DNA from: Sphingomonas mali NBRC 15500 | GTDB taxonomy: Bacteria > Pseudomonadota > Alphaproteobacteria > Sphingomonadales > Sphingomonadaceae | DNA length: 64,000 nt | Reading direction: 5' to 3' | Assembly (NCBI RefSeq): GCF_001598415.1 | Contig: NZ_BCYX01000004.1 | Span: forward strand, 124,001 to 188,000 | In this document: positions 1 through 64,000 of the stretch, piece after piece | Numbering within the stretch: the stretch's first letter is position 1 | Layout: each line of letters begins with the position of its first letter | The notes under the pieces: generated by a model | The model's database searches: none | Told to the model about the DNA's origin: nothing | What the model saw: the letters and a program-made list of their open reading frames with translations, nothing else | Position numbers and translations under genes: made by a program

Positions 1-1216
1 CCATGATCACGTCGGCATGGGCGACGCTGTCGAAATCCTGCGTCCCCGCCGACGTTCCGAACGTCGTCTTGAGGCCATAGCCGGTCGGAGAATGGCAGAC
101 CCGCGCACAGGTATCGACATTGTTGTTGCCGAACCCCTGGCGGATCAATTTCTGAACCAGGAACGTCTCTTCGTTGGTGCAGCGGCTCGAGGTGATGCCG
201 CCGACGCTGTCCTTGCCGTATTTGGCCTGGATGCGCCGGAACTCGCCGGCGGTATGGGCGATCGCTTCGTCCCAGGACACTTCGCGCCATGGATCCTCGA
301 CCGAGGCGCGGATCATCGGCTTCAGGATCCGGTCGCGGTGATTGGCATAGCCCCAGGCGAACCGCCCCTTGACGCAGCTATGCCCGTGATTGGCCTTGCC
401 GTCCTTCCACGGCACCATGCGCACCAGTTGCTCGCCGCGCATTTCAGCCCGGAAAGTGCAGCCGACTCCGCAATAGGCGCAGGTCGTGACGACCGCCTTG
501 TCGGGTGTTCCCTGGGCGATCACCGATTTCTCGATCAGCGCGGAGGTGGGACAGGCCTGTACACAGGCACCGCACGACACGCATTCCGAGGCCAGAAAAG
601 TGTCGTCCTGGCTGGCGGCGACCTTCGAGGCGAAGCCGCTGCCCTCGATCGTCAGGGCAAACGTCCCCTGGATCTCGTCGCAGGCGCGCACGCAGCGCGA
701 GCAGACGATGCATTTGGCGGGATCGAAGGTGAAATAGGGGTTGCTCTCGTCCTTCTCGGCGACGAGGTGGTTGAGGCCCTCATAGCCATAGCGGACGTCG
801 CGCAGGCCGACCGCGCCGGCCTGGTCCTGCAATTCGCAATCGCCATTGGCCGAGCAGGTAAGGCAATCGAGCGGATGGTCGGAGATGTAGAGCTCCATCA
901 CCCCCCGCCGCAGCTTGGCCAGCCGATCGGTCTGCGTTCGCACGACCATGCCGTCCGCGACCGGCGTGGTGCACGAGGCCGGATAGCCGGCTCGGCCTTC
1001 GATCTCGACCAGGCAGAGGCGGCATGAACCGAACGCTTCGAGCGTGTCGGTCGCGCACAATTTGGGGATGTCGGTGCCGACCAACGCCGCGGCGCGCATG
1101 ATCGACGTTCCTTCGGGCATCGTCACGTCCTGCCCGTCGATCCTGAGCGTCACCATTGCGGGCGCTGCCGCCGATACCGCCTTGGTGCCGAGATCACGCT
1201 CGCCGATCCATGCCAT
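1..1216 (-). CDS. fdsA: NAD-dependent formate dehydrogenase alpha subunit (FdsA), 3' end cut by window edge
   Basis: Catalytic molybdenum subunit that oxidises formate to CO2 in the cytoplasm. About 405 codons are present. In order they show an N-terminal [2Fe-2S] ferredoxin-like domain (GSCRLC), the HPLDCLTC cluster motif, two 4Fe-4S motifs (CIVCSRC and CVSCGAC), the molybdopterin-enzyme entry motif CAYCGVGC, and the active-site segment ARVCHSP, in which the Cys takes the place of selenocysteine. The ATG at 1216 follows the fdsB stop by 5 bases and has a GGAG sequence just upstream. Gene order G-B-A matches fds operons; the rest of this gene, and probably fdsC/fdsD, would lie to the left of the window. 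The family is confidently recognised from the motif series. Confidence 0.95.
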   Translation of the reverse strand, partial: MAWIGERDLGTKAVSAAAPAMVTLRIDGQDVTMPEGTSIMRAAALVGTDIPKLCATDTLEAFGSCRLCLVEIEGRAGYPASCTTPVADGMVVRTQTDRLAKLRRGVMELYISDHPLDCLTCSANGDCELQDQAGAVGLRDVRYGYEGLNHLVAEKDESNPYFTFDPAKCIVCSRCVRACDEIQGTFALTIEGSGFASKVAASQDDTFLASECVSCGACVQACPTSALIEKSVIAQGTPDKAVVTTCAYCGVGCTFRAEMRGEQLVRMVPWKDGKANHGHSCVKGRFAWGYANHRDRILKPMIRASVEDPWREVSWDEAIAHTAGEFRRIQAKYGKDSVGGITSSRCTNEETFLVQKLIRQGFGNNNVDTCARVCHSPTGYGLKTTFGTSAGTQDFDSVAHADVIM

Positions 1217-1221
1217 CGTCG

Positions 1222-2778
1222 CTACTCCGCCGCCGCCGAGGATATGGGTGCGCCCGCACCGAAATCCTGCGGGAAATGATCGAGCGCGCTCAGCACCGGA
1301 TAGGGTGTGAACCCGCCAAGCGCGCAGAGGGATCCGAATTTCATCGTGTCGCACAAATCGCGCAGCAGCTCGACGTCCTGCCCGGCCGGCCGCGCGCCGC
1401 CGGCGACATTGCGCATCTGGGGAAGTCGCTCGACGGCGTCGGCCGCTCGGCGTTCACCGGCGATGAGCCGATCGATCAGCTCGACCCCGCGCGTCGACCC
1501 TATCCGGCACGGCGTGCACTTGCCGCAGCTCTCGTGCGCGCAAAATTCCATGGCGAAGCGCGCCATGTGCGCCATGTCGACAGTGTCGTCGAACACCGTG
1601 ATGCCGGCATGGCCGATCAACCCACCGGCCGCGGCGAACGCTTCATAGTCGAACGGTAAATCGAACATCGACGGTGGGAAATAGGCGCCGAGCGGGCCGC
1701 CGACCTGCACCGCCTTGACCGGGCGGCCGCTGTCGGTGCCCCCACCAATATCCATGACCAGCTCGCCCAGCGTGATGCCGAAGCCCACTTCGAACAATCC
1801 GCCATTCCTGACATTGCCGGCAAGCTGCACCGGCATGGTGCCGCGCGACCGGCCGAAGCCGATCGCGGCATAGGCATCGCCGCCTTCGCTCAGGATGAAC
1901 GGCACGGCTGCCAGGCTCAGCACATTGTTGATCACCGTCGGGCGGCCGAACAGCCCGGCGATCGCCGGCAAGGGCGGCTTGGCCCGCACCTCGCCTCTCT
2001 TGCCTTCGATCGAGTCGAGCAAGGCGGTCTCCTCGCCGCAGACATAGGCGCCGGCCCCGACTCTGACTTCCAGCGCGAACGGCGCGACGATCGCCGCCGC
2101 GCGCGCGATCGCTTCGCGTATCGTGCGGATCGCGAACGGATATTCGGAGCGGATATAGATGTAGCCGCGCTCGGCCCCAACCGCATGGCCGGCGATCGCC
2201 ATCCCTTCGATCAGGCAGAACGGGTCGCCTTCCATCAGCATGCGGTCGGCGAAGGTGCCGCTGTCGCCCTCGTCGGCATTGCACACGACATATTTGAGAG
2301 GCCCTGGCGCGTCATGGACCGTCTGCCATTTGATCCCGGTCGGAAAGCCGGCACCGCCGCGCCCGCGCAGACCGCTCGCCTTGACCGCGTCGATCGCCGC
2401 CTGCGGCGACAGCGCGCGTGCAGCCGTCAGTCCGCGCCAGCCGCCATGCGCTTCATAGTCATCCAGACTCAATGGATCGATCACGCCGCACCGGGCGAAG
2501 GTAAACCGCTGCTGCCGCGCAAAGAACGGCATGGCGGACACATCGCCGAGCCGCGCGGGATGGCCACCGTCCAGCACCAGGGCCGCATCGGCCGCCGCAA
2601 CCGGTCCAAATCCCACCCTGCCCTCGGGCGTCTCCACTTCGACCAGCGGCTCCAGCCGAAACAGCCCCCGGCTACCCGTCCGCACGACCTGTGCGCCAGC
2701 GTTCGAAAGAGCCTCGGCGACGGCATCGGCGCCGAGCGCGACCGCCGCCATGTCCTTGCTGACATAGACGCGCGTCAT
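1222..2778 (-). CDS. fdsB: NAD-dependent formate dehydrogenase beta subunit (FdsB)
   Basis: NuoF-like diaphorase subunit that passes electrons from formate to NAD+. The 518-residue protein has an N-terminal thioredoxin-like part, the FMN/NADH-binding core with GLRGRGGAGFPTG at about residues 150-165, and the 4Fe-4S motif ESCGKCTPCR near the C-terminus. The reading frame stays open upstream, but the ATG at 2778 (MTRVYVSKD) overlaps the fdsG stop by four bases (ATGA), which fixes the start and suggests translational coupling. It forms one operon with fdsG and fdsA. Confidence 0.95.
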   Translation of the reverse strand: MTRVYVSKDMAAVALGADAVAEALSNAGAQVVRTGSRGLFRLEPLVEVETPEGRVGFGPVAAADAALVLDGGHPARLGDVSAMPFFARQQRFTFARCGVIDPLSLDDYEAHGGWRGLTAARALSPQAAIDAVKASGLRGRGGAGFPTGIKWQTVHDAPGPLKYVVCNADEGDSGTFADRMLMEGDPFCLIEGMAIAGHAVGAERGYIYIRSEYPFAIRTIREAIARAAAIVAPFALEVRVGAGAYVCGEETALLDSIEGKRGEVRAKPPLPAIAGLFGRPTVINNVLSLAAVPFILSEGGDAYAAIGFGRSRGTMPVQLAGNVRNGGLFEVGFGITLGELVMDIGGGTDSGRPVKAVQVGGPLGAYFPPSMFDLPFDYEAFAAAGGLIGHAGITVFDDTVDMAHMARFAMEFCAHESCGKCTPCRIGSTRGVELIDRLIAGERRAADAVERLPQMRNVAGGARPAGQDVELLRDLCDTMKFGSLCALGGFTPYPVLSALDHFPQDFGAGAPISSAAAE

Positions 2779-3284
2779 CGTGTCAATTCCCCGAGCAGGC
2801 GATCGAGCGTCGTCGGATCGATCCGCGACACCGGGACGTCGTCGATCATCGCGTTGGGCCCGGTGGCACAAAGCCCCAGGCAATAGACGGCGTCGAGCGT
2901 CACACGTCCATCCACGCTGGTCTCGCCCATCCGCAGGCCCAACCGCTCGGTCGCGATACGCTCGATTGCCGCGGCGCCACGCGCCTGACAACTCTCGGCA
3001 CGGCACAACCGCACCCGATGCCGGCCGAGAGGCTGGCGGCGGAAATCGTGGTAGAAAGTCACCACGCCGTGAACGTCGGCACGACTGAGGTTGAGCGCCG
3101 ATGCGATCAGCGGCACCATCAGGTCGTCGATATAGCCGAATTCGTCCTGCAGCGCGTGGAGCATCGGCAACAGCGCGCTCTGTTCGCTGCCGAGATCCTC
3201 TGCCAAGCGCGCAACGGCTGCGGCATAGTCGTTCGCATGGATCGCATCGCCGGCGATCAATCTGTCATTCTGTGTTGGACTCAC
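2775..3284 (-). CDS. fdsG: NAD-dependent formate dehydrogenase gamma subunit (FdsG)
   Basis: NuoE-like [2Fe-2S] subunit of the soluble formate dehydrogenase. The four cluster cysteines are visible in CRAESC and CLGLC, and the fold opens with the usual LLPMLHALQDEFGYI stretch. No ATG is available. A GTG at 3284 is preferred to a TTG at 3314 because a LysR-type operator lies only 54-70 bases upstream of the GTG and a promoter must fit between. It is the first gene of the fds operon and is read in the same direction as the lysR gene before it. Function is firm; the exact start is an inference. Confidence 0.9.
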   Translation of the reverse strand: MSPTQNDRLIAGDAIHANDYAAAVARLAEDLGSEQSALLPMLHALQDEFGYIDDLMVPLIASALNLSRADVHGVVTFYHDFRRQPLGRHRVRLCRAESCQARGAAAIERIATERLGLRMGETSVDGRVTLDAVYCLGLCATGPNAMIDDVPVSRIDPTTLDRLLGELTR

Positions 3285-3338
3285 CCGGAGATTAGGAGCC
3301 CGAGCCGGCGCCAAGTCAAATCGACAATCTTTGATTTC

Positions 3339-3355
3339 GATAGAAAATCTCTATC
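3339..3355. promoter_or_regulatory. LysR-type operator upstream of fdsG
   Basis: A perfect interrupted palindrome GATAGA-N5-TCTATC, which also fits both T-N11-A and ATAG-N7-CTAT, the common shapes of LysR-family boxes. It overlaps the stop codon of the LysR gene and sits in the only gap (3285-3353) ahead of fdsG. The likely ligand is the regulator encoded at 3354-4241, probably acting as a formate- or Mo-dependent switch of the fds operon. Confidence 0.65.
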
Positions 3356-4241
3356 ACAGCAGGACCGCCAGCGATCGAGCGGTAGCGAGCGCGGCGCTCG
3401 CCAGTGGACCGATCGGCGCGCGGTCGAGCACGATCAGACCGACGCGGCTCGGTGGAAGCGGGTCGTCGAACGGAACGATCCTGGCCCAACCGCCGCCGGG
3501 GACGATTTCGGCATAGGTGTCCGGGACGATCGTCGCGAACGGCCCCGCCTCGACCATCGCCAGCAAGGCGACATAGCTGTCGGCGGTCGCCAATGGCCGC
3601 ACGGCCAACCCCTTACGCGAAAGGTGGTTGTCGAGGATGCGCCGGTTCTGCATGCCTTCGTGGAGCAGGCAGAGCGGGAAGGAAAGCGCCGCGCTCCAGC
3701 CGATCCCCGCGCAATCGTCCAGCCTATCGCGGTGACAGAGGAACATCGCCTTTTCCGCATAGAGCGGCGCCGCGAGTACCGAGGTCGGCGGCTCATGATC
3801 GAGATAGGTGATCCCCGCATCGAGCTCAAATGCGGCGAGGCCTCGTTCGATCTCGCGCGACGTCAGCGATCGCACGCTCAGCATCAGGTCCGCGTGGGCC
3901 GACGCCAGTGCGCGCGCAAATTGCCCGACCATCGGCATTGCCGCGGGAATGACGCCGAGGCGCAGCGTACCGGTCAAAGGCCCGTGTGCCAACTCGGCGG
4001 CATGCTCCAGTCCTTCGATCATCGCGATGGCCTGTTGCGCCCATGGCAGCGCCGCGCGCCCCTCGTCGGTCAGGCCGGTAAAGCGCCGATCGCGCTGGAT
4101 CAGCCGTCGCACTAGTTGTTCCTCCAGCGCGGCGATGCCCGCCGACAGGGTAGGTTGCGACACGTTGCACGCCGCCGCCGCACGGGCGAAATGCCGTTCG
4201 CGCGCGACCGCCACGAAATATTCGAGTAGCCTGAGATTCAC
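3354..4241 (-). CDS. LysR-family regulator, probably of the formate dehydrogenase operon
   Basis: 295 residues, the usual LysR length. The N-terminal winged helix-turn-helix (AAAACNVSQPTLSAGIAALEE, residues about 20-40) is followed by a periplasmic-binding-like effector domain from about residue 90. Start is a GTG at 4241. It lies directly upstream of fdsG on the same strand, so it may share transcripts with the fds operon while also binding the palindrome at its own 3' end. Regulators in this position in other bacteria (FdsR type) control formate dehydrogenase; the effector here is not visible from sequence. Confidence 0.88.
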   Translation of the reverse strand: MNLRLLEYFVAVARERHFARAAAACNVSQPTLSAGIAALEEQLVRRLIQRDRRFTGLTDEGRAALPWAQQAIAMIEGLEHAAELAHGPLTGTLRLGVIPAAMPMVGQFARALASAHADLMLSVRSLTSREIERGLAAFELDAGITYLDHEPPTSVLAAPLYAEKAMFLCHRDRLDDCAGIGWSAALSFPLCLLHEGMQNRRILDNHLSRKGLAVRPLATADSYVALLAMVEAGPFATIVPDTYAEIVPGGGWARIVPFDDPLPPSRVGLIVLDRAPIGPLASAALATARSLAVLL

Positions 4242-4347
4242 GCCGTATCGATTTACCTTGCCACGGCGGGTGTCAACCGGCGCGCCATTTCGCGCTCTCC
4301 CGCGTCAGGGCTTTCCCCGCCTTGATCGCCCGCTATACCGACCGGCG

Positions 4348-5733
4348 ATGAAGACGCTCGTCGATCCGTCCAATGCGCTTGCGCAGGGACTCGCCACGGT
4401 CCGCAGCCAGTTCAAGGTTCCCGCCGCTTTCCCCCCGAACGTGCTCGCCGCCGCCGAAGCGGCCGCGAAACGTGTCCCGACCGAGCATGTCGATCGTACC
4501 GCTATGCCGTTCGTTACGCTCGATCCGGCGACCTCGACCGATCTCGATCAGGCATTTGTGATCGAAGCGGCCGGCAGCGATTTGCTGCTGCGCTATGCGA
4601 TCGCCGATGTCGCCTGGTTCGTCGACGATGGCGATGCCGTCGACCTCGAAGCGTGGACGCGCGGCACGACGCTCTATCTGCCCGACGGCAAGGCCGGGCT
4701 TTATCCGCCGGTGCTTGCCGAAGGCGCGGCGAGCCTGTTGCCCGACGGCCCCCGCCCCGCGATCATCTTTTCGGTCGGCGTCGCGCCAGATGGCGCGGTG
4801 AAGCTCGACGGCGCCGAGCGCGCGCTGATCCACAGCCGCGGCAAGCTGGCCTATGACAGCGTTCGCGACAGCGACCTGCCGCCCGATTTCGCTGAGCTTG
4901 CGCGGCGCATCACGGCGGCGGAGGATGCACGCGGCGCCTCGCGCGTCGACCCGCCCGAACAGGAGGTCGACCAACAAGCCGACGGCAGCTTCGAACTGCA
5001 ATTCCGCCCGCGGCTGGAAGCCGAAGACCGCAACGCCGCGCTGTCGCTGGCGACCAATCTGGCGGTCGCGGACGCCTTGCAGGCGCACCATACCGGGCTG
5101 TTCCGGGTGATGCCCGCACCCGACGCGCATGCCGTCAGCCGCTTGCGCAATACTGCCCGCGCTTTCGGCCTGTCCTGGCCCGCCGACGTCTCGCTCGAAA
5201 ATTACGAGAATGGCCTCAGCGCCAACGATCCGCGCGAGGCAGCCTTTATGCTGGCGATCCGGCGCGCGGGTGGCGGAGCAGCCTACCAGCCCTATCGCGA
5301 CGGCGTCGTACCCTGGCACGCGCCGATGGCGGCGACCTATGCCCATGCGACGGCGCCGCTGCGTCGGCTGGCCGATCGCTATGTCGTGCGCGCCGCGCTC
5401 GCGATTGCAAACGGCCAGCCGGTCCCGGAGGTCGTCGCGCAGGCCTTCGAGAAGCTGCCGCCGGTGATGGCGCATGCCGACGCGATGGGCGGTCAGATCG
5501 ACCGCGCGGTTATCGACCTGGCCGAGGCGGCAGCACTCAAGGACCATGTCGGTCAGATGTTCGGCGCCGTCGTGACCGACCTCGACCAGAAGGGCGCGCG
5601 GATCCAGCTGAGCGACCTGCCGGTCGTCGCGCGTGTAGACGCGCACGGCGTCGAGCCGGGCGACACCGTTCGCGTCCGGCTAACGGGCGCCGATCCGGAA
5701 CGCCGCGCGATCACCTTCGTCCGGACCAACTGA
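4348..5733 (+). CDS. RNB-domain exoribonuclease (RNase II-like, short form)
   Basis: 461 residues, shorter than E. coli RNase II or RNase R. The RNB catalytic motif [11 protein letters not shown] sits at about residues 57-67, followed by the conserved region with [10 protein letters not shown]. The end carries a short S1-like beta segment ([16 protein letters not shown]), but no N-terminal cold-shock domains are seen. It should degrade single-stranded RNA in the 3' to 5' direction. The frame is open further upstream, yet the conserved protein begins at the ATG at 4348. It is divergent from the lysR gene and followed by the sulfate genes after 134 bases. Confidence 0.87.
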
Positions 5734-5824
5734 CCCTATCACGGCTTTGCCGGCCTAAAGAAACCGCAGCGGTGACCCACGGCGCACTACCCCTATGTAG
5801 TCGCCCGACAGATAGTGCATTTCC

Positions 5825-5847
5825 GGCGCACGCGATTAACGTGCGCC
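5825..5847. other. Hairpin in the cysD leader
   Basis: A perfect 8-bp stem (GGCGCACG with CGTGCGCC) around a 7-base loop ends 20 bases before the cysD ATG, next to the likely ribosome-binding sequence GAAAGG. The rest of the gap 5734-5824 shows no known riboswitch that I recognise. It could modulate cysD translation or be chance. Confidence 0.35.
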
Positions 5848-5867
5848 CCCGAAAGGTGTTTCGACGC

Positions 5868-6812
5868 ATGGCGACCCGGCCGCTGGCCTCTACTGACGAT
5901 CTGATCCAACCCGCGACGCTGACGCACCTGCAGCGGCTGGAAGCGGAGAGTATCCATATCCTGCGCGAAGTGGTGGCGGAGGCCGAGCGTCCGGTGATGC
6001 TCTATTCGGTCGGCAAGGATAGCGCGGTGATGCTGCATCTGGCGCGCAAGGCCTTCTACCCCGCCCCGCCCCCCTTTCCTTTGCTCCATGTCGATACGAC
6101 CTGGAAATTCCGCGACATGTACGCGCTGCGCGATCGTGCCGCCCGCGAGGCGGGGATGGAGTTGCTCGTCCATCACAATCCCGATGCGATGGCGCGGGGG
6201 ATCAATCCGTTCGACCATGGCGCGCTCCACACCGATCTGTGGAAGACCGAGGGGCTGAAGCAGGCGCTCGACCACTATGGCTTCGATGCTGCGTTCGGCG
6301 GCGCGCGGCGCGACGAGGAGAAGAGCCGGGCCAAGGAACGCGTCTTCTCGTTTCGCTCGGCCTCGCATCGCTGGGACCCCAAGAACCAGCGTCCCGAGCT
6401 CTGGCATCTCTACAACGCGCACAAGGCGAAGGGCGAAAGCATCCGCGTCTTCCCGCTGTCCAACTGGACCGAGCTCGACATCTGGCAGTACATCCATCTG
6501 GAGGGGATCGAGATCGTCCCGCTCTATTTCTCGGCGCCGCGTCCGACGGTCGAGCGCGACGGGTTGATCCTGATGGTCGACGACGACCGCTTCCGGCTCA
6601 ATCCCGGCGAAGTGCCGGTCGAACGCTCGATCCGTTTCCGCACGCTCGGCTGCTACCCGCTGACCGGCGCGGTGGAGAGCGATGCGGCGACCTTGCCGCA
6701 GATCATCCAGGAGATGCTGCTGACGACGACGTCCGAACGTCAGGGCCGCGCGATCGACAAGGATGCCGGCGGCGCTGGCATGGAGAAGAAGAAGCAGGAG
6801 GGGTACTTCTGA
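5868..6812 (+). CDS. cysD: Sulfate adenylyltransferase subunit 2 (CysD)
   Basis: Small subunit of ATP sulfurylase; it makes adenylyl sulfate from sulfate and ATP in the cytoplasm. The 314-residue protein has the PP-loop [12 protein letters not shown] near residue 50, the segment [16 protein letters not shown], and the family C-terminus ending in KKKQEGYF. The ATG at 5868 gives the family length; an upstream in-frame extension to 5772 looks non-homologous. It is the first gene of the operon cysD-cysNC-cysQ. Confidence 0.96.
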
Positions 6813-6855
6813 TGGCGCGCGTTCTGCAAATCCGCCCCGTTCCGGGGAGGATTTG

Positions 6856-8772
6856 ATGACCACCTCCTACCGCCCCGACGCGCTCATCGCGCAGGATATC
6901 GACGAATATCTCGCGCAGCATCAACGCAAGACGCTCCTCCGCTTCATCACCTGCGGTTCGGTCGATGACGGCAAGTCCACGCTGATTGGGCGCTTGCTCT
7001 ACGACAGCCGGATGATCTTCGACGATCAGCTCGCGCAGCTCGAGGCCGACAGCAAGCGCGTTGGCACGCAGGGGCAAGAGATCGATTTCGCGCTGCTCGT
7101 CGACGGGCTCGCCGCCGAGCGCGAACAGGGCATCACGATCGACGTCGCCTATCGCTTCTTCGCGACCGAGAAACGCAAGTTCATCGTCGCCGACACGCCC
7201 GGCCACGAGCAATATACGCGCAACATGGTCACCGGTGCGTCGACCGCCGACCTCGCGGTGATCCTGGTCGATGCCCGCAAGGGTGTGCTGACCCAGACGC
7301 GGCGTCATTCCTACCTCGCCCATTTGATCGGCATCCGTCACATCGTGCTGGCGGTGAACAAGATGGATCTGGTCGAGTACGATCAGGCCACCTACGACGC
7401 GATCGTCGCCGATTATGCCCATTTCGCGACCAGCATCGGCATCGACGAGTTCACGGCGATCCCGATCTCGGGGTTCAAGGGCGACAACATCACCGCTTTG
7501 TCGGGCAACACACCCTGGTATGTCGGCCCGACGCTGATCGAGCATCTCGATACGGTCGAGCTGGATGGCGACGCCGACCGCGCCAAGCCGTTCCGCATGG
7601 CGGTGCAATGGGTCAATCGCCCCAATCTCGATTTCCGCGGATTTGCCGGGCTGATCTCCGAAGGGACGATCGCGCCGGGCGACGCGGTACGCATCCTGCC
7701 GTCAGGCAAGACTACCCGGGTCGATCGTATCGTCACGCTGGATGGCGATCTCGACATCGCGGTCGCCGGCCAGTCGGTCACGCTGACCCTGGCGGACGAG
7801 GTAGATTGCTCGCGCGGCGATGTGATCGCTGCCGCCGATGCCCCGCCGCAATCGGCGGATCAATTCGAAGCGACGATCGTGTGGATGGCCGACGAGGAGC
7901 TCCTCCCTGGACGCGGTTATTGGCTGAAGCTCGGGACCCAGACCGTCAGCGCGAAAATCCATCAGCCGAAATACCAGATCAACGTCAACACACTCGAACA
8001 GATCGCGGTGAAGACGCTCGATCTCAACGCGATCGGCGTCGCCAACCTGGTCACCGACAAGCCGCTGGTGTTCGAGCCCTATGACGATAGCCGCGAACTC
8101 GGCGGCTTCATCCTGATCGACAAGCTGACCAACGCGACGGTTGCGGCCGGCATGCTGCACTTCGCGCTGCGCCGGGCGCGCGATGTGCATTGGCAATCGG
8201 TCGACATCACGCGGGAAGCGCACGCCCAGCAGAAGGGCCAGGAGCCCAAGGTGCTGTGGTTCACCGGCCTGTCCGGATCAGGCAAGTCAACCATCGCCAA
8301 TCTCGTCGAAAAGAAGCTCTACGCGCTCGGGCGGCACTCCTATCTGCTCGACGGCGACAATGTCCGCCACGGGCTCAACAAGGATCTGGGCTTCACCGAT
8401 GCCGACCGCATCGAGAATATCCGCCGGGTCGGCGAAGTGGCGAAGCTGATGACCGACGCCGGGCTGATCGTGCTGACCGCGTTCATCTCGCCGTTCCGCG
8501 CCGAACGCGACATGATCCGCTCGATGCTGCCGGAGGGCGATTTCGTCGAGATCTTCGTCGACACGCCGCTCGAAGTCGCCGAAGCGCGCGACATCAAGGG
8601 CCTCTACAAGAAGGCCCGCGCCGGAGAGATCCGCAACTTCACCGGCATTTCGAGCCCGTACGAACGCCCCGAACGGCCCGATATCCTGGTCGATACGACG
8701 CGCGAAACGCCCGAAGCGGCCGCCGAGCGCATCGTCGAGCATATCATGGGCGTGTGGAGTCCCGACCTGTGA
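6856..8772 (+). CDS. cysNC: Bifunctional sulfate adenylyltransferase subunit 1 / adenylylsulfate kinase (CysNC)
   Basis: A 638-residue fusion. The N-terminal half is the GTPase subunit of ATP sulfurylase, with GSVDDGKST at residues 34-42, DTPGHEQ and NKMD. The C-terminal part from about residue 455 is APS kinase with a second P-loop GLSGSGKST near residue 471 and the DGDNVRHGL and [10 protein letters not shown] motifs, so the protein makes PAPS in two steps. The ATG at 6856 follows a GGGAGG sequence, 43 bases after cysD. The stop overlaps the cysQ start. Confidence 0.96.
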
Positions 8773-9521
8773 GCTGGACGCAAGCCGACGCCGACTTTGC
8801 TGCGGAGATTGCTGCAGCGGCCGGCAAATTGCTGCAGGAAGTCCGGGCGTCGCGCGACTGGGATCCGAAGGAACTCGGCAAGGCCGGCGATGCCGCCGCC
8901 AACGAATTGCTGTGCCACGCGATCACCACCGAGCGTCCCGACGACGGGCTGCTGTCCGAAGAGCGCAAATGCGACGGCAGCCGGCTCGGCAAGTCGCGCA
9001 CCTGGATCATCGATCCGGTCGACGGTACGCGCGAATATGGCGAGGCACGCGACGACTGGGCGGTCCATGTCGCGCTGTGCATCGATGGCCGTCCCGACCT
9101 CGGCGTGGTCGCGTTACCCGATGCCGGTCTCGTGCTGCGCTCGGACTCACCCCCTGCCCTGCGGCCGCTTAACGACCCACCGCGCATGGTGATCAGCCGA
9201 ACGCGCCCCGCGTCCGAGGCGATCGCGGTGGCCGAAGCGATCGGCGCCGAACTGGTGCCGATGGGATCGGCCGGCGCCAAGGCGATGGCTGTCGTCCGAG
9301 GACTCGCCGACATCTACCTCCATTCGGGCGGGCAGCACGAATGGGACAATGCCGCACCTGTCGCGGTCGCCCTCGCCGCCGGCCTGCACGCGACGCGGCT
9401 CGACGGGTCGCCGTTCGTCTATAATTGCGCCGAGACCTGGGTTCCCGACCTGCTGATCTGCCGCAAGGAATTGGTGGGCGCGGTGACCGAAGCCCTCCGC
9501 GCCCACGCAGCGGTGGGCTAG
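8769..9521 (+). CDS. cysQ: 3'(2'),5'-bisphosphate nucleotidase (CysQ)
   Basis: Inositol-monophosphatase-fold enzyme that removes the 3' phosphate of PAP or PAPS and so balances the PAPS made by the preceding genes. The metal-binding motifs are visible: SEER near residue 60, DPVDGTREY, and the C-terminal [14 protein letters not shown] start at 8769 overlaps the cysNC stop (GTGA). 250 residues. It ends convergently with the next gene, the two stops overlapping by four bases. Confidence 0.93.
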
Positions 9522-10039
9522 GCCGGCTCAGTCACTTGTTCGGCGCGCGCATTCGCGCCGGTCTCAGCCATTTGCGTCAATTTCTCGTCGGTCGATTTCT
9601 CTTCGGCGAGCGTTTCCGCGAGTACAGCGGCGCAATCGTCGCGGCCGAGTTGCTTGGCCCAGGCGATCAACGTGCCATAGCGCGTGATCTCGTAATGTTC
9701 GACAGCCTGCGCGGCCGCGATCAGTGCGGCGTCCAGCACCGCCTTGTCGGCCACGTCACCGGCAATCTCATTGGCTTCCTTGATGATCCCGTCGATGGCG
9801 GGACAATCGACCTGCTTGGGCTTCTCGCCGTGCATCTCGAACACGCGTTCGAGCCGCGCGATCTGCCCTTCGGTTTCCCGCAGATGCGTTTCAAATCCCT
9901 GCTTGAGCTGAGGGTTGCTCGCCTTGTCGATCATCTTGGGCAACGCCTTTGTGATCTGATGTTCGGCGTAATAGATGTCCTGCAGCGTATGGACGAACAG
10001 GTCGTCCAGCATCGCGATATCCTTTGAAAACAAGCCCAT
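9518..10039 (-). CDS. DUF892 ferritin-like protein (YciE/YciF family)
   Basis: 173 residues with the DUF892 signature: an N-terminal LDDLFVHTLQDIYYAEHQI helix, then helices carrying KQGFETHLRETEGQ and VEHYEITRYGT with the Glu/His residues of a four-helix di-metal bundle. Relatives are made in stress or stationary phase; the reaction is unknown. The ATG at 10039 starts the conserved protein and a longer in-frame extension has no homology to the family. A weak general-stress promoter candidate lies 73 bases upstream. Confidence 0.88.
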   Translation of the reverse strand: MGLFSKDIAMLDDLFVHTLQDIYYAEHQITKALPKMIDKASNPQLKQGFETHLRETEGQIARLERVFEMHGEKPKQVDCPAIDGIIKEANEIAGDVADKAVLDAALIAAAQAVEHYEITRYGTLIAWAKQLGRDDCAAVLAETLAEEKSTDEKLTQMAETGANARAEQVTEPA

Positions 10040-10111
10040 GGCTACACTCCGACAATAGAGGGGTGTTGGCCGGGATCTGGGGATGAGCGACACCGGCCAA
10101 CCTGAGCGCAC

Positions 10112-10137
10112 AACGCGGAGGATGACGGCGCGGTTGC
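10112..10137 (-). promoter_or_regulatory. Possible EcfG-type general stress promoter for the DUF892 gene
   Basis: On the minus strand GCAAC-N17-CGTT, one base away from the alphaproteobacterial general-stress consensus GGAAC-N16/17-CGTT, about 65 bases before the expected leader start. The match is short, so chance is possible. The rest of the 338-base gap 10040-10377 shows nothing else I can name. Confidence 0.3.
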
Positions 10138-10377
10138 CCGCAATCGTCCTAACGTGCGTCAACTGCGGTACGAGGCACCAGCCTATCGAGAACGCCTGAC
10201 GGCCGGTCCGATCATTCGGCGGCACTGGGCTTTCCGCCTTTGCTGGCAAGATCGTCTCCGGCGATCTCGGGCTCGTTTCCGCCAGCCTGGCACCCTTTGT
10301 GCGCGGGTTTTTGTCGAGCGGGACGTGCCGCACGAATTCGGTCGCGAGCAATCCCCGCGAGCAGCTATAGTGCCACT

Positions 10378-11586
10378 ATGACCGTCGACCCGGCCCGCCA
10401 GACGCAACGCTTCACGCGCCGCCGCGGCGAGATTCTCGACGTCGCCTCGAACCTGATCAACGTGCACGGCACGCGCGGCATGACGCTGACCGCGGTAGCC
10501 AAGGCGCTGGGACTCGATACGTCGAGTGTGACCTATTATTTCAAGCGCAAGGACGTGCTTGCCGCGGCGTGTCTGGAACGCACCTTGCTCCGGCTGCGCG
10601 ACAGCGCGGCGATGGCGGCGCAAGAGAATGATCCCCGCACGCGCGTCCGCGTTTTCCTGCGCGAGCAGTTCCAGCTGCACCTTCGTCAGCGCCTACCTGG
10701 CGCGACGAAACTGGCATTGCTCTCCGACATGCGCGCGCTCGATCCCGACACGCGGGCGCCGCTCGACACGCTCTACTCAGATATGACGCGGCTGGTGCGC
10801 GGTTTCTTCGACCTCGGCGACGCGCCCGAGGCGGAATCGCGCCTGCTCATCGCCAGCTCGATCCTGATCCACAATGTGCACTGGTTGCCGGCCTGGCTGC
10901 CGCATTATCTCGAACGCGATCTCGATCGGGTGGAAGCCCGGCTGTTCGATATCCTCGACCAGGGGTTGGGTGCCGCAGGCGACTGGCCGGTCGACATCGC
11001 TCCGCTCGATCCGCCAGGCGACGGCGATGCGCAAACGCGCTTCCTCCATGCCGCCACCAATCTGATCAACCGCGAAGGCTATGTCGGCGCGAGCGTCGAA
11101 AAGATCGCCGCAGAGCTCGGCGTGTCGACCGGCAGCTTCTATCATCATCTCGAGAACAAGGACGATCTGGTCGTCGCCTGTTTCGACCGCAGCTATGCGT
11201 TGCTCGATGCCGCCCAGGCGCGCGCCGACGCCGCCGGCAGCGACGAAGGTGAGCGGTTGGCCATCATGGTGTCGAGCCTGGTCGCGCTGCAATTCGCCGC
11301 CGACAGCCCGTTGCTGCGCACCAGCGCCTATCAGGCGCTGCCGATCGACCTGCGCGAGCAGATGCTGCAGCGGACCGACCGCGTCACGCGACACATTGCC
11401 GGCACCATCGCCGATGGCGTCGCCGACGGATCGGTGCGCGCGGTCGATCCGGAGATTGCCGGGCACGCGATCATGGCCGCGATCGACGCTGCCGCATCGC
11501 TGCGGCGTTGGGCGGGACAGCGTCCGCTGGGTGACGCCGTTGCGCAATTCTCCGCGGCCTTGCGCTCCGGCATCTTCCAGCTTTAG
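10378..11586 (+). CDS. TetR-family regulator with two tandem TetR units
   Basis: 402 residues, twice a normal TetR. The first helix-turn-helix (LTAVAKALGLDTSSVTYYF, residues about 38-56) is followed by a ligand-like helical region. A second complete unit begins near residue 222 with its own helix-turn-helix (VEKIAAELGVSTGSFYHHL) and another C-terminal helical domain. The second helix-turn-helix is a canonical TetR one; the first has YYF in place of YHH. The protein may act as an internal pseudo-dimer. It is followed after 22 bases by a gamma carbonic anhydrase gene. The regulated target and ligand are not visible. Confidence 0.88.
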   Translation: MTVDPARQTQRFTRRRGEILDVASNLINVHGTRGMTLTAVAKALGLDTSSVTYYFKRKDVLAAACLERTLLRLRDSAAMAAQENDPRTRVRVFLREQFQLHLRQRLPGATKLALLSDMRALDPDTRAPLDTLYSDMTRLVRGFFDLGDAPEAESRLLIASSILIHNVHWLPAWLPHYLERDLDRVEARLFDILDQGLGAAGDWPVDIAPLDPPGDGDAQTRFLHAATNLINREGYVGASVEKIAAELGVSTGSFYHHLENKDDLVVACFDRSYALLDAAQARADAAGSDEGERLAIMVSSLVALQFAADSPLLRTSAYQALPIDLREQMLQRTDRVTRHIAGTIADGVADGSVRAVDPEIAGHAIMAAIDAAASLRRWAGQRPLGDAVAQFSAALRSGIFQL

Positions 11587-11608
11587 CTGCCTCGCGAGGA
11601 GAAACCGG

Positions 11609-12133
11609 GTGCCCATCTACGAACTCGACGGGAAAGTCCCGGTCATTGGCAGCGGCGTGTGGGTCGCCCCCGATGCGCATGTCATCGGCGAGGTTGTGCT
11701 GGGCGACAATGTCGGCGTGTGGTTCGGCACCGTGATCCGCGGCGACACCTCGCTGATCACGGTCGGCAACGGCAGCAACGTCCAGGACGGAACGATGCTC
11801 CACTCCGATTATGGCGTGCCGCTGACGATCGGTGAGGATTGCACGATCGGCCACCATGCCATTCTGCACGGCTGCACGGTCGGAAACCGCGTATTGGTCG
11901 GGATGGGAGCGACCCTCCTCAATCTGGCGGTGATCGGTGACGAATGCGTGATCGGCGCCAATGCGCTGGTCACCGAAGGCAAGGTGTTCGAGGCAGGTAG
12001 TCTGATCGTCGGGTCACCGGCGCGCACGATCAAGACGCTCGACCCCGACAAGCGGGCGTTCCTGAAGGCGTCAGCGGAGCATTACATCGCCAATGCGCAC
12101 CGCTTCGCCAAGGGGCTGAAGCGGATCGATTGA
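11609..12133 (+). CDS. Gamma carbonic anhydrase family protein (left-handed beta-helix)
   Basis: 174 residues of hexapeptide repeats forming a left-handed beta-helix, with the family pattern VWFGTVIRGD, VQDGTMLH and the zinc-ligand-like histidines in CTIGHHAILHGC. Members are carbonic anhydrase-like or of unknown activity (YrdA/PaaY type). Start is a GTG at 11609 with GAGGAG eight bases upstream. It probably shares an operon with the TetR gene. Confidence 0.9.
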   Translation: MPIYELDGKVPVIGSGVWVAPDAHVIGEVVLGDNVGVWFGTVIRGDTSLITVGNGSNVQDGTMLHSDYGVPLTIGEDCTIGHHAILHGCTVGNRVLVGMGATLLNLAVIGDECVIGANALVTEGKVFEAGSLIVGSPARTIKTLDPDKRAFLKASAEHYIANAHRFAKGLKRID

Positions 12134-12158
12134 GCCGACGCCCGGTCACAAACACCCC

Positions 12159-12248
12159 GTCACCCCGGCCTTGTGCCGGGGTCCAACCCTCCACAGCGGA
12201 ATCCAGCCGCTGTTGCACGTTAGATGCCGGGACAAGCCCGGCATGACG
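12159..12248 (+). repeat. 90-bp three-hairpin intergenic repeat, copy 1
   Basis: Three successive hairpins: CCCCGGC-cttgt-GCCGGGG, CAGCGG-N7-CCGCTG and GCCGGG-acaag-CCCGGC. Copies of exactly the same length are at 24682-24771 and 27198-27287. This copy lies between convergent genes and could end transcription from both sides. Confidence 0.85.
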
Positions 12249-12271
12249 ATTGGGGCTAGGGGTTTAAGCGC

Positions 12272-14860
12272 TCAATTCCCCTTCGCCGCCCACTCCGTCA
12301 CCCCTGCCCGCAGCCGGTCCGCTACGGCCTTGCGCACCGCGATCGTCGCCAACGCACGCTTGGCGCCGCCGCGTGACGCCGCCGGCAGATACTTCTCGGC
12401 ATAAGCGGTGATCTTGCCAGGCATCGCCGGGTCGTTCGACCCCGCGCCGAGCCTGACGATATAGCCCGCGCGCGTGCTCGCTTCGAGGAAGCCGTTGACC
12501 ATGTCGGCGTTGGCGACGGCATAGTCGAACGCCAGATCGGGATGACCGCGCGCCACCGCGCCGAGAATCACCGGCTTTTGCTGCGCGGTCAGTACGTCGG
12601 TTTTGAGCAGGTCGAGCGCCTTCTGCGCCAGCGCCGGATCACGCGCCGCCCCGAGCAGGCGGACATATTCGTTCTTCACGACCGGGTTGGTCTCCGCCTT
12701 GGTCAGCGCGAGCAGCGCGTCCCAATCGGCCGGCGTCGCATTGCTCGCGAAGGTGGCGAGGATCGGCGCGCGGATCGCCGGCGGAATGGCCGAGCTATCG
12801 GTGCGGAGCTTGGCGAAATAGGTACGCGCCCGGCTCAGCACGTCGCTCTCACCGGCCGCGCCAAGGCGCCCGACCAGATCCTCGCGCAGATTCGTCACGA
12901 GCGGCGATTCGCCTGCCTTGGCCTCGTAGCCGATCGACGCGAGCACCGGACCGAGCCGCTTGATCGTCAGCGCGTTGATCTGGTCGTGGAGCGGACTGCC
13001 TTCATAGAGGCCCGACAGCGACCCGAGTTCGCCCGAGACCAGCGACCATTCGAGCGGGCTGGCATCGTTCGGCACCGCGGCAAAGGTCGCCGCCCAGGCC
13101 GAGAAATCCTGGTCGCCGGATCGCGCCAACGCGTAATCGTCGCCCAGCGTGCCCAGCCGGTCGGCGAGCGCGAGTTTGGCATAGTCGGCCACCAGCGCCG
13201 CGTGTGCGTCGCCACCATAGCGCGCGCGCAAATAGCTGCCCTTGCCGACATTCAGCACCACCGGGCCGCAGCCTGCCACCGTGACATTGGTCGAGGCACC
13301 GGTCGCGATCACGCTGGCCGGCTGACCACCAATGGTCCCCACGCGCAACGGCACGCGCCACGTCGTCGCCGCCTTGGACGCGTCATCGAGCCCAAACCGC
13401 CCTTGCGCCAGCGTCGCCACGGTCTGGCCATTGACGCACTTGCTCGACGCGAGCGTCACCATCGGCACGCCGCCCTGCAAGGTGAAATCGTGCGCGCTGT
13501 CCTTGATCTTGACTCCCGACGCCGCTTCCAGCTCGTCCCACAGCATGTCGGTCGACGTGTTGCCGTATTTGTACTTCGCCATGTAGCGGCGGATGCCGTC
13601 ACGGAACTTGTCGGGGCCCAGCACCGACTCGATCATCGTGATGACCGCCTGACCCTTCTGATAAGTGATGCCGTCGAACGCCTCGCCGATCTGATCGACG
13701 GTTTCGACATGGCGGATGATCGGGTGAGTCGCGCTGGTCGCATCGGTCCCGATCGCACCCTCGCGATCGAACGCCACCGCCGATTCGCGGGCGAACCAAT
13801 CGGGGTTGAGATCGCCCGAGGTCTTGTTCTCCATCCACGAAGCGAAGCCCTCGTTGAGCCAGAGGTCGTCCCACCAGCTCATCGTGACCAGATCGCCGAA
13901 CCATTGGTGCGCCATTTCATGCGCGACCACCGCGAAGATGCGCTGCTTGTCGCTCTCGGTCGCGCGCTTCGGGTCGAACAGGAGCTCCGGCTCGAAATAG
14001 AAGATCGCTCCCCAATTCTCCATCGCGCCGAAGAATTGCGACGAGCCCGGACCCGCGATCATGTCGAGCTTGGGCAGCGGATAAGGCTGGCCGAAATAGT
14101 CGTTATAATAGGTCAGCAGGCGCTTGGCCGAGGCGAGCGCGTAATCGCCCTGGTCCTTCACGCCCTTGCGCGTGATGACGCCGATCTCCGTCTTGCCGGC
14201 CATGACTGTCTTGCGTTCCATGTCCCCCATGCCGAGGAACAGGAGGTAGCTCGACATGATCGGGGTCTGCCGAAAGCTGTAGAGCTGGGTACCATCGGGA
14301 CGGTTGGTCATGGTGGCGGGCATGTTGGAGAAAGCGAGCTGCCCCTTGGGCGCCACCGCGGACAGCTTGAACTTCGCCTTGAAGCTGGGCTCGTCCCACA
14401 TCGGCGCGAAGCGGCGGGCATCGGGCGCCTCGAACTGCGTCGCGAGCATCCGCGCCTTCGACCCGTCGTCATTGGTATAGTCGATCGCGAAGAAGCCGGC
14501 GGCCGATTCGTTGATCTTGCCCGCCCAGGCGAAGGTGATGACATGGTTGCCGAGCTTGGCCGGCGCAGGCAGCGTCAGGGTCAATTGTTGCGCGTCGTTG
14601 TCGAGCTTGAACGGCACCGCCTTGCCGTCGATCGTCGCGCGGCTGATCGTCATGTCGGCGGCATTGAGGATGATCGTGCTGGTCGCCTTCTTGACCGTGA
14701 CGTTGACCGTCTCGGTTCCGGTGAACGTCATCTTCTGCGCGTCCGGATCGACGGTAATGTCGTAGGACACCGGCACGACGTCGGTCGGCAATCGCGCCGC
14801 CGCGAGAGCGGGCGTGGACACGGTGGCGAGCAGCAACGCGACGGTAACGGCGATCTTCAT
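12272..14860 (-). CDS. Secreted M1-family aminopeptidase
   Basis: 862 residues beginning with a signal peptide that ends near ALAAA. The M1 exopeptidase motif GAMENWG and the zinc site HEMAHQWFG with downstream NEGFA are intact, so it should be an active zinc aminopeptidase, probably periplasmic. The C-terminal third resembles the ERAP1-like helical domain. The ATG at 14860 gives the signal peptide; an earlier in-frame codon at 14926 is less likely. It is divergent from the nitronate monooxygenase gene. Confidence 0.93.
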   Translation of the reverse strand: MKIAVTVALLLATVSTPALAAARLPTDVVPVSYDITVDPDAQKMTFTGTETVNVTVKKATSTIILNAADMTISRATIDGKAVPFKLDNDAQQLTLTLPAPAKLGNHVITFAWAGKINESAAGFFAIDYTNDDGSKARMLATQFEAPDARRFAPMWDEPSFKAKFKLSAVAPKGQLAFSNMPATMTNRPDGTQLYSFRQTPIMSSYLLFLGMGDMERKTVMAGKTEIGVITRKGVKDQGDYALASAKRLLTYYNDYFGQPYPLPKLDMIAGPGSSQFFGAMENWGAIFYFEPELLFDPKRATESDKQRIFAVVAHEMAHQWFGDLVTMSWWDDLWLNEGFASWMENKTSGDLNPDWFARESAVAFDREGAIGTDATSATHPIIRHVETVDQIGEAFDGITYQKGQAVITMIESVLGPDKFRDGIRRYMAKYKYGNTSTDMLWDELEAASGVKIKDSAHDFTLQGGVPMVTLASSKCVNGQTVATLAQGRFGLDDASKAATTWRVPLRVGTIGGQPASVIATGASTNVTVAGCGPVVLNVGKGSYLRARYGGDAHAALVADYAKLALADRLGTLGDDYALARSGDQDFSAWAATFAAVPNDASPLEWSLVSGELGSLSGLYEGSPLHDQINALTIKRLGPVLASIGYEAKAGESPLVTNLREDLVGRLGAAGESDVLSRARTYFAKLRTDSSAIPPAIRAPILATFASNATPADWDALLALTKAETNPVVKNEYVRLLGAARDPALAQKALDLLKTDVLTAQQKPVILGAVARGHPDLAFDYAVANADMVNGFLEASTRAGYIVRLGAGSNDPAMPGKITAYAEKYLPAASRGGAKRALATIAVRKAVADRLRAGVTEWAAKGN

Positions 14861-15023
14861 GCGATTTTCCTGGACCCGGTGATATGGTGTATTGTTTCGC
14901 CATAACGCGGCCGCAGCGAATGGCAAATGGGTCGATTCGGCCCGATCCGCGGATTCCGTACCGTCAATTCGAAAATTTTCCGGCCGTGCTGGACTGTGGT
15001 TTCGGTTGCGCTATGAAACCGGC

Positions 15024-15977
15024 ATGAGGACGCCGATATTCGATCGCCTGCGCCTGCCCGTGATCGGGTCGCCGCTGTTCATCATCTCCGGACCCGATTT
15101 GGTAATCGCCCAATGCAAGGCGGGAATCGTCGGGTCGTTTCCCGCCTTGAACGCGCGACCGCAGACCCTGCTCGACGAATGGCTGCACCGGATCACCGAG
15201 GAGCTTGCGGCCTGGAACCGCGACAATCCCGATCGCCCTGCCGCCCCCTTCGCGGTCAATCAGATCGTTCATAAGTCGAACGACCGGCTGGAAGGCGACC
15301 TCGCCATCTGCGCGAAATGGCAAGTGCCGATCACCATCACGTCCCTCGGCGCGCGCGAAGAACTCAACCAAGCGGTACACGCTTGGGGCGGCATCACGCT
15401 CCATGACGTCATCGACGACCGTTTCGCACGCAAGGCCATCGAAAAGGGCGCCGACGGCCTGATCGCGGTCGCGGCGGGTGCCGGCGGCCATGCCGGGCGC
15501 CTGTCGCCCTTCGCGATCACCCAGGAAATCCGGCAGTGGTTCGATGGCCCGTTGGTCCTGTCGGGCGCCATCGCGACCGGCGGCGCCGTGCTCGCCGCGC
15601 AGGCGATGGGTGCCGACCTGGCCTATATCGGCTCGCCTTTCATCGCGACCGACGAAGCCAATGCCGTCGAGGCCTACAAACGGGGCATCGTCGAGAGCAA
15701 GGCGGCGGATATCGTCTATTCGAGCCTGTTCACCGGCGTGCACGGCAATTATCTGCGCGCCTCGATCGTCGCGGCGGGAATGGATCCCGACAACCTGCCC
15801 GAGGGCGATCTCAGCACGATGAACTTCGGCGGCAATCGCGAAGCCAAGGCCTGGAAGGATATCTGGGGATCGGGCCAGGGCATCGGCGTGATCGACAAGA
15901 TCGAGTCGGTAGCGGCGCGCGTCGATCGGCTGGAAGCCGAGTATAAGGCAGCGAAGGCGCGCATAGCGGCGCTGTGA
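15024..15977 (+). CDS. Nitronate monooxygenase family FMN protein
   Basis: 317 residues of the 2-nitropropane dioxygenase TIM-barrel family. The protein opens with PIFDRLRLPVIGSPLF, and the FMN phosphate loop region GAGGHAGR is near residue 155, followed by GAIATG and GADLAYIGSPF. It would oxidise nitronates such as propionate 3-nitronate. A true start at 15024 (MRTPIF) fits the family; upstream codons from 14892 are not conserved in character. Confidence 0.9.
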   Translation: MRTPIFDRLRLPVIGSPLFIISGPDLVIAQCKAGIVGSFPALNARPQTLLDEWLHRITEELAAWNRDNPDRPAAPFAVNQIVHKSNDRLEGDLAICAKWQVPITITSLGAREELNQAVHAWGGITLHDVIDDRFARKAIEKGADGLIAVAAGAGGHAGRLSPFAITQEIRQWFDGPLVLSGAIATGGAVLAAQAMGADLAYIGSPFIATDEANAVEAYKRGIVESKAADIVYSSLFTGVHGNYLRASIVAAGMDPDNLPEGDLSTMNFGGNREAKAWKDIWGSGQGIGVIDKIESVAARVDRLEAEYKAAKARIAAL

Positions 15978-16010
15978 CGCTCACTTAGTGCGACGGGCGA
16001 TGACGACCTT

Positions 16011-16472
16011 TTAGAACGCCATCGCCAGACGGGCCTGCATCCATTGCACAGGGCTGTCGGCAGGTAGCGAGTCGATCTGGGCGCCGTCCAGGCGTGCTAC
16101 CCGACGATGGAGATCGATACTGGCCGTGATCAACGCGCGCGCATCCGCCGGCATCTGCGCGATCACTCCGCCGTCGGTCACCGGCGCATCGCCCAGACGC
16201 CGAGCGGGGTCGAGCGCATCGCGCGGCGACAATTCCCCCGAATCGACCGCGCGCTGGGTCAGCAGCCAGGCGATGACGTGCATCAGCCGCGTCGTCACCT
16301 TGAGTGATTCGCACGAGAAGGTGACGCGGCCGAGCGGATCCAGCGCCTCGCGCTCGACCCGCGCGCCCTGGTCGAAATAGCCCCGCGCCTCGTCCGCCAG
16401 CACCATCGCCTCGACATAGAGCGAGTCGATCATCTTGCGGTGGATGCGTAGTTCGGTGACTTCCCCTGTCAT
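16011..16472 (-). CDS. rcdA: DUF1465 protein, RcdA-like protease adaptor
   Basis: 153 residues of mostly helical sequence. The family pattern SLYVEAMVLADEARGYFD followed by TFSCESLKVTTRLMHVIAWLL is recognisable as DUF1465, the family of Caulobacter RcdA, which helps ClpXP degrade CtrA and other cell-cycle proteins. ATG at 16472 chosen because the conserved region begins soon after it; the frame is open to 16544. It is the second gene after the YdcH-like gene on the same strand. Confidence 0.82.
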   Translation of the reverse strand: MTGEVTELRIHRKMIDSLYVEAMVLADEARGYFDQGARVEREALDPLGRVTFSCESLKVTTRLMHVIAWLLTQRAVDSGELSPRDALDPARRLGDAPVTDGGVIAQMPADARALITASIDLHRRVARLDGAQIDSLPADSPVQWMQARLAMAF

Positions 16473-16540
16473 GCGCAACACGATTGCCACAAATGCCGGT
16501 TCCCGCAAGCGGCGAAAGGACCATCGCGTCCCAAATTCGA

Positions 16541-16738
16541 TCAAGCGATGATGTCGGGGATCAATTGGTTCTCCAGCGCGGTAACCTCGTCCTTCAGCAG
16601 CAGCTTGCGTTTCTTCAGCCGGGCGATCTGGAGCTGGTCGCTCGACCCCAATACCCGCAACGCCTCGATCGCCGAGTCGAGGTCGCGATGCTCGGTCCTG
16701 AGGGCGTCCAGCCGTTTGTGGATCTGCGCTTCGTCCAT
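16541..16738 (-). CDS. YdcH-like small coiled-coil protein (DUF465), copy 1
   Basis: 65 residues, MDEAQIHKRLDAL at the start and IARLKKRKLLLKDEVTALE near the end, typical of the YdcH/DUF465 family of short helical hairpins of unknown function. Its gene precedes the RcdA-like gene by 68 bases and is divergent from a second YdcH-like gene at 16883. The frame is open to 17002, but the family begins at the ATG at 16738. Confidence 0.8.
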   Translation of the reverse strand: MDEAQIHKRLDALRTEHRDLDSAIEALRVLGSSDQLQIARLKKRKLLLKDEVTALENQLIPDIIA

Positions 16739-16882
16739 CGCTCTCCGCGTCCCCAGGCTCCTCGATGACCGATCTGTCGCCAAAACGATGCGCCGCGTCG
16801 AATCGAAAGTGAAATCGATGGCGACAAATCGCGCGACTCGTGTTCTATTGGTCCACCCACCTTGATGAAGGAGGCCGCTCCC

Positions 16883-17038
16883 ATGCAGAACTCGCACCTT
16901 TCGGCTCTTGAGGCGAAGCATATGGTGCTGGACCGGCAAATCACTGCCGAAAGCCAGCGTCCGGCGCCGGACACCCGCATCCTCGCGAATCTCAAGAAGC
17001 AAAAATTGCGAGTGAAGGAAGCAATCGCGGCAATCTAA
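16883..17038 (+). CDS. YdcH-like small protein (DUF465), copy 2
   Basis: 51 residues with a strong AAGGAGG ribosome-binding sequence 9-15 bases before the ATG. The pattern LSALEAKHMVLDRQI then ILANLKKQKLRVKEAIAAI is the short YdcH/DUF465 helical hairpin. It is divergent from copy 1; both promoters would lie in 16739-16880. Function unknown; relatives are small abundant alphaproteobacterial proteins. Confidence 0.82.
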   Translation: MQNSHLSALEAKHMVLDRQITAESQRPAPDTRILANLKKQKLRVKEAIAAI

Positions 17039-17083
17039 CCGCGCGCGCGACGGTCCCGGGTGCGATGCGCCCGGGTCGTCCCG

Positions 17084-17458
17084 TCAGAATAGCGGCTTGA
17101 TCGGCTTGTCCTTGACCGGGCTCGAACTGGCCACGACCGGTTTGCGCGCGGCCTGAGGATCGATCGGGTGATCGAACGCCACGCCGGCGCGGCCCGCCGC
17201 GACCCAGGCGATGCGGCCATTTACCCAGCCCACGCCGCGAACCTCTATTTCGACCATCGTACCGATATCGATCGGCCTGGGCACGTCGGCCATCAGCCCG
17301 CCGGACGAAAGGTTGCGGACCCGCACCTGCATGGTTTCGCGCGACCCTTCGATGCGAAACCGCGCCACCAGCAACAGGCTATCGCGCGTATCGTTACGCT
17401 GCGCCGCCGCGTCTTCGGCGCCGCCATCGGTTAGGGGGTCGTGCGAAATGTGGTCCAT
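17084..17458 (-). CDS. PilZ-domain protein
   Basis: 124 residues. The PilZ core runs from about residue 30 to 105 with VRNLSSGGLMAD and the later GVAFDHP strand. The N-terminal arginine motif is weak (ARFRIEG), so c-di-GMP binding is uncertain. An EAL-type enzyme is encoded at 31811, a possible source of regulation in the same cell. A second PilZ gene is at 24325. Confidence 0.85.
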   Translation of the reverse strand: MDHISHDPLTDGGAEDAAAQRNDTRDSLLLVARFRIEGSRETMQVRVRNLSSGGLMADVPRPIDIGTMVEIEVRGVGWVNGRIAWVAAGRAGVAFDHPIDPQAARKPVVASSSPVKDKPIKPLF

Positions 17459-17565
17459 ATGCCTGCCAAAAACGGGTCCATGCCGCCCGCGAACGCATAG
17501 GCCGAAACACTGTCGAAAGCGTTAAACCGCAGGACCAGAAAAAATCGAATCCGGAATGGATCGAA

Positions 17566-18024
17566 TCAATCCTCGCGCGACACCTTCTCGTTGCGCTCGT
17601 GGCGCTCCTGCGCCTCGACGGTCATCGTCGCGATCGGCCGCGCCTCGAGTCGGCCGAGCGAGATCGGTTCGCCGGTGACTTCGCAATAGCCGTACTCGCC
17701 TTCATCGAGTCGGCGCAGCGCGGCATCGATCTTGGAGATCAGCTTGCGCTGACGATCGCGCGTGCGCAGCTCGATCGACCAGTCGGTCTCGCTCGAGGCG
17801 CGATCGGTCAAATCCGCCTCACGCAGCGGCTCGACCTGGAGCTGCGACAAGGTCACTTCCGCTTCCTTGAGGATCGCTTCCTTCCAACGCAGCAGCTTGT
17901 CGCGGAAATACTCCTGCTGACGGGGATTCATAAAAGGTTCGTCAGGGCTCGGCCGATAACCATCGCCATCGTTGGCCGGTACGCTGAAACTGGAATCATC
18001 CATGCGATTCAAAGCCGTTGCCAT
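17566..18024 (-). CDS. dksA: DksA-family RNA polymerase secondary-channel factor
   Basis: 152 residues with the DksA coiled coil (YFRDKLLRWKEAIL) and globular part DEGEYGYCEVTGEPI...RLEARPIA. Only one of the four zinc-finger cysteines remains (YCEVT); the second, third and fourth positions are Thr, Thr and Ala. This is the alphaproteobacterial form, which folds without a complete zinc site. It should work with ppGpp in stringent control. ATG at 18024 follows a GGAGAG sequence; a GTG at 18030 is the alternative. Confidence 0.92.
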   Translation of the reverse strand: MATALNRMDDSSFSVPANDGDGYRPSPDEPFMNPRQQEYFRDKLLRWKEAILKEAEVTLSQLQVEPLREADLTDRASSETDWSIELRTRDRQRKLISKIDAALRRLDEGEYGYCEVTGEPISLGRLEARPIATMTVEAQERHERNEKVSRED

Positions 18025-18448
18025 CCCCACTCTCCGCTTGGCCCTTGGAACACTGTTCCCGTGCGCCTGTCGGACCCCTAATGACGAGCGGGCCTATAGC
18101 GGTGCGGAAGCGGCTCCACAAGCGATTGACGACAGACGAAAGATCGGTCGCGTTCCGGGCACGATAATGCGGGGTCGATGACGACGGGGTGAACCTCGCC
18201 TTCATCCCCTGGTCATAGATCGAGACGCCGGATCGGGCGAAGAAGTTAACCCACGTCGTATCACAATGACACGTTAACCATAACCGCACCCCCATCGATC
18301 GATATAAAGATCAAATCGGGCGACTATAATTGGTTAACGGAATTGCGCTTAATTCTTTGTTTTGCACTAACGCACTAGCAGCGAAGTAACTGCGAGAATC
18401 ACCACCGTCTCTGTGGAGACAGCGACGGTTAGAGAGAGAGTAGACGCG
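18025..18448 (+). other. 424-base intergenic region upstream of the Ser-rich protein gene
   Basis: No gene is supported here. The part 18240-18380 is clearly AT-richer than its surroundings and contains repeated GTTAAC sequences at about 18246, 18274 and 18331, which could be a regulator site or promoter for the gene at 18449. A small inverted repeat GTCTC-TGTG-GAGAC lies in the likely leader. The dksA promoter must also be within this gap. Confidence 0.4.
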
Positions 18449-19348
18449 ATGTCTGTCCGGATGGCGATGGCTAAACTTTGCGCCTGCGCATGTGGTGGCG
18501 CCATTATCGGCGGCGGTGCGGTCAAGGTGGCCGACGGTGCCAAGGCTCGACCCGTTTATGCCAAGACGTACAAGCGGCACGTCGTGCGGGCCCGGGTGGC
18601 GAGCGCCGCCCGATCACGCGTTCGCAAGGTCGTGACGACAACGACGACTTGCCCCCCCGCGGTGGTGACAGTCGCCGGGGGCACGCCGTTGCCGATGCCG
18701 CCTGCATTCACCGGATCGAGCGGCGGCGTGCCGATCGTCGGCGGCAGCGGTGGCGGTTGGGGCGGCGGTAGCGGCGGGTTCTTCGTCGGCGGCTTCGGCG
18801 GCAGCGGCGGTGGCAGCGGTGGGATCGCGATCTCGTCGACCTCATCCAGCTCGGGCGGCTCGTCCTCGACCTCGTCCTCGACCGGCGGCTTCTCCTCGGG
18901 CAGCACCTCGTCCTCTTCGTCGGGCAATGTGTCCTCGTCATCCTCGGGCAACGTCTCGTCCTCGACTTCGTCGTCGGGCGACGTCTCGTCCTCCTCGTCG
19001 ACCTCGAGCTCTTCGAATGGATCGTCGTCCTCGACGTCTTCGTCCTCGAACGGATCGAGCTCATCCAACTCATCGGCCAGCTCGGGATCTTCCTCGACGT
19101 CGGGCTCCTCGTCGACTTCGTCGTCGAGCTACGGTTCGTCGTCCAAGGGCTGGAGCTCGAACGGCGGCTGGTCGTCGAACGGCGGCTGGAGCTCGACTGG
19201 CGGCCACGGCTCGTCGACCGGATCGACCGGCGGCACGCCAGCCCCGGTTCCGGCGCCGCCGATGATCCTGCTCTTTGGCGGTGCCGCGGCCGCGATGGTC
19301 GCGCGCAAACGCCTGGCGAACAAGAAAGCCGAGACGATCGCGGCCTAA
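18449..19348 (+). CDS. Low-complexity Ser/Gly-rich exported protein with C-terminal anchor
   Basis: 299 residues. An N-terminal stretch with Ala/Gly and two CAC cysteines is followed by a basic region (about residues 35-70), a glycine-rich block, then about 140 residues almost entirely Ser, Gly, Thr and Asn in loosely repeating units such as TSSSSNGSSSS, and four or five WSSNGG units. The end is PAPVPAPP, a hydrophobic segment and KRLANKK, resembling the tripartite PEP-CTERM or sortase-like sorting tail. It is probably a cell-surface or biofilm protein. ATG at 18449 follows an AGAGAG purine run; a GTG at 18413 is weaker. Confidence 0.68.
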   Translation: MSVRMAMAKLCACACGGAIIGGGAVKVADGAKARPVYAKTYKRHVVRARVASAARSRVRKVVTTTTTCPPAVVTVAGGTPLPMPPAFTGSSGGVPIVGGSGGGWGGGSGGFFVGGFGGSGGGSGGIAISSTSSSSGGSSSTSSSTGGFSSGSTSSSSSGNVSSSSSGNVSSSTSSSGDVSSSSSTSSSSNGSSSSTSSSSNGSSSSNSSASSGSSSTSGSSSTSSSSYGSSSKGWSSNGGWSSNGGWSSTGGHGSSTGSTGGTPAPVPAPPMILLFGGAAAAMVARKRLANKKAETIAA

Positions 19349-19785
19349 GCCGCGGATAACGCTTTCTCGATTTCGGAAATTGGATGGCCGGTCAGGTCCT
19401 TCGGGATTTCGCCGGCCAATCTGTCGGCGACTTCGACGTGATAATGTTTGCGCAGCTCACCCAGCGTGTGCGGCGGCGCGGCGATGATGAGCGATTCGAA
19501 CTCGTTGGCGAGCGCCCGTTCCTTCAACATCGCCGCGATGTCGGCGGCGAACCTGTCCTCTTCCAATCGGTGGAAATCGACCTCGCTGACCGTGCTGCGC
19601 GGAGACGCCATCATGTTGGCGACGCTCCCCGGGCCGTCAGTCTTCTGCTCGTGATCGGCCGGGTTGATCCGCGCTTCGGCATGCTCGACCACCAGGTTCG
19701 GGTGCACGCCGTCGCCTTCGTTTCGCAGAAACAACGCCTTACGCCCATCGGCGACGAGGACCAGAATATCGTGGCGTAGCTGCAT
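19345..19785 (-). CDS. Host attachment family protein (eRF1-like fold)
   Basis: 146 residues, beginning [20 protein letters not shown] and ending with [16 protein letters not shown], typical of the protein family named for attachment to host cells (in Agrobacterium) and now seen as an eRF1-like domain. The biochemical role is unknown. ATG at 19785 has AGGAG eight to twelve bases upstream. The stop overlaps the end of the Ser-rich gene on the other strand by four bases. Confidence 0.8.
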
Positions 19786-19874
19786 GGGGTTTCTCCTCAC
19801 GGTTTCGGCGGATCAACGCCGCAGCACCGCGCCGGGTTGCGCGTGCCGCCCCGCCTCGTCATAGCCACGCCGTT

Positions 19875-21152
19875 ATGCACGATATCCGCCTGATCCGCGA
19901 CGACCCTGAAGCTTTCGATGCCGGCCTGGCCCGCCGTGGCCTGTCACCGATGGCGTCGGACCTGCTCGCGCTCGACGAGAAACGCCGGGCGGTGATCACC
20001 GAATTGCAGGCCAGCCAGACTCGCCGCAACGAGGCGTCGAAAGCGATCGGCGCGGCCAAGGCCGCCAAAGACGAAGCGACGGCGAGCGCACTGATGGCCG
20101 AGGTCGCCACCCTCAAGACGCGCCTGCCCGAATTGGAAGAAGAGGAACGCGCCGCCGAAGCCGCGCTGAACGAGGCGCTGGCCGCGATCCCCAATCTGCC
20201 GCTCGCCGACGTGCCGAAAGGCGCCGACGAGGACGATAACGAATTGATGCACGAGCGCGGCATCAAGCCCGATTTCGCGTTCGATATTCGCGAACACGAT
20301 GCGATCGGCCCGGCGCTCGGGCTGGACTTCGAAACCGGCGTGGCGCTTGCTGGCGCGCGCTTCACGTTGGTGCGCGGCGCTGCAGCGCGGCTCAATCGCG
20401 CGCTGGGTCAGTTCGGGCTCGATATCCTCACCAGGCATCATGGCTATGAGGAAGTCGTACCGCCGCTCATGGTACGCAGCGAAGCGATGTTCGGCACCGG
20501 GCAATTGCCGAAGTTCGCCGAGGATCTTTTCCAGACCACCGATGGTCGCTGGCTGATCCCCACCTCTGAAGTGTCGTTGACCAACATCGTGCGGGAAAAG
20601 ATCCTCGCCGCCGACGACCTGCCGCTGCGCTTCACCGCCTTGACCCCCTGCTTCCGCTCCGAGGCGGGCGCCGCGGGACGCGATACGCGCGGGTTCATTC
20701 GCCAGCACCAGTTCGAGAAGGCCGAAATGGTCTCGATCGTGCCGCCCGATCAGTCGGAAGCCGAGCATGAGCGGATGACCGCCGCCGCGGAGGACGTGCT
20801 GACCCGGCTCGGTCTCCCCTTCCGACGGATGAAGCTCTGTACCGGGGATATGGGCTTTTCCGCCGCGCGCACGTACGACCTCGAAGTCTGGCTGCCGGGC
20901 CAGGGCCGCTATCGCGAGATTTCGAGCTGTTCGACCTGCACCGATTTCCAGGCGCGGCGAATGAACGCCCGCTTCCGGGGCGAGGACGGCAAGCCTTCGT
21001 TCGTCCACACGCTCAACGGCTCGGGCCTCGTCGTGGGCCGGATGATGGTCGCAATCCTGGAAAATTATCAGCAGGAAGACGGCGCGGTCGCGATCCCCGA
21101 CGCGCTGCAACCGTATCTAGGTGGGTTGAACCGGCTCGAGCCCAAGGCGTGA
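19875..21152 (+). CDS. serS: Seryl-tRNA synthetase
   Basis: Class II synthetase that charges tRNA-Ser. 425 residues, the usual length. An N-terminal long coiled-coil tRNA-binding arm (about residues 25-105) precedes the catalytic core with motif 2 [14 protein letters not shown] and the motif 3 region [13 protein letters not shown]. It begins the group serS-surE-nlpD-like-tyrS, and its stop overlaps the surE GTG. Confidence 0.97.
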
Positions 21153-21913
21153 GGATCCTCCTCACCAATGATGACGGCTATTACGCGCCCGGTCTTGCCG
21201 TGCTCGAACGTCTGGCGCGGTGCTTTTCCGACGACATCACCATCGTGGCCCCAGCCGAGGAGCAATCGGGCAAGGGCCGCTCGCTGACGCTGACCGAGCC
21301 TCTGCGCGTCAAGCGTTTCGCCGATAAGCGTTATGCTGTCGGTGGCACGCCGACCGACGCGGTGATGTTCGCGCTGGCCAATGTGATGCGCGACGCCAAG
21401 CCCGATCTGATCCTGTCGGGAGTCAATCGTGGCGCCAATCTGGGCGAGGATGTCTTCTATTCGGGCACGATCGGCGCGGCGATGGAAGGCGCGCTTGCCG
21501 GCATCCGGTCGATCGCGATCAGCCAGCGCTACGGTGCCGAAGCCCCCGGCCACGACGTCACCTTCGATACCGCCGAAGCCTGGGGCGAGCGCGTGCTGGC
21601 GCCGTTGATCGCCGCGCCGGTCGATCCGCGCATCGTCGTCAACGTCAATTTTCCGCCGATCCCGCCCGATGAAGTCAAGGGCGTGCGCGTCGTCCATCAG
21701 GGGTTGCGCGATTATGGCCGGGTCAAGGTGATCGAGCGCACCGACCCGCGCGGGTTCGCTTATTACTGGATGGGCCTGGGCCGCGTGGAGCACTCGCCGG
21801 CCGTCGATACCGATCTGGAAGCGATCGAAATGGGTTACGTCACCGTCACGCCATTGCAGATGGACCTGACGCATCGCGATTCACTGGCTATGCTGGAGAA
21901 AGCGTATCGGTAA
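21149..21913 (+). CDS. surE: 5'-nucleotidase SurE
   Basis: 254 residues. The metal site NDDGYYAPG is at residues 7-15 and the signature [19 protein letters not shown] near residue 91. It dephosphorylates nucleoside monophosphates and short polyphosphate. The GTG start at 21149 overlaps the serS stop (GTGA). The surE-nlpD order is common in proteobacteria. Confidence 0.95.
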
Positions 21914-21930
21914 CGCAGGGGGGGCCCGCG

Positions 21931-22986
21931 ATGCGAATGATCACACTCGTCTTTTTGATATTCGGACTCTCGGGATGCATCCCGCAGACCGATTATGCGC
22001 GACCGTCGGACGCCGGTTTGGCGCCCACGGCCGATTATGACTCGTCGCCGCCGCAGGATGAGGCTCCCGCCCCGCCCTCGGCACCGCCAGCCTGGGAGGC
22101 GCGGCCGGTCACGCCCGACGCTCGGACGATCGCCGAATCGAGTTATATCGTGCGGCCCGGCGACACATTGCGCGGCGTCGCCGACAAGACCGCATCGGGT
22201 TCGGAGATCATCGCCAGGGCGAATGGCATCGAGTCGCCCTTCACCATCCGCGCCGGGCAGCAATTGCGCATTCCGGGCGGCCGTTACCACCTCGTCCGGC
22301 CGGGCGAATCGGGCATCGCGATCGCGCGGGCTTATGGCGTCCGCTGGGCCGACATCGTGGCCGCCAACAACCTGATCGAGCCCTATGTGCTGCGGTCGGG
22401 TCGTCGTATCCTGATCCCCGGCGGCACGCGACCGCCCCAGACGCTCGCCGAGCGCGCGGCGGCGTTCAAGATCGACCTTGGCGATATCGCGACCGGCGGC
22501 GGCGAGCCCGCCATTCCGGATAATGTCAGGCCGGTTCGCCCGGCCACGTCGGTGACGAGAGCCCTGCCCTCGACCGCGGCGGTCGGGGCGCCCTCGCCGC
22601 TCAGCGGCCCGTTCCTCTGGCCGGTCGCGAGTGGCCGCGTTGTCAAGCGGTTCGGCGGCGGCGCGAGCGGGGAACGCAATGACGGAATCAAGATCGCGGT
22701 GCCGCTGGGCACGCCGATCAGGGCGGCGGCCGATGGCGTGGTGATCTACACCACCGACAGCATCGCCGGGCTCGGCGGATTGGTCATGGTCCGCCATGGC
22801 AATGGCTGGACCAGCGTCTACGGCCATGCCAGCCGCGTGATCGTGACGCGCGGACAGGCGGTGAAGCGCGGCCAGACGATCGCGCTGTCGGGCGACACCG
22901 GCTTCGCCGACCGGCCGGAAGTGCATTTCGAGCTTCGGCAAGGCCGTACGCCGGTCGACCCCTTGTCGAAGTTGCCGAGTCGCTAG
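21931..22986 (+). CDS. nlpD: NlpD-like LysM/LytM lipoprotein with degenerate zinc site
   Basis: 351 residues. A lipoprotein signal ends in LSGC near residue 17. Two LysM peptidoglycan-binding domains follow ([10 protein letters not shown] and [18 protein letters not shown]). The C-terminal M23 (LytM) domain spans about residues 225-350. The first zinc ligand position is Asn (RNDGIKIAV in place of an H-containing motif), while VYGHAS and VHFELR are kept. This pattern fits a non-catalytic amidase activator like EnvC/NlpD, not a peptidase. It probably is lipid-anchored. Confidence 0.9.
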
Positions 22987-23011
22987 TCGCGATGCTACCC
23001 GCGCCGCCATC

Positions 23012-24238
23012 ATGACCGATTACAAATCCGACCTGCTCCGCCTGCTCAGTGAACGCGGCTATATCCATCAGATGACCGACGCGACGGGACTCGACGCGTT
23101 GGCGACGAAGCAGGTCGTGCCTGGCTATATCGGTTTCGACGCGACCGCGCCGTCGCTGCATGTCGGCAATCTGGTGTCGATCATGCTGCTGCGCCGACTG
23201 CAACAGGCCGGACATAAGCCGATCGTGCTGATGGGTGGCGGGACCAGCAAGGTCGGCGATCCGAGCTTCAAGGATGAAGCGCGCAAGCTGCTGGCCGAGG
23301 AGACGATCGCGTCGAACATCGCCTCGATCCGGCGCATCTTCGAACGCTTCCTCACCTTTGGCGACGGCCCCACCGACGCTGTGCTGGTCAACAATGCCGA
23401 CTGGCTCGACAAGCTCGAATATCTGCCGTTCCTGCGCGACATTGGGCAGTATTTCTCGGTCAACCGGATGCTCAGCTTCGATTCGGTCAAGCTGCGACTC
23501 GATCGCGAACAGTCGCTGTCGTTCCTCGAATTCAACTACATGATCCTGCAGGGCTACGATTTCCTCGAACTGTCGCGGCGGCTGGGCTGTCGGCTGCAGA
23601 TGGGCGGGTCCGACCAATGGGGGAATATCGTCAACGGCGTCGATCTCGCCCGGCGTGCCGACGGTACGGAGGTGTTCGCGGTCACCACGCCGCTGATCAC
23701 CAACGCCGACGGATCGAAGATGGGCAAGACCGTGTCGGGCGCCGTCTGGCTGCACGAAGACCAATTGCCGCATTACGATTACTGGCAATTCTGGCGGAAC
23801 ACCGACGATCGGGACGTGGGCAAAAGGCTGCGGCTGTTCACCGACTTGCCGCTCGACGAGATCGAACGGCTCGAAAAGCTCGAAGGCGCCGACATCAACC
23901 AGGCCAAGATCGTCCTCGCCAATGCCGCGACCGCGATGTGCCGCGGCCCCGAGGCGGCGCAGGCCGCAGCCGAAACCGCGCGCAAGACGTTCGAGGAAGG
24001 GTCGGCTGGCGCCGACCTGCCGACGCTCGCGGTGCCCGGCTCGATAGCCCTGATCGATGCGCTGATCGGCCTCGGCTTCTGCGCGTCGAAGGGCGAGTCG
24101 CGACGGTTGATCGCCGGCGGCGGCGCACGAGTCGACGGTGAAAAAGTGGCGGACGAGGCGTTCACCATCGTAATGGCGGGAAATCCGGTGCGCGTGTCGG
24201 CCGGCAAGAAGCATCACGGTTTGCTCACACCCGCATGA
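23012..24238 (+). CDS. tyrS: Tyrosyl-tRNA synthetase
   Basis: 408 residues, class I. The HIGH-like motif HVGN is near residue 50, KMSKS-like GSKMGKT near residue 233, and a C-terminal S4 RNA-binding domain begins with [14 protein letters not shown]. It charges tRNA-Tyr. ATG at 23012, 25 bases after the NlpD-like gene. Confidence 0.97.
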
Positions 24239-24324
24239 GTATGGCTAACAGGCGTTAAACACGTTCCTTTTCAAGCTTTTCATGCGCTGGTCGTTACTCA
24301 TTGTGGCGAACGGAAAAGGAATCG

Positions 24325-24642
24325 ATGGGCGCGGCACTGGCCTATAGCGATCAACGCGATGCTCCACGGGATGAGGTTCATTACCGTGCGCGCGCTTTCG
24401 GCGGGGATGCCCGGCCGGTATCGATCCTGGTCGTCAACATGTCGGCGCAGGGGCTCATGGCCCGAGTCGACACCGACCGCCCAATCGGCGAACGGCTGCA
24501 CATCACCCTTCCCGTCGTCGGCGTAGTCGTCGCCGAGGTGCGCTGGTCGCTTGGTGGGCGGATTGGCTGCGAGCTCGACCGGCCGATCGGCATGGCCGAA
24601 TATTACGAACTGCTCGCGGCGTTGCTGAAGAACGTCCGCTGA
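24325..24642 (+). CDS. PilZ-domain protein
   Basis: 105 residues, a lone PilZ domain: VHYRARAFG near the N-terminus, VVNMSAQGLMARV and later GCELDRPI. The usual RxxxR motif is represented by RDEVHYRARA. ATG at 24325 follows an AAAGGA sequence; a TTG at 24301 is possible. It stands alone between tyrS and a repeat element. Confidence 0.83.
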   Translation: MGAALAYSDQRDAPRDEVHYRARAFGGDARPVSILVVNMSAQGLMARVDTDRPIGERLHITLPVVGVVVAEVRWSLGGRIGCELDRPIGMAEYYELLAALLKNVR

Positions 24643-24681
24643 GGACGACTGCGGGTCGACAACCGCGGCTCCACATCGATC

Positions 24682-24771
24682 GTCACTCCGGACTTGTTCC
24701 GCGGGCCAAGCCTCCTCAATAGAATTCGGCCGTTGTTGCACATTGGATGCCGGAACGAGTTCGGCATGACG
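24682..24771 (+). repeat. 90-bp three-hairpin intergenic repeat, copy 2
   Basis: Same length and layout as the copies at 12159 and 27198, but more decayed. The first stem is imperfect (CTCCGGA with TCCGCGG) and the middle stem has lost pairing; the last (GCCGGA with TTCGGC) is imperfect. It lies between the convergent ends of the PilZ gene and recG. Confidence 0.8.
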
Positions 24772-24795
24772 GTTTGAGATTGGGCAACCGATCGT

Positions 24796-26847
24796 TCACC
24801 CCGACCGCAGCAACTGCACCCCTGCATCGCGTTCAAACAGATAGAGCGCCGTCCGTGCCGCCTGACCACGCGGACCATCGAGGCCGCCATCGCGGTCGAT
24901 CATCAGCCGGGCATCGTCATGCGCGGTCTGCTGGAGCGAGGCGAAATGCTCGGGGGTCGCCAGCCGATAGCCCTGTTCGCCCGATTGCCGCGTGCCGAGC
25001 ATCTCACCGGCGCCGCGCAATCGCAGATCCTCTTCGGCGATGCGAAAGCCGTCATTCGTCTCGCGCATCAGCGCCAGGCGCGCGCGCGAAGTTTCGCTCA
25101 AGCCATTGCCGCGGATCAGCAAACAGATCGATCGCCCCGTCCCGCGCCCGACGCGACCGCGCAACTGGTGCAACTGGGCGAGCCCGAATCGATCGGCATG
25201 TTCGATCACGATCAGCGTGGCATTGGGCACGTCGACCCCCACCTCGATCACCGTGGTCGCGACCAGGACGCCGAGATCGCCGCTCGCAAACCGCGCCATC
25301 ACTGCGTCCTTCTCGGCGGGCTTCATGCGGCCATGGATCAGCCCGACACGATCGCCGAACCGCGCCTGTAGCGATCCCGCTCGCGCCTCGGCGGCGGCAA
25401 GGTCCGATTTCTCGCTCTCCTCGACCAACGGACACACCCAATAGGCCTGTCCGCCGCTGTCGAGATGTCGTCCCAACGCCTCGACGATCTCGCCCAGCCG
25501 GTCCTCCGACATCACGCGTGTCTCGATCGGCTGGCGTCCCGGCGGCATCTCGTCGAGCCGGCTGACGTCCATCTCGCCATATTGCGCCAGGGTCAGCGTG
25601 CGCGGGATCGGTGTCGCGGTCATCGCCAACAAATGGGGTGCGGCGCCCTTCTCCTGCAGCAGCAAACGCTGGGCCACGCCGAAGCGATGCTGTTCGTCGA
25701 CCACGACCAGCGCGAGGTCGCGATAGGCAACCGCTTCCTGGAAGATAGCGTGGGTGCCGACCAGGATATGGATCGAGCCATCCGCCAATCCCATCAAGGT
25801 CGATTCGCGCACCCTGCCCTTGTCGCGTCCGGTCAACACCGCGACATTGACCGGCAGCCCGGCGAGCATGCGCTGCAGCGTATCGTAATGCTGCCGCGCC
25901 AGGATCTCGGTCGGCGCCAGGAACGCCCCCTGCGCGCCAGCCTCGACCGCCATCAGCAGCGCCATCGTCGCGACCAGGGTCTTGCCCGAGCCGACATCGC
26001 CCTGGAGCAACCGCAGCATCGGCGCCGATTGCGCCAGGTCGCCCTCGATCTCGCGGATCGTCCGCGCCTGCGCATTGGTCGGCGCATAAGGCAGGTTGAG
26101 CATGCCACGCAGCCGCCCATCGCCGTTGAGCGGCCGGCCCTTACGCGACCGCGACGATTGCCGCACCAGCATGAAAGCGAGCTGATTGGCGAACAGCTCG
26201 TCATAGGCCAGCCGCTCGCGCGCCTTGTGATCGGCGGGATCGGCATGCGCTCGGCCAAGCGCGTCGCGCCAGTCGGGCCATTGGTGCTGCGCCTTGACCC
26301 CCGGCTCGATCCATTCGGGCAGATCGGGGGCGCGTTCGATCGCCTGGTGCGCCATCTGCCCCAGGCGGCGCGAGGTCAGCCCTTCGGACAGCGGATAGAT
26401 CGCCTCGCGCTCGCGGAAGCCCTCGCCGGGCTCAGCGAGGTCGGGATGGACGATCTGCAATTCCTGACCGTACATTTCGAGCTTGCCCGAAATGCGCTTT
26501 GGCTCGCCGAGCGGCAACAGCTTCTTCACCCAGCCCGACGACCCACCGAAATAGATCAGGCTGACATAATTGCCCTTCGCGTCCGTGGCGTGGACGCGCA
26601 TCGGCCCGCGCGGACTGCTGCTGGTGCGGTAATCGACCGGCGTCACGGTGATCGCGATCGTCCGACCGGCATCGGCCATGTCGAGCTCGTCGCGCGGCAC
26701 GCGATCGATGAACCCGGTCGGCAGATGGAACGCGACATCGACCACACGATGCAGCCCCAGCCGGTCGAGCGGCTTGGCAAGGCCGGGCCCTACGCCCTTG
26801 AGCGCGGTCACTTCGGCAAAGAGCGGGTTGAGGATATCGGGGCGCAT
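24796..26847 (-). CDS. recG: ATP-dependent DNA helicase RecG
   Basis: 683 residues. The N-terminal wedge/OB domain is followed by helicase motifs GDVGSGKT, DEQHRFG, TATPIPRT and the C-terminal motif LHQLRGRVGRG. It remodels stalled forks and branched DNA. The frame is open to 27189, but the family begins with the ATG at 26847 (MRPDILNPLF). It is divergent from sdhE, with mfd beyond, an arrangement common in alphaproteobacteria. Confidence 0.97.
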   Translation of the reverse strand: MRPDILNPLFAEVTALKGVGPGLAKPLDRLGLHRVVDVAFHLPTGFIDRVPRDELDMADAGRTIAITVTPVDYRTSSSPRGPMRVHATDAKGNYVSLIYFGGSSGWVKKLLPLGEPKRISGKLEMYGQELQIVHPDLAEPGEGFREREAIYPLSEGLTSRRLGQMAHQAIERAPDLPEWIEPGVKAQHQWPDWRDALGRAHADPADHKARERLAYDELFANQLAFMLVRQSSRSRKGRPLNGDGRLRGMLNLPYAPTNAQARTIREIEGDLAQSAPMLRLLQGDVGSGKTLVATMALLMAVEAGAQGAFLAPTEILARQHYDTLQRMLAGLPVNVAVLTGRDKGRVRESTLMGLADGSIHILVGTHAIFQEAVAYRDLALVVVDEQHRFGVAQRLLLQEKGAAPHLLAMTATPIPRTLTLAQYGEMDVSRLDEMPPGRQPIETRVMSEDRLGEIVEALGRHLDSGGQAYWVCPLVEESEKSDLAAAEARAGSLQARFGDRVGLIHGRMKPAEKDAVMARFASGDLGVLVATTVIEVGVDVPNATLIVIEHADRFGLAQLHQLRGRVGRGTGRSICLLIRGNGLSETSRARLALMRETNDGFRIAEEDLRLRGAGEMLGTRQSGEQGYRLATPEHFASLQQTAHDDARLMIDRDGGLDGPRGQAARTALYLFERDAGVQLLRSG

Positions 26848-26919
26848 GATTATCTGCTCCTTCCTAACCCTAGCCGACTGCGCGTCAACGCGCCGCCGGC
26901 CAATTGCCGTTGGAGTGTC

Positions 26920-27186
26920 ATGGACCGCGACATCCGCCTCAAGCGCCTGCGCTTCCGCGCCTGGCACCGCGGCACCAAGGAAGCCGACCTGATGATCGGC
27001 GGATTCTTCGACGCGCACGGCGCGACGTGGAACGACGCCGAGATCGACTGGTTCGAAACCTTCCTGGAGGAACAGGACGTCGACATCATGGCCTGGGCGA
27101 TCGGGACGCAGGACGTGCCGGCGCAATGGCAAGGGCCGATGATCGACACGATGAAGCAGCTGAATTTCGTACCGATCGAGAAGTAA
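26920..27186 (+). CDS. sdhE: FAD assembly factor SdhE
   Basis: 88 residues. The family motif is clear: RLRFRAWHRGTKEADL with the RGxxE signature, and the helix NDAEIDWFETFLEEQD. It helps attach FAD covalently to the succinate dehydrogenase flavoprotein. ATG at 26920 overlaps no gene and lies 72 bases from the recG start on the other strand. Confidence 0.93.
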   Translation: MDRDIRLKRLRFRAWHRGTKEADLMIGGFFDAHGATWNDAEIDWFETFLEEQDVDIMAWAIGTQDVPAQWQGPMIDTMKQLNFVPIEK

Positions 27187-27197
27187 CAAGAGTTCGC

Positions 27198-27287
27198 GTC
27201 ACCCCGGACTTGTTCCGGGGTCCAATGCTCCCCAACGGACGTCGACCGTTGTTGCGCGTTGGATGCCGGGACGAGCCCGGCATGACG
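27198..27287 (+). repeat. 90-bp three-hairpin intergenic repeat, copy 3
   Basis: Three intact stems: CCCCGGA-cttgt-TCCGGGG, CAACGG-N7-CCGTTG and GCCGGG-acgag-CCCGGC. Compared with copy 1, both halves of two stems have changed together, so pairing is conserved. It fills the sdhE-mfd gap and ends 13 bases before the mfd ATG, so it would be in the mfd leader. Confidence 0.85.
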
Positions 27288-27300
27288 ACCTAGGAAAGCT

Positions 27301-30300
27301 ATGACCGACCCGCGCAAGATCCTCTCCGCGAAAGCCCCCCTGACCCTCGCCGGCGTCCCGGCGGGGTTCCTGCCGGTATTGCTCGCCGATCTCGCCCGCG
27401 CCCAGGTGCCCGGCCGCGTCGTGCTGATCGCGCCGGACGAGGCGGAGATGCGCGCGGTGGCGGCGACCGCCGGCTTCTTCGCGCCCGAGATCGAGATCGT
27501 CTCTTATCCGGCGTGGGACTGCCTGCCCTATGACCGCGCCAGCCCGACCTTGCGGGTCATGGCCGAACGCCTGGCCGCACTTCATCGCCTGCAACAGCCG
27601 CCCAAGAAGCCGCAACTCGTCGTCACCACCGCCAATGCCGCGACTCAGCGCACGCTCACCCCGTTCCGCATTCGCCAGCTCGTCGCGCGCCTTGCGCCGG
27701 GCGAGCGGATCGGCCGCGACAAATTGGCCGTGTTGCTGTCGGCCAATGGCTATGTCCGCACCGACACGGTCCACGACCAGGGCGAGTTCGCTGTACGCGG
27801 CGGGCTGGTCGACCTGTTCCCGAGCGGCGAGGAACAGGCGCTGCGGCTCGATTTCTTCGGCGACGAGATCGAGAGCGTCCGCACCTTCGACGCCGCGGAC
27901 CAGCGCACCACGGGGCGCGTCGATGGCTTCACCTTGCTGCCCGCGTCCGAAGCCTTGCTCGACGAGGAAACGGTCAAGCGCTTCCGCACCCGCTATCGCG
28001 AGAAGTTCGGCGCGACCGCGACCGGCGACCCGCTTTACCAGGCGATCAGCGACGGCCGGCGGCTGGCGGGTATGGAGCATTGGCTGCCGATGTTCGAGGA
28101 GCGGCTGGAGACGCTGTTCGACCATCTCGGCGACGATGCGCTGGTGATCCGCGAATCGGGAGTCACCGCGGCCGCCGAACAGCGATTCGAGGCAGTGTCG
28201 GACTATCACGCCAACCGCCTGAAAGCGCAGTCGAGCGATCCCGGCAGCTATCGTCCGCTCGCGCCAGGGGCGCTGTACCTGCTTCCCGATGAATGGGCGA
28301 CTCGGCTCGATCAGGCCAAGGTGCACCTCGCCACGCCGTTCCACGAGCCGCCGAGCGACACCGTGCTCGACTTCGAGGTCGACGGCCCACGCGACTTCGC
28401 GCCGGAGCGCGCGAGCGGCGTCAACATCTACGAAGCGGTCGTAGAGCATCTCGACAAGCTACGGAAAGACGGCAAGAAACCCATCCTGGCCAGCTATTCC
28501 GCAGGGTCGCGCGAGCGCCTCGCCGGGTTGCTCAAAGACCACGAACTGACCGGGCTGACGCTTGTCGACACCTGGCAGGAAGCGCAGGGCGCCGCCGATC
28601 GCGGTGTCGCGCTCGTCATCCTGCCGCTCGACCATGGTTTCACCGCGCCCGACATCGCCTTGCTCACCGAGCAGGACATGCTCGGCGACCGCCTTGTCCG
28701 CCGCAACCGCCGCAAGAAGTCGGCCGACGCCTTCCTTGCCGAACTCGCGACGCTTACCCCGGGCGATCTCGTCGTCCATGCCGATCATGGCATCGGCCGA
28801 TACGAGGGCCTGACTCAGATCCCGGTGCAGAAGGCCCCGCACGATTGCGTCGCGCTGACTTATGCCGGCGGAGACAAGCTCTACGTTCCGGTCGAGAATC
28901 TCGAAGTCCTGAGCCGCTATGGCGGCGACGAAGGCGGCACGCTCGATCGTCTCGGCGGCGAAGCCTGGCAGCGTCGCAAGTCGCGGATGAAGGAACGCAT
29001 CCGCGAGATCGCCGGCGAGTTGATCGCGACCGCCGCCCTGCGCGCGTTGCGCCAGGCCGATGTCGCCCAGCCCGATTCATCGGGCTATCCGGCGTTTGTC
29101 GACCGCTTCCCCTATCAGGAAACCGACGATCAGGACCGCGCGATCGCCGAATCGCTCGACGACCTCGCATCGGGCAAGCCGATGGACCGGCTGATCGTTG
29201 GCGACGTCGGCTTCGGCAAGACCGAGGTCGCGTTGCGCGCCGCCTTCGTTGCGGCGATGGGCGGGATGCAAGTCGCCGTCGTCTGTCCCACCACCCTGCT
29301 CGCCCGCCAGCATTACAACAATTTCGCGGCGCGGTTCGAAGGCTTTCCGATCAAGGTCGGACGACTGTCGCGCTTGGTCGGCAGCGCGGAGGCAAAGGCC
29401 GTCAAGGAAGGTCTGACCGACGGCACGATCGACGTAGTGATCGGCACCCATGCTATCCTGGCCAAAGGCATCGAATTCAAGCGGCTCGGACTCGTCGTGG
29501 TCGATGAGGAACAGCGTTTCGGCGTCACCCACAAAGAACGGCTGAAGGCGCTCAAGACCGACGTTCACGTCCTGACGCTCACCGCGACGCCGATCCCGCG
29601 TACGCTCCAGATGGCGATGTCGGGCTTGCGCGAATTGTCGGTGATCCAGACCCCGCCGGTCGATCGCCTGGCGGTCCGCACCTATGTCATGCCCTGGGAT
29701 CCGGTGGTGCTGCGCGAGGCGTTGTTGCGCGAACATTATCGTGGCGGGCAGAGCTTCTTCGTCACGCCGCGCGTCAAGGATGTGCCCGAGATCGAGGAAT
29801 TCCTGCGCGAGCACGTCCCCGAGGTGCGCTATGTCGTCGCGCACGGCCAGATGGCGGCGGGTGAAGTCGAGGAGCGGATGTCCGCCTTCTACGACAAGAA
29901 GTTCGAGGTCCTGGTGTCGACCACGATCGTCGAAAGCGGGCTCGATATCCCCAGCGCCAACACGATGATCGTTCACCGCGCCGACCGTTTCGGCCTCGCC
30001 CAGCTCTATCAGCTGCGCGGGCGCGTCGGGCGGGGCAAGACACGCGCTTATGCCTATCTGACGACGCCGGCCAATCGCGTCATCACCGAAACCGCGGACA
30101 AGCGGCTCAAGGTGCTGTCGGATCTCGATACCTTGGGCGCCGGGTTCCAACTCGCCAGCCACGATCTCGATATCCGCGGCGCGGGCAACCTGCTCGGCGA
30201 CGAGCAATCGGGACATATCCGCGAAGTCGGCTACGAACTCTACCAGTCGATGCTCGAGGAAGCGATCCTCGACGCCCGCGCCGGTGGCCTGGCGCAGCGC

Positions 30301-30756
30301 CCGCGCGATTTCAGTCCCCAGATCACGGTCGACGCCCCGATCATGATCCCGGAGGAATACGTCCCCGATCTCGACCTGCGCATGGGCCTCTATCGCCGCC
30401 TCAACGAGTTGGACGACCAGAACGGCATCGAGGCTTTCGCGGCGGAGATGATCGACCGTTTCGGCCCGCTGCCCGAGCCGACCGCGAATTTGATCAAGCT
30501 TATCGAGATCAAGCTCAACGCCAAGAAAGCCTGCGTCGCCAAGATCGATGTCGGCGCCAAGGGCGCGCTGGTCAGCTTCCACGACGACAAGCCACCCAAT
30601 GTCGACGGCCTGCTGGCTTATGTCGCGCGGCTCAATGGCGTGGCCAAGCTGCGTCCCGACAGCAAGCTGGTGATCGCCCGCGAATGGGGCGATCCCCAGG
30701 CGCGGCTCAACGGCGCGCTGCAATTGTCGAAGGGGCTGGCGAAGGCGGCGGGATAG
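27301..30756 (+). CDS. mfd: Transcription-repair coupling factor Mfd
   Basis: 1151 residues, the usual length. The UvrB-like N-terminus is followed by a CarD-like RNA-polymerase-interacting domain (LTPGDLVVHADHGIGRYEGL near residue 485) and a RecG-like translocase with GDVGFGKTE near residue 634, DEEQRFG, TATPIPRT and QLRGRVGRG. It removes stalled RNA polymerase and recruits UvrA. ATG at 27301; a repeat element is just upstream. Confidence 0.97.
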   Translation: MTDPRKILSAKAPLTLAGVPAGFLPVLLADLARAQVPGRVVLIAPDEAEMRAVAATAGFFAPEIEIVSYPAWDCLPYDRASPTLRVMAERLAALHRLQQPPKKPQLVVTTANAATQRTLTPFRIRQLVARLAPGERIGRDKLAVLLSANGYVRTDTVHDQGEFAVRGGLVDLFPSGEEQALRLDFFGDEIESVRTFDAADQRTTGRVDGFTLLPASEALLDEETVKRFRTRYREKFGATATGDPLYQAISDGRRLAGMEHWLPMFEERLETLFDHLGDDALVIRESGVTAAAEQRFEAVSDYHANRLKAQSSDPGSYRPLAPGALYLLPDEWATRLDQAKVHLATPFHEPPSDTVLDFEVDGPRDFAPERASGVNIYEAVVEHLDKLRKDGKKPILASYSAGSRERLAGLLKDHELTGLTLVDTWQEAQGAADRGVALVILPLDHGFTAPDIALLTEQDMLGDRLVRRNRRKKSADAFLAELATLTPGDLVVHADHGIGRYEGLTQIPVQKAPHDCVALTYAGGDKLYVPVENLEVLSRYGGDEGGTLDRLGGEAWQRRKSRMKERIREIAGELIATAALRALRQADVAQPDSSGYPAFVDRFPYQETDDQDRAIAESLDDLASGKPMDRLIVGDVGFGKTEVALRAAFVAAMGGMQVAVVCPTTLLARQHYNNFAARFEGFPIKVGRLSRLVGSAEAKAVKEGLTDGTIDVVIGTHAILAKGIEFKRLGLVVVDEEQRFGVTHKERLKALKTDVHVLTLTATPIPRTLQMAMSGLRELSVIQTPPVDRLAVRTYVMPWDPVVLREALLREHYRGGQSFFVTPRVKDVPEIEEFLREHVPEVRYVVAHGQMAAGEVEERMSAFYDKKFEVLVSTTIVESGLDIPSANTMIVHRADRFGLAQLYQLRGRVGRGKTRAYAYLTTPANRVITETADKRLKVLSDLDTLGAGFQLASHDLDIRGAGNLLGDEQSGHIREVGYELYQSMLEEAILDARAGGLAQRPRDFSPQITVDAPIMIPEEYVPDLDLRMGLYRRLNELDDQNGIEAFAAEMIDRFGPLPEPTANLIKLIEIKLNAKKACVAKIDVGAKGALVSFHDDKPPNVDGLLAYVARLNGVAKLRPDSKLVIAREWGDPQARLNGALQLSKGLAKAAG

Positions 30757-30913
30757 GCCCTTCGCCCTAAATCCCACGCTGACCATCGTCGCCAACGCAA
30801 TGCGGATCGCCGCGCATTTGCGCGATCGATTGACCTGACAATAAATTGGTCCAAAAAGAATTAATCTTTACTCCCTGGGCGTAATGCCAGGATTCGCGCG
30901 TGGGGTAGGAGCG

Positions 30914-31423
30914 ATGGAGAAGACGGTCCGTTTCAAACGCTTGCGGCTCATGACCGCCGCGACCGATGCACTGACGAAAGCCCAGTCGCTCGCCGAGATA
31001 CTGGAGATATTACGGTCGCGCGCGCGCGCCATCCTGGGCAGTGACGGGGTGACAGTGGCGATGCGCGAGCGCGATCAGGTCCATTATGTCGGAGAGGATT
31101 CGATCGCGCCTTTATGGGCCGGGCGGCGCTTTCCGATCGGTTCGTGCATCTCGGGCATGGCGATGACGCAGCGCCGGACGATCGTCATTCCCGACCTCCG
31201 CGTCGATCTCCGCGTGCCGCTCGAAGCCTATCTTTCGATCTACTTCATCGGCCTGGCGATGGCCCCGATCGGTGTCGGCAGGCCAGTTGCGGCGGTCGGC
31301 GCCTATTGGCGCAGCGGCCGCCCGATCGACGAGGACGCGTTGGTATTGCTCGACATGCTGGCCAAGGGCGCCAGCGCGCAGTTCGAGCGGATCGTCGATC
31401 AGCGGATGAAGAGGGCGTCCTGA
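30914..31423 (+). CDS. GAF-domain protein
   Basis: 169 residues forming one GAF domain. Visible are SLAEILEILRSRARAIL, VTVAMRERDQ, PIGSCISGMAM and AMAPIGVGRPVAAVGAYW, the pattern of GAF sensors linked to signalling proteins. The usual C-terminal histidine kinase or phosphatase is missing, so it is a stand-alone sensor. ATG at 30914 has GTAGGAG upstream; an ATG at 30884 is possible. It lies close to an EAL protein gene on the other strand. Confidence 0.75.
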   Translation: MEKTVRFKRLRLMTAATDALTKAQSLAEILEILRSRARAILGSDGVTVAMRERDQVHYVGEDSIAPLWAGRRFPIGSCISGMAMTQRRTIVIPDLRVDLRVPLEAYLSIYFIGLAMAPIGVGRPVAAVGAYWRSGRPIDEDALVLLDMLAKGASAQFERIVDQRMKRAS

Positions 31424-31814
31424 GGGCCGACAAGTTCGACCTCCTCTTCGCGTTCGAGGTCGATCTCGGCGAATTTCTCGCGGCGCATCGTGAAGATGCC
31501 GTGATGGCTCACGATTATCCAAGTGCCTGATATCTCGGTCGCGTCGCTATTGATCTGGCCCGAATAGCGAACCGCGTGTGCCAGTGCACCGCCGTCATAT
31601 TGCTTTACGAACCGGAGCCCCGATGCGCTTCGAGTGCCGCTGACAAAGGCCCGCCTCACTCCAGTTCCGCCGCTGGTATCGGGCTCGGTGATCGTTCCCG
31701 GATCGCGCCGCCATGATCGTCAAGCCGTGCGACGAAGCTATTGGTATCGGCATAGCCCAATGCATCGTAGCGACCGTACCAGACCCCGCCGAGATTCTGC
31801 GGATCGTCACTCAC
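31399..31814 (-). pseudogene. Small conserved protein of unknown function, broken by a one-base frameshift
   Basis: Two frames together give one plausible protein of 138 residues. The first part, from a GTG at 31814, reads GVWYGRYDALGYADTNSF and then runs into a stop at 31656. The second frame continues as ISGTWIIVSHHGIFTMRR and ends at 31399. Adding one G to the run at 31697-31699 joins them as IRGTITEPDTSGG, and the total length then becomes a multiple of three. The GTGA start overlaps the EAL gene stop. The cause is either a recent mutation or a sequencing slip in the run of identical bases. I do not know the family's role. Confidence 0.78.
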
Positions 31815-33781
31815 CCCGCGACCAGATCGGCAAGCGCCGCGCTGGTCAACGGCTCGGCACACAGGAAGCCCTGATAATATTGGCAGCCTTCCTTGGCGAG
31901 CAGGTCGAGTTGTTCGGCGGTTTCGACCCCCTCGGCGATCACCGACAGCCCGAGCGACAACGCCATTTCGATCACGCCGCGCACGACGATGCGGTCGCGC
32001 GGCGATCCGCCAATGTCCTGCGCCAGCTTGCGGTCGATCTTGAGATAATCGAGCGGCAGCGCCTTGAGATAGGCCAGGCTCGAATAGCCGGTGCCGAAAT
32101 CGTCGATCGCCACCCGGCACCCTGCCTGCCTGAGCCCGGTGAGCAAGGACGACGCCACGCCGAGATCGTCGATCAGCCCGCTTTCGGTGATCTCGACGGT
32201 CAGGCGTGAGCGCGCGAACCCGGAGGCATCGATACGGTCGAGCAGGATATCGGCAAAGCCGGGCCGCGCGATATCGGCCGCGGTCAGGTTGATCGACAAG
32301 CGCAGGCCGGACAGCGCCTCGGGCCAGGCGGCCGCCCGGCTGAGCGCCAACCGCTGGATATGATCGGACAAAGCGAGCCCCAGATCGGCGCGATCGGCCG
32401 CCGCGAACAATTGATCGGCACCGATCGCGCCGAAGCGCGGATGCTCCCATCGCGCGAGCGCTTCCACCCCGACGATCTTGTCCGTCGCGATCGCCACTTG
32501 CGGCTGGAACAGCACCGCGATCTCGTTGCTTTCGATCGCCCGGCGCAGATCGACCGATAGCGCCTCGGCGATTGCGGGTTCATCGGCGACGCGGATCGTC
32601 GCGCCGTCGGATGCGCGCGCATCGTCCAGCGCGTCATTGGCGCGCCGCAACAACGCATCGACCGTCTCGTTCGCGTGCGCCGCGGCTACCCCCAGCCGCG
32701 CGCCGACCGCCACCAAGGTGCCGTCGATCGCAAAAGGGCGCGCCAATGCCTCGGCCAATGCCCCCGCCAGCGCTTCCGCGTCCGCCGCTTCCTCTAGCCC
32801 AACGAGAAATTCGGGGCCCTTCTGGCGCGCTACGATCTGTCGCTTGCCGAGCGTCGTGCGGGCGACCCCGGCGATCCGCCTGACCGCCGCCCGGATCAAC
32901 GCATCGCCGGCGGGCCGGCCATAACCGCTATTGACCAGATCGAAGCGGCTGAGCGCGATCAGGATTGCGCTGGCGCGTTCGCCGCGCTGCAGCCGGCGAT
33001 CGAGCCACGCACGGGCCGCGCCAGCATCGAATGCGCCTTCGATTGCCTCCTCGGTTTCCGCCGCCGCGTCGGGGGCGGTGCCGAGTTCCTCGATCAATCC
33101 ATGGACCCAGGGATCGCCTGTCGTCGCCTGGACGTGATGAACCAGCCGACCGACCCCCGGATAATCGTGCGCGAAGGCCGTTGCTCCGCCAACGCCGACA
33201 CGGCGAACGGCCGCTACCGCTGCCGCGCGATCGTCGGGCGGCAGCGCGCGCAGGGCAGTATCGAGTGAGATTTCTTCGCCGAGATCCAGCCGCTTGCCCA
33301 AAGCGGGCGTCAAGCGCACCCGGCGCGTGCGGCGATTGTAGCGCCAGCCGAGCAGGTCGACCGCGCGGCCGCGATCCCAATCGCCGGCGATCCGTTCGAC
33401 GAAGCGCCACGCGAACCGCAGCGCCTGGGCGAATTCGAGCTCGGTGAACGGGCTGGCCAGAAAATGAGTCGCCCCGGCGGCATGGAAATCGCCCAGCGCG
33501 GCGACATCGTCACGCGACACCAGCACGAGCAAGGCGCCGCCGCGAACCCGCGCCGCCTCACCGAATGCCCTGGCGACGACAAGCCCCTCGCCAAGCGCCC
33601 CGCGAGCATCGAGTACGGCCAATGCCGCGCCACTGCCGAGATACCGCCGAGCCGCGCCGTCGCCGCGCCGGGCTGCCACCACGCGCCAGCCCGCCTCCGC
33701 CGCGATCGCCGACAATTCGCCGCGCTGCCTGAACGACAGCAGGAACAGGGAGTTTCCGGTCTGGGGATCGCTGGGGACCAT
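31811..33781 (-). CDS. EAL-domain cyclic di-GMP phosphodiesterase with degenerate GGDEF domain
   Basis: 656 residues. An N-terminal receiver-like region (about 10-130) has no clear phosphate acceptor. A GGDEF-type domain (about 265-420) has KGPEF in place of GGDEF and should be inactive as a cyclase. The EAL domain (about 420-656) keeps GVEALARWEHP, DDFGTGYSSL and AEGVETAEQL, so it is likely an active phosphodiesterase. ATG at 33781 is chosen over a TTG at 33841. The stop overlaps the frameshifted gene, so the two were probably coupled. Confidence 0.88.
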   Translation of the reverse strand: MVPSDPQTGNSLFLLSFRQRGELSAIAAEAGWRVVAARRGDGAARRYLGSGAALAVLDARGALGEGLVVARAFGEAARVRGGALLVLVSRDDVAALGDFHAAGATHFLASPFTELEFAQALRFAWRFVERIAGDWDRGRAVDLLGWRYNRRTRRVRLTPALGKRLDLGEEISLDTALRALPPDDRAAAVAAVRRVGVGGATAFAHDYPGVGRLVHHVQATTGDPWVHGLIEELGTAPDAAAETEEAIEGAFDAGAARAWLDRRLQRGERASAILIALSRFDLVNSGYGRPAGDALIRAAVRRIAGVARTTLGKRQIVARQKGPEFLVGLEEAADAEALAGALAEALARPFAIDGTLVAVGARLGVAAAHANETVDALLRRANDALDDARASDGATIRVADEPAIAEALSVDLRRAIESNEIAVLFQPQVAIATDKIVGVEALARWEHPRFGAIGADQLFAAADRADLGLALSDHIQRLALSRAAAWPEALSGLRLSINLTAADIARPGFADILLDRIDASGFARSRLTVEITESGLIDDLGVASSLLTGLRQAGCRVAIDDFGTGYSSLAYLKALPLDYLKIDRKLAQDIGGSPRDRIVVRGVIEMALSLGLSVIAEGVETAEQLDLLAKEGCQYYQGFLCAEPLTSAALADLVAG

Positions 33782-33920
33782 TGCGCGCGGTTCTACGCAT
33801 GCCCGCAGGACTTCGCCAATCCGCAATCGGCCATTCCTCAATCAGCCAAGGCGCAATCGAACCGCGCACAGCTAATCGGGGTTGCCGCAGGGGGGACGAC
33901 GCCCTAGCTGTCGAAGCACG

Positions 33921-34919
33921 ATGGCGACCGCCCCCGCCCTGATCGACCGACATGGCCGCACGATCAGCTATCTGCGCGTGTCGGTGACGGATCGCTGCGA
34001 CTTGCGCTGCCGTTACTGCATGGCCGAGGATATGCGTTTCCTCCCCCGCGATGCATTGCTCGAACTCGACGAGATCGCCGTCATCGCCGAGCGCTTCATC
34101 GCGCGCGGCGTAACCAAGATCCGGCTGACCGGCGGAGAACCGCTGGTGCGCCGTGGCGTGATCGACCTTGCCAGGCGGTTGGGACGGCAGGTCGGCCAGG
34201 GCCTCGACGAACTGACGCTGACGACCAATGGCACGCGCCTGGCCGACTATGCCGGAGACCTGCGTGCCGCCGGCATCCGCCGTATCAATGTCAGTCTTGA
34301 CAGCCTCGATCCCGATCGCTTCCGCCACATCACGCGCCATGGCGATCTGTCGCGCGTCCTGGACGGCATTGCCGTCGCCAAGGCGGCGGGAATCGCGATC
34401 AAGATCAATATGGTCGCGCTCAAGGACCTCAACCAGGACGAGATTCCGGCAATGCTTGCTTGGTGCGTCGAGCAGGGCCATGATCTCAGCCTGATCGAAA
34501 CCATGCCGCTGGGTGCGATCGACGAGGATCGCGCCGACCGTTTCGTACCGCTGACAGCGGTGTTCGACGATCTGTCGCGACGGTTCGACCTGATCCGCGA
34601 CCCGCGTTCGACCGGTGGTCCGGCGCGATATTGGCGCGTCGGCGCAAGTCCCACCCGCTTGGGACTGATCTCCCCCCTTACCGCCAATTTCTGCGACGGC
34701 TGCAACCGAGTCCGGCTGACCACAGAGGGGCGGCTCTATGCCTGTCTCGGCCATGACGATCAGGTGGATCTGAAGGCGGCGTTGCGCACCGGCGGCATGG
34801 CCGGACTCGATGCCGGGATCGACGAAGCGCTGGCGATCAAGCCGGCGCGCCACGATTTCCGCATCGCCGCCGGCGCCGCGCCCGCGGTCGGGCGGCATAT
34901 GAGCGTAACCGGCGGATGA
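33921..34919 (+). CDS. moaA: GTP 3',8-cyclase MoaA
   Basis: 332 residues. Radical SAM enzyme for the first step of molybdenum cofactor synthesis. The N-terminal cluster motif CDLRCRYC is near residue 28 and a second cluster site CDGC near residue 257, with a later Cys in LYACLG. The C-terminal VTGG diglycine is present. Molybdenum cofactor would serve the formate dehydrogenase at the left of the window. The start at 33921 (MATAPAL) gives family length. Confidence 0.95.
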   Translation: MATAPALIDRHGRTISYLRVSVTDRCDLRCRYCMAEDMRFLPRDALLELDEIAVIAERFIARGVTKIRLTGGEPLVRRGVIDLARRLGRQVGQGLDELTLTTNGTRLADYAGDLRAAGIRRINVSLDSLDPDRFRHITRHGDLSRVLDGIAVAKAAGIAIKINMVALKDLNQDEIPAMLAWCVEQGHDLSLIETMPLGAIDEDRADRFVPLTAVFDDLSRRFDLIRDPRSTGGPARYWRVGASPTRLGLISPLTANFCDGCNRVRLTTEGRLYACLGHDDQVDLKAALRTGGMAGLDAGIDEALAIKPARHDFRIAAGAAPAVGRHMSVTGG

Positions 34920-35683
34920 AACGCGCGCTGGTCGCGTCGCCGACCCCACCCGCCCAAGCCGCCGCGCGCGAGTTGCGCGATTCGTACGAGTGGGTGCCGG
35001 TCGAGCAGGCGGATCTGGTCGTCGCGCTGGGCGGTGACGGCTTCATGCTCCAGACGCTGCATGCGATGCTCGAGCGCCGCGGCGATCCAGTGCCCGTGTT
35101 CGGCATGAACCTGGGGACGGTCGGTTTCCTGATGAACGACTGGCGGCGCGAAGGGCTCGATGCGCGGCTCGAGCGCACGCGCCCGTTCCGGGTCACGCCG
35201 CTCCAGATGACGGCCCGAACGATCGCGGGCGAGACATTCGTCCACCCGGCCATCAACGAAGTCTCCCTGCTCCGCGAAACGCGCCAGACCGCGAAGCTGG
35301 AAGTTACCGTCAACGATCGCGTCGTGATCCCGGAACTGGCCTGTGACGGCATCCTGGCGGCGACGCCTGCGGGGTCGACCGCCTATAATCTATCGGCCAA
35401 TGGCCCCATCCTGCCCCTCGGGTCGGCGATGATCGCCTTGACCCCGATCTCGGCTTTCCGCCCGCGGCGCTGGCGTGGCGCGATCCTCCCCGAAAAAGCG
35501 CGGATCACGCTCAAGGTGCTCGAAGCGGCGAAGCGGCCGGTGTCGGCCGTCGCCGACCAGCATGAGGTGCGCGACGTCGCTCAGGTCGATATCGCGATCG
35601 ACCGCTCGCGCGAGCTGACTCTGCTGTTCGACCCCGAACATGCGCTCGACGACCGCATCACGATGGAGCAGTTCGTCGGCTGA
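34916..35683 (+). CDS. nadK: NAD kinase
   Basis: 255 residues. The diacylglycerol-kinase-like motif GGDG is at residues 39-42, followed by GMNLGTVGFLMN and the NE motif INEVSL, and TPAGSTAYNLSANGPI. It phosphorylates NAD to NADP with ATP or polyphosphate. The ATG overlaps the moaA stop (ATGA). Confidence 0.95.
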   Translation: MKRALVASPTPPAQAAARELRDSYEWVPVEQADLVVALGGDGFMLQTLHAMLERRGDPVPVFGMNLGTVGFLMNDWRREGLDARLERTRPFRVTPLQMTARTIAGETFVHPAINEVSLLRETRQTAKLEVTVNDRVVIPELACDGILAATPAGSTAYNLSANGPILPLGSAMIALTPISAFRPRRWRGAILPEKARITLKVLEAAKRPVSAVADQHEVRDVAQVDIAIDRSRELTLLFDPEHALDDRITMEQFVG

Positions 35684-35705
35684 GGTTTTAACGGGAAATC
35701 AGGGG

Positions 35706-35733
35706 TTGCATCGTTAATGTGCGACGGTATAGA
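35706..35733 (+). promoter_or_regulatory. Promoter of tRNA-Asn
   Basis: TTGCAT (35706-35711), a 16-base spacer and TATAGA (35728-35733), a good sigma-70-type match, 18 bases upstream of the mature tRNA. The region 35684-35705 holds no other feature. Confidence 0.6.
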
Positions 35734-35751
35734 CGCGCGCTCCGGTGACGT

Positions 35752-35826
35752 TCCCTGATAGCTCAGCGGTAGAGCTCTCGACTGTTAATCGAGCGGCCGT
35801 AGGTTCGAATCCTACTCAGGGAGCCA
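35752..35826 (+). tRNA. tRNA-Asn (anticodon GTT)
   Basis: A 75-base cloverleaf with the CCA end encoded. The acceptor stem is TCCCTGA with TCAGGGA, the D arm contains AGCTCAGCGGTAGAGCT, the anticodon stem CTCGA/TCGAG encloses CTGTTAA with GTT at 35784-35786, and the T arm has GGTTCGAATCC. The serine recombinase gene on the other strand ends inside its 3' end. Confidence 0.97.
35812..35826. other. Candidate attachment core of an integrative element in the tRNA-Asn 3' end
   Basis: The last 15 bases of the tRNA gene also encode the final four residues (WLPE) and the stop of the serine recombinase on the minus strand. This is what integration at the tRNA 3' end would leave, with the element supplying the recombinase body. 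I did not find a second copy of these 15 bases in the window. Confidence 0.5.
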
Positions 35827-37368
35827 CCGCGGACTTTTTGGCATTTTGGCCATTTGTCCGCCTTCTGAAGCCTCTTCGTGCGGAAGATTTTCTACAACGA
35901 TATCAAAGGGCTTGCGGAACGATGCTCTGAGCGTGTGTCCGCTGTAGGAAAAGTTCGAAAGTAGCGTCGAGAGCAGGTGTCTTTTGACCGCCAAATCCGA
36001 CCGCTCGAACAGCCGTTTCGCGTCCTTTGCCGCCTGTAAAAGCGTCACCCCTTCGTCGAGGTACTCAAGCTGTGAATCCGCGCGCGTTTCGAGCTCCCGG
36101 ACGATCTTGCGCTCTTCCTCCTGATAGTCGGCATACAGAAGCCTGAAGACGGGATCGTCGACCTTCCCCTCCTGCCGATCGCGATAGAGCTCCTTCATCC
36201 GCCGGCGCAGGTCCGTGATTTCAGCTTCCAGGAGCGTCAGGGCGCGATCGTGGTCAGCTTTGACGTCATGGTTCGATTCGCGCAGCGCCCGCGTAAGCCA
36301 TCCCAGCATCGTCTTATTGAGCGATACCTGCCCGAGGAGGGCAGTGAACTGCTCGATCAACACCTCCTCGCGCACATAGGGCTCAGGGCACTTCTGCTTA
36401 GCGTGGCTGCACCGATAGTAGATGTATTTCTGCTTCTTGATGTCCCCGACCAGGAGGCAGCCGCAATGCCCGCAATGGATCAATCCGGAGAACAGGAAGT
36501 CCTTCTCGACGCCGGTCGAGCGCTTGGTGTGCCGCCCATCGAGAATCCCCTGCACCCGCTCCCATAGCTCGACCGAGATCAAGGGCTCGTGCGTGCCCTG
36601 GTATCGTTTGCCGAGCCACTCGAATTCGCCGGTATAGATACGTGAGCGCAGCATCTTGTTCACCGTCGTTAGGGCGACGGGTTTGAGGCTCTTGCGGTAG
36701 ACCAACCCAGCGCTGCGGACCTTCTTGCTCACCTCCTTCAGCGAATAGAGGCCGGTTGAATACCATTCGAAAAGATGTGTCACAGCCGGAGCAGCTATGG
36801 GGTCGACCTCAATGATCTTTTTGCCGTTGGGACCGACCACATTTCGATAGCCCAGCGGCGCCTGGGTCGGCCAGATGCCCTGCTCCGCCTTCTCGATCAT
36901 GCCCTTGCGGGCTTCCTCCGACAGATTGTCGATATAGTTCTTCGCCATCAGCACCTTGATGCCGTGCATGAACTTTTCGGATGATCGCGAGTCCTGCGAG
37001 AGCACCACGCCTTCCTTGACGAGGTGGACGTCGATATCGAACTCGTCGATCGTGACCCAGTCGCGCAGGTTGCGGTAGAGCCGGTCGGTCTTTTCGACGA
37101 GGATGGTATTCACGGTCGGGTGGCGGCGGATGTAGCCGACCATCGCGTTGAACCGGGTCCTGCCGGTCACCTTGGCGGTCTCGACGTCCACATATTCTTC
37201 GATGACGCGGATGCTGTTCTCCTCGGCATAGGTGCGCAGCAGCTTGAGCTGGGCATCGATCGAGAAACCTTCGCGATCCTGCTCCTTGGATGAGACGCGC
37301 GCATAGATCAGGGCGCGCGGCATATGCATGATGGATGATGGCAGTCGGGATTGTTGGGTCTTCGGCAT
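35812..37368 (-). CDS. Large serine recombinase (integrase of a mobile element)
   Basis: 518 residues. The resolvase catalytic domain begins ALIYARVSSKEQDREGFS, with the nucleophile Ser in VSS; a recombinase domain follows (GYRNVVGPNGKKIIEVDP), then a zinc ribbon (CGHCGCLLVG...CSHAKQKC) and a long coiled coil (about residues 385-470). It should integrate and excise DNA. ATG at 37368 is preceded by GGAGGTG. The neighbours on the same strand are two small genes and a trbI fragment; the 3' end lies inside tRNA-Asn. Confidence 0.93.
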   Translation of the reverse strand: MPKTQQSRLPSSIMHMPRALIYARVSSKEQDREGFSIDAQLKLLRTYAEENSIRVIEEYVDVETAKVTGRTRFNAMVGYIRRHPTVNTILVEKTDRLYRNLRDWVTIDEFDIDVHLVKEGVVLSQDSRSSEKFMHGIKVLMAKNYIDNLSEEARKGMIEKAEQGIWPTQAPLGYRNVVGPNGKKIIEVDPIAAPAVTHLFEWYSTGLYSLKEVSKKVRSAGLVYRKSLKPVALTTVNKMLRSRIYTGEFEWLGKRYQGTHEPLISVELWERVQGILDGRHTKRSTGVEKDFLFSGLIHCGHCGCLLVGDIKKQKYIYYRCSHAKQKCPEPYVREEVLIEQFTALLGQVSLNKTMLGWLTRALRESNHDVKADHDRALTLLEAEITDLRRRMKELYRDRQEGKVDDPVFRLLYADYQEEERKIVRELETRADSQLEYLDEGVTLLQAAKDAKRLFERSDLAVKRHLLSTLLSNFSYSGHTLRASFRKPFDIVVENLPHEEASEGGQMAKMPKSPRWLPE

Positions 37369-37421
37369 TGGGCACCTCCGCCCGGCAAGACACCTGACGG
37401 TCCAAATACCCTAGGTTTTTC

Positions 37422-37697
37422 TCATGGGGCGTCGGGAGACGATGAAATGCGGCGCGTGTGCGGCTTCACCTGCCGCTCTCGCGCCAGGAACCGGGCGAAG
37501 CCAACCATGTTCTCGATGATCTGACGGGCGTCTTCGTCGCTCAGCGGCGCCTCGTAATATGGCTGCCAGACCTGCTTGGTTTCGTCGAGCAGCGCTCGTG
37601 AATAGCGCAGCCTCACAGGAGAGGATTGGACGCTCGCGGCATTCTCCGGCGGCGACGCGTCGGCCCAGGAACGATAGCGACGCCGGCCGCGCTTCAT
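37422..37697 (-). CDS. Small protein of the trb/serine recombinase cassette
   Basis: 91 residues; the central part SRALLDETKQVWQPYYEAPLSDEDARQIIENMVGF is typical of a small protein I recall next to serine recombinases at ICE ends. Function unknown; no domain is recognised. The start overlaps the DUF2274 stop (ATGA), so the genes are coupled. The frame is clearly coding because the flanking frames have no sensible protein. Confidence 0.65.
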   Translation of the reverse strand: MKRGRRRYRSWADASPPENAASVQSSPVRLRYSRALLDETKQVWQPYYEAPLSDEDARQIIENMVGFARFLARERQVKPHTRRISSSPDAP

Positions 37698-37927
37698 GGT
37701 TTGGGATTGCGGCGAATGTCCGAGCGTCGCCGCTGGAATTCGCGGTCGGCGTCGAGGAACGCGGCCAGTATCGCTGGGATAAGCTCGACGAGTGGTTCCT
37801 CGCGGCCGTAACTCTCGGCATAGATCGCCGCATAGTCGCCGAGCGCCTGGTGCGTTTCAGGCGGCACCGCGATCGTCAGCTTGATCGGTGTGCGGTCGGG
37901 AATCCGGGCAAGTTTCAACTCTGCCAT
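37694..37927 (-). CDS. DUF2274 protein of a trb conjugation cluster
   Basis: 77 residues, with IKLTIAVPPETHQALGDYAAIYAE near the start, matching the short DUF2274 family found immediately after trbI in alphaproteobacterial conjugation clusters. The role is unknown. It starts 4 bases after the trbI fragment stop (37932-37934) and overlaps the small gene by four bases. Confidence 0.78.
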   Translation of the reverse strand: MAELKLARIPDRTPIKLTIAVPPETHQALGDYAAIYAESYGREEPLVELIPAILAAFLDADREFQRRRSDIRRNPKP

Positions 37928-37931
37928 GCCC

Positions 37932-38193
37932 CTACCCCTCCCGCCACGGCGCGAGCACCAGATCCCGATCGACGAGGAGGCGGACCGGCGCTCCCGGGCG
38001 GATCGTGATGGTCGGCTGGATATCGAGATTACGCGCGGTCAAACGATCCCCCGCGCGCGAGACATTTTGCTCGGCAGCTTCCCGAAGCGCCGTCACGAGA
38101 TCGCCATTGCCGCTGAACTGGAGCTCGCTGCCGACGCCCAGCACGGACGAGAGGACGACACCCTTCAGCAAGGCCCAGGTGTGGAAGTCGACT
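37932..38193 (-). pseudogene. trbI: trbI fragment (C-terminal end of a conjugation protein), 5'-truncated
   Basis: The last 86 codons read VDFHTWALLKGVVLSSVL near the start and RNLDIQPTITIRPG, VRLLVDRDLVL near the end, the C-terminus of the VirB10-like TrbI. Homology ends abruptly at about 38193, where the sequence changes to unrelated code. TrbI normally has about 400 residues, so most is lost. It marks a decayed conjugation region next to the recombinase. The 136 bases 38194-38329 hold nothing I can identify. Confidence 0.8.
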
Positions 38194-38329
38194 AGAGACG
38201 CTCGCCTACGCTTTTGGCTTTGCGGTTTGGACGCGACGTGGACTGCCCAGCCGTGTCCAATCGAGCGCCGGATGTCCGAGAAAGGGCGATCGGTCTGCCG
38301 GGTCGCACCGCGGCACCCGCAGCACGTCA

Positions 38330-39766
38330 TCAGCGCCTTAACGAGCCCTTCGCGACGCCCCGGCGAAAGCCGCGCAGGATTTTCCCTTCGGTACTCACAG
38401 CGAGCGTATCGAGATCTACCCGCATGTGCCCGCCGAAGAGCAGATAATAGTATTTCATCTGCTCCGCCCACCAATAGCCGGGACAATTATCGCCCTGCTT
38501 CATCGGTCTCGTCGTGATATCGGCAAGTGAGGTGTACCCATAGGCCGCGCGGCTAGTCCGTTTCATCGTGCGATAATGCTCCGCAGCGAGCATAGGATAG
38601 CGATCGTTACGGTCGAGCAGCCAGAGGTTTAGGCAGGCGTCGGGAAATTCCGGCCGGAGGCCGGTGCCTCGCGTCAGGGGGCGCCGCTGTCGGACATCGA
38701 TGATCTCGGGGATCACGTCGAAATTGGACTGCATCTCGACGAACGTCGCGAGATACGCCTCGCCCTCGGCGCGATGGCCAGTTTGGCCAAGTAAGCCCGC
38801 ATAATAGGCGGCAAGCTCACTCTGCGTGCCGGAGGTCGCTTCACCGGATTCAAAATCGACCATCGGGAACCAGAGCCGGCCGTCATAGCGCTTGGCCTGG
38901 TGCGCAAGCTGCTGTGCGCTACATTCCTCGGACCAGCCCTTCATCTCGATATCGCCAAACAGGTCCCACGCGTCCCACAGATATTCGTAAAAACTGTCGG
39001 CATAGATATCGATCGAAGCGTTGCGGCTGGTAAACCTGCCGGTCTCTGCATGGATGTTCGCGGCCATCAGGCCGATGGGCGAGCGCAGATCGAGGGCATG
39101 TTTCATCGCCCGCTTCGCCGCGCTGTAGTAGCGATCGTCACCGGTTAACCTGCCCAGCAGGCCAAACTCGCTGGTATAGGTGCCGATCTCAGCAAGGTTC
39201 GTATCGGGATCACGGACTGCACCGGTCTTCAGGTTCACGTACCGGTATGGAAGACCATGGGGTGAGGCTTCGAAAGCCTTCATCAGCCGATTGGCAAGGT
39301 CCTGTGCCCGCTCGAGCAGCATCGGATCGCCACAGGCCAGATGCGCGGAGAGAAGTCCCCCGACCAGGCGGATATTGGTTTCGAAGACTTGGGCATCTCC
39401 GTCGATGTCGAAGTCGAGATGGGCCTTGACCCAGTCGACACCCTCCTGGAACTCCTCATCGAGTCCCATGAGCCACAAGGTATCAAGCGCCTCGACGCAC
39501 GACAGCCCAAGATCATGTCCCTCGATGAAGAAGGAACGGGAAGATCCGGATACCGGATTTATTTCGTCTTTCCCCCACGCCCGCTCGCGGTAGTTGCGCC
39601 ATGCCCAGCGAAACTCGCTTCGGACATCCGCGGCGAGCGTGCGCCACTCTTCCCCTGGCCGGCTGGAACCCGTCCCGATAGCACCGGAAGGGCCGCTCGC
39701 CAGCCCGGCAAAAGCCCCGCCGAGGATCTTGAGGATGGTGCGTCGAGGCAGATCTGCCGAAATCAT
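38330..39766 (-). CDS. Glycoside hydrolase family 47 alpha-mannosidase, exported
   Basis: 478 residues. A short N-terminal export signal begins MISADLPRRTILKILGG. The GH47 pattern is strong: WRNYRERAWGKDEINPVSG, then SCVEALDTLWLMGLDEEFQEGVDWV and NIRLVGGLLSAHLACGD. GH47 enzymes remove alpha-1,2-linked mannose from high-mannose N-glycans; bacterial members are few. The ATG overlaps the preceding gene's stop (ATGA). It is the last gene of the locus with the TonB receptor. Confidence 0.88.
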   Translation of the reverse strand: MISADLPRRTILKILGGAFAGLASGPSGAIGTGSSRPGEEWRTLAADVRSEFRWAWRNYRERAWGKDEINPVSGSSRSFFIEGHDLGLSCVEALDTLWLMGLDEEFQEGVDWVKAHLDFDIDGDAQVFETNIRLVGGLLSAHLACGDPMLLERAQDLANRLMKAFEASPHGLPYRYVNLKTGAVRDPDTNLAEIGTYTSEFGLLGRLTGDDRYYSAAKRAMKHALDLRSPIGLMAANIHAETGRFTSRNASIDIYADSFYEYLWDAWDLFGDIEMKGWSEECSAQQLAHQAKRYDGRLWFPMVDFESGEATSGTQSELAAYYAGLLGQTGHRAEGEAYLATFVEMQSNFDVIPEIIDVRQRRPLTRGTGLRPEFPDACLNLWLLDRNDRYPMLAAEHYRTMKRTSRAAYGYTSLADITTRPMKQGDNCPGYWWAEQMKYYYLLFGGHMRVDLDTLAVSTEGKILRGFRRGVAKGSLRR

Positions 39767-40620
39767 GGCCGCGCCGGATTTGGCTTGGTCGCAGGCGACG
39801 CGGATACCGATCCCGGCGATGCCGGCTGACCGGGCGTCTCGACCGATTGAGCCAGCCGCCTGTCCGCCGTCATCTGCTCGATCAGTCGCCGCGCCTGTTC
39901 CAGACGCTCCGGCGTCGGCGGGGGACCAACCTGTCTGACCACCATTGCCGAACCGGCAAGATAGTCAGCCCAGAGCTGGTCAAGCGTCTCGCCGGTAAAT
40001 TTCTTCCAGCGCCGATCCTTGTATTTTCCGGCCTGTAAAAGATCGAACAGCGCTTTGACGATTCCTTTGTGGCCGTTCGTCTCCAACCAGGAGAGGAAGC
40101 GAGCCGTGACCCTGTAGCCCTCGTCATATCGTGTTTTCGGTCCCGGTGCGGGCATACCCCAGTGTGCCCCTGCGTTGTCGATGCCGTAGACCGATCGCGC
40201 GTAGTCGGCGCTGCCCTCGATCAACCAGAGCGGCTGGTTGCCGTGACCTCCTTCCTGAATGATATGCATGAGTTCATGGGTCACCAGATCGACGTCTTCT
40301 GGATGTTCCTTGAGCCGAATCGGATTGATCATGATCCTGCCGTTCTCGGCAGCGGCGATCCCGGTCCAGGCGGGATCGATCGCGATTTGCACCTTGCGCG
40401 GCGCGTCCGGTCGGAAGTCGGCAGCCATCTGCGGATAGACCGCGAAAAACGTCTCGATGATCCGGTCGGCGACGTTCTGATCAGCGGAGCCCGTCAAATC
40501 GCGAAAGTCGACCGAGAAAGTGCCTCGGGTGACCACGCTGCTGTTCGCAGCGGCGGCAGGCACCGCAGAGCTTACAGATACTGCCCCAATGAGCAGGGTG
40601 GCGCACAGCAGAAGTCTCAC
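39763..40620 (-). CDS. Basic-secretory-protein-like metallopeptidase, secreted
   Basis: 285 residues with a signal peptide (LLLCATLLIGAVSV). The zinc-binding motif THELMHIIQ is near residue 119 and is followed by PLWLIEGSADYARSVYGID, the pattern of the plant and bacterial basic secretory protein family of likely zinc peptidases. A GTG start at 40620 has GGAGG eleven to fifteen bases upstream; an ATG-like codon at 40665 lacks it. The stop overlaps the GH47 start. Confidence 0.82.
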   Translation of the reverse strand: MRLLLCATLLIGAVSVSSAVPAAAANSSVVTRGTFSVDFRDLTGSADQNVADRIIETFFAVYPQMAADFRPDAPRKVQIAIDPAWTGIAAAENGRIMINPIRLKEHPEDVDLVTHELMHIIQEGGHGNQPLWLIEGSADYARSVYGIDNAGAHWGMPAPGPKTRYDEGYRVTARFLSWLETNGHKGIVKALFDLLQAGKYKDRRWKKFTGETLDQLWADYLAGSAMVVRQVGPPPTPERLEQARRLIEQMTADRRLAQSVETPGQPASPGSVSASPATKPNPARP

Positions 40621-40808
40621 GCGGACAAATCCTCCAACGGTGATGGGGAGCGCTGAACAGCGCAAAGCAAATTTGTCGGCCGCTGGCGGCAGGTCGATCC
40701 GTGACGGTCAGGGCGCGGGCGGCTGTTGAAATATTGCGGCGAACCAGGGACTGGCCGTCGTCATCTGGACGCGGCGTGGGTCTGCACCCGCGCCGCGCCC
40801 GGGCCGGC

Positions 40809-43800
40809 TCAGAAGCTTTGCTTCAGGCTGACGTAAAAGCTCCGCAGCTTCGGATCTCCATAGAAGCTATAGAGGAAAAGAGAGGACGTATCGACCGGTG
40901 GGCGCGTACCAAGCACATTGTTGACCCCCGCCGCCAGCGTCGTCTTCGGGAGGATTTTGTAACTGCCAAACAGGTCATGATAGGTCTGTGCCGAGACGCG
41001 TGCCGAGCCCTGCAACGGCTGGAGGCTATGATCCTGGCTCAACCAGTATCCACTGAAATGATGGACGCGCCAGCCCAGGCTCCATTTATCGGCCGAATAG
41101 GAGGCCGTTGCATTACCTTTCCAGGAAACGCCACCGGAGCCCGGAAATGCGAAGAACGAAGCGCCGGCAACCCCCAGGAAGTTGTTGAGCGGCTGTGACG
41201 GTGACTGCTGCGATTCCAGCGTCAGCTGCCATGTCGCGTTCGCATCGATATGTAGCGCGCCGCCAAACAAGCCGTGGTCATAGCTCGCCGCGAAATCGAG
41301 CGAGTCCGAGCGAGCGTAGGACAGGTTGGCCCAGGAGACATCCACATTGGTGATTGCGCCGACCGTGTAGCCCTTCGCTCTGTCGGCATCGGTCAGGGCC
41401 GCACGCGTGAACCGCTCCGGATGCGCCGCCAGGAAGTCGTTGAACTGCGGCTGCACGCTTGCCGCAAAGGAAAACAAGATGCTGGACGGCAGAAAATAGG
41501 TGTTGTTCTGCGTTATCCGCGTCCAATCGAGCGAGAGCCGAAGCCCCGGCAGGATGTGGGGCGTCACGATCGTGCCGAAAGACCAGCTTTTCGACGTCTG
41601 CGGCGCCAGATCGGGGTTTCCTCCGAGTTCGGCGGGAATGAGACGAATCGAGCCGAGAAACGGCGTTCCGATCGCCTCGTTGCCGCGGCGCGGATCGGTG
41701 ACGTTCACGATCGTCTGGCCCGATTCCCCTGTAAACGGGTTTGTGAGTTGCCCGTCATTCTTGGTGAGGGCGTTAAGGAAGGGGGGCTGGTACCCTGTGG
41801 AATAAGACCCGCGGAATGCAAGGTCCTGGAATACCGACCATTTCACTGCGATCACCGGATTCACCGAACCGCTGCGCGTCCGGACGAACTGAATAGGCAA
41901 CTTTGTCGTCGGATCGACAGCGGGAGGGCATGCGGCGTCGAACTCCGCCGGGAGAAGCGCGCCCGCATGGCTTACGCACTGAATGGCGCTGTTTGCACCG
42001 ACCTGGATATAGTGGTCATAACGATAGGCGAGCTGCAGCTCGAGTCCACGAAACAACGGGACGTGATTATCCTTGCCGAGAATCGGAAGCCTGACCTCTC
42101 CGTAAACGCTGTCGGTGGTCTGGGAACGCTGCGGCGTATAGCCGATCGACGAGAAGCTCAGGTTGTTGGCAATGAACAGGCTATCACCAAGCGATGTCTT
42201 ATTCTCTTCCACCTGTAGCGTTACGATCGGCTTTCCACCCCATAGCTTCAGCCAAGGCGCGGGCCCGGCAGCCTTGAGCGTATAACTTCGGTTCGACGAG
42301 CGCGAAGGCTGCGTCACCGTTCCGAAGGGTGGCTGGAGGAAGTCATAGGGGATCGGATTCTGTAAGACATCCTGCAGGACGTTGATGGTACCGGTCTTCG
42401 TAATCCCATCGATCGTCGCCTGAGTCAGGCCCGCCGCAGCGCCAATGCTGCGAAAGCGGCCCCAATTCCAATTGCCGTCGAGATCGGCCTGCCAGTTGAA
42501 TGGAAGAGCGACGACGACGCCCGCGAGCAGGCGCTTGTTGCTGCTGATGTTCTCGAGGCGTTGAGTCTGCGTCGATGGCACGGAGACCGTGATCGCTTGG
42601 GTGAAAGGGTTGCTTGCGGCACCGGCGGCAATCTGGAACTGATCTGGGACCGGACTCGCGATCGTCGGACTGTTGAAGCGCGAATAGTCGAATTCACCAT
42701 ATGCGCTCAGCCACTTGTTGAAGGTCCGCTTCACCGTCAGCGATCCATTCAATTGCTGCGAAGCGTTCAACAGGGTGGCGAGTTTTCCGGCACCGCCGCG
42801 CGGCGTGACGGCCCCGGGAGCGAGCGCTTGGTTCTGCTGCCCCGCATTAGCGAGCAACGCACCTGCGCCGTCTTGCCCAACACCGCGAAAGCCTCTGGGA
42901 ACGAAGGTGACGTTGGACCCGAGGTTCGTCACGCCGTTCACTGCATATTGCGGCTTGAGCACCAGATTGGCCCCGCTCTGGCTGATGACGTTCGGCGTGG
43001 CACTGTCGAGCAGCCCGAGTTCGTCGACATAATTGGGATCGTTCTTCAGGATGAAAGCGCGGCCGCGCTGCGCAAAATCACGCTCGCCCGACAGAAGTGA
43101 ATCGGTCTTTTGCCAAGCGCCCGTGAATGAAATCCGCGTCTTGCCGTGCTCGATCGGAAAACTTCCGCTCAAGGTGAGACGCCTGTCCGCAGCTTTGAAA
43201 TCGCCGGTGTTGCCGTAATAAGCGTTCGCCTCGATGCCGCGATAATTGCGCCGCATGATGATATTGATCACCCCGCCGACGGCATCGCTGCCGTAAATCC
43301 CGGATGCCGAGGAAGCGAGCACTTCGACGCGCTCGATGGCATCGAGCGGGATCCCGTTGATCGACGACTGATCGATGACGCCCGACCCGGTATTGCCCTG
43401 CGAATAGCGCCGGCCATCCACCAGGATCAGCGTCGCTCCGCTGCCCAGCCCCCGAAGGTTGATGATGCTCTGGCTCTTGCTGTTACGCTGCTGAAGCGAT
43501 GTGCTGCCCGAGGTATTCGAGCCTAGATAGTTGCGGAAAAAATCGTCGAGATTGGTCGCCCCCGAACGCTCAATCTGGTCGTGATCGAACACAACATAGG
43601 GCTGCGCGTCGTCGCGCGTCCGCTGGATATCGAGATTCAGATTCCAGTTCTTGGTCCCGACGACCAGAATGTCCGGGATCGCCGACTTTCCATCCGGAGT
43701 TCTACCCTGCGACGCGTAAATGTCGCGTACCTTGTCCCTGGCTTCGTCGATAGCCGCTTCGCTCGGCGCACGCTGGATCATGATTGCGCCGCTCGGCGCC

Positions 43801-44087
43801 TTCTCGAACATGAGCCCGGTTTCCGCCAGCAGATGCCGGAGCGCCTCTTCCGGCGTAAAGTTGCCGTGCAGTCGGGCCGACTGCTTGCCGCGGACAAGGT
43901 CCTCGGTGAAAATAAGCTGCCTGCCAGACTCCTTACCAAACGCCCGAAGTGCCTGAGAGAGAGATGTCGCTGGAATATCGTAAGTATGGGTCTGAGCGAA
44001 GGCGGGCGCACTCACACAGAACAGGCTGGCCGCACAAACCGTGGTGAGCAAGAGAACGCCGTGGGCGCGTGAACGCTTCTTCATCAT
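40809..44087 (-). CDS. TonB-dependent outer membrane receptor with STN domain
   Basis: 1092 residues. A signal peptide ends at AFAQ. An STN domain (about 35-110; YDIPATSLSQALRAFGKESGRQLIF) precedes the plug (GATNLDDFFRN to NIIMRRNYRG) and a large 22-strand-type barrel ending in KQSF with a terminal Phe. STN domains signal to FecR-type anti-sigma factors, and such a pair is encoded immediately upstream. The ligand is unknown; neighbours point to a glycopeptide or oligosaccharide. Confidence 0.95.
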   Translation of the reverse strand: MMKKRSRAHGVLLLTTVCAASLFCVSAPAFAQTHTYDIPATSLSQALRAFGKESGRQLIFTEDLVRGKQSARLHGNFTPEEALRHLLAETGLMFEKAPSGAIMIQRAPSEAAIDEARDKVRDIYASQGRTPDGKSAIPDILVVGTKNWNLNLDIQRTRDDAQPYVVFDHDQIERSGATNLDDFFRNYLGSNTSGSTSLQQRNSKSQSIINLRGLGSGATLILVDGRRYSQGNTGSGVIDQSSINGIPLDAIERVEVLASSASGIYGSDAVGGVINIIMRRNYRGIEANAYYGNTGDFKAADRRLTLSGSFPIEHGKTRISFTGAWQKTDSLLSGERDFAQRGRAFILKNDPNYVDELGLLDSATPNVISQSGANLVLKPQYAVNGVTNLGSNVTFVPRGFRGVGQDGAGALLANAGQQNQALAPGAVTPRGGAGKLATLLNASQQLNGSLTVKRTFNKWLSAYGEFDYSRFNSPTIASPVPDQFQIAAGAASNPFTQAITVSVPSTQTQRLENISSNKRLLAGVVVALPFNWQADLDGNWNWGRFRSIGAAAGLTQATIDGITKTGTINVLQDVLQNPIPYDFLQPPFGTVTQPSRSSNRSYTLKAAGPAPWLKLWGGKPIVTLQVEENKTSLGDSLFIANNLSFSSIGYTPQRSQTTDSVYGEVRLPILGKDNHVPLFRGLELQLAYRYDHYIQVGANSAIQCVSHAGALLPAEFDAACPPAVDPTTKLPIQFVRTRSGSVNPVIAVKWSVFQDLAFRGSYSTGYQPPFLNALTKNDGQLTNPFTGESGQTIVNVTDPRRGNEAIGTPFLGSIRLIPAELGGNPDLAPQTSKSWSFGTIVTPHILPGLRLSLDWTRITQNNTYFLPSSILFSFAASVQPQFNDFLAAHPERFTRAALTDADRAKGYTVGAITNVDVSWANLSYARSDSLDFAASYDHGLFGGALHIDANATWQLTLESQQSPSQPLNNFLGVAGASFFAFPGSGGVSWKGNATASYSADKWSLGWRVHHFSGYWLSQDHSLQPLQGSARVSAQTYHDLFGSYKILPKTTLAAGVNNVLGTRPPVDTSSLFLYSFYGDPKLRSFYVSLKQSF

Positions 44088-44168
44088 TTCCCCCTAAAGC
44101 GGCCGTTACGGCCTTCCGTCGGGAGACGCGGAGCATTCAGAAATCCTCCACGGATTCGTCACAATTCT

Positions 44169-45173
44169 TCAGTTTTTCGGCTCGATCGTCGTCGTGCCTC
44201 CACTTTCTACTGCCTTCACAGGAAGATAGTGCGTCACGACGTCGACGAATGTCGCCACATCGCCTGCCTTGAACACGCCGCTGATCTTCATCGCGGCAGC
44301 GCCTGGCGCAACAACGATCGGTTCGTCACTATATCGCGCGATCCTTTCTGCGACCAAACCCATCGGCTCATCAGAGAAAACCAAGGTTCCCCCTTCCCAG
44401 GCCGTCGCATTGTCCAGATTGACCTGCGCGACTGACTGACGCGCCCCGGGCGAGATCACGAGCTGTTGTCCGGGCGTGAGCGACACGGCGGCGCGCGGCT
44501 TCGACCGGAAGGCAACCAGCGGTGCCATATCGAGCTTGCGGTCGACGACGACCACCCTGCCCTCGATCAACGTGACCATCGTCTTCCCACCAAGGAGATC
44601 CACGTTGAATGCCGTCCCCGTGGCGATGACAGTTCGATCGCCGGCCTGAACCAGAAAAGGCCTCATCAGATCATGCGCGACGTCGAACCGTGCCTGGCCC
44701 TTGATCAGTTCCAGCTTCCGCGTATCGCCGGTAAAACGGACCGCGAGTTGCGTGTCCGCGTCGAGCGAGGCTTTTGAGCCGTCCGCCAGGGTGACGACCC
44801 GGCGTTCTCCCAGCGCGGTACGATATATCTCCGGCTGCCTGGACCACCACACCCCCCCACCGGAGATCAGGATCAGAAGGCAGGCCGCTACCGCCAGCCA
44901 CCAGCCGCCTCGCGTGCGCAGCACAGGTCTGCTACGCCTTGCTCGACGGAGCGCGTCGCTTCGAAATCTCAGCAGATCAGGTGAATTCGCATGTTCGCCG
45001 AGAAGCAGCCAGTCGGCTTGGACATGGTCCCAGGCGAGCATGTTTCGCGGGTCGGCCGCGAGCCACGCCTCGAAATCGTCATTTGTCTCAAGATCATGCT
45101 CCGCGAGGTGCACACGCCACGCGCTGGCCTCCGCCAGGCGTACGACGTCCTCGCGCTGTGGGGTCGCGGTCAT
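44169..45173 (-). CDS. fecR: FecR-family anti-sigma factor
   Basis: 334 residues. An N-terminal cytoplasmic part has DFEAWLAADPRNMLAWD, then one transmembrane helix at about residues 90-110 and a periplasmic FecR domain (YRTALGERRVVTLADGS, ATGTAFNVD). It would hold the FecI-type sigma factor until the TonB receptor's STN domain signals through it. The start overlaps the sigma factor stop by four bases (ATGA). Confidence 0.93.
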   Translation of the reverse strand: MTATPQREDVVRLAEASAWRVHLAEHDLETNDDFEAWLAADPRNMLAWDHVQADWLLLGEHANSPDLLRFRSDALRRARRSRPVLRTRGGWWLAVAACLLILISGGGVWWSRQPEIYRTALGERRVVTLADGSKASLDADTQLAVRFTGDTRKLELIKGQARFDVAHDLMRPFLVQAGDRTVIATGTAFNVDLLGGKTMVTLIEGRVVVVDRKLDMAPLVAFRSKPRAAVSLTPGQQLVISPGARQSVAQVNLDNATAWEGGTLVFSDEPMGLVAERIARYSDEPIVVAPGAAAMKISGVFKAGDVATFVDVVTHYLPVKAVESGGTTTIEPKN

Positions 45174-45718
45174 CGGCTTTCGCGTTCAAACCGCAGTGCC
45201 AGATGCATGGTGACCCGCATGATCTCCTTTTCGACGGTGCTCCGGCTGATACCGTACAGGGAAGCAATGTCGTGCTGTTTCATGTTTTCTAGGCGGAACA
45301 AAATGTAAATGTCGCGGGTCCGTTCGTTGAGTTCGCTGAGCGCGCGCACAACCTGTGCGACACTCTCTCTCCCAAGCAAGACGCGCTCGGGGTCGCGATC
45401 CTCCAAAAATTCTCCAGCAATTTCATCGACGGGCCCAAAATAGACGTCCGACAAGAGCGCGGTATTGCGGACCTGACCGCGGCGGCCGCGATCGCGAAGC
45501 AGGTTGATCGCGATCTGGAAGACGAAACCCTTCGGGTCCACCGGCGATGAGGCATTGCTGGAGTTCAGCAATCGAGAAAAAACCTCCTGCGTCAGATCCT
45601 CGGCGTCAGCCCGATCCTTCACCCGGCGCATGAAGAACCGGATGAGCGGAAGGCGAAGCTCGGCATATAGATGTTCGGCGCGACAATCGCCGTCCCGGAA
45701 TCCCTTCCGCAGCGCCAT
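45170..45718 (-). CDS. fecI: FecI-type ECF sigma factor
   Basis: 182 residues. Sigma-70 region 2 (RADAEDLTQEVFSRLL) and region 4 (NMKQHDIASLYGISRSTVEKEI) are clear. It should direct RNA polymerase to the TonB receptor gene. The ATG at 45718 is preferred to a TTG at 45766. It forms a coupled pair with fecR and is the first step of the surface-signalling system for the downstream TonB gene. Confidence 0.93.
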   Translation of the reverse strand: MALRKGFRDGDCRAEHLYAELRLPLIRFFMRRVKDRADAEDLTQEVFSRLLNSSNASSPVDPKGFVFQIAINLLRDRGRRGQVRNTALLSDVYFGPVDEIAGEFLEDRDPERVLLGRESVAQVVRALSELNERTRDIYILFRLENMKQHDIASLYGISRSTVEKEIMRVTMHLALRFERESR

Positions 45719-45779
45719 CACCGCCGCGCCCTGCCTTCCGGCCCGCCAAACGAACGGGGGGCGCAAACCGGCGATCGAC

Positions 45780-45802
45780 CGGCCGGACGATTCGTCCGGC
45801 CG
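45780..45802. terminator. Hairpin between the M16 peptidase gene and fecI
   Basis: A perfect 9-bp stem CGGCCGGAC with GTCCGGCCG around a 5-base loop in the 148-base gap. No clear run of T follows on the minus strand, so it may be a weak terminator or an attenuator that separates M16 and sigma expression. A run of nine C at about 45843-45851 also lies in the gap. Confidence 0.45.
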
Positions 45803-45866
45803 AGCGTTGCTCCCAGCATGCCTGGACGGCCGGGCCGGCCATCCCCCCCCCGGACTCCGTGCATTT

Positions 45867-48797
45867 CTATTTTCCCTCGGCCTGGCCGGTGCCCGATGCC
45901 ACGCCGGCGGCCATCTGTGACGGTCCGACTTCCGCCTTCCAGGCCGTCTCGTCTCGCAGATATTTCCGCGCGAGCGCCTGAATGTCCGCCGGCGTGATCG
46001 CTTCCACGTCCCTAATAAATGTGAGCGTCTGCGGAATATAATCGGGCCGGTCGACGATGAATGTCAGTTGATTGATCCACCAGCTGTTGGTGTTGAGACC
46101 GCGTCGGGCCTGCTCGACCATCGGTTCCCGGGCGCGCTTCAACTCGTCCGCGCTGATCGGTTCGCTCCGCAATTTGCTGGCGATGGCATCGACCGCCTTG
46201 AAGAATACGGGCAGCTTGTCAGGGGATGTCTGGGCTTGAAGGGCGATCATGCCATAGCCCTTGTAAGTCTCCGAGTAGCTCGACGTGACGCCCGGTGCAT
46301 AAGCGATCGCGAGGCGCTCGCGGATCTCGTCCAGCGCCCGAAGCTTCAGTACCGCGGCAAGAACCTCGATGCGGCGCGCCTCGGTGCGATCATGGACCAC
46401 GTCGGTGGTCGGCCAGGCGACATAGCCCAGGCCCTGCTCGGCGAGGCCGTTATGCGTGAACCTTAACGGAACCGGTGTCGGTGCCGGAAAATGTCGCTGA
46501 TCCGCGCCCGGGGCTGGCTGCGGAGCCAGAGGCCTGGGAGGCAAGGCACCAAATGTGCTCGCGGTGACCGCGATCGCCTTGTCGACCGTCACGTCGCCCA
46601 CCATGGTAATGTGGATGGGCCCGTTCGCGAGCAATGCCTTCAAGGCAGGCCGTTCCGTATCCATCGACCATGTCGCCAGGGTTGCGGGCGGGACGAATGC
46701 CTCGCGCTTGTCGCCACCGGCGAGTAGGGCTTTTGCCTCGAGCGAGAAGGCACCATCCGGTGTGGCGCGCCGCATCGCGAAGGCGGCCGGATAGCCGGCC
46801 TTGGCTTGGTCGAACGACTGGGAGCGATAGGCCGGATCAGTGAGATAGGCCGCCAGGACCTGCATTTCGAGCTGCAGGTCCGCGGGCCGCGTGCCGCCGC
46901 TCAACAGGAACTTGTCACCAAGGGTGGCCAATCCGGCGCCATAAACATGTCCGGTCAGCGCCCGGCTCATCTCGTCGACCGTCATCCGGCCGAGACCGCC
47001 ATCGCGCAGACCGCCGACCATGGAAGAACGCGGATCGAACCGATCGGGCGCAAAATTCTGCTCACCGCTTCCCGTCAGGATATTGATCCCGATGGAGTCC
47101 TTGGCGAACGTCGTAGGCTTCACGGTGAGCGTGACGCCATTGGCGAAGGTGACAATCGTGGTGCCCAGGTCCGAGATTTCGTGCCTGGACTGCACCATGC
47201 CGGCCTTGCCGAAATCGGTGTAGGGCCAGGCGCGTTGGACCGGTGCGGCAGGTTTGGTCACGGCGACTTCGCGCGATGTCCTCAGCGTCTCGGTTACCGC
47301 CGCTTCACCGCCATCGATCGCAACTGGCGAGACGATCGTCGCCAGCGGGCCGCCCCCGGTAAAGATCGGCCGCATGGCCTGGCTGACCGTGGAGGGGGTG
47401 AGATCCTTCACCACATCTTCGAACAGCGCCAGATCCGTCTGGGGCGACGTGAAGACCTCGTTCTCGTTGACCGAATTCAGCAGCGACGACGTCAGGCCGC
47501 GGGTATTGCGCGTCGACGCGCCGTCCACGGCGTTTTTCAGGGCTGTTCGATAAGTCGAAATCTCGCGCTGCAGTTCGGCTTCGGAAACCCCGAATTGCAC
47601 GAGGCGGCGCTGCTCCTGATCGATCGCCTCAAGGGCCTGTTTCCATTTGCCGGGAATGAACGAGGCGACGAGATTGGCGACACGGACGCTTCGCAGAAGG
47701 TTGGCATCGGCTGCATTTGCATTGAGGAACGGCGCCTTGTCTGTTCGGGAAAGCTCCTCCAGGCGACGATTCAGAACAGCCAACCCCAATTGTTCGATCA
47801 AATCGTCGCGGCGTTTGGCGACACTGTCCGGCGTCAGGTCGGGCGCCTTGGTCCACGACAGCGAAACCGTGGACGAGACACCTGGCTCGACAAGGATATT
47901 GGTCTCCTGGGCATGGACGGCGACCTTTCCGAGATCGGGTTCCGGCCCATCAGCAGCCTTGGGCTGCCAATCGCCGAACACCTTGCGGATCTTGGCCTCC
48001 ATCGCATCGACATCGAAATCGCCGACCGCCACGACCGTCGCACGCGACGGCCTGTAATAGGCGTTGTAGAATTCGACGAAGCGGTCGCGTGGCGCCGTGT
48101 CGATGATCTTCATGTCACCGATCGGGAAGCGATCAGCGACCTTTTGTCCTTTTGCCAGAATGTGAAACTGCTTCTGCGAGACGCGCAAAGACGGCGAATT
48201 GCGCAGCCGCTCCTCGCCACGGATCACGCCGCGCTCGTCAACGATATCGTCCTGGTCCATCGTCGCTTCGGACACCTGCTCCCGCAGGACATGCAGGCCG
48301 GTATCGATCGTCAGATCGTCGGAGCGCGGCAGTTCGAGCTGATAGAACGTCTGATCGAAACTCGTGGCGGCGTTGAGATCGGCCCCGAAGGCGAGACCCA
48401 GCCGTTCGAGGATCGCGATCAAATCATTTTTGGGAATATGCGTCGTTCCATTGAACGCCATATGTTCCATGAAATGGGCGAGCCCGAGTTGATCCTCTTT
48501 CTCCATCAACGAGCCGGCGTCGATCCGGATACGCAGCGATGCCTGACCCGGGGGCGTGGCGTTGTGCAGGATGGCGAACCGCATGCCGTTAGGAAGAGTC
48601 CCGAACCGTACGGCGCTGTCAGCGGGCACGTCGCTTGCCGCCTGAGCCCATGGCCGGGACGGGGCCTGAGCCGGCGTTTCGATCTGCGCGGCCACGCGCC
48701 CAGGCGTAGTGGGCCGGCTCGTTGCCGGGGACATGGCAAGGAAACCGGACGAGGAAACGGTAACCATCAACAGCAGTCGACGCGATAAAGTCATCAA
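45867..48797 (-). CDS. M16-family zinc metallopeptidase (PqqL-like), secreted
   Basis: 976 residues with an N-terminal signal-like segment. The inverted zinc motif HFMEH lies near residue 108 and is followed by the M16 pattern MAFNGTTHIPKN. The protein has the two-copy organisation of M16 repeats, of which the second is normally inactive. It should digest peptides in the periplasm. It precedes the FecI/FecR/TonB genes in the same direction, so it may supply or process peptides for the receptor. Confidence 0.92.
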   Translation of the reverse strand: MMTLSRRLLLMVTVSSSGFLAMSPATSRPTTPGRVAAQIETPAQAPSRPWAQAASDVPADSAVRFGTLPNGMRFAILHNATPPGQASLRIRIDAGSLMEKEDQLGLAHFMEHMAFNGTTHIPKNDLIAILERLGLAFGADLNAATSFDQTFYQLELPRSDDLTIDTGLHVLREQVSEATMDQDDIVDERGVIRGEERLRNSPSLRVSQKQFHILAKGQKVADRFPIGDMKIIDTAPRDRFVEFYNAYYRPSRATVVAVGDFDVDAMEAKIRKVFGDWQPKAADGPEPDLGKVAVHAQETNILVEPGVSSTVSLSWTKAPDLTPDSVAKRRDDLIEQLGLAVLNRRLEELSRTDKAPFLNANAADANLLRSVRVANLVASFIPGKWKQALEAIDQEQRRLVQFGVSEAELQREISTYRTALKNAVDGASTRNTRGLTSSLLNSVNENEVFTSPQTDLALFEDVVKDLTPSTVSQAMRPIFTGGGPLATIVSPVAIDGGEAAVTETLRTSREVAVTKPAAPVQRAWPYTDFGKAGMVQSRHEISDLGTTIVTFANGVTLTVKPTTFAKDSIGINILTGSGEQNFAPDRFDPRSSMVGGLRDGGLGRMTVDEMSRALTGHVYGAGLATLGDKFLLSGGTRPADLQLEMQVLAAYLTDPAYRSQSFDQAKAGYPAAFAMRRATPDGAFSLEAKALLAGGDKREAFVPPATLATWSMDTERPALKALLANGPIHITMVGDVTVDKAIAVTASTFGALPPRPLAPQPAPGADQRHFPAPTPVPLRFTHNGLAEQGLGYVAWPTTDVVHDRTEARRIEVLAAVLKLRALDEIRERLAIAYAPGVTSSYSETYKGYGMIALQAQTSPDKLPVFFKAVDAIASKLRSEPISADELKRAREPMVEQARRGLNTNSWWINQLTFIVDRPDYIPQTLTFIRDVEAITPADIQALARKYLRDETAWKAEVGPSQMAAGVASGTGQAEGK

Positions 48798-49326
48798 AAA
48801 AGCCCTTCTGATCGGCTCGCCCTCTCAATTCGGATCGAGGTGCGCGCAGTCGGGGCAGTCCGCGACCACCCTCCCGTGACGAGAGACGTACGACCGGAAT
48901 AAATCCTCCACCGCGCGATGAAGAGCGACGCGATGCGTCGTGATTTCGCCAATATCCAGGAAGCTGCCCTCACCTATGAAGACCTCCTTCACTGCCGCGT
49001 CACCCGATGGGGCATCGAGTCATGCCAGGGTGAATCCTCCTCATATGTCCGATCCCGAGATGCGAGATTGGAACCGTGGACCGACCTATCCGTGGAACCA
49101 GTCGGGAATGCGCCACGGCCCTTCGAGCAGCGCGACACTCCCCCCCCTTCAACAGGCACGGGCTAGCGTCCCGGCACCGTCCAAGGGCATGATTACTTTT
49201 GTCGCGCTCCATCCGATGATCGGATGTCCGCCTCTGTGTCCCGGCTGCGCAACATGCGCCTACGCCTTTGACCTTTCGGCGTGGAAGTGACGCCGAACGC
49301 CCGACCGAAAGCCGGCGGGCGCAGCC
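48798..49326. other. 529-base region between the M16 peptidase and the ABM gene
   Basis: No convincing gene. A plus-strand frame 48940-49290 and a minus-strand frame 49000-49212 are open but have no recognisable family, and their composition is not gene-like. A hairpin with matching halves lies around 49260-49310. The M16 promoter, of unknown type, must lie in its left part. Confidence 0.4.
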
Positions 49327-49641
49327 TCAATCCCGCGTCGCCGCCCTAATCAGGTCGGCCAGGACATCCACCTGCCGGATCGTCGGCGGCTCAGCGAGCA
49401 AAGCCTCGGCATGGTCCATAAGCGCGGCCGCGATCGGACCGTTCAGATGCGCCGCTCGACCGGTTTCGTCGGCAAAGCTATCGAAGATGCCGAACCGCTC
49501 CTCGTCGAAGCGCAACGCGAACCACACTAGGGTTTCGGGCTCGGCGGCGGCCGCCTCGCGTGCGCCTGCGAGGAAAGCAGCCACCTCCCCGCCCTTGCCC
49601 GGTCTGGCCTTCAACTCGACGAACAATCCGACACGATTCAT
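49327..49641 (-). CDS. Antibiotic biosynthesis monooxygenase (ABM)-family protein
   Basis: 104 residues with VGLFVELKARPGKGGEVAAFL at the start and VWFALRFDEERFGIFDSF in the middle, typical of the small dimeric ABM fold (YgiN-type). Its substrate may be quinols, but this is uncertain. ATG at 49641 has GAGGAG upstream. A GTAACC-N16-CGAA promoter lies about 110 bases upstream, placing it in the island regulon. Confidence 0.85.
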   Translation of the reverse strand: MNRVGLFVELKARPGKGGEVAAFLAGAREAAAAEPETLVWFALRFDEERFGIFDSFADETGRAAHLNGPIAAALMDHAEALLAEPPTIRQVDVLADLIRAATRD

Positions 49642-49752
49642 ACGCTATCTCCTCACCATCACGGTTCCCGCACCGCGGCCAACGCGATGACGACCAACGG
49701 GCGGCCATGACTGGCACCGGAACCGACCACGCAGAATACGCGGCACATGTAG

Positions 49753-49778
49753 TTCGTCCGCGATGTCGTGCCGGTTAC
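49753..49778 (-). promoter_or_regulatory. SigF-type promoter for the ABM gene
   Basis: On the minus strand GTAACC-N16-CGAA: GTAACC at 49778-49773 and CGAA at 49756-49753. It is 111 bases before the ATG at 49641 and is divergent from the ccdA promoter. I recall GTAACC-N16-CGAA as the SigF promoter of Caulobacter. Confidence 0.82.
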
Positions 49779-49817
49779 ATCGCGAGGGCTAGGAAAAGCC
49801 TCAGGCAGGAACGCGCT

Positions 49818-49843
49818 GTAACCACGCCGCCCGTTGCGGCGAA
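49818..49843 (+). promoter_or_regulatory. SigF-type promoter for ccdA
   Basis: GTAACC at 49818-49823, 16-base spacer, CGAA at 49840-49843, on the plus strand, 108 bases before the ccdA ATG. It supports the late ccdA start, since the in-frame extension to 49834 overlaps the promoter. Confidence 0.83.
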
Positions 49844-49950
49844 GACACCGTCACTACGGCCTTTTGCCGTCCCTGATAAAGATCGGTCCTCCTCGCCATG
49901 TCCCGTTCCTGTGCTTGCCCTTCTCCAGCCGCCGCCCGGCGTATCGGGCG

Positions 49951-50673
49951 ATGAGCGCGCTCAATCCGGTACTCGCCTTCGCAGCCGGCGCCCTCACCAT
50001 CCTGTCGCCGTGCGTGCTGCCCCTGGTTCCGATCGTCCTGGCGAGCGCGGCCCAGAAACACCGTCTGGCACCGCTCGCGCTGTCCGTCGGTCTCGTGGCA
50101 TCGTTCACGCTCACCGGGGTCCTGATCGCGGCGCTTGGCGCGACACTTGGCATCGACAGCGACCTGGTACGGCTGGCCGGGGCGGTCCTGCTCATCGTGA
50201 TCGGCCTCGTGCTCCTGGTGCCGCTTCTGCGTCGGCTCGGCGAGAGGGGGGCGGCACCGATCGCACGGTGGGCGGGCGAGCGTCAGGCGGCCCTCGAGCG
50301 GTTCGGTCTGGCAGGCCAGGCCGCGATCGGCGCGCTGCTCGGGCTCGTCTGGAGCCCCTGTGTCGGCCCGACCCTTGGCGCCGCGACCGTGCTCGCCGCC
50401 CAAGGGCGTGATCTTGGCGGCGTCCTCTTGGTCATGGCGTCCTTCGGACTCGGCATCGCCTCCGTCCTGCTCGCGCTGGCGCTCAGCGCGCGGACGCTCC
50501 TCAACCGCTGGCGCGGCCGTTTGATGGAGGCTGGCGACCGCGGCCGGAAGACACTCGGCGTCCTGGTCCTGCTCGTCGGGCTTATGATCGTCACCGGTGC
50601 CGACCATTGGGTCGAAGGCGTCGTCCTCGATACGGCACCGCCCTGGCTGACGAGCATCGCGACCTCCGTATGA
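49951..50673 (+). CDS. ccdA: CcdA-like cytochrome c biogenesis / thiol electron transfer membrane protein
   Basis: 240 residues, about six transmembrane segments. The redox cysteines are in ILSPCVLPLVPI in the first segment and VWSPCVGPTLGA near the middle. CcdA moves electrons from cytoplasmic thioredoxin to periplasmic thiol proteins. ATG at 49951 starts the typical MSALNPVLAF. A possible partner is the secreted thioredoxin-like protein at 56089. It precedes a sigma/NrsF pair and has its own SigF-type promoter. Confidence 0.9.
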   Translation: MSALNPVLAFAAGALTILSPCVLPLVPIVLASAAQKHRLAPLALSVGLVASFTLTGVLIAALGATLGIDSDLVRLAGAVLLIVIGLVLLVPLLRRLGERGAAPIARWAGERQAALERFGLAGQAAIGALLGLVWSPCVGPTLGAATVLAAQGRDLGGVLLVMASFGLGIASVLLALALSARTLLNRWRGRLMEAGDRGRKTLGVLVLLVGLMIVTGADHWVEGVVLDTAPPWLTSIATSV

Positions 50674-50704
50674 TCGCGCCAAGCCGAGATTTCCATGCGC
50701 ATGT

Positions 50705-50730
50705 GTAACCAAGCGCGCCGACCGCACGAA
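50705..50730 (+). promoter_or_regulatory. SigF-type promoter for the first sigma/NrsF pair
   Basis: GTAACC at 50705-50710, 16 bases, CGAA at 50727-50730. A transcript would begin near 50737, so the sigma gene cannot start at the ATG at 50695. Autoregulation of the sigma gene is implied. Confidence 0.85.
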
Positions 50731-50787
50731 TGGATGGGCGTGTCGCCAACTCCCCGCCCCCATCCGCCACGCCCGGCCGCCGAGATC

Positions 50788-51345
50788 GTGAGGCTGCACA
50801 CGACGCCCGCGGACGGGACCGAGGATGAATGGGGGGCGCTGATGGCGGCTGCGCACGCCGGCCATGCCGCCGCGTATCGACGCCTGCTCGACGACCTGCG
50901 CAAATGGCTCGGTCGCTTCTATGCCCGCCGCCTGCCCCCGAGCATGGTCGAAGACGCGGTCCAGGATACGCTTGTCGCGATCCATGAGAAGCGCCACACC
51001 TATGATCCGCAGCGCCCTTTCAAACCGTGGCTGATGGCGGTCGCGCGTTACAAATGGATCGATCGGCTGCGCGCGATGGGCCGGCATGGCACCGAGGCGT
51101 TGCCTGACGACATCGCGGTCGACGACCATGAGAGTAGCGTGACCAGCCAGGTCGTGCTGCAGCATCTCATGGCCGAGCTCAAGCCTGCCCAGGCCGAGGC
51201 GATCCGGCTCGTCAAGATCGAAGGCTATTCCGTCGCCGAGGCGTCCGCGCGGACTGGACAGTCGGACTCGCTGATCAAGGTCAACATCCATCGCGGCCTC
51301 GCCCGGCTCGCGGCCATCGTCCAGAGTCGGCCCGATGCCGAGTGA
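50788..51345 (+). CDS. sigF: ECF sigma factor, SigF-like, first copy
   Basis: 185 residues. Region 2 is visible in FYARRLPPSMVEDAVQDTLVAIHEKRHTYD and FKPWLMAVARYKWIDRLRA; region 4 in GYSVAEASARTGQSDSLIKVNIHRGLARL. The start is uncertain. A GTG at 50788 lies ten residues before TEDEW, which lines up with DEDEL of the second copy at 62892. The start must be downstream of the promoter at 50705. The stop overlaps the next gene by 11 bases. Confidence 0.88.
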   Translation: MRLHTTPADGTEDEWGALMAAAHAGHAAAYRRLLDDLRKWLGRFYARRLPPSMVEDAVQDTLVAIHEKRHTYDPQRPFKPWLMAVARYKWIDRLRAMGRHGTEALPDDIAVDDHESSVTSQVVLQHLMAELKPAQAEAIRLVKIEGYSVAEASARTGQSDSLIKVNIHRGLARLAAIVQSRPDAE

Positions 51346-51976
51346 TCTCCTGATTGACCGGCTGGTCGACGGCCTTCGCCCGACGCGCCGTCCCGCAACG
51401 CTGCGTCAGGGCGCGGTGCTTCTGGCGCTGGCGGGCGTCGAGCTGGCCGGCTTCCTGTCGCTCGGCACCCTTCGCCCCGATATCGCCACCGCGGCGGGGC
51501 TGTCCGTATTCTGGTGGAAGATGGGCGGCCTCGCGTCGCTGGCGCTCGCCGCCACGACCGTCGCACTACGCTCGTTCGACCCGCTGTCCTCGCCCAGGAG
51601 TGAGCTTCGGCGCTGGATGGCGGTGCTCGCCGGCGTGTTCGTGCTTGGCTGGGTCCTTGACGCCGGGAGCCAACCGGGACTGGGGCTCGGCGCGCGGCTG
51701 ATGTGGCAGATGGGGATCGAGTGCCTGACGGTCATGACGATCCTGTCGACCCCGCTCGTGCTCGCGCTGCTGCTGATGATGCGGCGGGGCGCCCCGACCG
51801 ACCTCGGCGCGAGCGCGACCGCGGCCGGCGCGGCGGCGGCAACCGCCGGCGCCTTCATCTTCGCCTTCCATTGCCCGAGTGACGACCCCTTCTACATCGT
51901 CTTCTGGTACACGCTTGGCTGCGGCGCGATCACGATGCTCTCGCGCGCGCTGCTCCCGCGTCTCGCGCGCTGGTAG
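51335..51976 (+). CDS. nrsF: NrsF-like (DUF1109) membrane anti-sigma factor, first copy
   Basis: 213 residues with about six transmembrane segments. Conserved cysteines are visible in MGIECLTVM and FAFHCPSDDP, the two positions that I recall as necessary for metal release in Caulobacter NrsF. It should bind the sigma factor whose gene it overlaps, and release it on heavy metal or thiol stress. Start ATG at 51335. Confidence 0.88.
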   Translation: MPSDLLIDRLVDGLRPTRRPATLRQGAVLLALAGVELAGFLSLGTLRPDIATAAGLSVFWWKMGGLASLALAATTVALRSFDPLSSPRSELRRWMAVLAGVFVLGWVLDAGSQPGLGLGARLMWQMGIECLTVMTILSTPLVLALLLMMRRGAPTDLGASATAAGAAAATAGAFIFAFHCPSDDPFYIVFWYTLGCGAITMLSRALLPRLARW

Positions 51977-52105
51977 CACGACCCTCGCCCCAACAGCCCG
52001 GCCAGGGGAACGGCCGCACGGGTCAGCGGCGCTGACCCGTCCTCCGCCGGTTATCTTGCCTTTTTCGCTCCCCTGTCCGCCGTGTAGCAGGCAGGGGATG
52101 GCGCA

Positions 52106-52142
52106 TGAAAAACCGCCCGCCGGCACAAGGCCGACGGGCGGT
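52106..52142 (-). terminator. Rho-independent terminator after the 6-Cys precursor gene
   Basis: On the minus strand a 13-bp stem (ACCGCCCGTCGGC with GCCGGCGGGCGGT, one G-T pair) with a 5-base loop is followed by five T. It ends transcription of the gene at 52186-52461 after 44 bases. The remainder of 51977-52105 shows no gene. Confidence 0.8.
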
Positions 52143-52185
52143 TCGTATGCCTGGTCCGGCCGTCCCGGATCGAACGGCCCGACGC

Positions 52186-52461
52186 TCAGCCGGCCTTCGG
52201 GGTCAGGCTGCCGCCCTGCGCCTTGCAGGCCTTGGCGGAGAGGTCCTTGAAGCCCTGGCCCTTGCAGTCATTCTGGCCCTTGCAGTCGTGCGTGCCCGAC
52301 TTGCAGTCCGACTCGCCCTTGCACGAATTCACGCCGTAGCAGGGCTGGACCTTGGCCGCCTTGGCGCCGGCCGCATGCGCCGGCGCGGTCGTAGCGAGGC
52401 CCGACAGGGCGAGCATGGCGGCGGCGGAGGCGATAGCGGCACCGGTCTTGAAGGTCTTCAT
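52186..52461 (-). CDS. bufA2: Bufferin-type precursor peptide with six Cys (BufA2-like)
   Basis: 91 residues: a signal peptide ending at AHAAG and a mature part with six cysteines, PCYGVNSCKG, ESDCKS, THDCKG, QNDCKG and AKACKA. The Cys-Lys-Gly spacing is that of the recently named bufferin family with 6 or 12 Cys, in which Cys residues are converted by an MNIO enzyme into copper-binding groups. ATG at 52461 has CAGGAG upstream. Divergent from the 4-Cys precursor gene; own SigF-type promoter and terminator. Confidence 0.85.
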   Translation of the reverse strand: MKTFKTGAAIASAAAMLALSGLATTAPAHAAGAKAAKVQPCYGVNSCKGESDCKSGTHDCKGQNDCKGQGFKDLSAKACKAQGGSLTPKAG

Positions 52462-52510
52462 GGAAATGCTCCTGAGAAAAGGATGGGTTTTGCCAAGTGG
52501 CACGGACCTT

Positions 52511-52536
52511 TTCGTCAGCCTCTCGCCCCCGGTTAC
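52511..52536 (-). promoter_or_regulatory. SigF-type promoter for the 6-Cys precursor gene
   Basis: Minus strand GTAACC (52536-52531), 16 bases, CGAA (52514-52511). It is 50 bases from the ATG at 52461 and back-to-back with the promoter for the 4-Cys precursor. Confidence 0.86.
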
Positions 52537-52571
52537 AGCAGGCCGGGAAAACTCTTTTCGATGGTCACCCT

Positions 52572-52597
52572 GTAACCCGATCGGGCGCTCGAGCGGA
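52572..52597 (+). promoter_or_regulatory. SigF-type promoter for the bufA1-bufB1-bufC1-DoxX operon
   Basis: GTAACC at 52572-52577, 16 bases, then CGGA at 52594-52597, one base off the CGAA seen at other sites. It lies 102 bases before the ATG at 52699. Confidence 0.78.
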
Positions 52598-52698
52598 CCT
52601 GCTCTCGTGGTCCGATTTCATCTGCCTCCCGGATCACCGTGCGACGGCCGGCATGCCGGACCGTCGCACGTGAGGTGGAACGTGAAAGGAGATGTCCC

Positions 52699-52977
52699 AT
52701 GAGCAACCGTGCAACCACCGCGCTCAGCACCCTGCTGCTCGCCTCGCTTGCCGCCGGCGCCGCCACTGCGGCCCATGCCCAGGCGAGCAAGCCGATGGAA
52801 AAATGCTACGGCATCGCCAAGGCCGGCAAGAACGACTGCAAGGCCGGGGCCGGCACGACCTGCGCCGGAACCTCGAAGGTCGATTATCAGAAGGACGCCT
52901 GGAAGCTCGTGCCGGCCGGCACCTGCGCCAAGATCAAAACACCCAAGGGCTATGGCTCCCTCACGCCCGGGGCGTGA
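52699..52977 (+). CDS. bufA1: DUF2282 bufferin precursor peptide, four Cys (BufA1)
   Basis: 92 residues: a signal peptide ending at AHAQ and a mature part with four cysteines, [19 protein letters not shown] and AGTC, the DUF2282 pattern. In Caulobacter these are substrates of a DUF692 enzyme, and the modified peptide binds copper. ATG at 52699 has AAAGGAGA upstream. It is the first gene of bufA1-bufB1-bufC1-doxX; the next gene follows after nine bases. Confidence 0.9.
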
Positions 52978-52986
52978 GAGGCGGCC

Positions 52987-53823
52987 ATGACCATGATGAC
53001 CGCAGGCCTGGGCTTCAAGCTCGAGCATCTCGACGAGGCGCTGACGGCGCGGGACCCGGGCCTGTGGTTCGAGGTCCATGCCGAGAACTACATGGTGGAC
53101 GGAGGTCCGCGGCTCAGGGCGCTCCAGGCGCTGGCCGAGCGCTTTCCGCTCTCTCTGCACGGCGTCGGCCTGTCGCTGGCGTCGGTCGAGCCGCCGCCGC
53201 ACGAGCACCTGCAGCGGCTGCGGCAGCTCGCCGACCTGATCGGCCCGGCGGCGATGTCGGACCATCTGGCCTGGCAGCGATGGGAGGGCGCCCATCACGC
53301 AGACTTCCTCCCGTTTCCGCGGACGCGCGAGGCGCTGGACATCACCGCCGGCAATGTCGCACGCGTGCAGGACGCGCTGGGCCGCCCGTTGATGGTCGAG
53401 AACCCGTCGCTTTATGTCGACCTGCCGGGCCATGAGCTCGACGAGGCCGACTTCCTGGCGGAACTCACCAGGCGCACCGGCTGCGGCCTGCTCGTCGACG
53501 TCAACAACATCTTCGTCAGCGCGTCTAACCTCCGCTTTTCGGCGGAAGCGCGGATCGACGCGATCCCCGGGTCGCTGGTCGGCGAAATCCACCTCGCCGG
53601 CCACCGCCCCGACCCTGATCCGGCCAGCGGCCTCCTCATCGACAGTCACGATGCGCCGGTATCCGATCCGGTATGGAGCCTCTACCGCCGGCTGATCGCG
53701 CGGATCGGCGCGCGCCCGACCCTGATCGAGCGCGATGACGACATCCCGGCTTTTGCCGAGTTGATGCTCGAGCGCGACCGCGCGCATCGCCTCTTAGACG
53801 AGCCGGTCAGCGCCGATGCTTGA
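52987..53823 (+). CDS. bufB1: DUF692 (MNIO) iron enzyme BufB1
   Basis: 278 residues, a TIM-barrel multinuclear non-heme iron oxidase. Likely metal ligands are visible in LHGVGLSL, MSDHLAW, VENPSLY, LVDVNNIFVS, EIHLAGH, DSHDAPVSD and LIERDDDIP. It should oxidise cysteines of the adjacent precursor BufA1. Start ATG at 52987. It overlaps bufC1 by eight bases. Confidence 0.92.
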   Translation: MTMMTAGLGFKLEHLDEALTARDPGLWFEVHAENYMVDGGPRLRALQALAERFPLSLHGVGLSLASVEPPPHEHLQRLRQLADLIGPAAMSDHLAWQRWEGAHHADFLPFPRTREALDITAGNVARVQDALGRPLMVENPSLYVDLPGHELDEADFLAELTRRTGCGLLVDVNNIFVSASNLRFSAEARIDAIPGSLVGEIHLAGHRPDPDPASGLLIDSHDAPVSDPVWSLYRRLIARIGARPTLIERDDDIPAFAELMLERDRAHRLLDEPVSADA

Positions 53824-54550
53824 CGCCCAGTCCTTCCAGCGGGCTTTCGCGGGCCTGCTCGCGGCGCCCGACAAGGCGCCTGACCCGGCGATCCGGCGAG
53901 CGCTGACGATCCACCGCAACACCGCGAGCAAGGCGGCGCGTGACGCGCTGCTCGCCAATTATCCGGTCACGGCGGCGCTGGTCGGCGAGGCGCCGTTCGC
54001 TGCCTGCGCCGCCTCCTATGTCGAGATGGCGCCCCCGCGCGAGGCGCGGCTGTGCTGCTATGGCGATCGCTTCGCGCCCTTCGTGGAGGCCTGGGTGCCG
54101 TTCGCCGAGGCGCCGTATCTCGGCGCCGTGGCGGCGCTCGAACGCCTGGTCACCGAAGCGCTGTTCGCGAAAGACATGGCGACGCTCGACCCGGCGGCGC
54201 TGACGGAAGGCATCGATACGGATGCGCGACTGCAGCGCCATCCGGCGACCCGCACCCTGCGAGCGGCAAGCCCGGCCGCGAGCCTGTGGCTCGCCCATCA
54301 GTCGGATGCTCATCCGGACGCGCTCGAGACCGTGCATTGGCGACCGGAGATCATCCTCGTCACCCGCCCGGCCGACGCGGTTGAGATCCGGGTGATCGAC
54401 CAGCCGACATACGCATTCCTCGCCGGTGCGACCCTCGCACGCGCCGCGGGGCATGCCGCCGCGGCCGGCGGCGACGTCGCGACCATCTTCGCCTCCCTCC
54501 TCATCGCCGGCGCCTTCGCCGCGCGCGCCTCCCAAGGAGCACGTCCATGA
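53816..54550 (+). CDS. bufC1: DUF2063 partner protein BufC1
   Basis: 244 residues. The N-terminal DUF2063 part shows [12 protein letters not shown] and [29 protein letters not shown]. It is the DNA-binding-like partner protein, thought to present the precursor to its DUF692 enzyme. It overlaps bufB1 by eight bases and the DoxX gene by four (ATGA), so the genes are coupled. Confidence 0.9.
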
Positions 54551-55011
54551 ATCCTTATGCTCGCCTGACCGCCCGGCTCGACCGCCTGCCCGGCTCGCTC
54601 CTCCTCCTGGTCGCCCGTCTCGGGGCGGCCGGGGTGTTCTTCATGTCGGGTCGGACCAAGGTCGATGGCATACTGCACATCACCGACAGCACCTATACGC
54701 TGTTCGAGACGGACTATCGGCTTCCGCTCATCCCGCCGCACCTCGCCGCCCATCTGGCGACCTATCAGGAGCACCTCTTCCCCATCCTCCTCGCGGTCGG
54801 TCTGTTCAACCGCGTGGCGGCCCTGGGCCTGCTGGGCATGACCGCGGTGATCGAGATCTTCGTCTATCCCGATGCCTGGCCCACGCATCTGAGCTGGGCC
54901 GGCCTGTTGCTGCCGATCATCCTGCGGGGTGGTGGGCGCTTCTCGCTCGACCATCTGCTCGGCCTCGACCCCGCCCATGGGGCAGGAGAGCGAGACTATG
55001 CAGCCGACTGA
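54547..55011 (+). CDS. bufD: DoxX-family membrane protein (BufD-like)
   Basis: 154 residues with four hydrophobic segments and the DoxX pattern [22 protein letters not shown] near the start. DoxX proteins accompany bufferin loci, where their role is unsettled. It is the last gene of the bufA1 operon, and its ATG overlaps the bufC1 stop (ATGA). Its end faces the metallopeptidase gene convergently after 103 bases. Confidence 0.85.
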
Positions 55012-55114
55012 ACACTCGAGCACATCGTTCGCAGCGCGGCTGGCGCCCTCTGCTCCTCACCCGACGGCTTCCCTGTCTTGTCCGGAAAGCAGGGGAGCGA
55101 GTGGGCATGCCCGA

Positions 55115-56092
55115 CTATGGGGTGGTGATGCTGGCCCGCAGCCCGGCCAGCGGTGCCCTATCATCGAGCAGGACGCCGCCGCCTGCCCCCCGGACGCCGA
55201 GTTCCCCGACGAGCGCGGCCAGATCCGGGGCGACGCGCTCGGTGGCGAAACAGGCATAGAGACGGCCAACCGATCCGGTGCCGTTCGCGGCATCGGCCGT
55301 GGCTACGAGCCGCTCGGGGGACCAGGTCACCGCATTCCCGCCACTCGCGCGATTGACGTGCCGCAGCGCATTACGGAGCGATCCTTTGCCATTGGTCTCG
55401 CGGTAGATGGCGATCTCAACGAGCAGCCAGAAAAGGGCGCCGCCCCAATATAGCCGGCCCCACGCACGCGTTCCGTCCATGCCGACCTCACCGCCGTCGG
55501 GCAGGCCCTTGGGTATGCCGTCGACCGCTTCGCGCCACATCTCGGCCGGGGCGAGACGACCGACCAGCGCCCTGGCGATCGGCTCGACATAGGTCGCGTT
55601 GCCTTCCTGCAGCCAAAGCGCTCGTCGCGGGAGGTCGGGAAGCGCGATGTGGACCATCTCGTGGACGAGCACCCAGTCGAGGTCGAACGCGGCTCGGTCG
55701 GCCTCGGTGCCGACGCGGATCCGTGTCACGGCGCCGCCCTCGCCGAAGGTGGTCGCGTGGCCGACATGGCGGCCAGGCTCGGCGACCACGAGCAGGGCGT
55801 GATCGGGCACTGGATAGCGGCCGAAATAGGTGCTGACTGCGCGCGCCGACGCGTGAATCCAGGCCTGGACCAGCGCCCGGTCGAGGCCCGGCGCGCCATC
55901 GGCTATCACCAGCCTGATATACCCTCCATCGACCGCCAGCCTCTCCACTGGCTGGCGGTCGAATGCCGCGCGGATATCGTCCAGCGCCTCATAAAGGGGC
56001 GCGACCCCGGATGCGCCGAGCGACGCGCCGGCCACGGCCAATGCGCCGACCCCTGCGAGGACGGCGCGGCGATCCGGTCCCGCGCGGCTCAC
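55115..56092 (-). CDS. Secreted gluzincin-type metallopeptidase
   Basis: 325 residues. The N-terminus RRAVLAGVGALAVAG looks like a Tat or Sec signal. The zinc motif HEMVHIALP is near residue 145, with a downstream EGNATYVEP as likely third ligand, a gluzincin layout. The rest is unassigned. A GTG start at 56092 overlaps the stop of the thioredoxin-like gene (GTGA), so they are coupled. Substrate unknown; it is the last gene of a minus-strand operon. Confidence 0.78.
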   Translation of the reverse strand: MSRAGPDRRAVLAGVGALAVAGASLGASGVAPLYEALDDIRAAFDRQPVERLAVDGGYIRLVIADGAPGLDRALVQAWIHASARAVSTYFGRYPVPDHALLVVAEPGRHVGHATTFGEGGAVTRIRVGTEADRAAFDLDWVLVHEMVHIALPDLPRRALWLQEGNATYVEPIARALVGRLAPAEMWREAVDGIPKGLPDGGEVGMDGTRAWGRLYWGGALFWLLVEIAIYRETNGKGSLRNALRHVNRASGGNAVTWSPERLVATADAANGTGSVGRLYACFATERVAPDLAALVGELGVRGAGGGVLLDDRAPLAGLRASITTP

Positions 56093-56475
56093 CGCAGCGG
56101 GGCGGCCGCAAAGGTCTTGAGCTGGGCAGGATCGGTCACGCCGACGCTGCGGCCGACCTCGCGGTTGCCCTTGAAGGCGATGAGGGTGCTCTGCTGGGTA
56201 ATGCCCAGAGCCTTTTTCTCGGCTTTCTGATGGTCATAGTCGAGCCGCAGGATCACCAGCTTGCGATAGTCAGGATCGGTCGCGAGCCGGTCGATCGTCG
56301 GCGCCTGCGCGCGGCACGTCGGGCACCAGGGTGCAAAGGCGTCGACCAGCACGGGCTGGCCGGCGGCCTGGGCGGCCTTGAGCGCGGCGAGGCTGAATGG
56401 TCGCACAGGCTGGGCCTGGACCGGAGCTGCGAGGAACGCGAGCGCGGTGAGCGGCAGGAGGCGGAAAGGAGACAT
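56089..56475 (-). CDS. Secreted thioredoxin-like protein
   Basis: 128 residues with a signal peptide (LLPLTALAFLAAPVQAQ). The redox motif APWCPTCRAQAPT is near residue 49 and the later IAFKGNREVGRSVG fits the thioredoxin fold. It should act on periplasmic disulfides, perhaps fed by CcdA. ATG at 56475 gives the signal peptide; the frame is open to 56505. It overlaps the peptidase gene by four bases. Confidence 0.85.
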   Translation of the reverse strand: MSPFRLLPLTALAFLAAPVQAQPVRPFSLAALKAAQAAGQPVLVDAFAPWCPTCRAQAPTIDRLATDPDYRKLVILRLDYDHQKAEKKALGITQQSTLIAFKGNREVGRSVGVTDPAQLKTFAAAPLR

Positions 56476-56552
56476 GATGAAGATCCTTGATGAGGCGGCG
56501 TTCACGAAGCGGGGGTGCGGCTATTCGGGCGGGTGCCGCGCCCGATTGCGAC

Positions 56553-57281
56553 TCAGCTGAGGCGCGTGACGGCGAGCACCGGTCCGCCCCGCCCGGCCTG
56601 GAGAAAGGCGGCGCCGCGCAGGCCCGGGGGCAAAGGCGGCAGCGCGACACTCGTCGACGGCCCGTCCCAATGGCCGATCCGGACGAGCTGACGCACGATG
56701 TTCCGATGGGGCAACGTCCGACCGCCATTCTCGCCGGCGCGGATCGCCACCTGGATGGTGCGTGGATCATAGGCGGCGAGCCAGATGTCGGCGCCATGCG
56801 CAGGCGCCCTGCCGGCGCCGACGCCAAGCTTGCCGTCCCGGACCGCGAGCACGGGTCCCGCGCCCGGCGCCGCGGCGATCGCCGCTGTCAGTTCGGCACG
56901 ATCATTGCCGACGATCGTCCGGCGGCCATTGATCCACACCTGCGGTGTCGCGACATTGGCCTGGCGATTATAATGGGCGTAATCCCATTGGCGCTCGGTG
57001 AACTGGGGCTTGGCGAAGCTGTCGCGCCACCCGAGATAATCCCAATAGGTGACACCGAACGACAGGGCGACGACGTCCGGCCGGTCGGCGAGCGCATTGA
57101 GGTTCGCCTCCGCCGGTGGACAGCTCGAGCACCCCTGGCTTTGATAGAGTTCGACCAGCACGGGCTTGGCTGCGCCGGTCGGGGCCGACGCCGACTGGGC
57201 CAATCCGCGGCCGCTCTCGGCCAGTGCCAAGGCACCGGCGATCAGGGCAAGCGACCCGAGAATGAGCGGGGGAGCACGCAT
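56553..57281 (-). CDS. DUF1223 thiol-redox-like protein, exported
   Basis: 242 residues: a signal peptide, then VLVELYQSQGCSSCPPAEANL with a CSSC motif near residue 50 and VATPQVWINGRR. DUF1223 is a thioredoxin-fold family of unknown role; members sit next to metal-stress genes. ATG at 57281 follows a GGGGAGA sequence; a TTG at 57299 is unlikely. Precedes the thioredoxin-like gene by 77 bases. Confidence 0.84.
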   Translation of the reverse strand: MRAPPLILGSLALIAGALALAESGRGLAQSASAPTGAAKPVLVELYQSQGCSSCPPAEANLNALADRPDVVALSFGVTYWDYLGWRDSFAKPQFTERQWDYAHYNRQANVATPQVWINGRRTIVGNDRAELTAAIAAAPGAGPVLAVRDGKLGVGAGRAPAHGADIWLAAYDPRTIQVAIRAGENGGRTLPHRNIVRQLVRIGHWDGPSTSVALPPLPPGLRGAAFLQAGRGGPVLAVTRLS

Positions 57282-57295
57282 CGATCGTCTCCCCG

Positions 57296-57433
57296 TCAAG
57301 CGCCGGTGACCGCGGCCGACACCGCGCCAGCCAGCGAGAACGTACCGATCGCCAGCATGACAAGGAGCGCGCCGCCGGCCCCCAGGAAGGGGAGCGCCGC
57401 GGTGAGACCGGAGCCTCTGGGTGAATGGGGCAT
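57296..57433 (-). CDS. Small membrane protein, 45 residues, first gene of the DUF1223 operon
   Basis: A short gene at the head of the operon. It begins MPHSPRGSG and has a hydrophobic body of about 32 residues that forms one or two transmembrane segments. It ends 14 bases before the DUF1223 ATG. It lies under a perfect SigF-type promoter, so it is probably expressed with the rest. No family was recognised. Confidence 0.65.
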   Translation of the reverse strand: MPHSPRGSGLTAALPFLGAGGALLVMLAIGTFSLAGAVSAAVTGA

Positions 57434-57471
57434 GGTGGATACCTTCGCGTTAGAGGAAGCCATGCCCGTAG

Positions 57472-57497
57472 TTCGCCCCGCCCCCGCTCCGGGTTAC
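57472..57497 (-). promoter_or_regulatory. SigF-type promoter for the small membrane protein/DUF1223/Trx/peptidase operon
   Basis: Minus strand GTAACC (57497-57492), 16 bases, CGAA (57475-57472), 38 bases before the ATG at 57433. It is just downstream of the nitrilase stop. Confidence 0.85.
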
Positions 57498-57533
57498 AGC
57501 GCAAGCCGTTGCGCCGTTCACCGGACCCAACCG

Positions 57534-58481
57534 CTAGGTGCGGTGGCGCATATCGATCTGCAGATCGAAAATGTCCGGCCGTGCATAATGGCCTGCGGTG
57601 TCGAGATAGAGGCGGCCCTCCGGCAGCAGCGCAAGGTCGACCTCCGCGGTGAGGTTGGCGGCGTCGCCTGGCTCGGCGATCACGATCAGGCCGGTGTCCG
57701 GCCCGACGATCGCGCTCCCGCCAGCTTTGAGCTGGTGTGGGTCCACCGGAATGGCCTCGAGCATCTCGCGCGCAACCCGAGCCTCTATGCCGAGGCTGTC
57801 AAAGCCCTCGAGCACGTCCGTCCGCGACAGCACGGTGCCCGCCGCCGCGACGTAGCATTGGCCCTCAAAGGCATAATGCCGGCTGGCCAGGAGATGCAGA
57901 TCGGTGACCGCCGGCCAGAGCGCGAAATGGATCACCTCCCCGAGTCTGTGCCGCGCCGCCCGGGCGAGCGGCATCCAATGCTCCCAGCAGATCAGCGCGC
58001 CCATCGGCCCGTGCGGTGTCTGCCAGGCGCCGAGCGTGCTGCCGTCGGCCGCCGCCCAGATCAGGCGCTCATTATGGGTCGGCATGAGCTTGCGATGCAC
58101 GTCGCGCTGGCCGTCCGCGCCCAGCCGGACCACGCTGTTGAACAGGCTGGCGGATCGCCGCTCCTGTAGGCCCATGACCACATCGACCGACAGCTCCTGC
58201 GCGACCTGCCCGAGGCGGGCGATCTCCGGGCCGTCAAGCTCGGGGCAATTCTCGAACAGCACGCGAAACAGGCGTTCGGCGGGCTTGTGCCCCCAGAGTG
58301 CCGCGCCGGGCGCCGCGTCGAGCCATACCGGATAGCCGGGAAGCCATGTCTCCGGGAAGACGATGATCCGCGCACCGTCGCCCGCGGCCTCGCGGATCAG
58401 ATCCTCCGCGCGCGCGACGCTCGCGGCCAGATTGAGGAAGACCGGCGGGCGCTGCACGATCGTGATCACCATCTTCGACAT
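57534..58481 (-). CDS. Nitrilase / carbon-nitrogen hydrolase
   Basis: 315 residues of the CN-hydrolase superfamily. The Glu-Lys-Cys triad is in FPETWLPGYPVW (E near 43), HRKLMPTHNER (K near 130) and GALICWEHWMPL (C near 164). The CWEHW sequence and length fit true nitrilases that make carboxylic acid and ammonia from nitriles; cyanide or aliphatic substrates cannot be told apart. It has its own SigF-type promoter upstream. Confidence 0.9.
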   Translation of the reverse strand: MSKMVITIVQRPPVFLNLAASVARAEDLIREAAGDGARIIVFPETWLPGYPVWLDAAPGAALWGHKPAERLFRVLFENCPELDGPEIARLGQVAQELSVDVVMGLQERRSASLFNSVVRLGADGQRDVHRKLMPTHNERLIWAAADGSTLGAWQTPHGPMGALICWEHWMPLARAARHRLGEVIHFALWPAVTDLHLLASRHYAFEGQCYVAAAGTVLSRTDVLEGFDSLGIEARVAREMLEAIPVDPHQLKAGGSAIVGPDTGLIVIAEPGDAANLTAEVDLALLPEGRLYLDTAGHYARPDIFDLQIDMRHRT

Positions 58482-58504
58482 GCGCTCGTCTCCTGCAAAC
58501 CCTG

Positions 58505-58530
58505 TTCGGCGCGGCCATGCCCGCAGTTAC
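58505..58530 (-). promoter_or_regulatory. SigF-type promoter for the nitrilase gene
   Basis: Minus strand GTAACT (58530-58525), 16 bases, CGAA (58508-58505), with one change in the first element, 23 bases before the ATG at 58481. It is divergent from the promoter at 58553. Confidence 0.75.
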
Positions 58531-58552
58531 AGGCTCACCGCGTTTTTTGAGC

Positions 58553-58578
58553 GTAACCAAATGCCTTCCGGGCGCGAA
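58553..58578 (+). promoter_or_regulatory. SigF-type promoter for the orphan NrsF-like gene
   Basis: GTAACC at 58553-58558, 16 bases, CGAA at 58575-58578, 58 bases before the ATG at 58637. Confidence 0.84.
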
Positions 58579-58636
58579 TAGCAGCCGAGACCCGCGGCGT
58601 GGAGGCCCGTCGAGCGAGTGGTCGACGGAGCGTTCG

Positions 58637-59284
58637 ATGAAGACCGAGGTATTGATTTCGCAATTGTCGCAGGATGTGCAGCCGGTTCCCAGGGAAACGC
58701 TGCCCCGCTTGCTGCGTGCAGGGCTGGTCGCCGGTGGCGGCGCCGCCCTGTTTTTTGTCCTGGTCGCACCCGCGCTCGGCGTGCGCGCCGATCTCGGCGT
58801 GGCGGCGATGACGGCCTCCTTCTGGATCAAGCTTCTCTATACCGTGTCAATCGCCGGCCTGGCCTTCACGGCGCTCGAGCGGTTGAGCCGCCCCGGCGGG
58901 CCGGCCTTCTCCTGGATGGGCTTGTTATGGCCCCCGGTCACAGCCCTTGCGGCGATCGCGGCCATGACCTGGCGGCTGCTTCCCGGGGCCGAGGCCGAGA
59001 CATTCTGGATGGGGTCGAGCTCCTGGCAATGCCTGGTTTTCGTGACGGCCCTGGCAGTACCCGTGTTCGCCGGCCTTGTCTGGGCGCTGTCGCAACTCGC
59101 GCCGACCCGGCTGCGTGCAGCGGGCGCCGCTGCCGGGCTCGTTGCCGGGGCGACGAGCGCCAGTGTTTATGCGCTACACTGCGCCGAAACATCGCCTGGG
59201 TTCGTCCTGCTCTGGTATTCGCTCGCGCTGGCCGTCGCCGCGCTGTTGGGGGCAGCGCTCGGACCCCGGCTTCTGCGCTGGTGA
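58637..59284 (+). CDS. NrsF-like (DUF1109) membrane protein without a sigma partner
   Basis: 215 residues with about six hydrophobic segments. The conserved cysteine positions are present in SSWQCLVFV and YALHCAETSP. There is no sigma gene next to it; it has its own SigF-type promoter. It may add to or compete with the other NrsF copies for the two sigma factors. ATG at 58637 fits the family; the frame is open to 58517. Confidence 0.85.
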   Translation: MKTEVLISQLSQDVQPVPRETLPRLLRAGLVAGGGAALFFVLVAPALGVRADLGVAAMTASFWIKLLYTVSIAGLAFTALERLSRPGGPAFSWMGLLWPPVTALAAIAAMTWRLLPGAEAETFWMGSSSWQCLVFVTALAVPVFAGLVWALSQLAPTRLRAAGAAAGLVAGATSASVYALHCAETSPGFVLLWYSLALAVAALLGAALGPRLLRW

Positions 59285-59318
59285 GCTGCGCCCGGCCAAG
59301 ATGGATCGCGTCGGCCTT

Positions 59319-59344
59319 GTAACCGCACCGCCCTTTCCTGCGAA
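59319..59344 (+). promoter_or_regulatory. SigF-type promoter for bufB2-bufC2-GST-SDR
   Basis: GTAACC at 59319-59324, 16 bases, CGAA at 59341-59344, 66 bases before the GTG at 59411. It lies between the NrsF-like gene and bufB2. Confidence 0.85.
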
Positions 59345-59410
59345 CAGGGTTATGTGCCGGGCCTTTCCCCTCCCCCTTGTCCGGGCCCGGCACAACTGAA
59401 GGAGTTCCTC

Positions 59411-60253
59411 GTGCCGCCCAAGACGATCACGCCGTTCCAGGGCTTCGGGCTCGGCCTCCGGATCCCACACTTCCAGCAGTATCTGAGCGAGCCCGTGCCC
59501 GTCGATTTCGTTGAGATCATCTCGGAGAACTTCATGGTCGCCGGCGGCCGGCCGCTTCATGTCCTCGACCAGGTCCGCGAGCGCTGGCCCATCGCCATGC
59601 ACGGCGTGTCCATGTCGATCGGATCCGCTGACGGCGTCCGGGCCGATTATCTCGTTCGCCTGAAGGCGCTCGCCGACCGGGTCCGTCCCTTGTGGATCTC
59701 TGATCATTTGAGCTGGTCGCGGCTGGAGCATGTGAACTCGCACGACCTGCTTCCCTTGCCGCTCACCGACGAGGCGCTCGACACGGTCTGCCGCAACATC
59801 CTTCACGTGCAGGATGTGCTCGAGCGGCCGCTGGTGCTCGAGAATCCCTCAACCTATCTCACCTTCGTCGATGACCAGATGACCGAATGGGCGTTCCTTG
59901 CCGAGATGACGCGGCGCACCGGCTGCTATCTGCTTCTCGACGTCAACAACATCTATGTGAGCGGCGCCAATAACGGCTTCGACCCCTATGACTATCTCGC
60001 CGGCGTGCCCGCCGACCGCGTGCGCCAAATCCATCTCGCCGGGCACAGCCAGGGGCGCGACCGATTGATCGACACCCATGACCAGCCCGTATCCGACCCC
60101 GTATGGGACCTGTTCGCCCGGATCTACCCTCGGCTCGGGCCGGTGGCGGCGATGATCGAGCGCGACGACAATATCCCGGCACTCGACGCGCTGCTCGAAG
60201 AACTCGCCATCGCCCGCCGCATCGCCGCCAACGTGACGGCCGCCGCCGCATGA
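59411..60253 (+). CDS. bufB2: DUF692 (MNIO) iron enzyme BufB2
   Basis: 280 residues; the same ligand pattern as BufB1 (MHGVSMSIG, ISDHLSW, VLENPSTY, LLDVNNIYVSG, QIHLAGHSQ, DTHDQPVSD, MIERDDNIP). GTG start at 59411 with AAGGAG upstream. No precursor gene lies next to it; the 6-Cys peptide at 52186 or BufA1 could be its substrate in trans. It overlaps bufC2 by four bases. Confidence 0.9.
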   Translation: MPPKTITPFQGFGLGLRIPHFQQYLSEPVPVDFVEIISENFMVAGGRPLHVLDQVRERWPIAMHGVSMSIGSADGVRADYLVRLKALADRVRPLWISDHLSWSRLEHVNSHDLLPLPLTDEALDTVCRNILHVQDVLERPLVLENPSTYLTFVDDQMTEWAFLAEMTRRTGCYLLLDVNNIYVSGANNGFDPYDYLAGVPADRVRQIHLAGHSQGRDRLIDTHDQPVSDPVWDLFARIYPRLGPVAAMIERDDNIPALDALLEELAIARRIAANVTAAAA

Positions 60254-60996
60254 CGCTGGCCGAACTGCAGCGCGGCTTTCTCGACCTTCTGCTCGATCCG
60301 TCGCGCGACCCGGGGACCGCATTCGACGCCGATGGCGCGGCCGGGCTCGCCGTCTATCGCAACGCCTATGGCGCGCAGCTGGTCGCCTGCCTCAAGGACA
60401 GTTACGAGCGGCTATGGGCCTGGCTCGGCGACGAGCGTTTCGAGGCCGCCGCGTACCATCATGTCGCCGGGCATCCGCCGGCGAGCTGGACCCTGGGCGA
60501 GTACGGCATCGGTTTCGCCGAGACGATCGCCGGCCTTTACCCGGACGATCCGGAGGTTGCCGAGATCGCCGCGCTCGACTGGGCGCTGCGGCGGGCGTTC
60601 GACGGGCCGGACGCGTCGGTGCTGGATCCGGCCTCGCTTGTAGCGATCGACTGGGACGAGGCCGTGCTGCGCTTCGTGCCTACGCTCGACCTGCTCCCGG
60701 TCCATACGAATTGCGGCGCAATCTGGACCGCGATCGCCGGCGGCGAGACGGTGCCGGCCGCCGAGCATCTTCCTCAGCCCGGCTGGATCCGGGTCTGGCG
60801 CGTCGGCCTTCAGCCGCATTTCGCGACGATCGAGACCGAGGAGTTGGCCGCGCTGCAGCTCGCCACCTCCGGCATGAGTTTTGCCCGGCTCTGCGACCGC
60901 CTGGCCGGAGAGATCGGGGTCGAGGCGGCGGTCGAGAAAGCGGGCCAATATCTGGCCGTCTGGCTGCAGGACCAGATGATCGCCGAAATCGCATGA
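60250..60996 (+). CDS. bufC2: DUF2063 partner protein BufC2
   Basis: 248 residues. The N-terminal DUF2063 part shows LQRGFLDLLLDP and LAVYRNAYGAQLVACLKDSYERLWAWLG. Partner of BufB2. ATG at 60250 overlaps the BufB2 stop (ATGA). It resembles BufC1 in layout but is clearly diverged, consistent with a second modification system. Confidence 0.88.
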   Translation: MTLAELQRGFLDLLLDPSRDPGTAFDADGAAGLAVYRNAYGAQLVACLKDSYERLWAWLGDERFEAAAYHHVAGHPPASWTLGEYGIGFAETIAGLYPDDPEVAEIAALDWALRRAFDGPDASVLDPASLVAIDWDEAVLRFVPTLDLLPVHTNCGAIWTAIAGGETVPAAEHLPQPGWIRVWRVGLQPHFATIETEELAALQLATSGMSFARLCDRLAGEIGVEAAVEKAGQYLAVWLQDQMIAEIA

Positions 60997-61021
60997 CCAT
61001 CACCTCGAGGAGAGCAGAACC

Positions 61022-61723
61022 ATGATCCGCTTCTACTTCCACCCCACCCCCAATCCGCTCAAGGTTGCCTTGCTTCTGGAAGAGCTCGGTCTCGATTATG
61101 AGGTCGTGCCGGTCGATACGAGCAAGGGCGAGCAGCATCTGCCGTCCTTTCGTGCGGTGAACCCCAATGGCAAGGTGCCCGCGATCGTCGACACCGACGG
61201 CCCGGGCGGCGAAACGCGTGTGTTCGATTCCACCGCGATCCTCCTGTACCTCGCCGAGAAGCACGGCGCCTTTCTCGGCGCGGAGGCCGATCGCGGTGAG
61301 CTTGTGTCGTGGCTGTTCTTCATCGCGTCGGGGCTCGGCCCTTTCTCGGGGCAGGCGGTGCATTTCCAGCGGATGGCGCCGGCAGGGCTCGATTACGCGG
61401 TCAATCGCTATCGCCGCGAAGCGGAGCGGCACTATCAGGTCCTCGAAGATCATCTCGCCGGCCGCGCTTTCCTCGTCGGCGAAACCTACAGCATCGCCGA
61501 CATGGCGGCCTGGGGATGGATCGAGCGGGCGCGATTCGTCCTGCCGGGCGCCGACGATCCACTCGCCGCCTACCCCAACATCAAGCGCTGGCACGCCGAG
61601 GTCAGCGCACGGCCGGCGGTCGAGCGGGCGCGACGCGTGGGTAGCGACCATGCATTCAAGCGCGAGATCGACGAGGAGACCAAGCGAGCCCTTTTCCCCT
61701 CCAACTATCCGGCGCAGGCCTGA
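61022..61723 (+). CDS. Glutathione S-transferase family protein
   Basis: 233 residues. The thioredoxin-like N-terminal part runs FYFHPTPNPLKVALLLEELGLDYE with VPAIVDTDGPGG, DSTAILLYLAEKHG and the C-terminal helical part with LVGETYSIADMAAWGWIERA. This is YghU-like GST. It probably detoxifies electrophiles or reduces disulfides with glutathione. It is 25 bases after bufC2 in one operon. Confidence 0.9.
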   Translation: MIRFYFHPTPNPLKVALLLEELGLDYEVVPVDTSKGEQHLPSFRAVNPNGKVPAIVDTDGPGGETRVFDSTAILLYLAEKHGAFLGAEADRGELVSWLFFIASGLGPFSGQAVHFQRMAPAGLDYAVNRYRREAERHYQVLEDHLAGRAFLVGETYSIADMAAWGWIERARFVLPGADDPLAAYPNIKRWHAEVSARPAVERARRVGSDHAFKREIDEETKRALFPSNYPAQA

Positions 61724-61733
61724 GGAGGCGTTC

Positions 61734-62540
61734 ATGGAGATCAAAGGCAAACGGATCCTGATCACCGGTGGCTCCAGCGGGATCGGACTGGCGATGGCAC
61801 ACGTCCTCGCCGCGCGCGGCGCACAGCTCTTCCTGACCGGGCGCAGGGCGGACGCAGTCAGGGCTGCGGTCGCCGAGCTCGGCCGGGTCACCACCCACGT
61901 CGCCGGCACGGCCGCCGATGTCGGCACCGAGGAGGGCCGTGCCACCACGCTGGCGAGCGCGATCGCTGCGATGGGAGGGCTCGACATCCTCGTCAACAAC
62001 GCGGGCGCCGTCCGCGCGGGCCGGCTCGAGCACATCGCGGAGGATGAGATCCGGACCATGATCGAGGTCGATCTGGTCGCCCCGATCCTGCTGACGCGCG
62101 CGGCGCTGCCTGCGCTGCGCGCCGATGGTGGAGGGATGGTCGTCAATGTCACGTCGGCGATCGCACTCGTCGCCATGCCCTTCTACGCGACCTATGCGGC
62201 GGCCAAGGCGGGGCTCGCGAGTTTTGGCGAAGCGCTGCGCCGCGAACTCAAGGGCGAAGGCGTGCATGTGCTGACGGCGTATCCGAGCGGCACCGACACA
62301 CCGATGATGGCCACGAGCCGGGCTGGTCCCGAGATCGGCTTCTCGCTGGAGCCGGCCGCAGCGGTCGCGGAGGCCATTGTCGACGGCATCGCCGCGGACG
62401 CGATCTCGGTGGTGCGAGGCGGTCCCGAGCGTCAAGCGATGATCGGGCTCAACCGTGACGACCCGGCGGCGCTGGACGACCGCTTCCTGGCGATCAAGCC
62501 CGCTTTCGAAAAGGGTGTATCCTCCCACCGCGCGCTATGA
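61734..62540 (+). CDS. Short-chain dehydrogenase/reductase
   Basis: 268 residues. Rossmann motif TGGSSGIG near residue 12, NNAG motif near residue 87, catalytic Ser-Tyr-Lys in VTSAIALVAMPFYATYAAAK. NAD(P)-dependent oxidoreductase of unknown substrate. ATG at 61734 follows GAGGAG. It is the last gene of the bufB2 operon, ten bases after the GST stop. Confidence 0.9.
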   Translation: MEIKGKRILITGGSSGIGLAMAHVLAARGAQLFLTGRRADAVRAAVAELGRVTTHVAGTAADVGTEEGRATTLASAIAAMGGLDILVNNAGAVRAGRLEHIAEDEIRTMIEVDLVAPILLTRAALPALRADGGGMVVNVTSAIALVAMPFYATYAAAKAGLASFGEALRRELKGEGVHVLTAYPSGTDTPMMATSRAGPEIGFSLEPAAAVAEAIVDGIAADAISVVRGGPERQAMIGLNRDDPAALDDRFLAIKPAFEKGVSSHRAL

Positions 62541-62710
62541 TCCGGCGCCGGGATGCGCCCCGAAGGCCAGGAAGCAGCACTCGTGGGCAACGACATCGGA
62601 CCGATCGACGGCCTCCTCGGAACACCGAGCGCACCATGACGCCCCTCCTCGGCAAGAACGCTCGTCTTCAGGGTGCCTGGATTGCCTTCGCCGCGCGCTC
62701 CTGACAGGGG

Positions 62711-62744
62711 TGCGCGGCCCGGATGAGGACGGCCGGGCCGCGCA
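62711..62744. terminator. Hairpin downstream of the SDR gene
   Basis: An 11-bp perfect stem (TGCGCGGCCCG with CGGGCCGCGCA) around a 12-base loop, no T run. It could stop the bufB2 operon or the minus-strand transcript from the promoter at 62788. The rest of 62541-62787 holds no gene that I can support. Confidence 0.5.
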
Positions 62745-62787
62745 GTGACCGGGAGAAGGAGGGCAAGTCCCGCATCACAGTCGTGAT

Positions 62788-62813
62788 TTCGGTCGGCATC
62801 CGCTTCAGGTTAC
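62788..62813 (-). promoter_or_regulatory. SigF-type promoter with no clear gene downstream
   Basis: Minus strand GTAACC (62813-62808), 16 bases, CGAA (62791-62788). Its transcript would run toward the end of the SDR gene. Only very small frames lie there: a 35-codon frame from the ATG at 62775, without Shine-Dalgarno, and a 47-codon Arg-rich frame near 62637 with a GAGGAGG sequence. A small RNA is also possible. Confidence 0.6.
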
Positions 62814-62844
62814 AGGGACGATCAGGAATATTTCGATCGTGGGT

Positions 62845-62870
62845 GTAACCGCGGCGGTGGCCATGCCGAA
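62845..62870 (+). promoter_or_regulatory. SigF-type promoter for the second sigma/NrsF pair
   Basis: GTAACC at 62845-62850, 16 bases, CGAA at 62867-62870, 22 bases before the ATG at 62892. Confidence 0.85.
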
Positions 62871-62891
62871 CTCCGGATGCGAGGAGTGCAG

Positions 62892-63434
62892 ATGCGGGCG
62901 GACGAGGATGAGTTGCGCAGCTTGATGATCGGTGGGCTGGACGGCGATGCCGCCGCCCACGCCGCTCTACTGCGCCTGCTCGTGCCGCTGCTGCGCGGCT
63001 TCTACCGTCGCAGGGCGCGCGGTGACGACGACGATATTGAGGATCTGGTGCAGGAAACGCTGATGGCGGTGCATGGACGCCGCGCCACCTATGACCGCGA
63101 CCGCCCGTTCACCGGCTGGCTGTTCGCGATCGCCCGCTACAAGATGATCGATCATTTCCGCCGTAAACGCCGGCTCCAGCCGATCGATGGACTGGAGGAC
63201 GAGCTCGTCGCGCGCGACTTCGAGGCGCCAATCAGCGCGGAGATGGACGTCGCCGCCTTGCTCGGCACCCTGCCGCCGAAACAGGCGCACGTGATCCGCG
63301 CGACGCGGATCGATGGCCTGAGTGTCGCCGAGGCAGCGGCGGCCGCAGGCGGGCTTGGCGAGTCCGATGTGAAGGTCTCGGTCCATCGCGGCCTCAAAGC
63401 GCTGATCGCGCGCGTGCAGGGGGAGGTTCGATGA
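62892..63434 (+). CDS. ECF sigma factor, SigF-like, second copy
   Basis: 180 residues. Region 2 (FYRRRARGDDDDIEDLVQETLMAVHGRRATYD, FTGWLFAIARYKMIDHFRR) and region 4 (GLSVAEAAAAAGGLGESDVKVSVHRGLKAL) are clear. ATG at 62892 follows GAGGAG and lies just after the promoter. It is similar in plan to the sigma factor at 50788. It overlaps the NrsF gene by four bases (ATGA). Confidence 0.9.
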   Translation: MRADEDELRSLMIGGLDGDAAAHAALLRLLVPLLRGFYRRRARGDDDDIEDLVQETLMAVHGRRATYDRDRPFTGWLFAIARYKMIDHFRRKRRLQPIDGLEDELVARDFEAPISAEMDVAALLGTLPPKQAHVIRATRIDGLSVAEAAAAAGGLGESDVKVSVHRGLKALIARVQGEVR

Positions 63435-64000
63435 CCACGGACGACCTGATCGCGCAGCTCTCGGGCACCGTCGCTCCCGTATCGCGCCGGGCTGTCGGCG
63501 AACGTCTCGCCCGGGGCCTTCTCCTGGGCGCGATCGTCTCGGCCGCCGTGATGGCCGCAGGCCTCGGCCTGCGTCCCGATCTCGGCGCGGCTATCCACGG
63601 CTCCATCTTCTGGATGAAGGCCGCTTACACGATGTCGCTCGCGGCACTCGCCTTGACCGCGACCCGCCAGCTCGCGCGGCCGGACGCCGGGTCGATCCGC
63701 TGGCTATGGCTGGCGACCCTGCCCGTCCTCCTCCTCGCCGTGGTCGGCGTGGCCGACCTGAGCGGCGCGCCGTCGTCCGCCTGGCTCGCACTTTGGCTGG
63801 GCAAGAGCTGGCGGATCTGCCCCTGGCTGATCCTCGCCCTTTCCGTGCCGGTGTTTCTCGGCCTGCTCTGGTCGTTCCGCTCGCTGGCACCGACTCGGCT
63901 GAGGGCGACGGGCGCCACCGCCGGCCTGGCATCGGGCGCATTCGCTGCCACGATCTATTGCCTGCACTGCCCGGAGGCGTCCGCGATGTTCGTGCTCACC
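63431..64000 (+). CDS. NrsF-like (DUF1109) anti-sigma factor, second copy, cut by the window edge
   Basis: At least 190 residues present, with several transmembrane segments. The cysteine positions are in WRICPWL and YCLHCPEAS. Its ATG overlaps the sigma stop. The 3' end is beyond the window. Partner of the sigma factor at 62892. Confidence 0.88.
   Translation, partial: MTTDDLIAQLSGTVAPVSRRAVGERLARGLLLGAIVSAAVMAAGLGLRPDLGAAIHGSIFWMKAAYTMSLAALALTATRQLARPDAGSIRWLWLATLPVLLLAVVGVADLSGAPSSAWLALWLGKSWRICPWLILALSVPVFLGLLWSFRSLAPTRLRATGATAGLASGAFAATIYCLHCPEASAMFVLT

What the first reader, a model, noticed from the sequence alone, without database searches (positions are those of the whole stretch)
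49327..64000. Eleven SigF-type promoters with a constant 16-base spacer define one regulon island
Nine exact GTAACC-N16-CGAA sites and two with a single change stand in 14 kb: 49753(-), 49818(+), 50705(+), 52511(-), 52572(+), 57472(-), 58505(-), 58553(+), 59319(+), 62788(-), 62845(+). Ten point at the first gene of a transcription unit, and I noticed none with this spacer elsewhere in the window. This matches the Caulobacter SigF promoter as I recall it. The island gathers both sigma genes and their apparent regulon in one place.
Basis: partly seen in the sequence, partly recalled or inferred. Interest (0 to 1): 0.9.

Follow-up and report, generated by a model that had tools for sequence, protein, structure and literature searches.

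The report
Two-sigma copper-stress promoter island
A 14 kb stretch of a bacterial genome holds two related stress-response switches and a dense set of matching 'on' signals in front of genes for copper-binding peptides and sulfur-repair proteins; the signals are of a known kind, but the number packed together and the wiring are unusual.

Summary
Confirmed. Nine exact GTAACC-N16-CGAA sites and two with one change lie where stated. The genome (5.23 Mb) has 12 exact sites, 9 of them within 13.1 kb. Only spacer 16 is enriched, in the window and in 80 related loci (128 sites at 16; 0-5 at each other spacing 11-21). Against a congener's six orthologous promoters the cores are kept (58/60) and the spacers are not (31/96). 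These are ECF16 (Caulobacter SigF-type) promoters; published consensus (T/C)GTAAC-N17-CGAA (PMC8315932). Each of two ECF sigma genes precedes an NrsF anti-sigma gene and a third, orphan NrsF lies between; the genome search found no others. Targets: two bufferin (copper RiPP) systems and thiol-redox genes. Correction: the regulon is not all in one place; an exact site on another contig precedes an MsrPQ-like pair. Unusual: two old sigma/NrsF lineages plus an orphan NrsF under one promoter code, and a Buf2 precursor about 7 kb from its likely maturase. No transcript data; which sigma reads which site is unknown.

The parts
49753..49778 (-). ECF16-type promoter, exact; before the 104-aa frame 49327-49641 (-)
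   Evidence: gene weak (PF03992 13.0 bits, below the cut-off 23.1)
49818..49843 (+). ECF16-type promoter, exact; before CcdA/DsbD-like gene
49951..50673 (+). CcdA/DsbD-like membrane thiol-reductant transporter
   Evidence: PF02683 57.6 bits
50705..50730 (+). ECF16-type promoter, exact; before SigA
   Evidence: conserved in G022
50788..51345 (+). ECF sigma factor, here SigA; start codon uncertain (GTG 50788 chosen)
   Evidence: Sigma70_r2 and r4_2; TIGR02937 60.2 bits, above its cut-off 42.9
51335..51976 (+). NrsF-family anti-sigma, here NrsA
   Evidence: PF06532 125.1 bits, cut-off 26.8; C130 and C180
52186..52461 (-). BufA2 bufferin precursor, no maturase gene beside it
   Evidence: NF050166 101.9 bits, cut-off 60
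52511..52536 (-). ECF16-type promoter, exact; before BufA2
   Evidence: conserved in G022
52572..52597 (+). ECF16-type promoter, CGGA instead of CGAA; before Buf1 operon
   Evidence: G022 has CGAA there
52699..55011 (+). Buf1 operon: BufA1 (DUF2282), BufB1 (MNIO), BufC1 (DUF2063), DoxX
   Evidence: PF10048 93.6, PF05114 318.6, PF09836 55.6, PF07681 59.2 bits; BufB1 342 bits, cut-off 310
55115..57299 (-). DUF1223, thioredoxin-like and an unassigned protein, transcribed leftward
   Evidence: PF06764 188.2 and PF00085 50.1 bits; 55115-56092 no family
57472..57497 (-). ECF16-type promoter, exact; before DUF1223 unit
   Evidence: site before DUF1223 in G022
57534..58481 (-). Nitrilase-like carbon-nitrogen hydrolase
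   Evidence: PF00795 128.8 bits; Nit6803 model 148.7 bits, below its cut-off 502.6
58505..58530 (-). ECF16-type promoter, GTAACT; before nitrilase-like gene
   Evidence: fits the group consensus
58553..58578 (+). ECF16-type promoter, exact; before orphan NrsF
   Evidence: conserved in G022
58637..59284 (+). NrsF-family anti-sigma without a sigma gene beside it, here NrsO
   Evidence: PF06532 197.3 bits; tree: only G022's orphan is close
59319..59344 (+). ECF16-type promoter, exact; between NrsO and BufB2
   Evidence: conserved in G022
59411..60996 (+). BufB2 (MNIO) and BufC2 (DUF2063), Buf2-type, no precursor gene beside them
   Evidence: NF050167 368 bits, cut-off 310; PF09836 64.2; Buf2-type by comparison
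61022..62540 (+). Glutathione S-transferase and short-chain dehydrogenase downstream of BufC2
   Evidence: PF02798, PF00106
62788..62813 (-). ECF16-type promoter, exact; no convincing gene downstream
62845..62870 (+). ECF16-type promoter, exact; before SigB
62892..63434 (+). ECF sigma factor, here SigB
   Evidence: Sigma70_r2 57.2 bits (frame from 62877); NF009191 177.5 bits, cut-off 171
63431..64000 (+). NrsF-family anti-sigma, here NrsB, cut by the window end (continues on the contig as L016:32-673)
   Evidence: PF06532 199.6 bits for the part in the window; 241.6 bits whole

Best explanation
An ECF16 (Caulobacter SigF-type) stress regulon concentrated in one accessory island. Inferred working: membrane anti-sigmas NrsA, NrsB and probably NrsO hold SigA and SigB; copper or oxidant stress acting at their two conserved cysteines frees the sigmas; RNA polymerase then uses the TGTAACC-N16-CGAA promoters, including those of both sigma operons (feedback). 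The output is two copper-binding bufferin systems (Buf1, Buf2) and periplasmic thiol proteins (CcdA, thioredoxin, DUF1223), plus an MsrPQ-like repair pair elsewhere in the genome. Because the promoters share one core, the two sigmas most likely read overlapping sets. Shown here: the sites, their conservation, the families and the gene partners. Inferred: transcription, the inducer, which sigma uses which site, and what NrsO does.
For: 9 of 12 exact genome sites in 13.1 kb. Only spacer 16 enriched. Core 58/60 and preceding base 6/6 kept against spacer 31/96, upstream 32/84, downstream 39/96 in six orthologous promoters of G022. In 108 loci 121 of 144 exact sites have an island-family gene within 400 bp downstream; sites with at most one change precede 43/43 BufA2, 55/58 BufA1, 76/111 sigma, 15/21 cytochrome b561, 14/27 DUF1223, 8/10 thioredoxin, but 0/58 BufC, 0/22 MsrP-like and 0/13 CcdA, which are mostly later genes of operons. 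Sigma-NrsF gene pairs with both conserved cysteines. Same motif and same core targets proven in Caulobacter, whose regulon is induced by copper (PMC3511200, PMC8224329).
Against: No transcript data. 21 of 80 named loci and 17 of 20 class-wide loci have no exact site, so the exact motif is not universal for NrsF loci. 23 of 144 sites have no island-family gene downstream. 62788(-) has no believable target. The CcdA, nitrilase, GST, SDR and ABM-like genes have little or no promoter support from relatives (0/13, 0/1, 0/5, 1/36; ABM-like query had no row). The NCBIfam equivalog for Caulobacter NrsF is not reached by any of the three.
Confidence: 0.85

Rival explanations
1. The promoters are real but split between the sigmas: SigA serves one set of genes and SigB another, told apart by features outside the two core elements, and each NrsF holds only its neighbour.
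For: SigA/NrsA and SigB/NrsB are old, separate lineages, each next to its own NrsF. Three SigA-clade sigma genes in congeners have GTGACC instead of GTAACC upstream (L038, L039, L040), so the SigA clade can differ.
Against: Both sigma genes here carry the same exact motif, and I saw no distinguishing feature among the 11 sites beyond the shared T or C before GTAAC. L107 has a frame-split SigA with an NrsB-type anti-sigma and no SigB beside it.
Confidence: 0.3
2. Only one of the two sigmas is active and the other, with the orphan NrsF, is a relic of cluster merging.
For: The three NrsF come from separate lineages, as expected if clusters were brought together; NrsF is patchy, in 8 of 36 congeners.
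Against: All three NrsF and both sigmas have open frames with conserved key residues, and the orphan is also kept in G022 with its own promoter. Two sigma lineages side by side recur in L102.
Confidence: 0.15
3. The paired, divergent GGTTAC...GTAACC elements are operators for a repressor, not sigma promoters.
For: Four divergent pairs in the window have 22-39 bases between the GTAAC elements (from the coordinates); gaps in other loci often fall at 31-36.
Against: Several sites stand alone, the CGAA element at a fixed distance is always part of the motif, and the same motif is a mapped promoter in Caulobacter.
Confidence: 0.03
4. Chance occurrence of a short motif.
For: Genome-wide, exact hits outside the island (3) are below the reversed control (9) and one-mismatch hits (202 against 272) too.
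Against: Clustering (P about 4e-21), intergenic placement and conserved cores with diverged spacers.
Confidence: 0.01

Closest known systems
Caulobacter crescentus SigF-NrsF regulon, ECF16 prototype (PMC3511200, PMC8224329)
   Same: Promoter GTAACC-N16-CGAA; NrsF with two key cysteines; DUF2282-DUF692-DUF2063-DoxX target operon next to sigF; second bufferin-type operon; an MsrP-type target elsewhere; induction by copper, chromate and cadmium there.
   Different: Here two sigma lineages, three NrsF (one orphan), 11 promoters in 13.1 kb, added CcdA, thioredoxin, DUF1223 and nitrilase-like genes, and a split Buf2 pair. Inducer unknown here.
Sinorhizobium meliloti RpoE7-EcfR7 (ECF16; PMC6180224)
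   Same: Sigma/anti-sigma operon divergent from a DUF692-DUF2063 operon, with ECF16 motifs before both.
   Different: One sigma and two promoter motifs; tested inducers (H2O2, Cd, chromate) gave no induction there.
Bradyrhizobium japonicum EcfF-OsrA and EcfS-TmrS (ECF16; PMC3420878)
   Same: Two ECF16 paralogues in one genome with hints of cross-talk; targets include peptide methionine sulfoxide reductases and a putative cytochrome c biogenesis protein; cysteines 129 and 179 of OsrA.
   Different: Motif there GTAAC(g,a)-N14-15-(c,t)CG(t,a), not N16; the passages that I read do not describe one shared island.
Bufferin (captophorin) biosynthesis, Buf1 and Buf2 (PMC12452194, PMC13097082)
   Same: BufA1 and BufA2 precursors, MNIO BufB, DUF2063 BufC, DoxX.
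   Different: [quoted passage not shown] here BufB2-BufC2 follow an NrsF, and 38 of 43 BufA2 genes in loci chosen for NrsF lie directly behind NrsF. The precursor here is about 7 kb from its likely maturase.

Membership tests
ECF16 (SigF-type) sigma system | ECF sigma with regions 2 and 4 only | tested here: met
   Sigma70_r2 and Sigma70_r4_2 in both
ECF16 (SigF-type) sigma system | Six-helix DUF1109/NrsF anti-sigma gene directly after the sigma gene | tested here: met
   PF06532 above cut-off for all three NrsF; SigA-NrsA and SigB-NrsB overlap by a few bases; helices were not predicted
ECF16 (SigF-type) sigma system | Two conserved NrsF cysteines | tested here: met
   C130 and C180 invariant in 12 aligned NrsF, including all three here
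ECF16 (SigF-type) sigma system | Promoter (T/C)GTAAC-N17-CGAA | tested here: met
   10 of 11 island sites fit; 52572 has CGGA
ECF16 (SigF-type) sigma system | Sigma gene preceded by its own promoter motif | tested here: met
   50705(+) and 62845(+)
Caulobacter NrsF equivalog (NF042994) | Score above the curated cut-off of 300 bits | tested here: not met
   46.7, 115 and 123.1 bits (the last for the window part of NrsB); so family members, not filed as that equivalog
ECF16 (SigF-type) sigma system | Induction by copper, chromate, cadmium or oxidants | not testable with these tools
   no expression data
Buf1 bufferin system | DUF2282 precursor, MNIO, DUF2063 and DoxX genes in a row | tested here: met
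   52699-55011
Buf2 bufferin system | BufA2 precursor above the curated cut-off | tested here: met
   101.9 bits, cut-off 60
Buf2 bufferin system | Buf2-type maturase adjacent to the precursor | tested here: not met
   BufB2 is Buf2-type but about 7 kb from BufA2; so it works like a Buf2 pathway but is not an ordinary Buf2 cluster

The most novel reading that the evidence does not exclude
One promoter code is shared by two anciently diverged ECF16 sigmas and policed by three NrsF lineages; the orphan NrsO, itself driven by the shared promoter, is a trans-acting second brake or sensor on sigmas encoded kilobases away; and the same code, rather than an operon, holds together a Buf2 pathway whose precursor and maturase have been split apart.
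Probability: 0.4. Interest if true: 0.62.

Novelty: new variant of a known kind. Interest (0 to 1): 0.45.

Why it matters
It turns a set of poorly named genes into one readable copper and thiol-stress regulon. It gives a natural test case for cross-talk between paralogous sigma factors that share a promoter, and for an orphan membrane anti-sigma. It shows that Buf2 genes in Sphingomonadales can lie next to ECF16 genes, against the one survey statement that I read (PMC12452194, section 14). DUF1223, thioredoxin and cytochrome b561 genes emerge as recurrent partners of ECF16 promoters in the loci examined.

Tried and rejected
Sites outside the island: C32:35262(-) and C33:2086(+) are exact but lie in open frames with no convincing gene start behind them; I treat them as chance. 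One-mismatch sites genome-wide are at or below control (only the first 100 or so places were listed). The group-consensus hits on C8, C18 and C20 were not examined. 64090(+) (C4:188090, GTAACG) lies in a hairpin-like palindrome just after nrsB; a DoxX-family gene starts 198 bases on; weak.

Target of 62788(-): a 35-aa frame and a GC-rich hairpin were considered; the stretch folds no better than shuffles (z -0.25); no RNA or gene is claimed. In five relatives the gene in that position looks like a thiolase (my reading of the sequences, no family search); here nothing similar was seen.

Small membrane frame before DUF1223 (45-55 aa, minus strand below 57472): no Pfam match (shortest form), not seen before DUF1223 in G022; not claimed.

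Spacing of divergent pairs: suggestive of preferred gaps, but the loci are related. Structure prediction was not used: a single-chain model would not tell which anti-sigma binds which sigma.

Limits and rows dropped. The 80 named loci are the best 80 of 262 relatives and were chosen by an NrsB-type query; the 20 class-wide regions come from 20 of the 87 genomes with a match. So the fractions hold for NrsF loci only. The 'at most one change' sites allow a change only in the last base of GTAACC or the last two of CGAA. One search left out short homologues and those with an internal stop. Of four NrsF flagged as without an adjacent sigma, L107 and L122 have a broken or shortened sigma homologue nearby and L172 is a 29%-identity match; only L033 resembles NrsO. 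BufB1 is not a clean mirror image of BufB2: it scores 181-457 bits against BufA1-type and 184-244 against BufA2-type MNIOs. The Nrs tree's bootstrap had not settled and several branches are long; the Sig tree is a quick one.

Full report
Observation. In the window, spacers 10-23 give nine exact matches at 16, one at 20 and none at other lengths. In the whole genome (G000, 5.23 Mb, 108 contigs) the exact pattern occurs 12 times, the reversed control 9 times, and 9 of the 12 fall in 13.1 kb of contig C4; the Poisson P at the control rate is about 4e-21. With the gene starts I chose, 11 of 11 sites are wholly intergenic where 13.8% of the DNA is. Ten of 11 carry T before GTAAC and one carries C. 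The published ECF16 consensus is (T/C)GTAAC-N17-CGAA (PMC8315932, passages); it has 18 hits in the genome, 10 of them among the island's 11 sites, control 13. With one mismatch allowed in the exact motif the genome shows 202 hits against 272 for the control, so weak sites outside the island carry no weight alone.

Genes. Two ECF sigmas, here SigA (50788-51345) and SigB (62892-63434), each precede an NrsF-family gene. A third NrsF (NrsO, 58637-59284) has no sigma beside it. The genome search found these three NrsF and no other, and no other sigma close to these two (next best 60 bits against 247 and 278). Cysteines 130 and 180 are invariant in 12 aligned NrsF, including these three; they correspond in position to Caulobacter C131 and C181, whose replacement releases SigF (PMC3511200, abstract, sections). 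None of the three reaches the NCBIfam cut-off for the Caulobacter NrsF equivalog. The Buf1 operon (52699-55011) has DUF2282, MNIO, DUF2063 and DoxX genes. BufA2 (52186-52461, minus) and BufB2-BufC2 (59411-60996) belong to a second bufferin type. CcdA-like, thioredoxin-like, DUF1223, nitrilase-like, GST and SDR genes complete the set.

Conservation. A congener, G022, has a related island: SigA-NrsA, bufA2 divergent from buf1, NrsO, bufB2-bufC2, with sites before these units. In six orthologous promoters the core letters agree 58/60, the base before GTAACC 6/6, the spacer 31/96, the upstream DNA 32/84 and the downstream DNA 39/96. In 80 named loci fetched with an NrsB-type alignment (the best 80 of 262), spacing 16 has 128 exact sites, each other spacing from 11 to 21 has 0-5, and the reversed pattern has 3 at 16 (1 at 15, 8 at 17); 21 of the 80 have no exact site. 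In 20 class-wide loci the exact motif is rare: 6 sites, reversed 3, none in 17 of 20; so the exact form is clade-specific. In 108 loci 121 of 144 exact sites have an island-family gene within 400 bp downstream, 23 do not. Sites with at most one change precede 43/43 BufA2, 55/58 BufA1, 76/111 sigma, 15/21 cytochrome b561, 14/27 DUF1223 and 8/10 thioredoxin genes, but 5/107 NrsF, 3/56 DoxX, 1/36 SDR, 0/58 BufC, 0/22 MsrP-like, 0/13 CcdA and 0/5 GST. The highest exact count in the other loci was 6 (G022), against 9 here.

The regulon is not wholly in the island. C50:22999(+) is an exact site; an ATG at the tenth base after it opens a cytochrome b561 gene (PF01292, 91.6 bits) followed by a molybdopterin oxidoreductase (PF00174, 111.2 bits). 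In Caulobacter an MsrPQ-like pair is a SigF target induced by copper (PMC8224329, passages). C4:193649(-), which fits the group consensus but not the exact motif, lies about 12 nt before a gene that I read as a TonB-dependent receptor (no family search). The left edge of the island coincides with a rise in GC from about 0.59-0.63 to 0.67-0.70; on the right GC stays 0.64-0.69, so no sharp right border. NrsF is present in 8 of 36 congeners searched, so this is accessory DNA.

Wiring. The three NrsF are separate old lineages: NrsA groups with NrsF of four congeners, NrsO only with G022's orphan, NrsB with the main Sphingomonadales group (bootstrap not settled, long branches present). SigA and SigB have different nearest relatives (quick tree). 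NrsF occurs once in 101 of 108 loci, twice in 2 and at no full length in 5. Two sigma lineages side by side recur in L102 (SigA without NrsA, plus SigB-NrsB); L107 has a frame-split SigA, an NrsB without an adjacent SigB, and a 35%-identity sigma fragment farther off. That makes cross-control plausible but does not show it. In Bradyrhizobium, loss of one ECF16 anti-sigma raised expression of the paralogous sigma gene 3.8-fold (PMC3420878, passages).

Split Buf2. BufB2 scores 298-380 bits against 41 MNIOs next to BufA2 and 171-229 against 15 next to BufA1. It matches 19 of 22 Buf2-diagnostic columns, BufB1 3 of 22. It has Asp at 253 beside the likely catalytic Asp 252, as 38 of 41 Buf2-type MNIOs do, in line with PMC13097082 (section 14); BufB1 has the same two letters, so this residue alone does not discriminate. 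Its partner is therefore most likely the BufA2 gene about 7 kb away. Of 43 other BufA2 genes only G022's lacks an adjacent BufB, and 38 lie directly behind an NrsF gene; ten of those 38 were checked and all pass the curated BufA2 model. [quoted passage not shown] My loci were chosen for NrsF, so this proves occurrence, not frequency.

Literature. Papers seen: PMC3511200 (abstract, sections 6, 7, 8, 12), PMC12452194 (abstract, passages, section 14), PMC13097082 (passages, section 14), PMC8224329, PMC8315932, PMC6180224 and PMC3420878 (passages). Eight searches, on bufferins, SigF/NrsF, MNIO/DUF692, ECF16/DUF1109, DUF1223 and phrases for an orphan or second NrsF, listed no paper whose title or shown abstract describes a two-sigma, three-NrsF ECF16 island. 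The library holds only openly licensed papers, so this is weak evidence of absence.

Verdict. A strongly supported ECF16 regulon island of a known kind with an unusual build; interest moderate.

Noticed in passing
L019:1500-3096 (genome contig C50:22999 onward): Exact SigF-type site just before a cytochrome b561 plus molybdopterin oxidoreductase pair, outside the island; 15 of 21 cytochrome b561 homologues in the related loci also have a site with at most one change upstream.
   Followed up: yes
L016:6250-6275 (C4:193649-193674, minus; about 5.6 kb beyond the window): Site fitting the ECF16 group consensus (GTAACG) about 12 nt before a gene that looks like a TonB-dependent receptor.
   Followed up: partly
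window 49753-49843, 52511-52597, 58505-58578, 62788-62870: Four back-to-back divergent promoter pairs with 22-39 bases between the GTAAC elements; in 36 exact or CGGA pairs over all loci the gaps bunch at 31-36 and again near 45 and 68, perhaps helical phasing, confounded by relatedness.
   Followed up: partly
L038:10130, L039:10386, L040:10848: Three SigA-clade sigma genes in congeners have GTGACC-N16-CGAA, not GTAACC, upstream, and no bufferin genes were found beside them.
   Followed up: no
window 55115-56092 (-): Protein without a family match that carries an HExxH motif (HEMVH), possibly a secreted zinc peptidase (my reading); a homologue lies behind a one-mismatch site in G022.
   Followed up: no
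L122:8694, L124:9351, L125:2334, L127:2357, L140:9342 (all minus): In five relatives the site divergent from the sigma gene faces a gene that looks like a thiolase (my reading of the sequences); in the window the corresponding site 62788(-) faces no gene.
   Followed up: no
window 57303-57463 (-): Small frame of 45-55 aa with one hydrophobic stretch between the 57472(-) site and DUF1223, its first ATG only 8 nt after CGAA; not seen in G022.
   Followed up: partly
window about 49000: GC content rises from about 0.59-0.63 to 0.67-0.70 at the left edge of the promoter island; no tRNA lies there.
   Followed up: partly
L155:9242-9267 (+): Exact site before a gene that looks like a methionine sulfoxide reductase A (my reading).
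   Followed up: no
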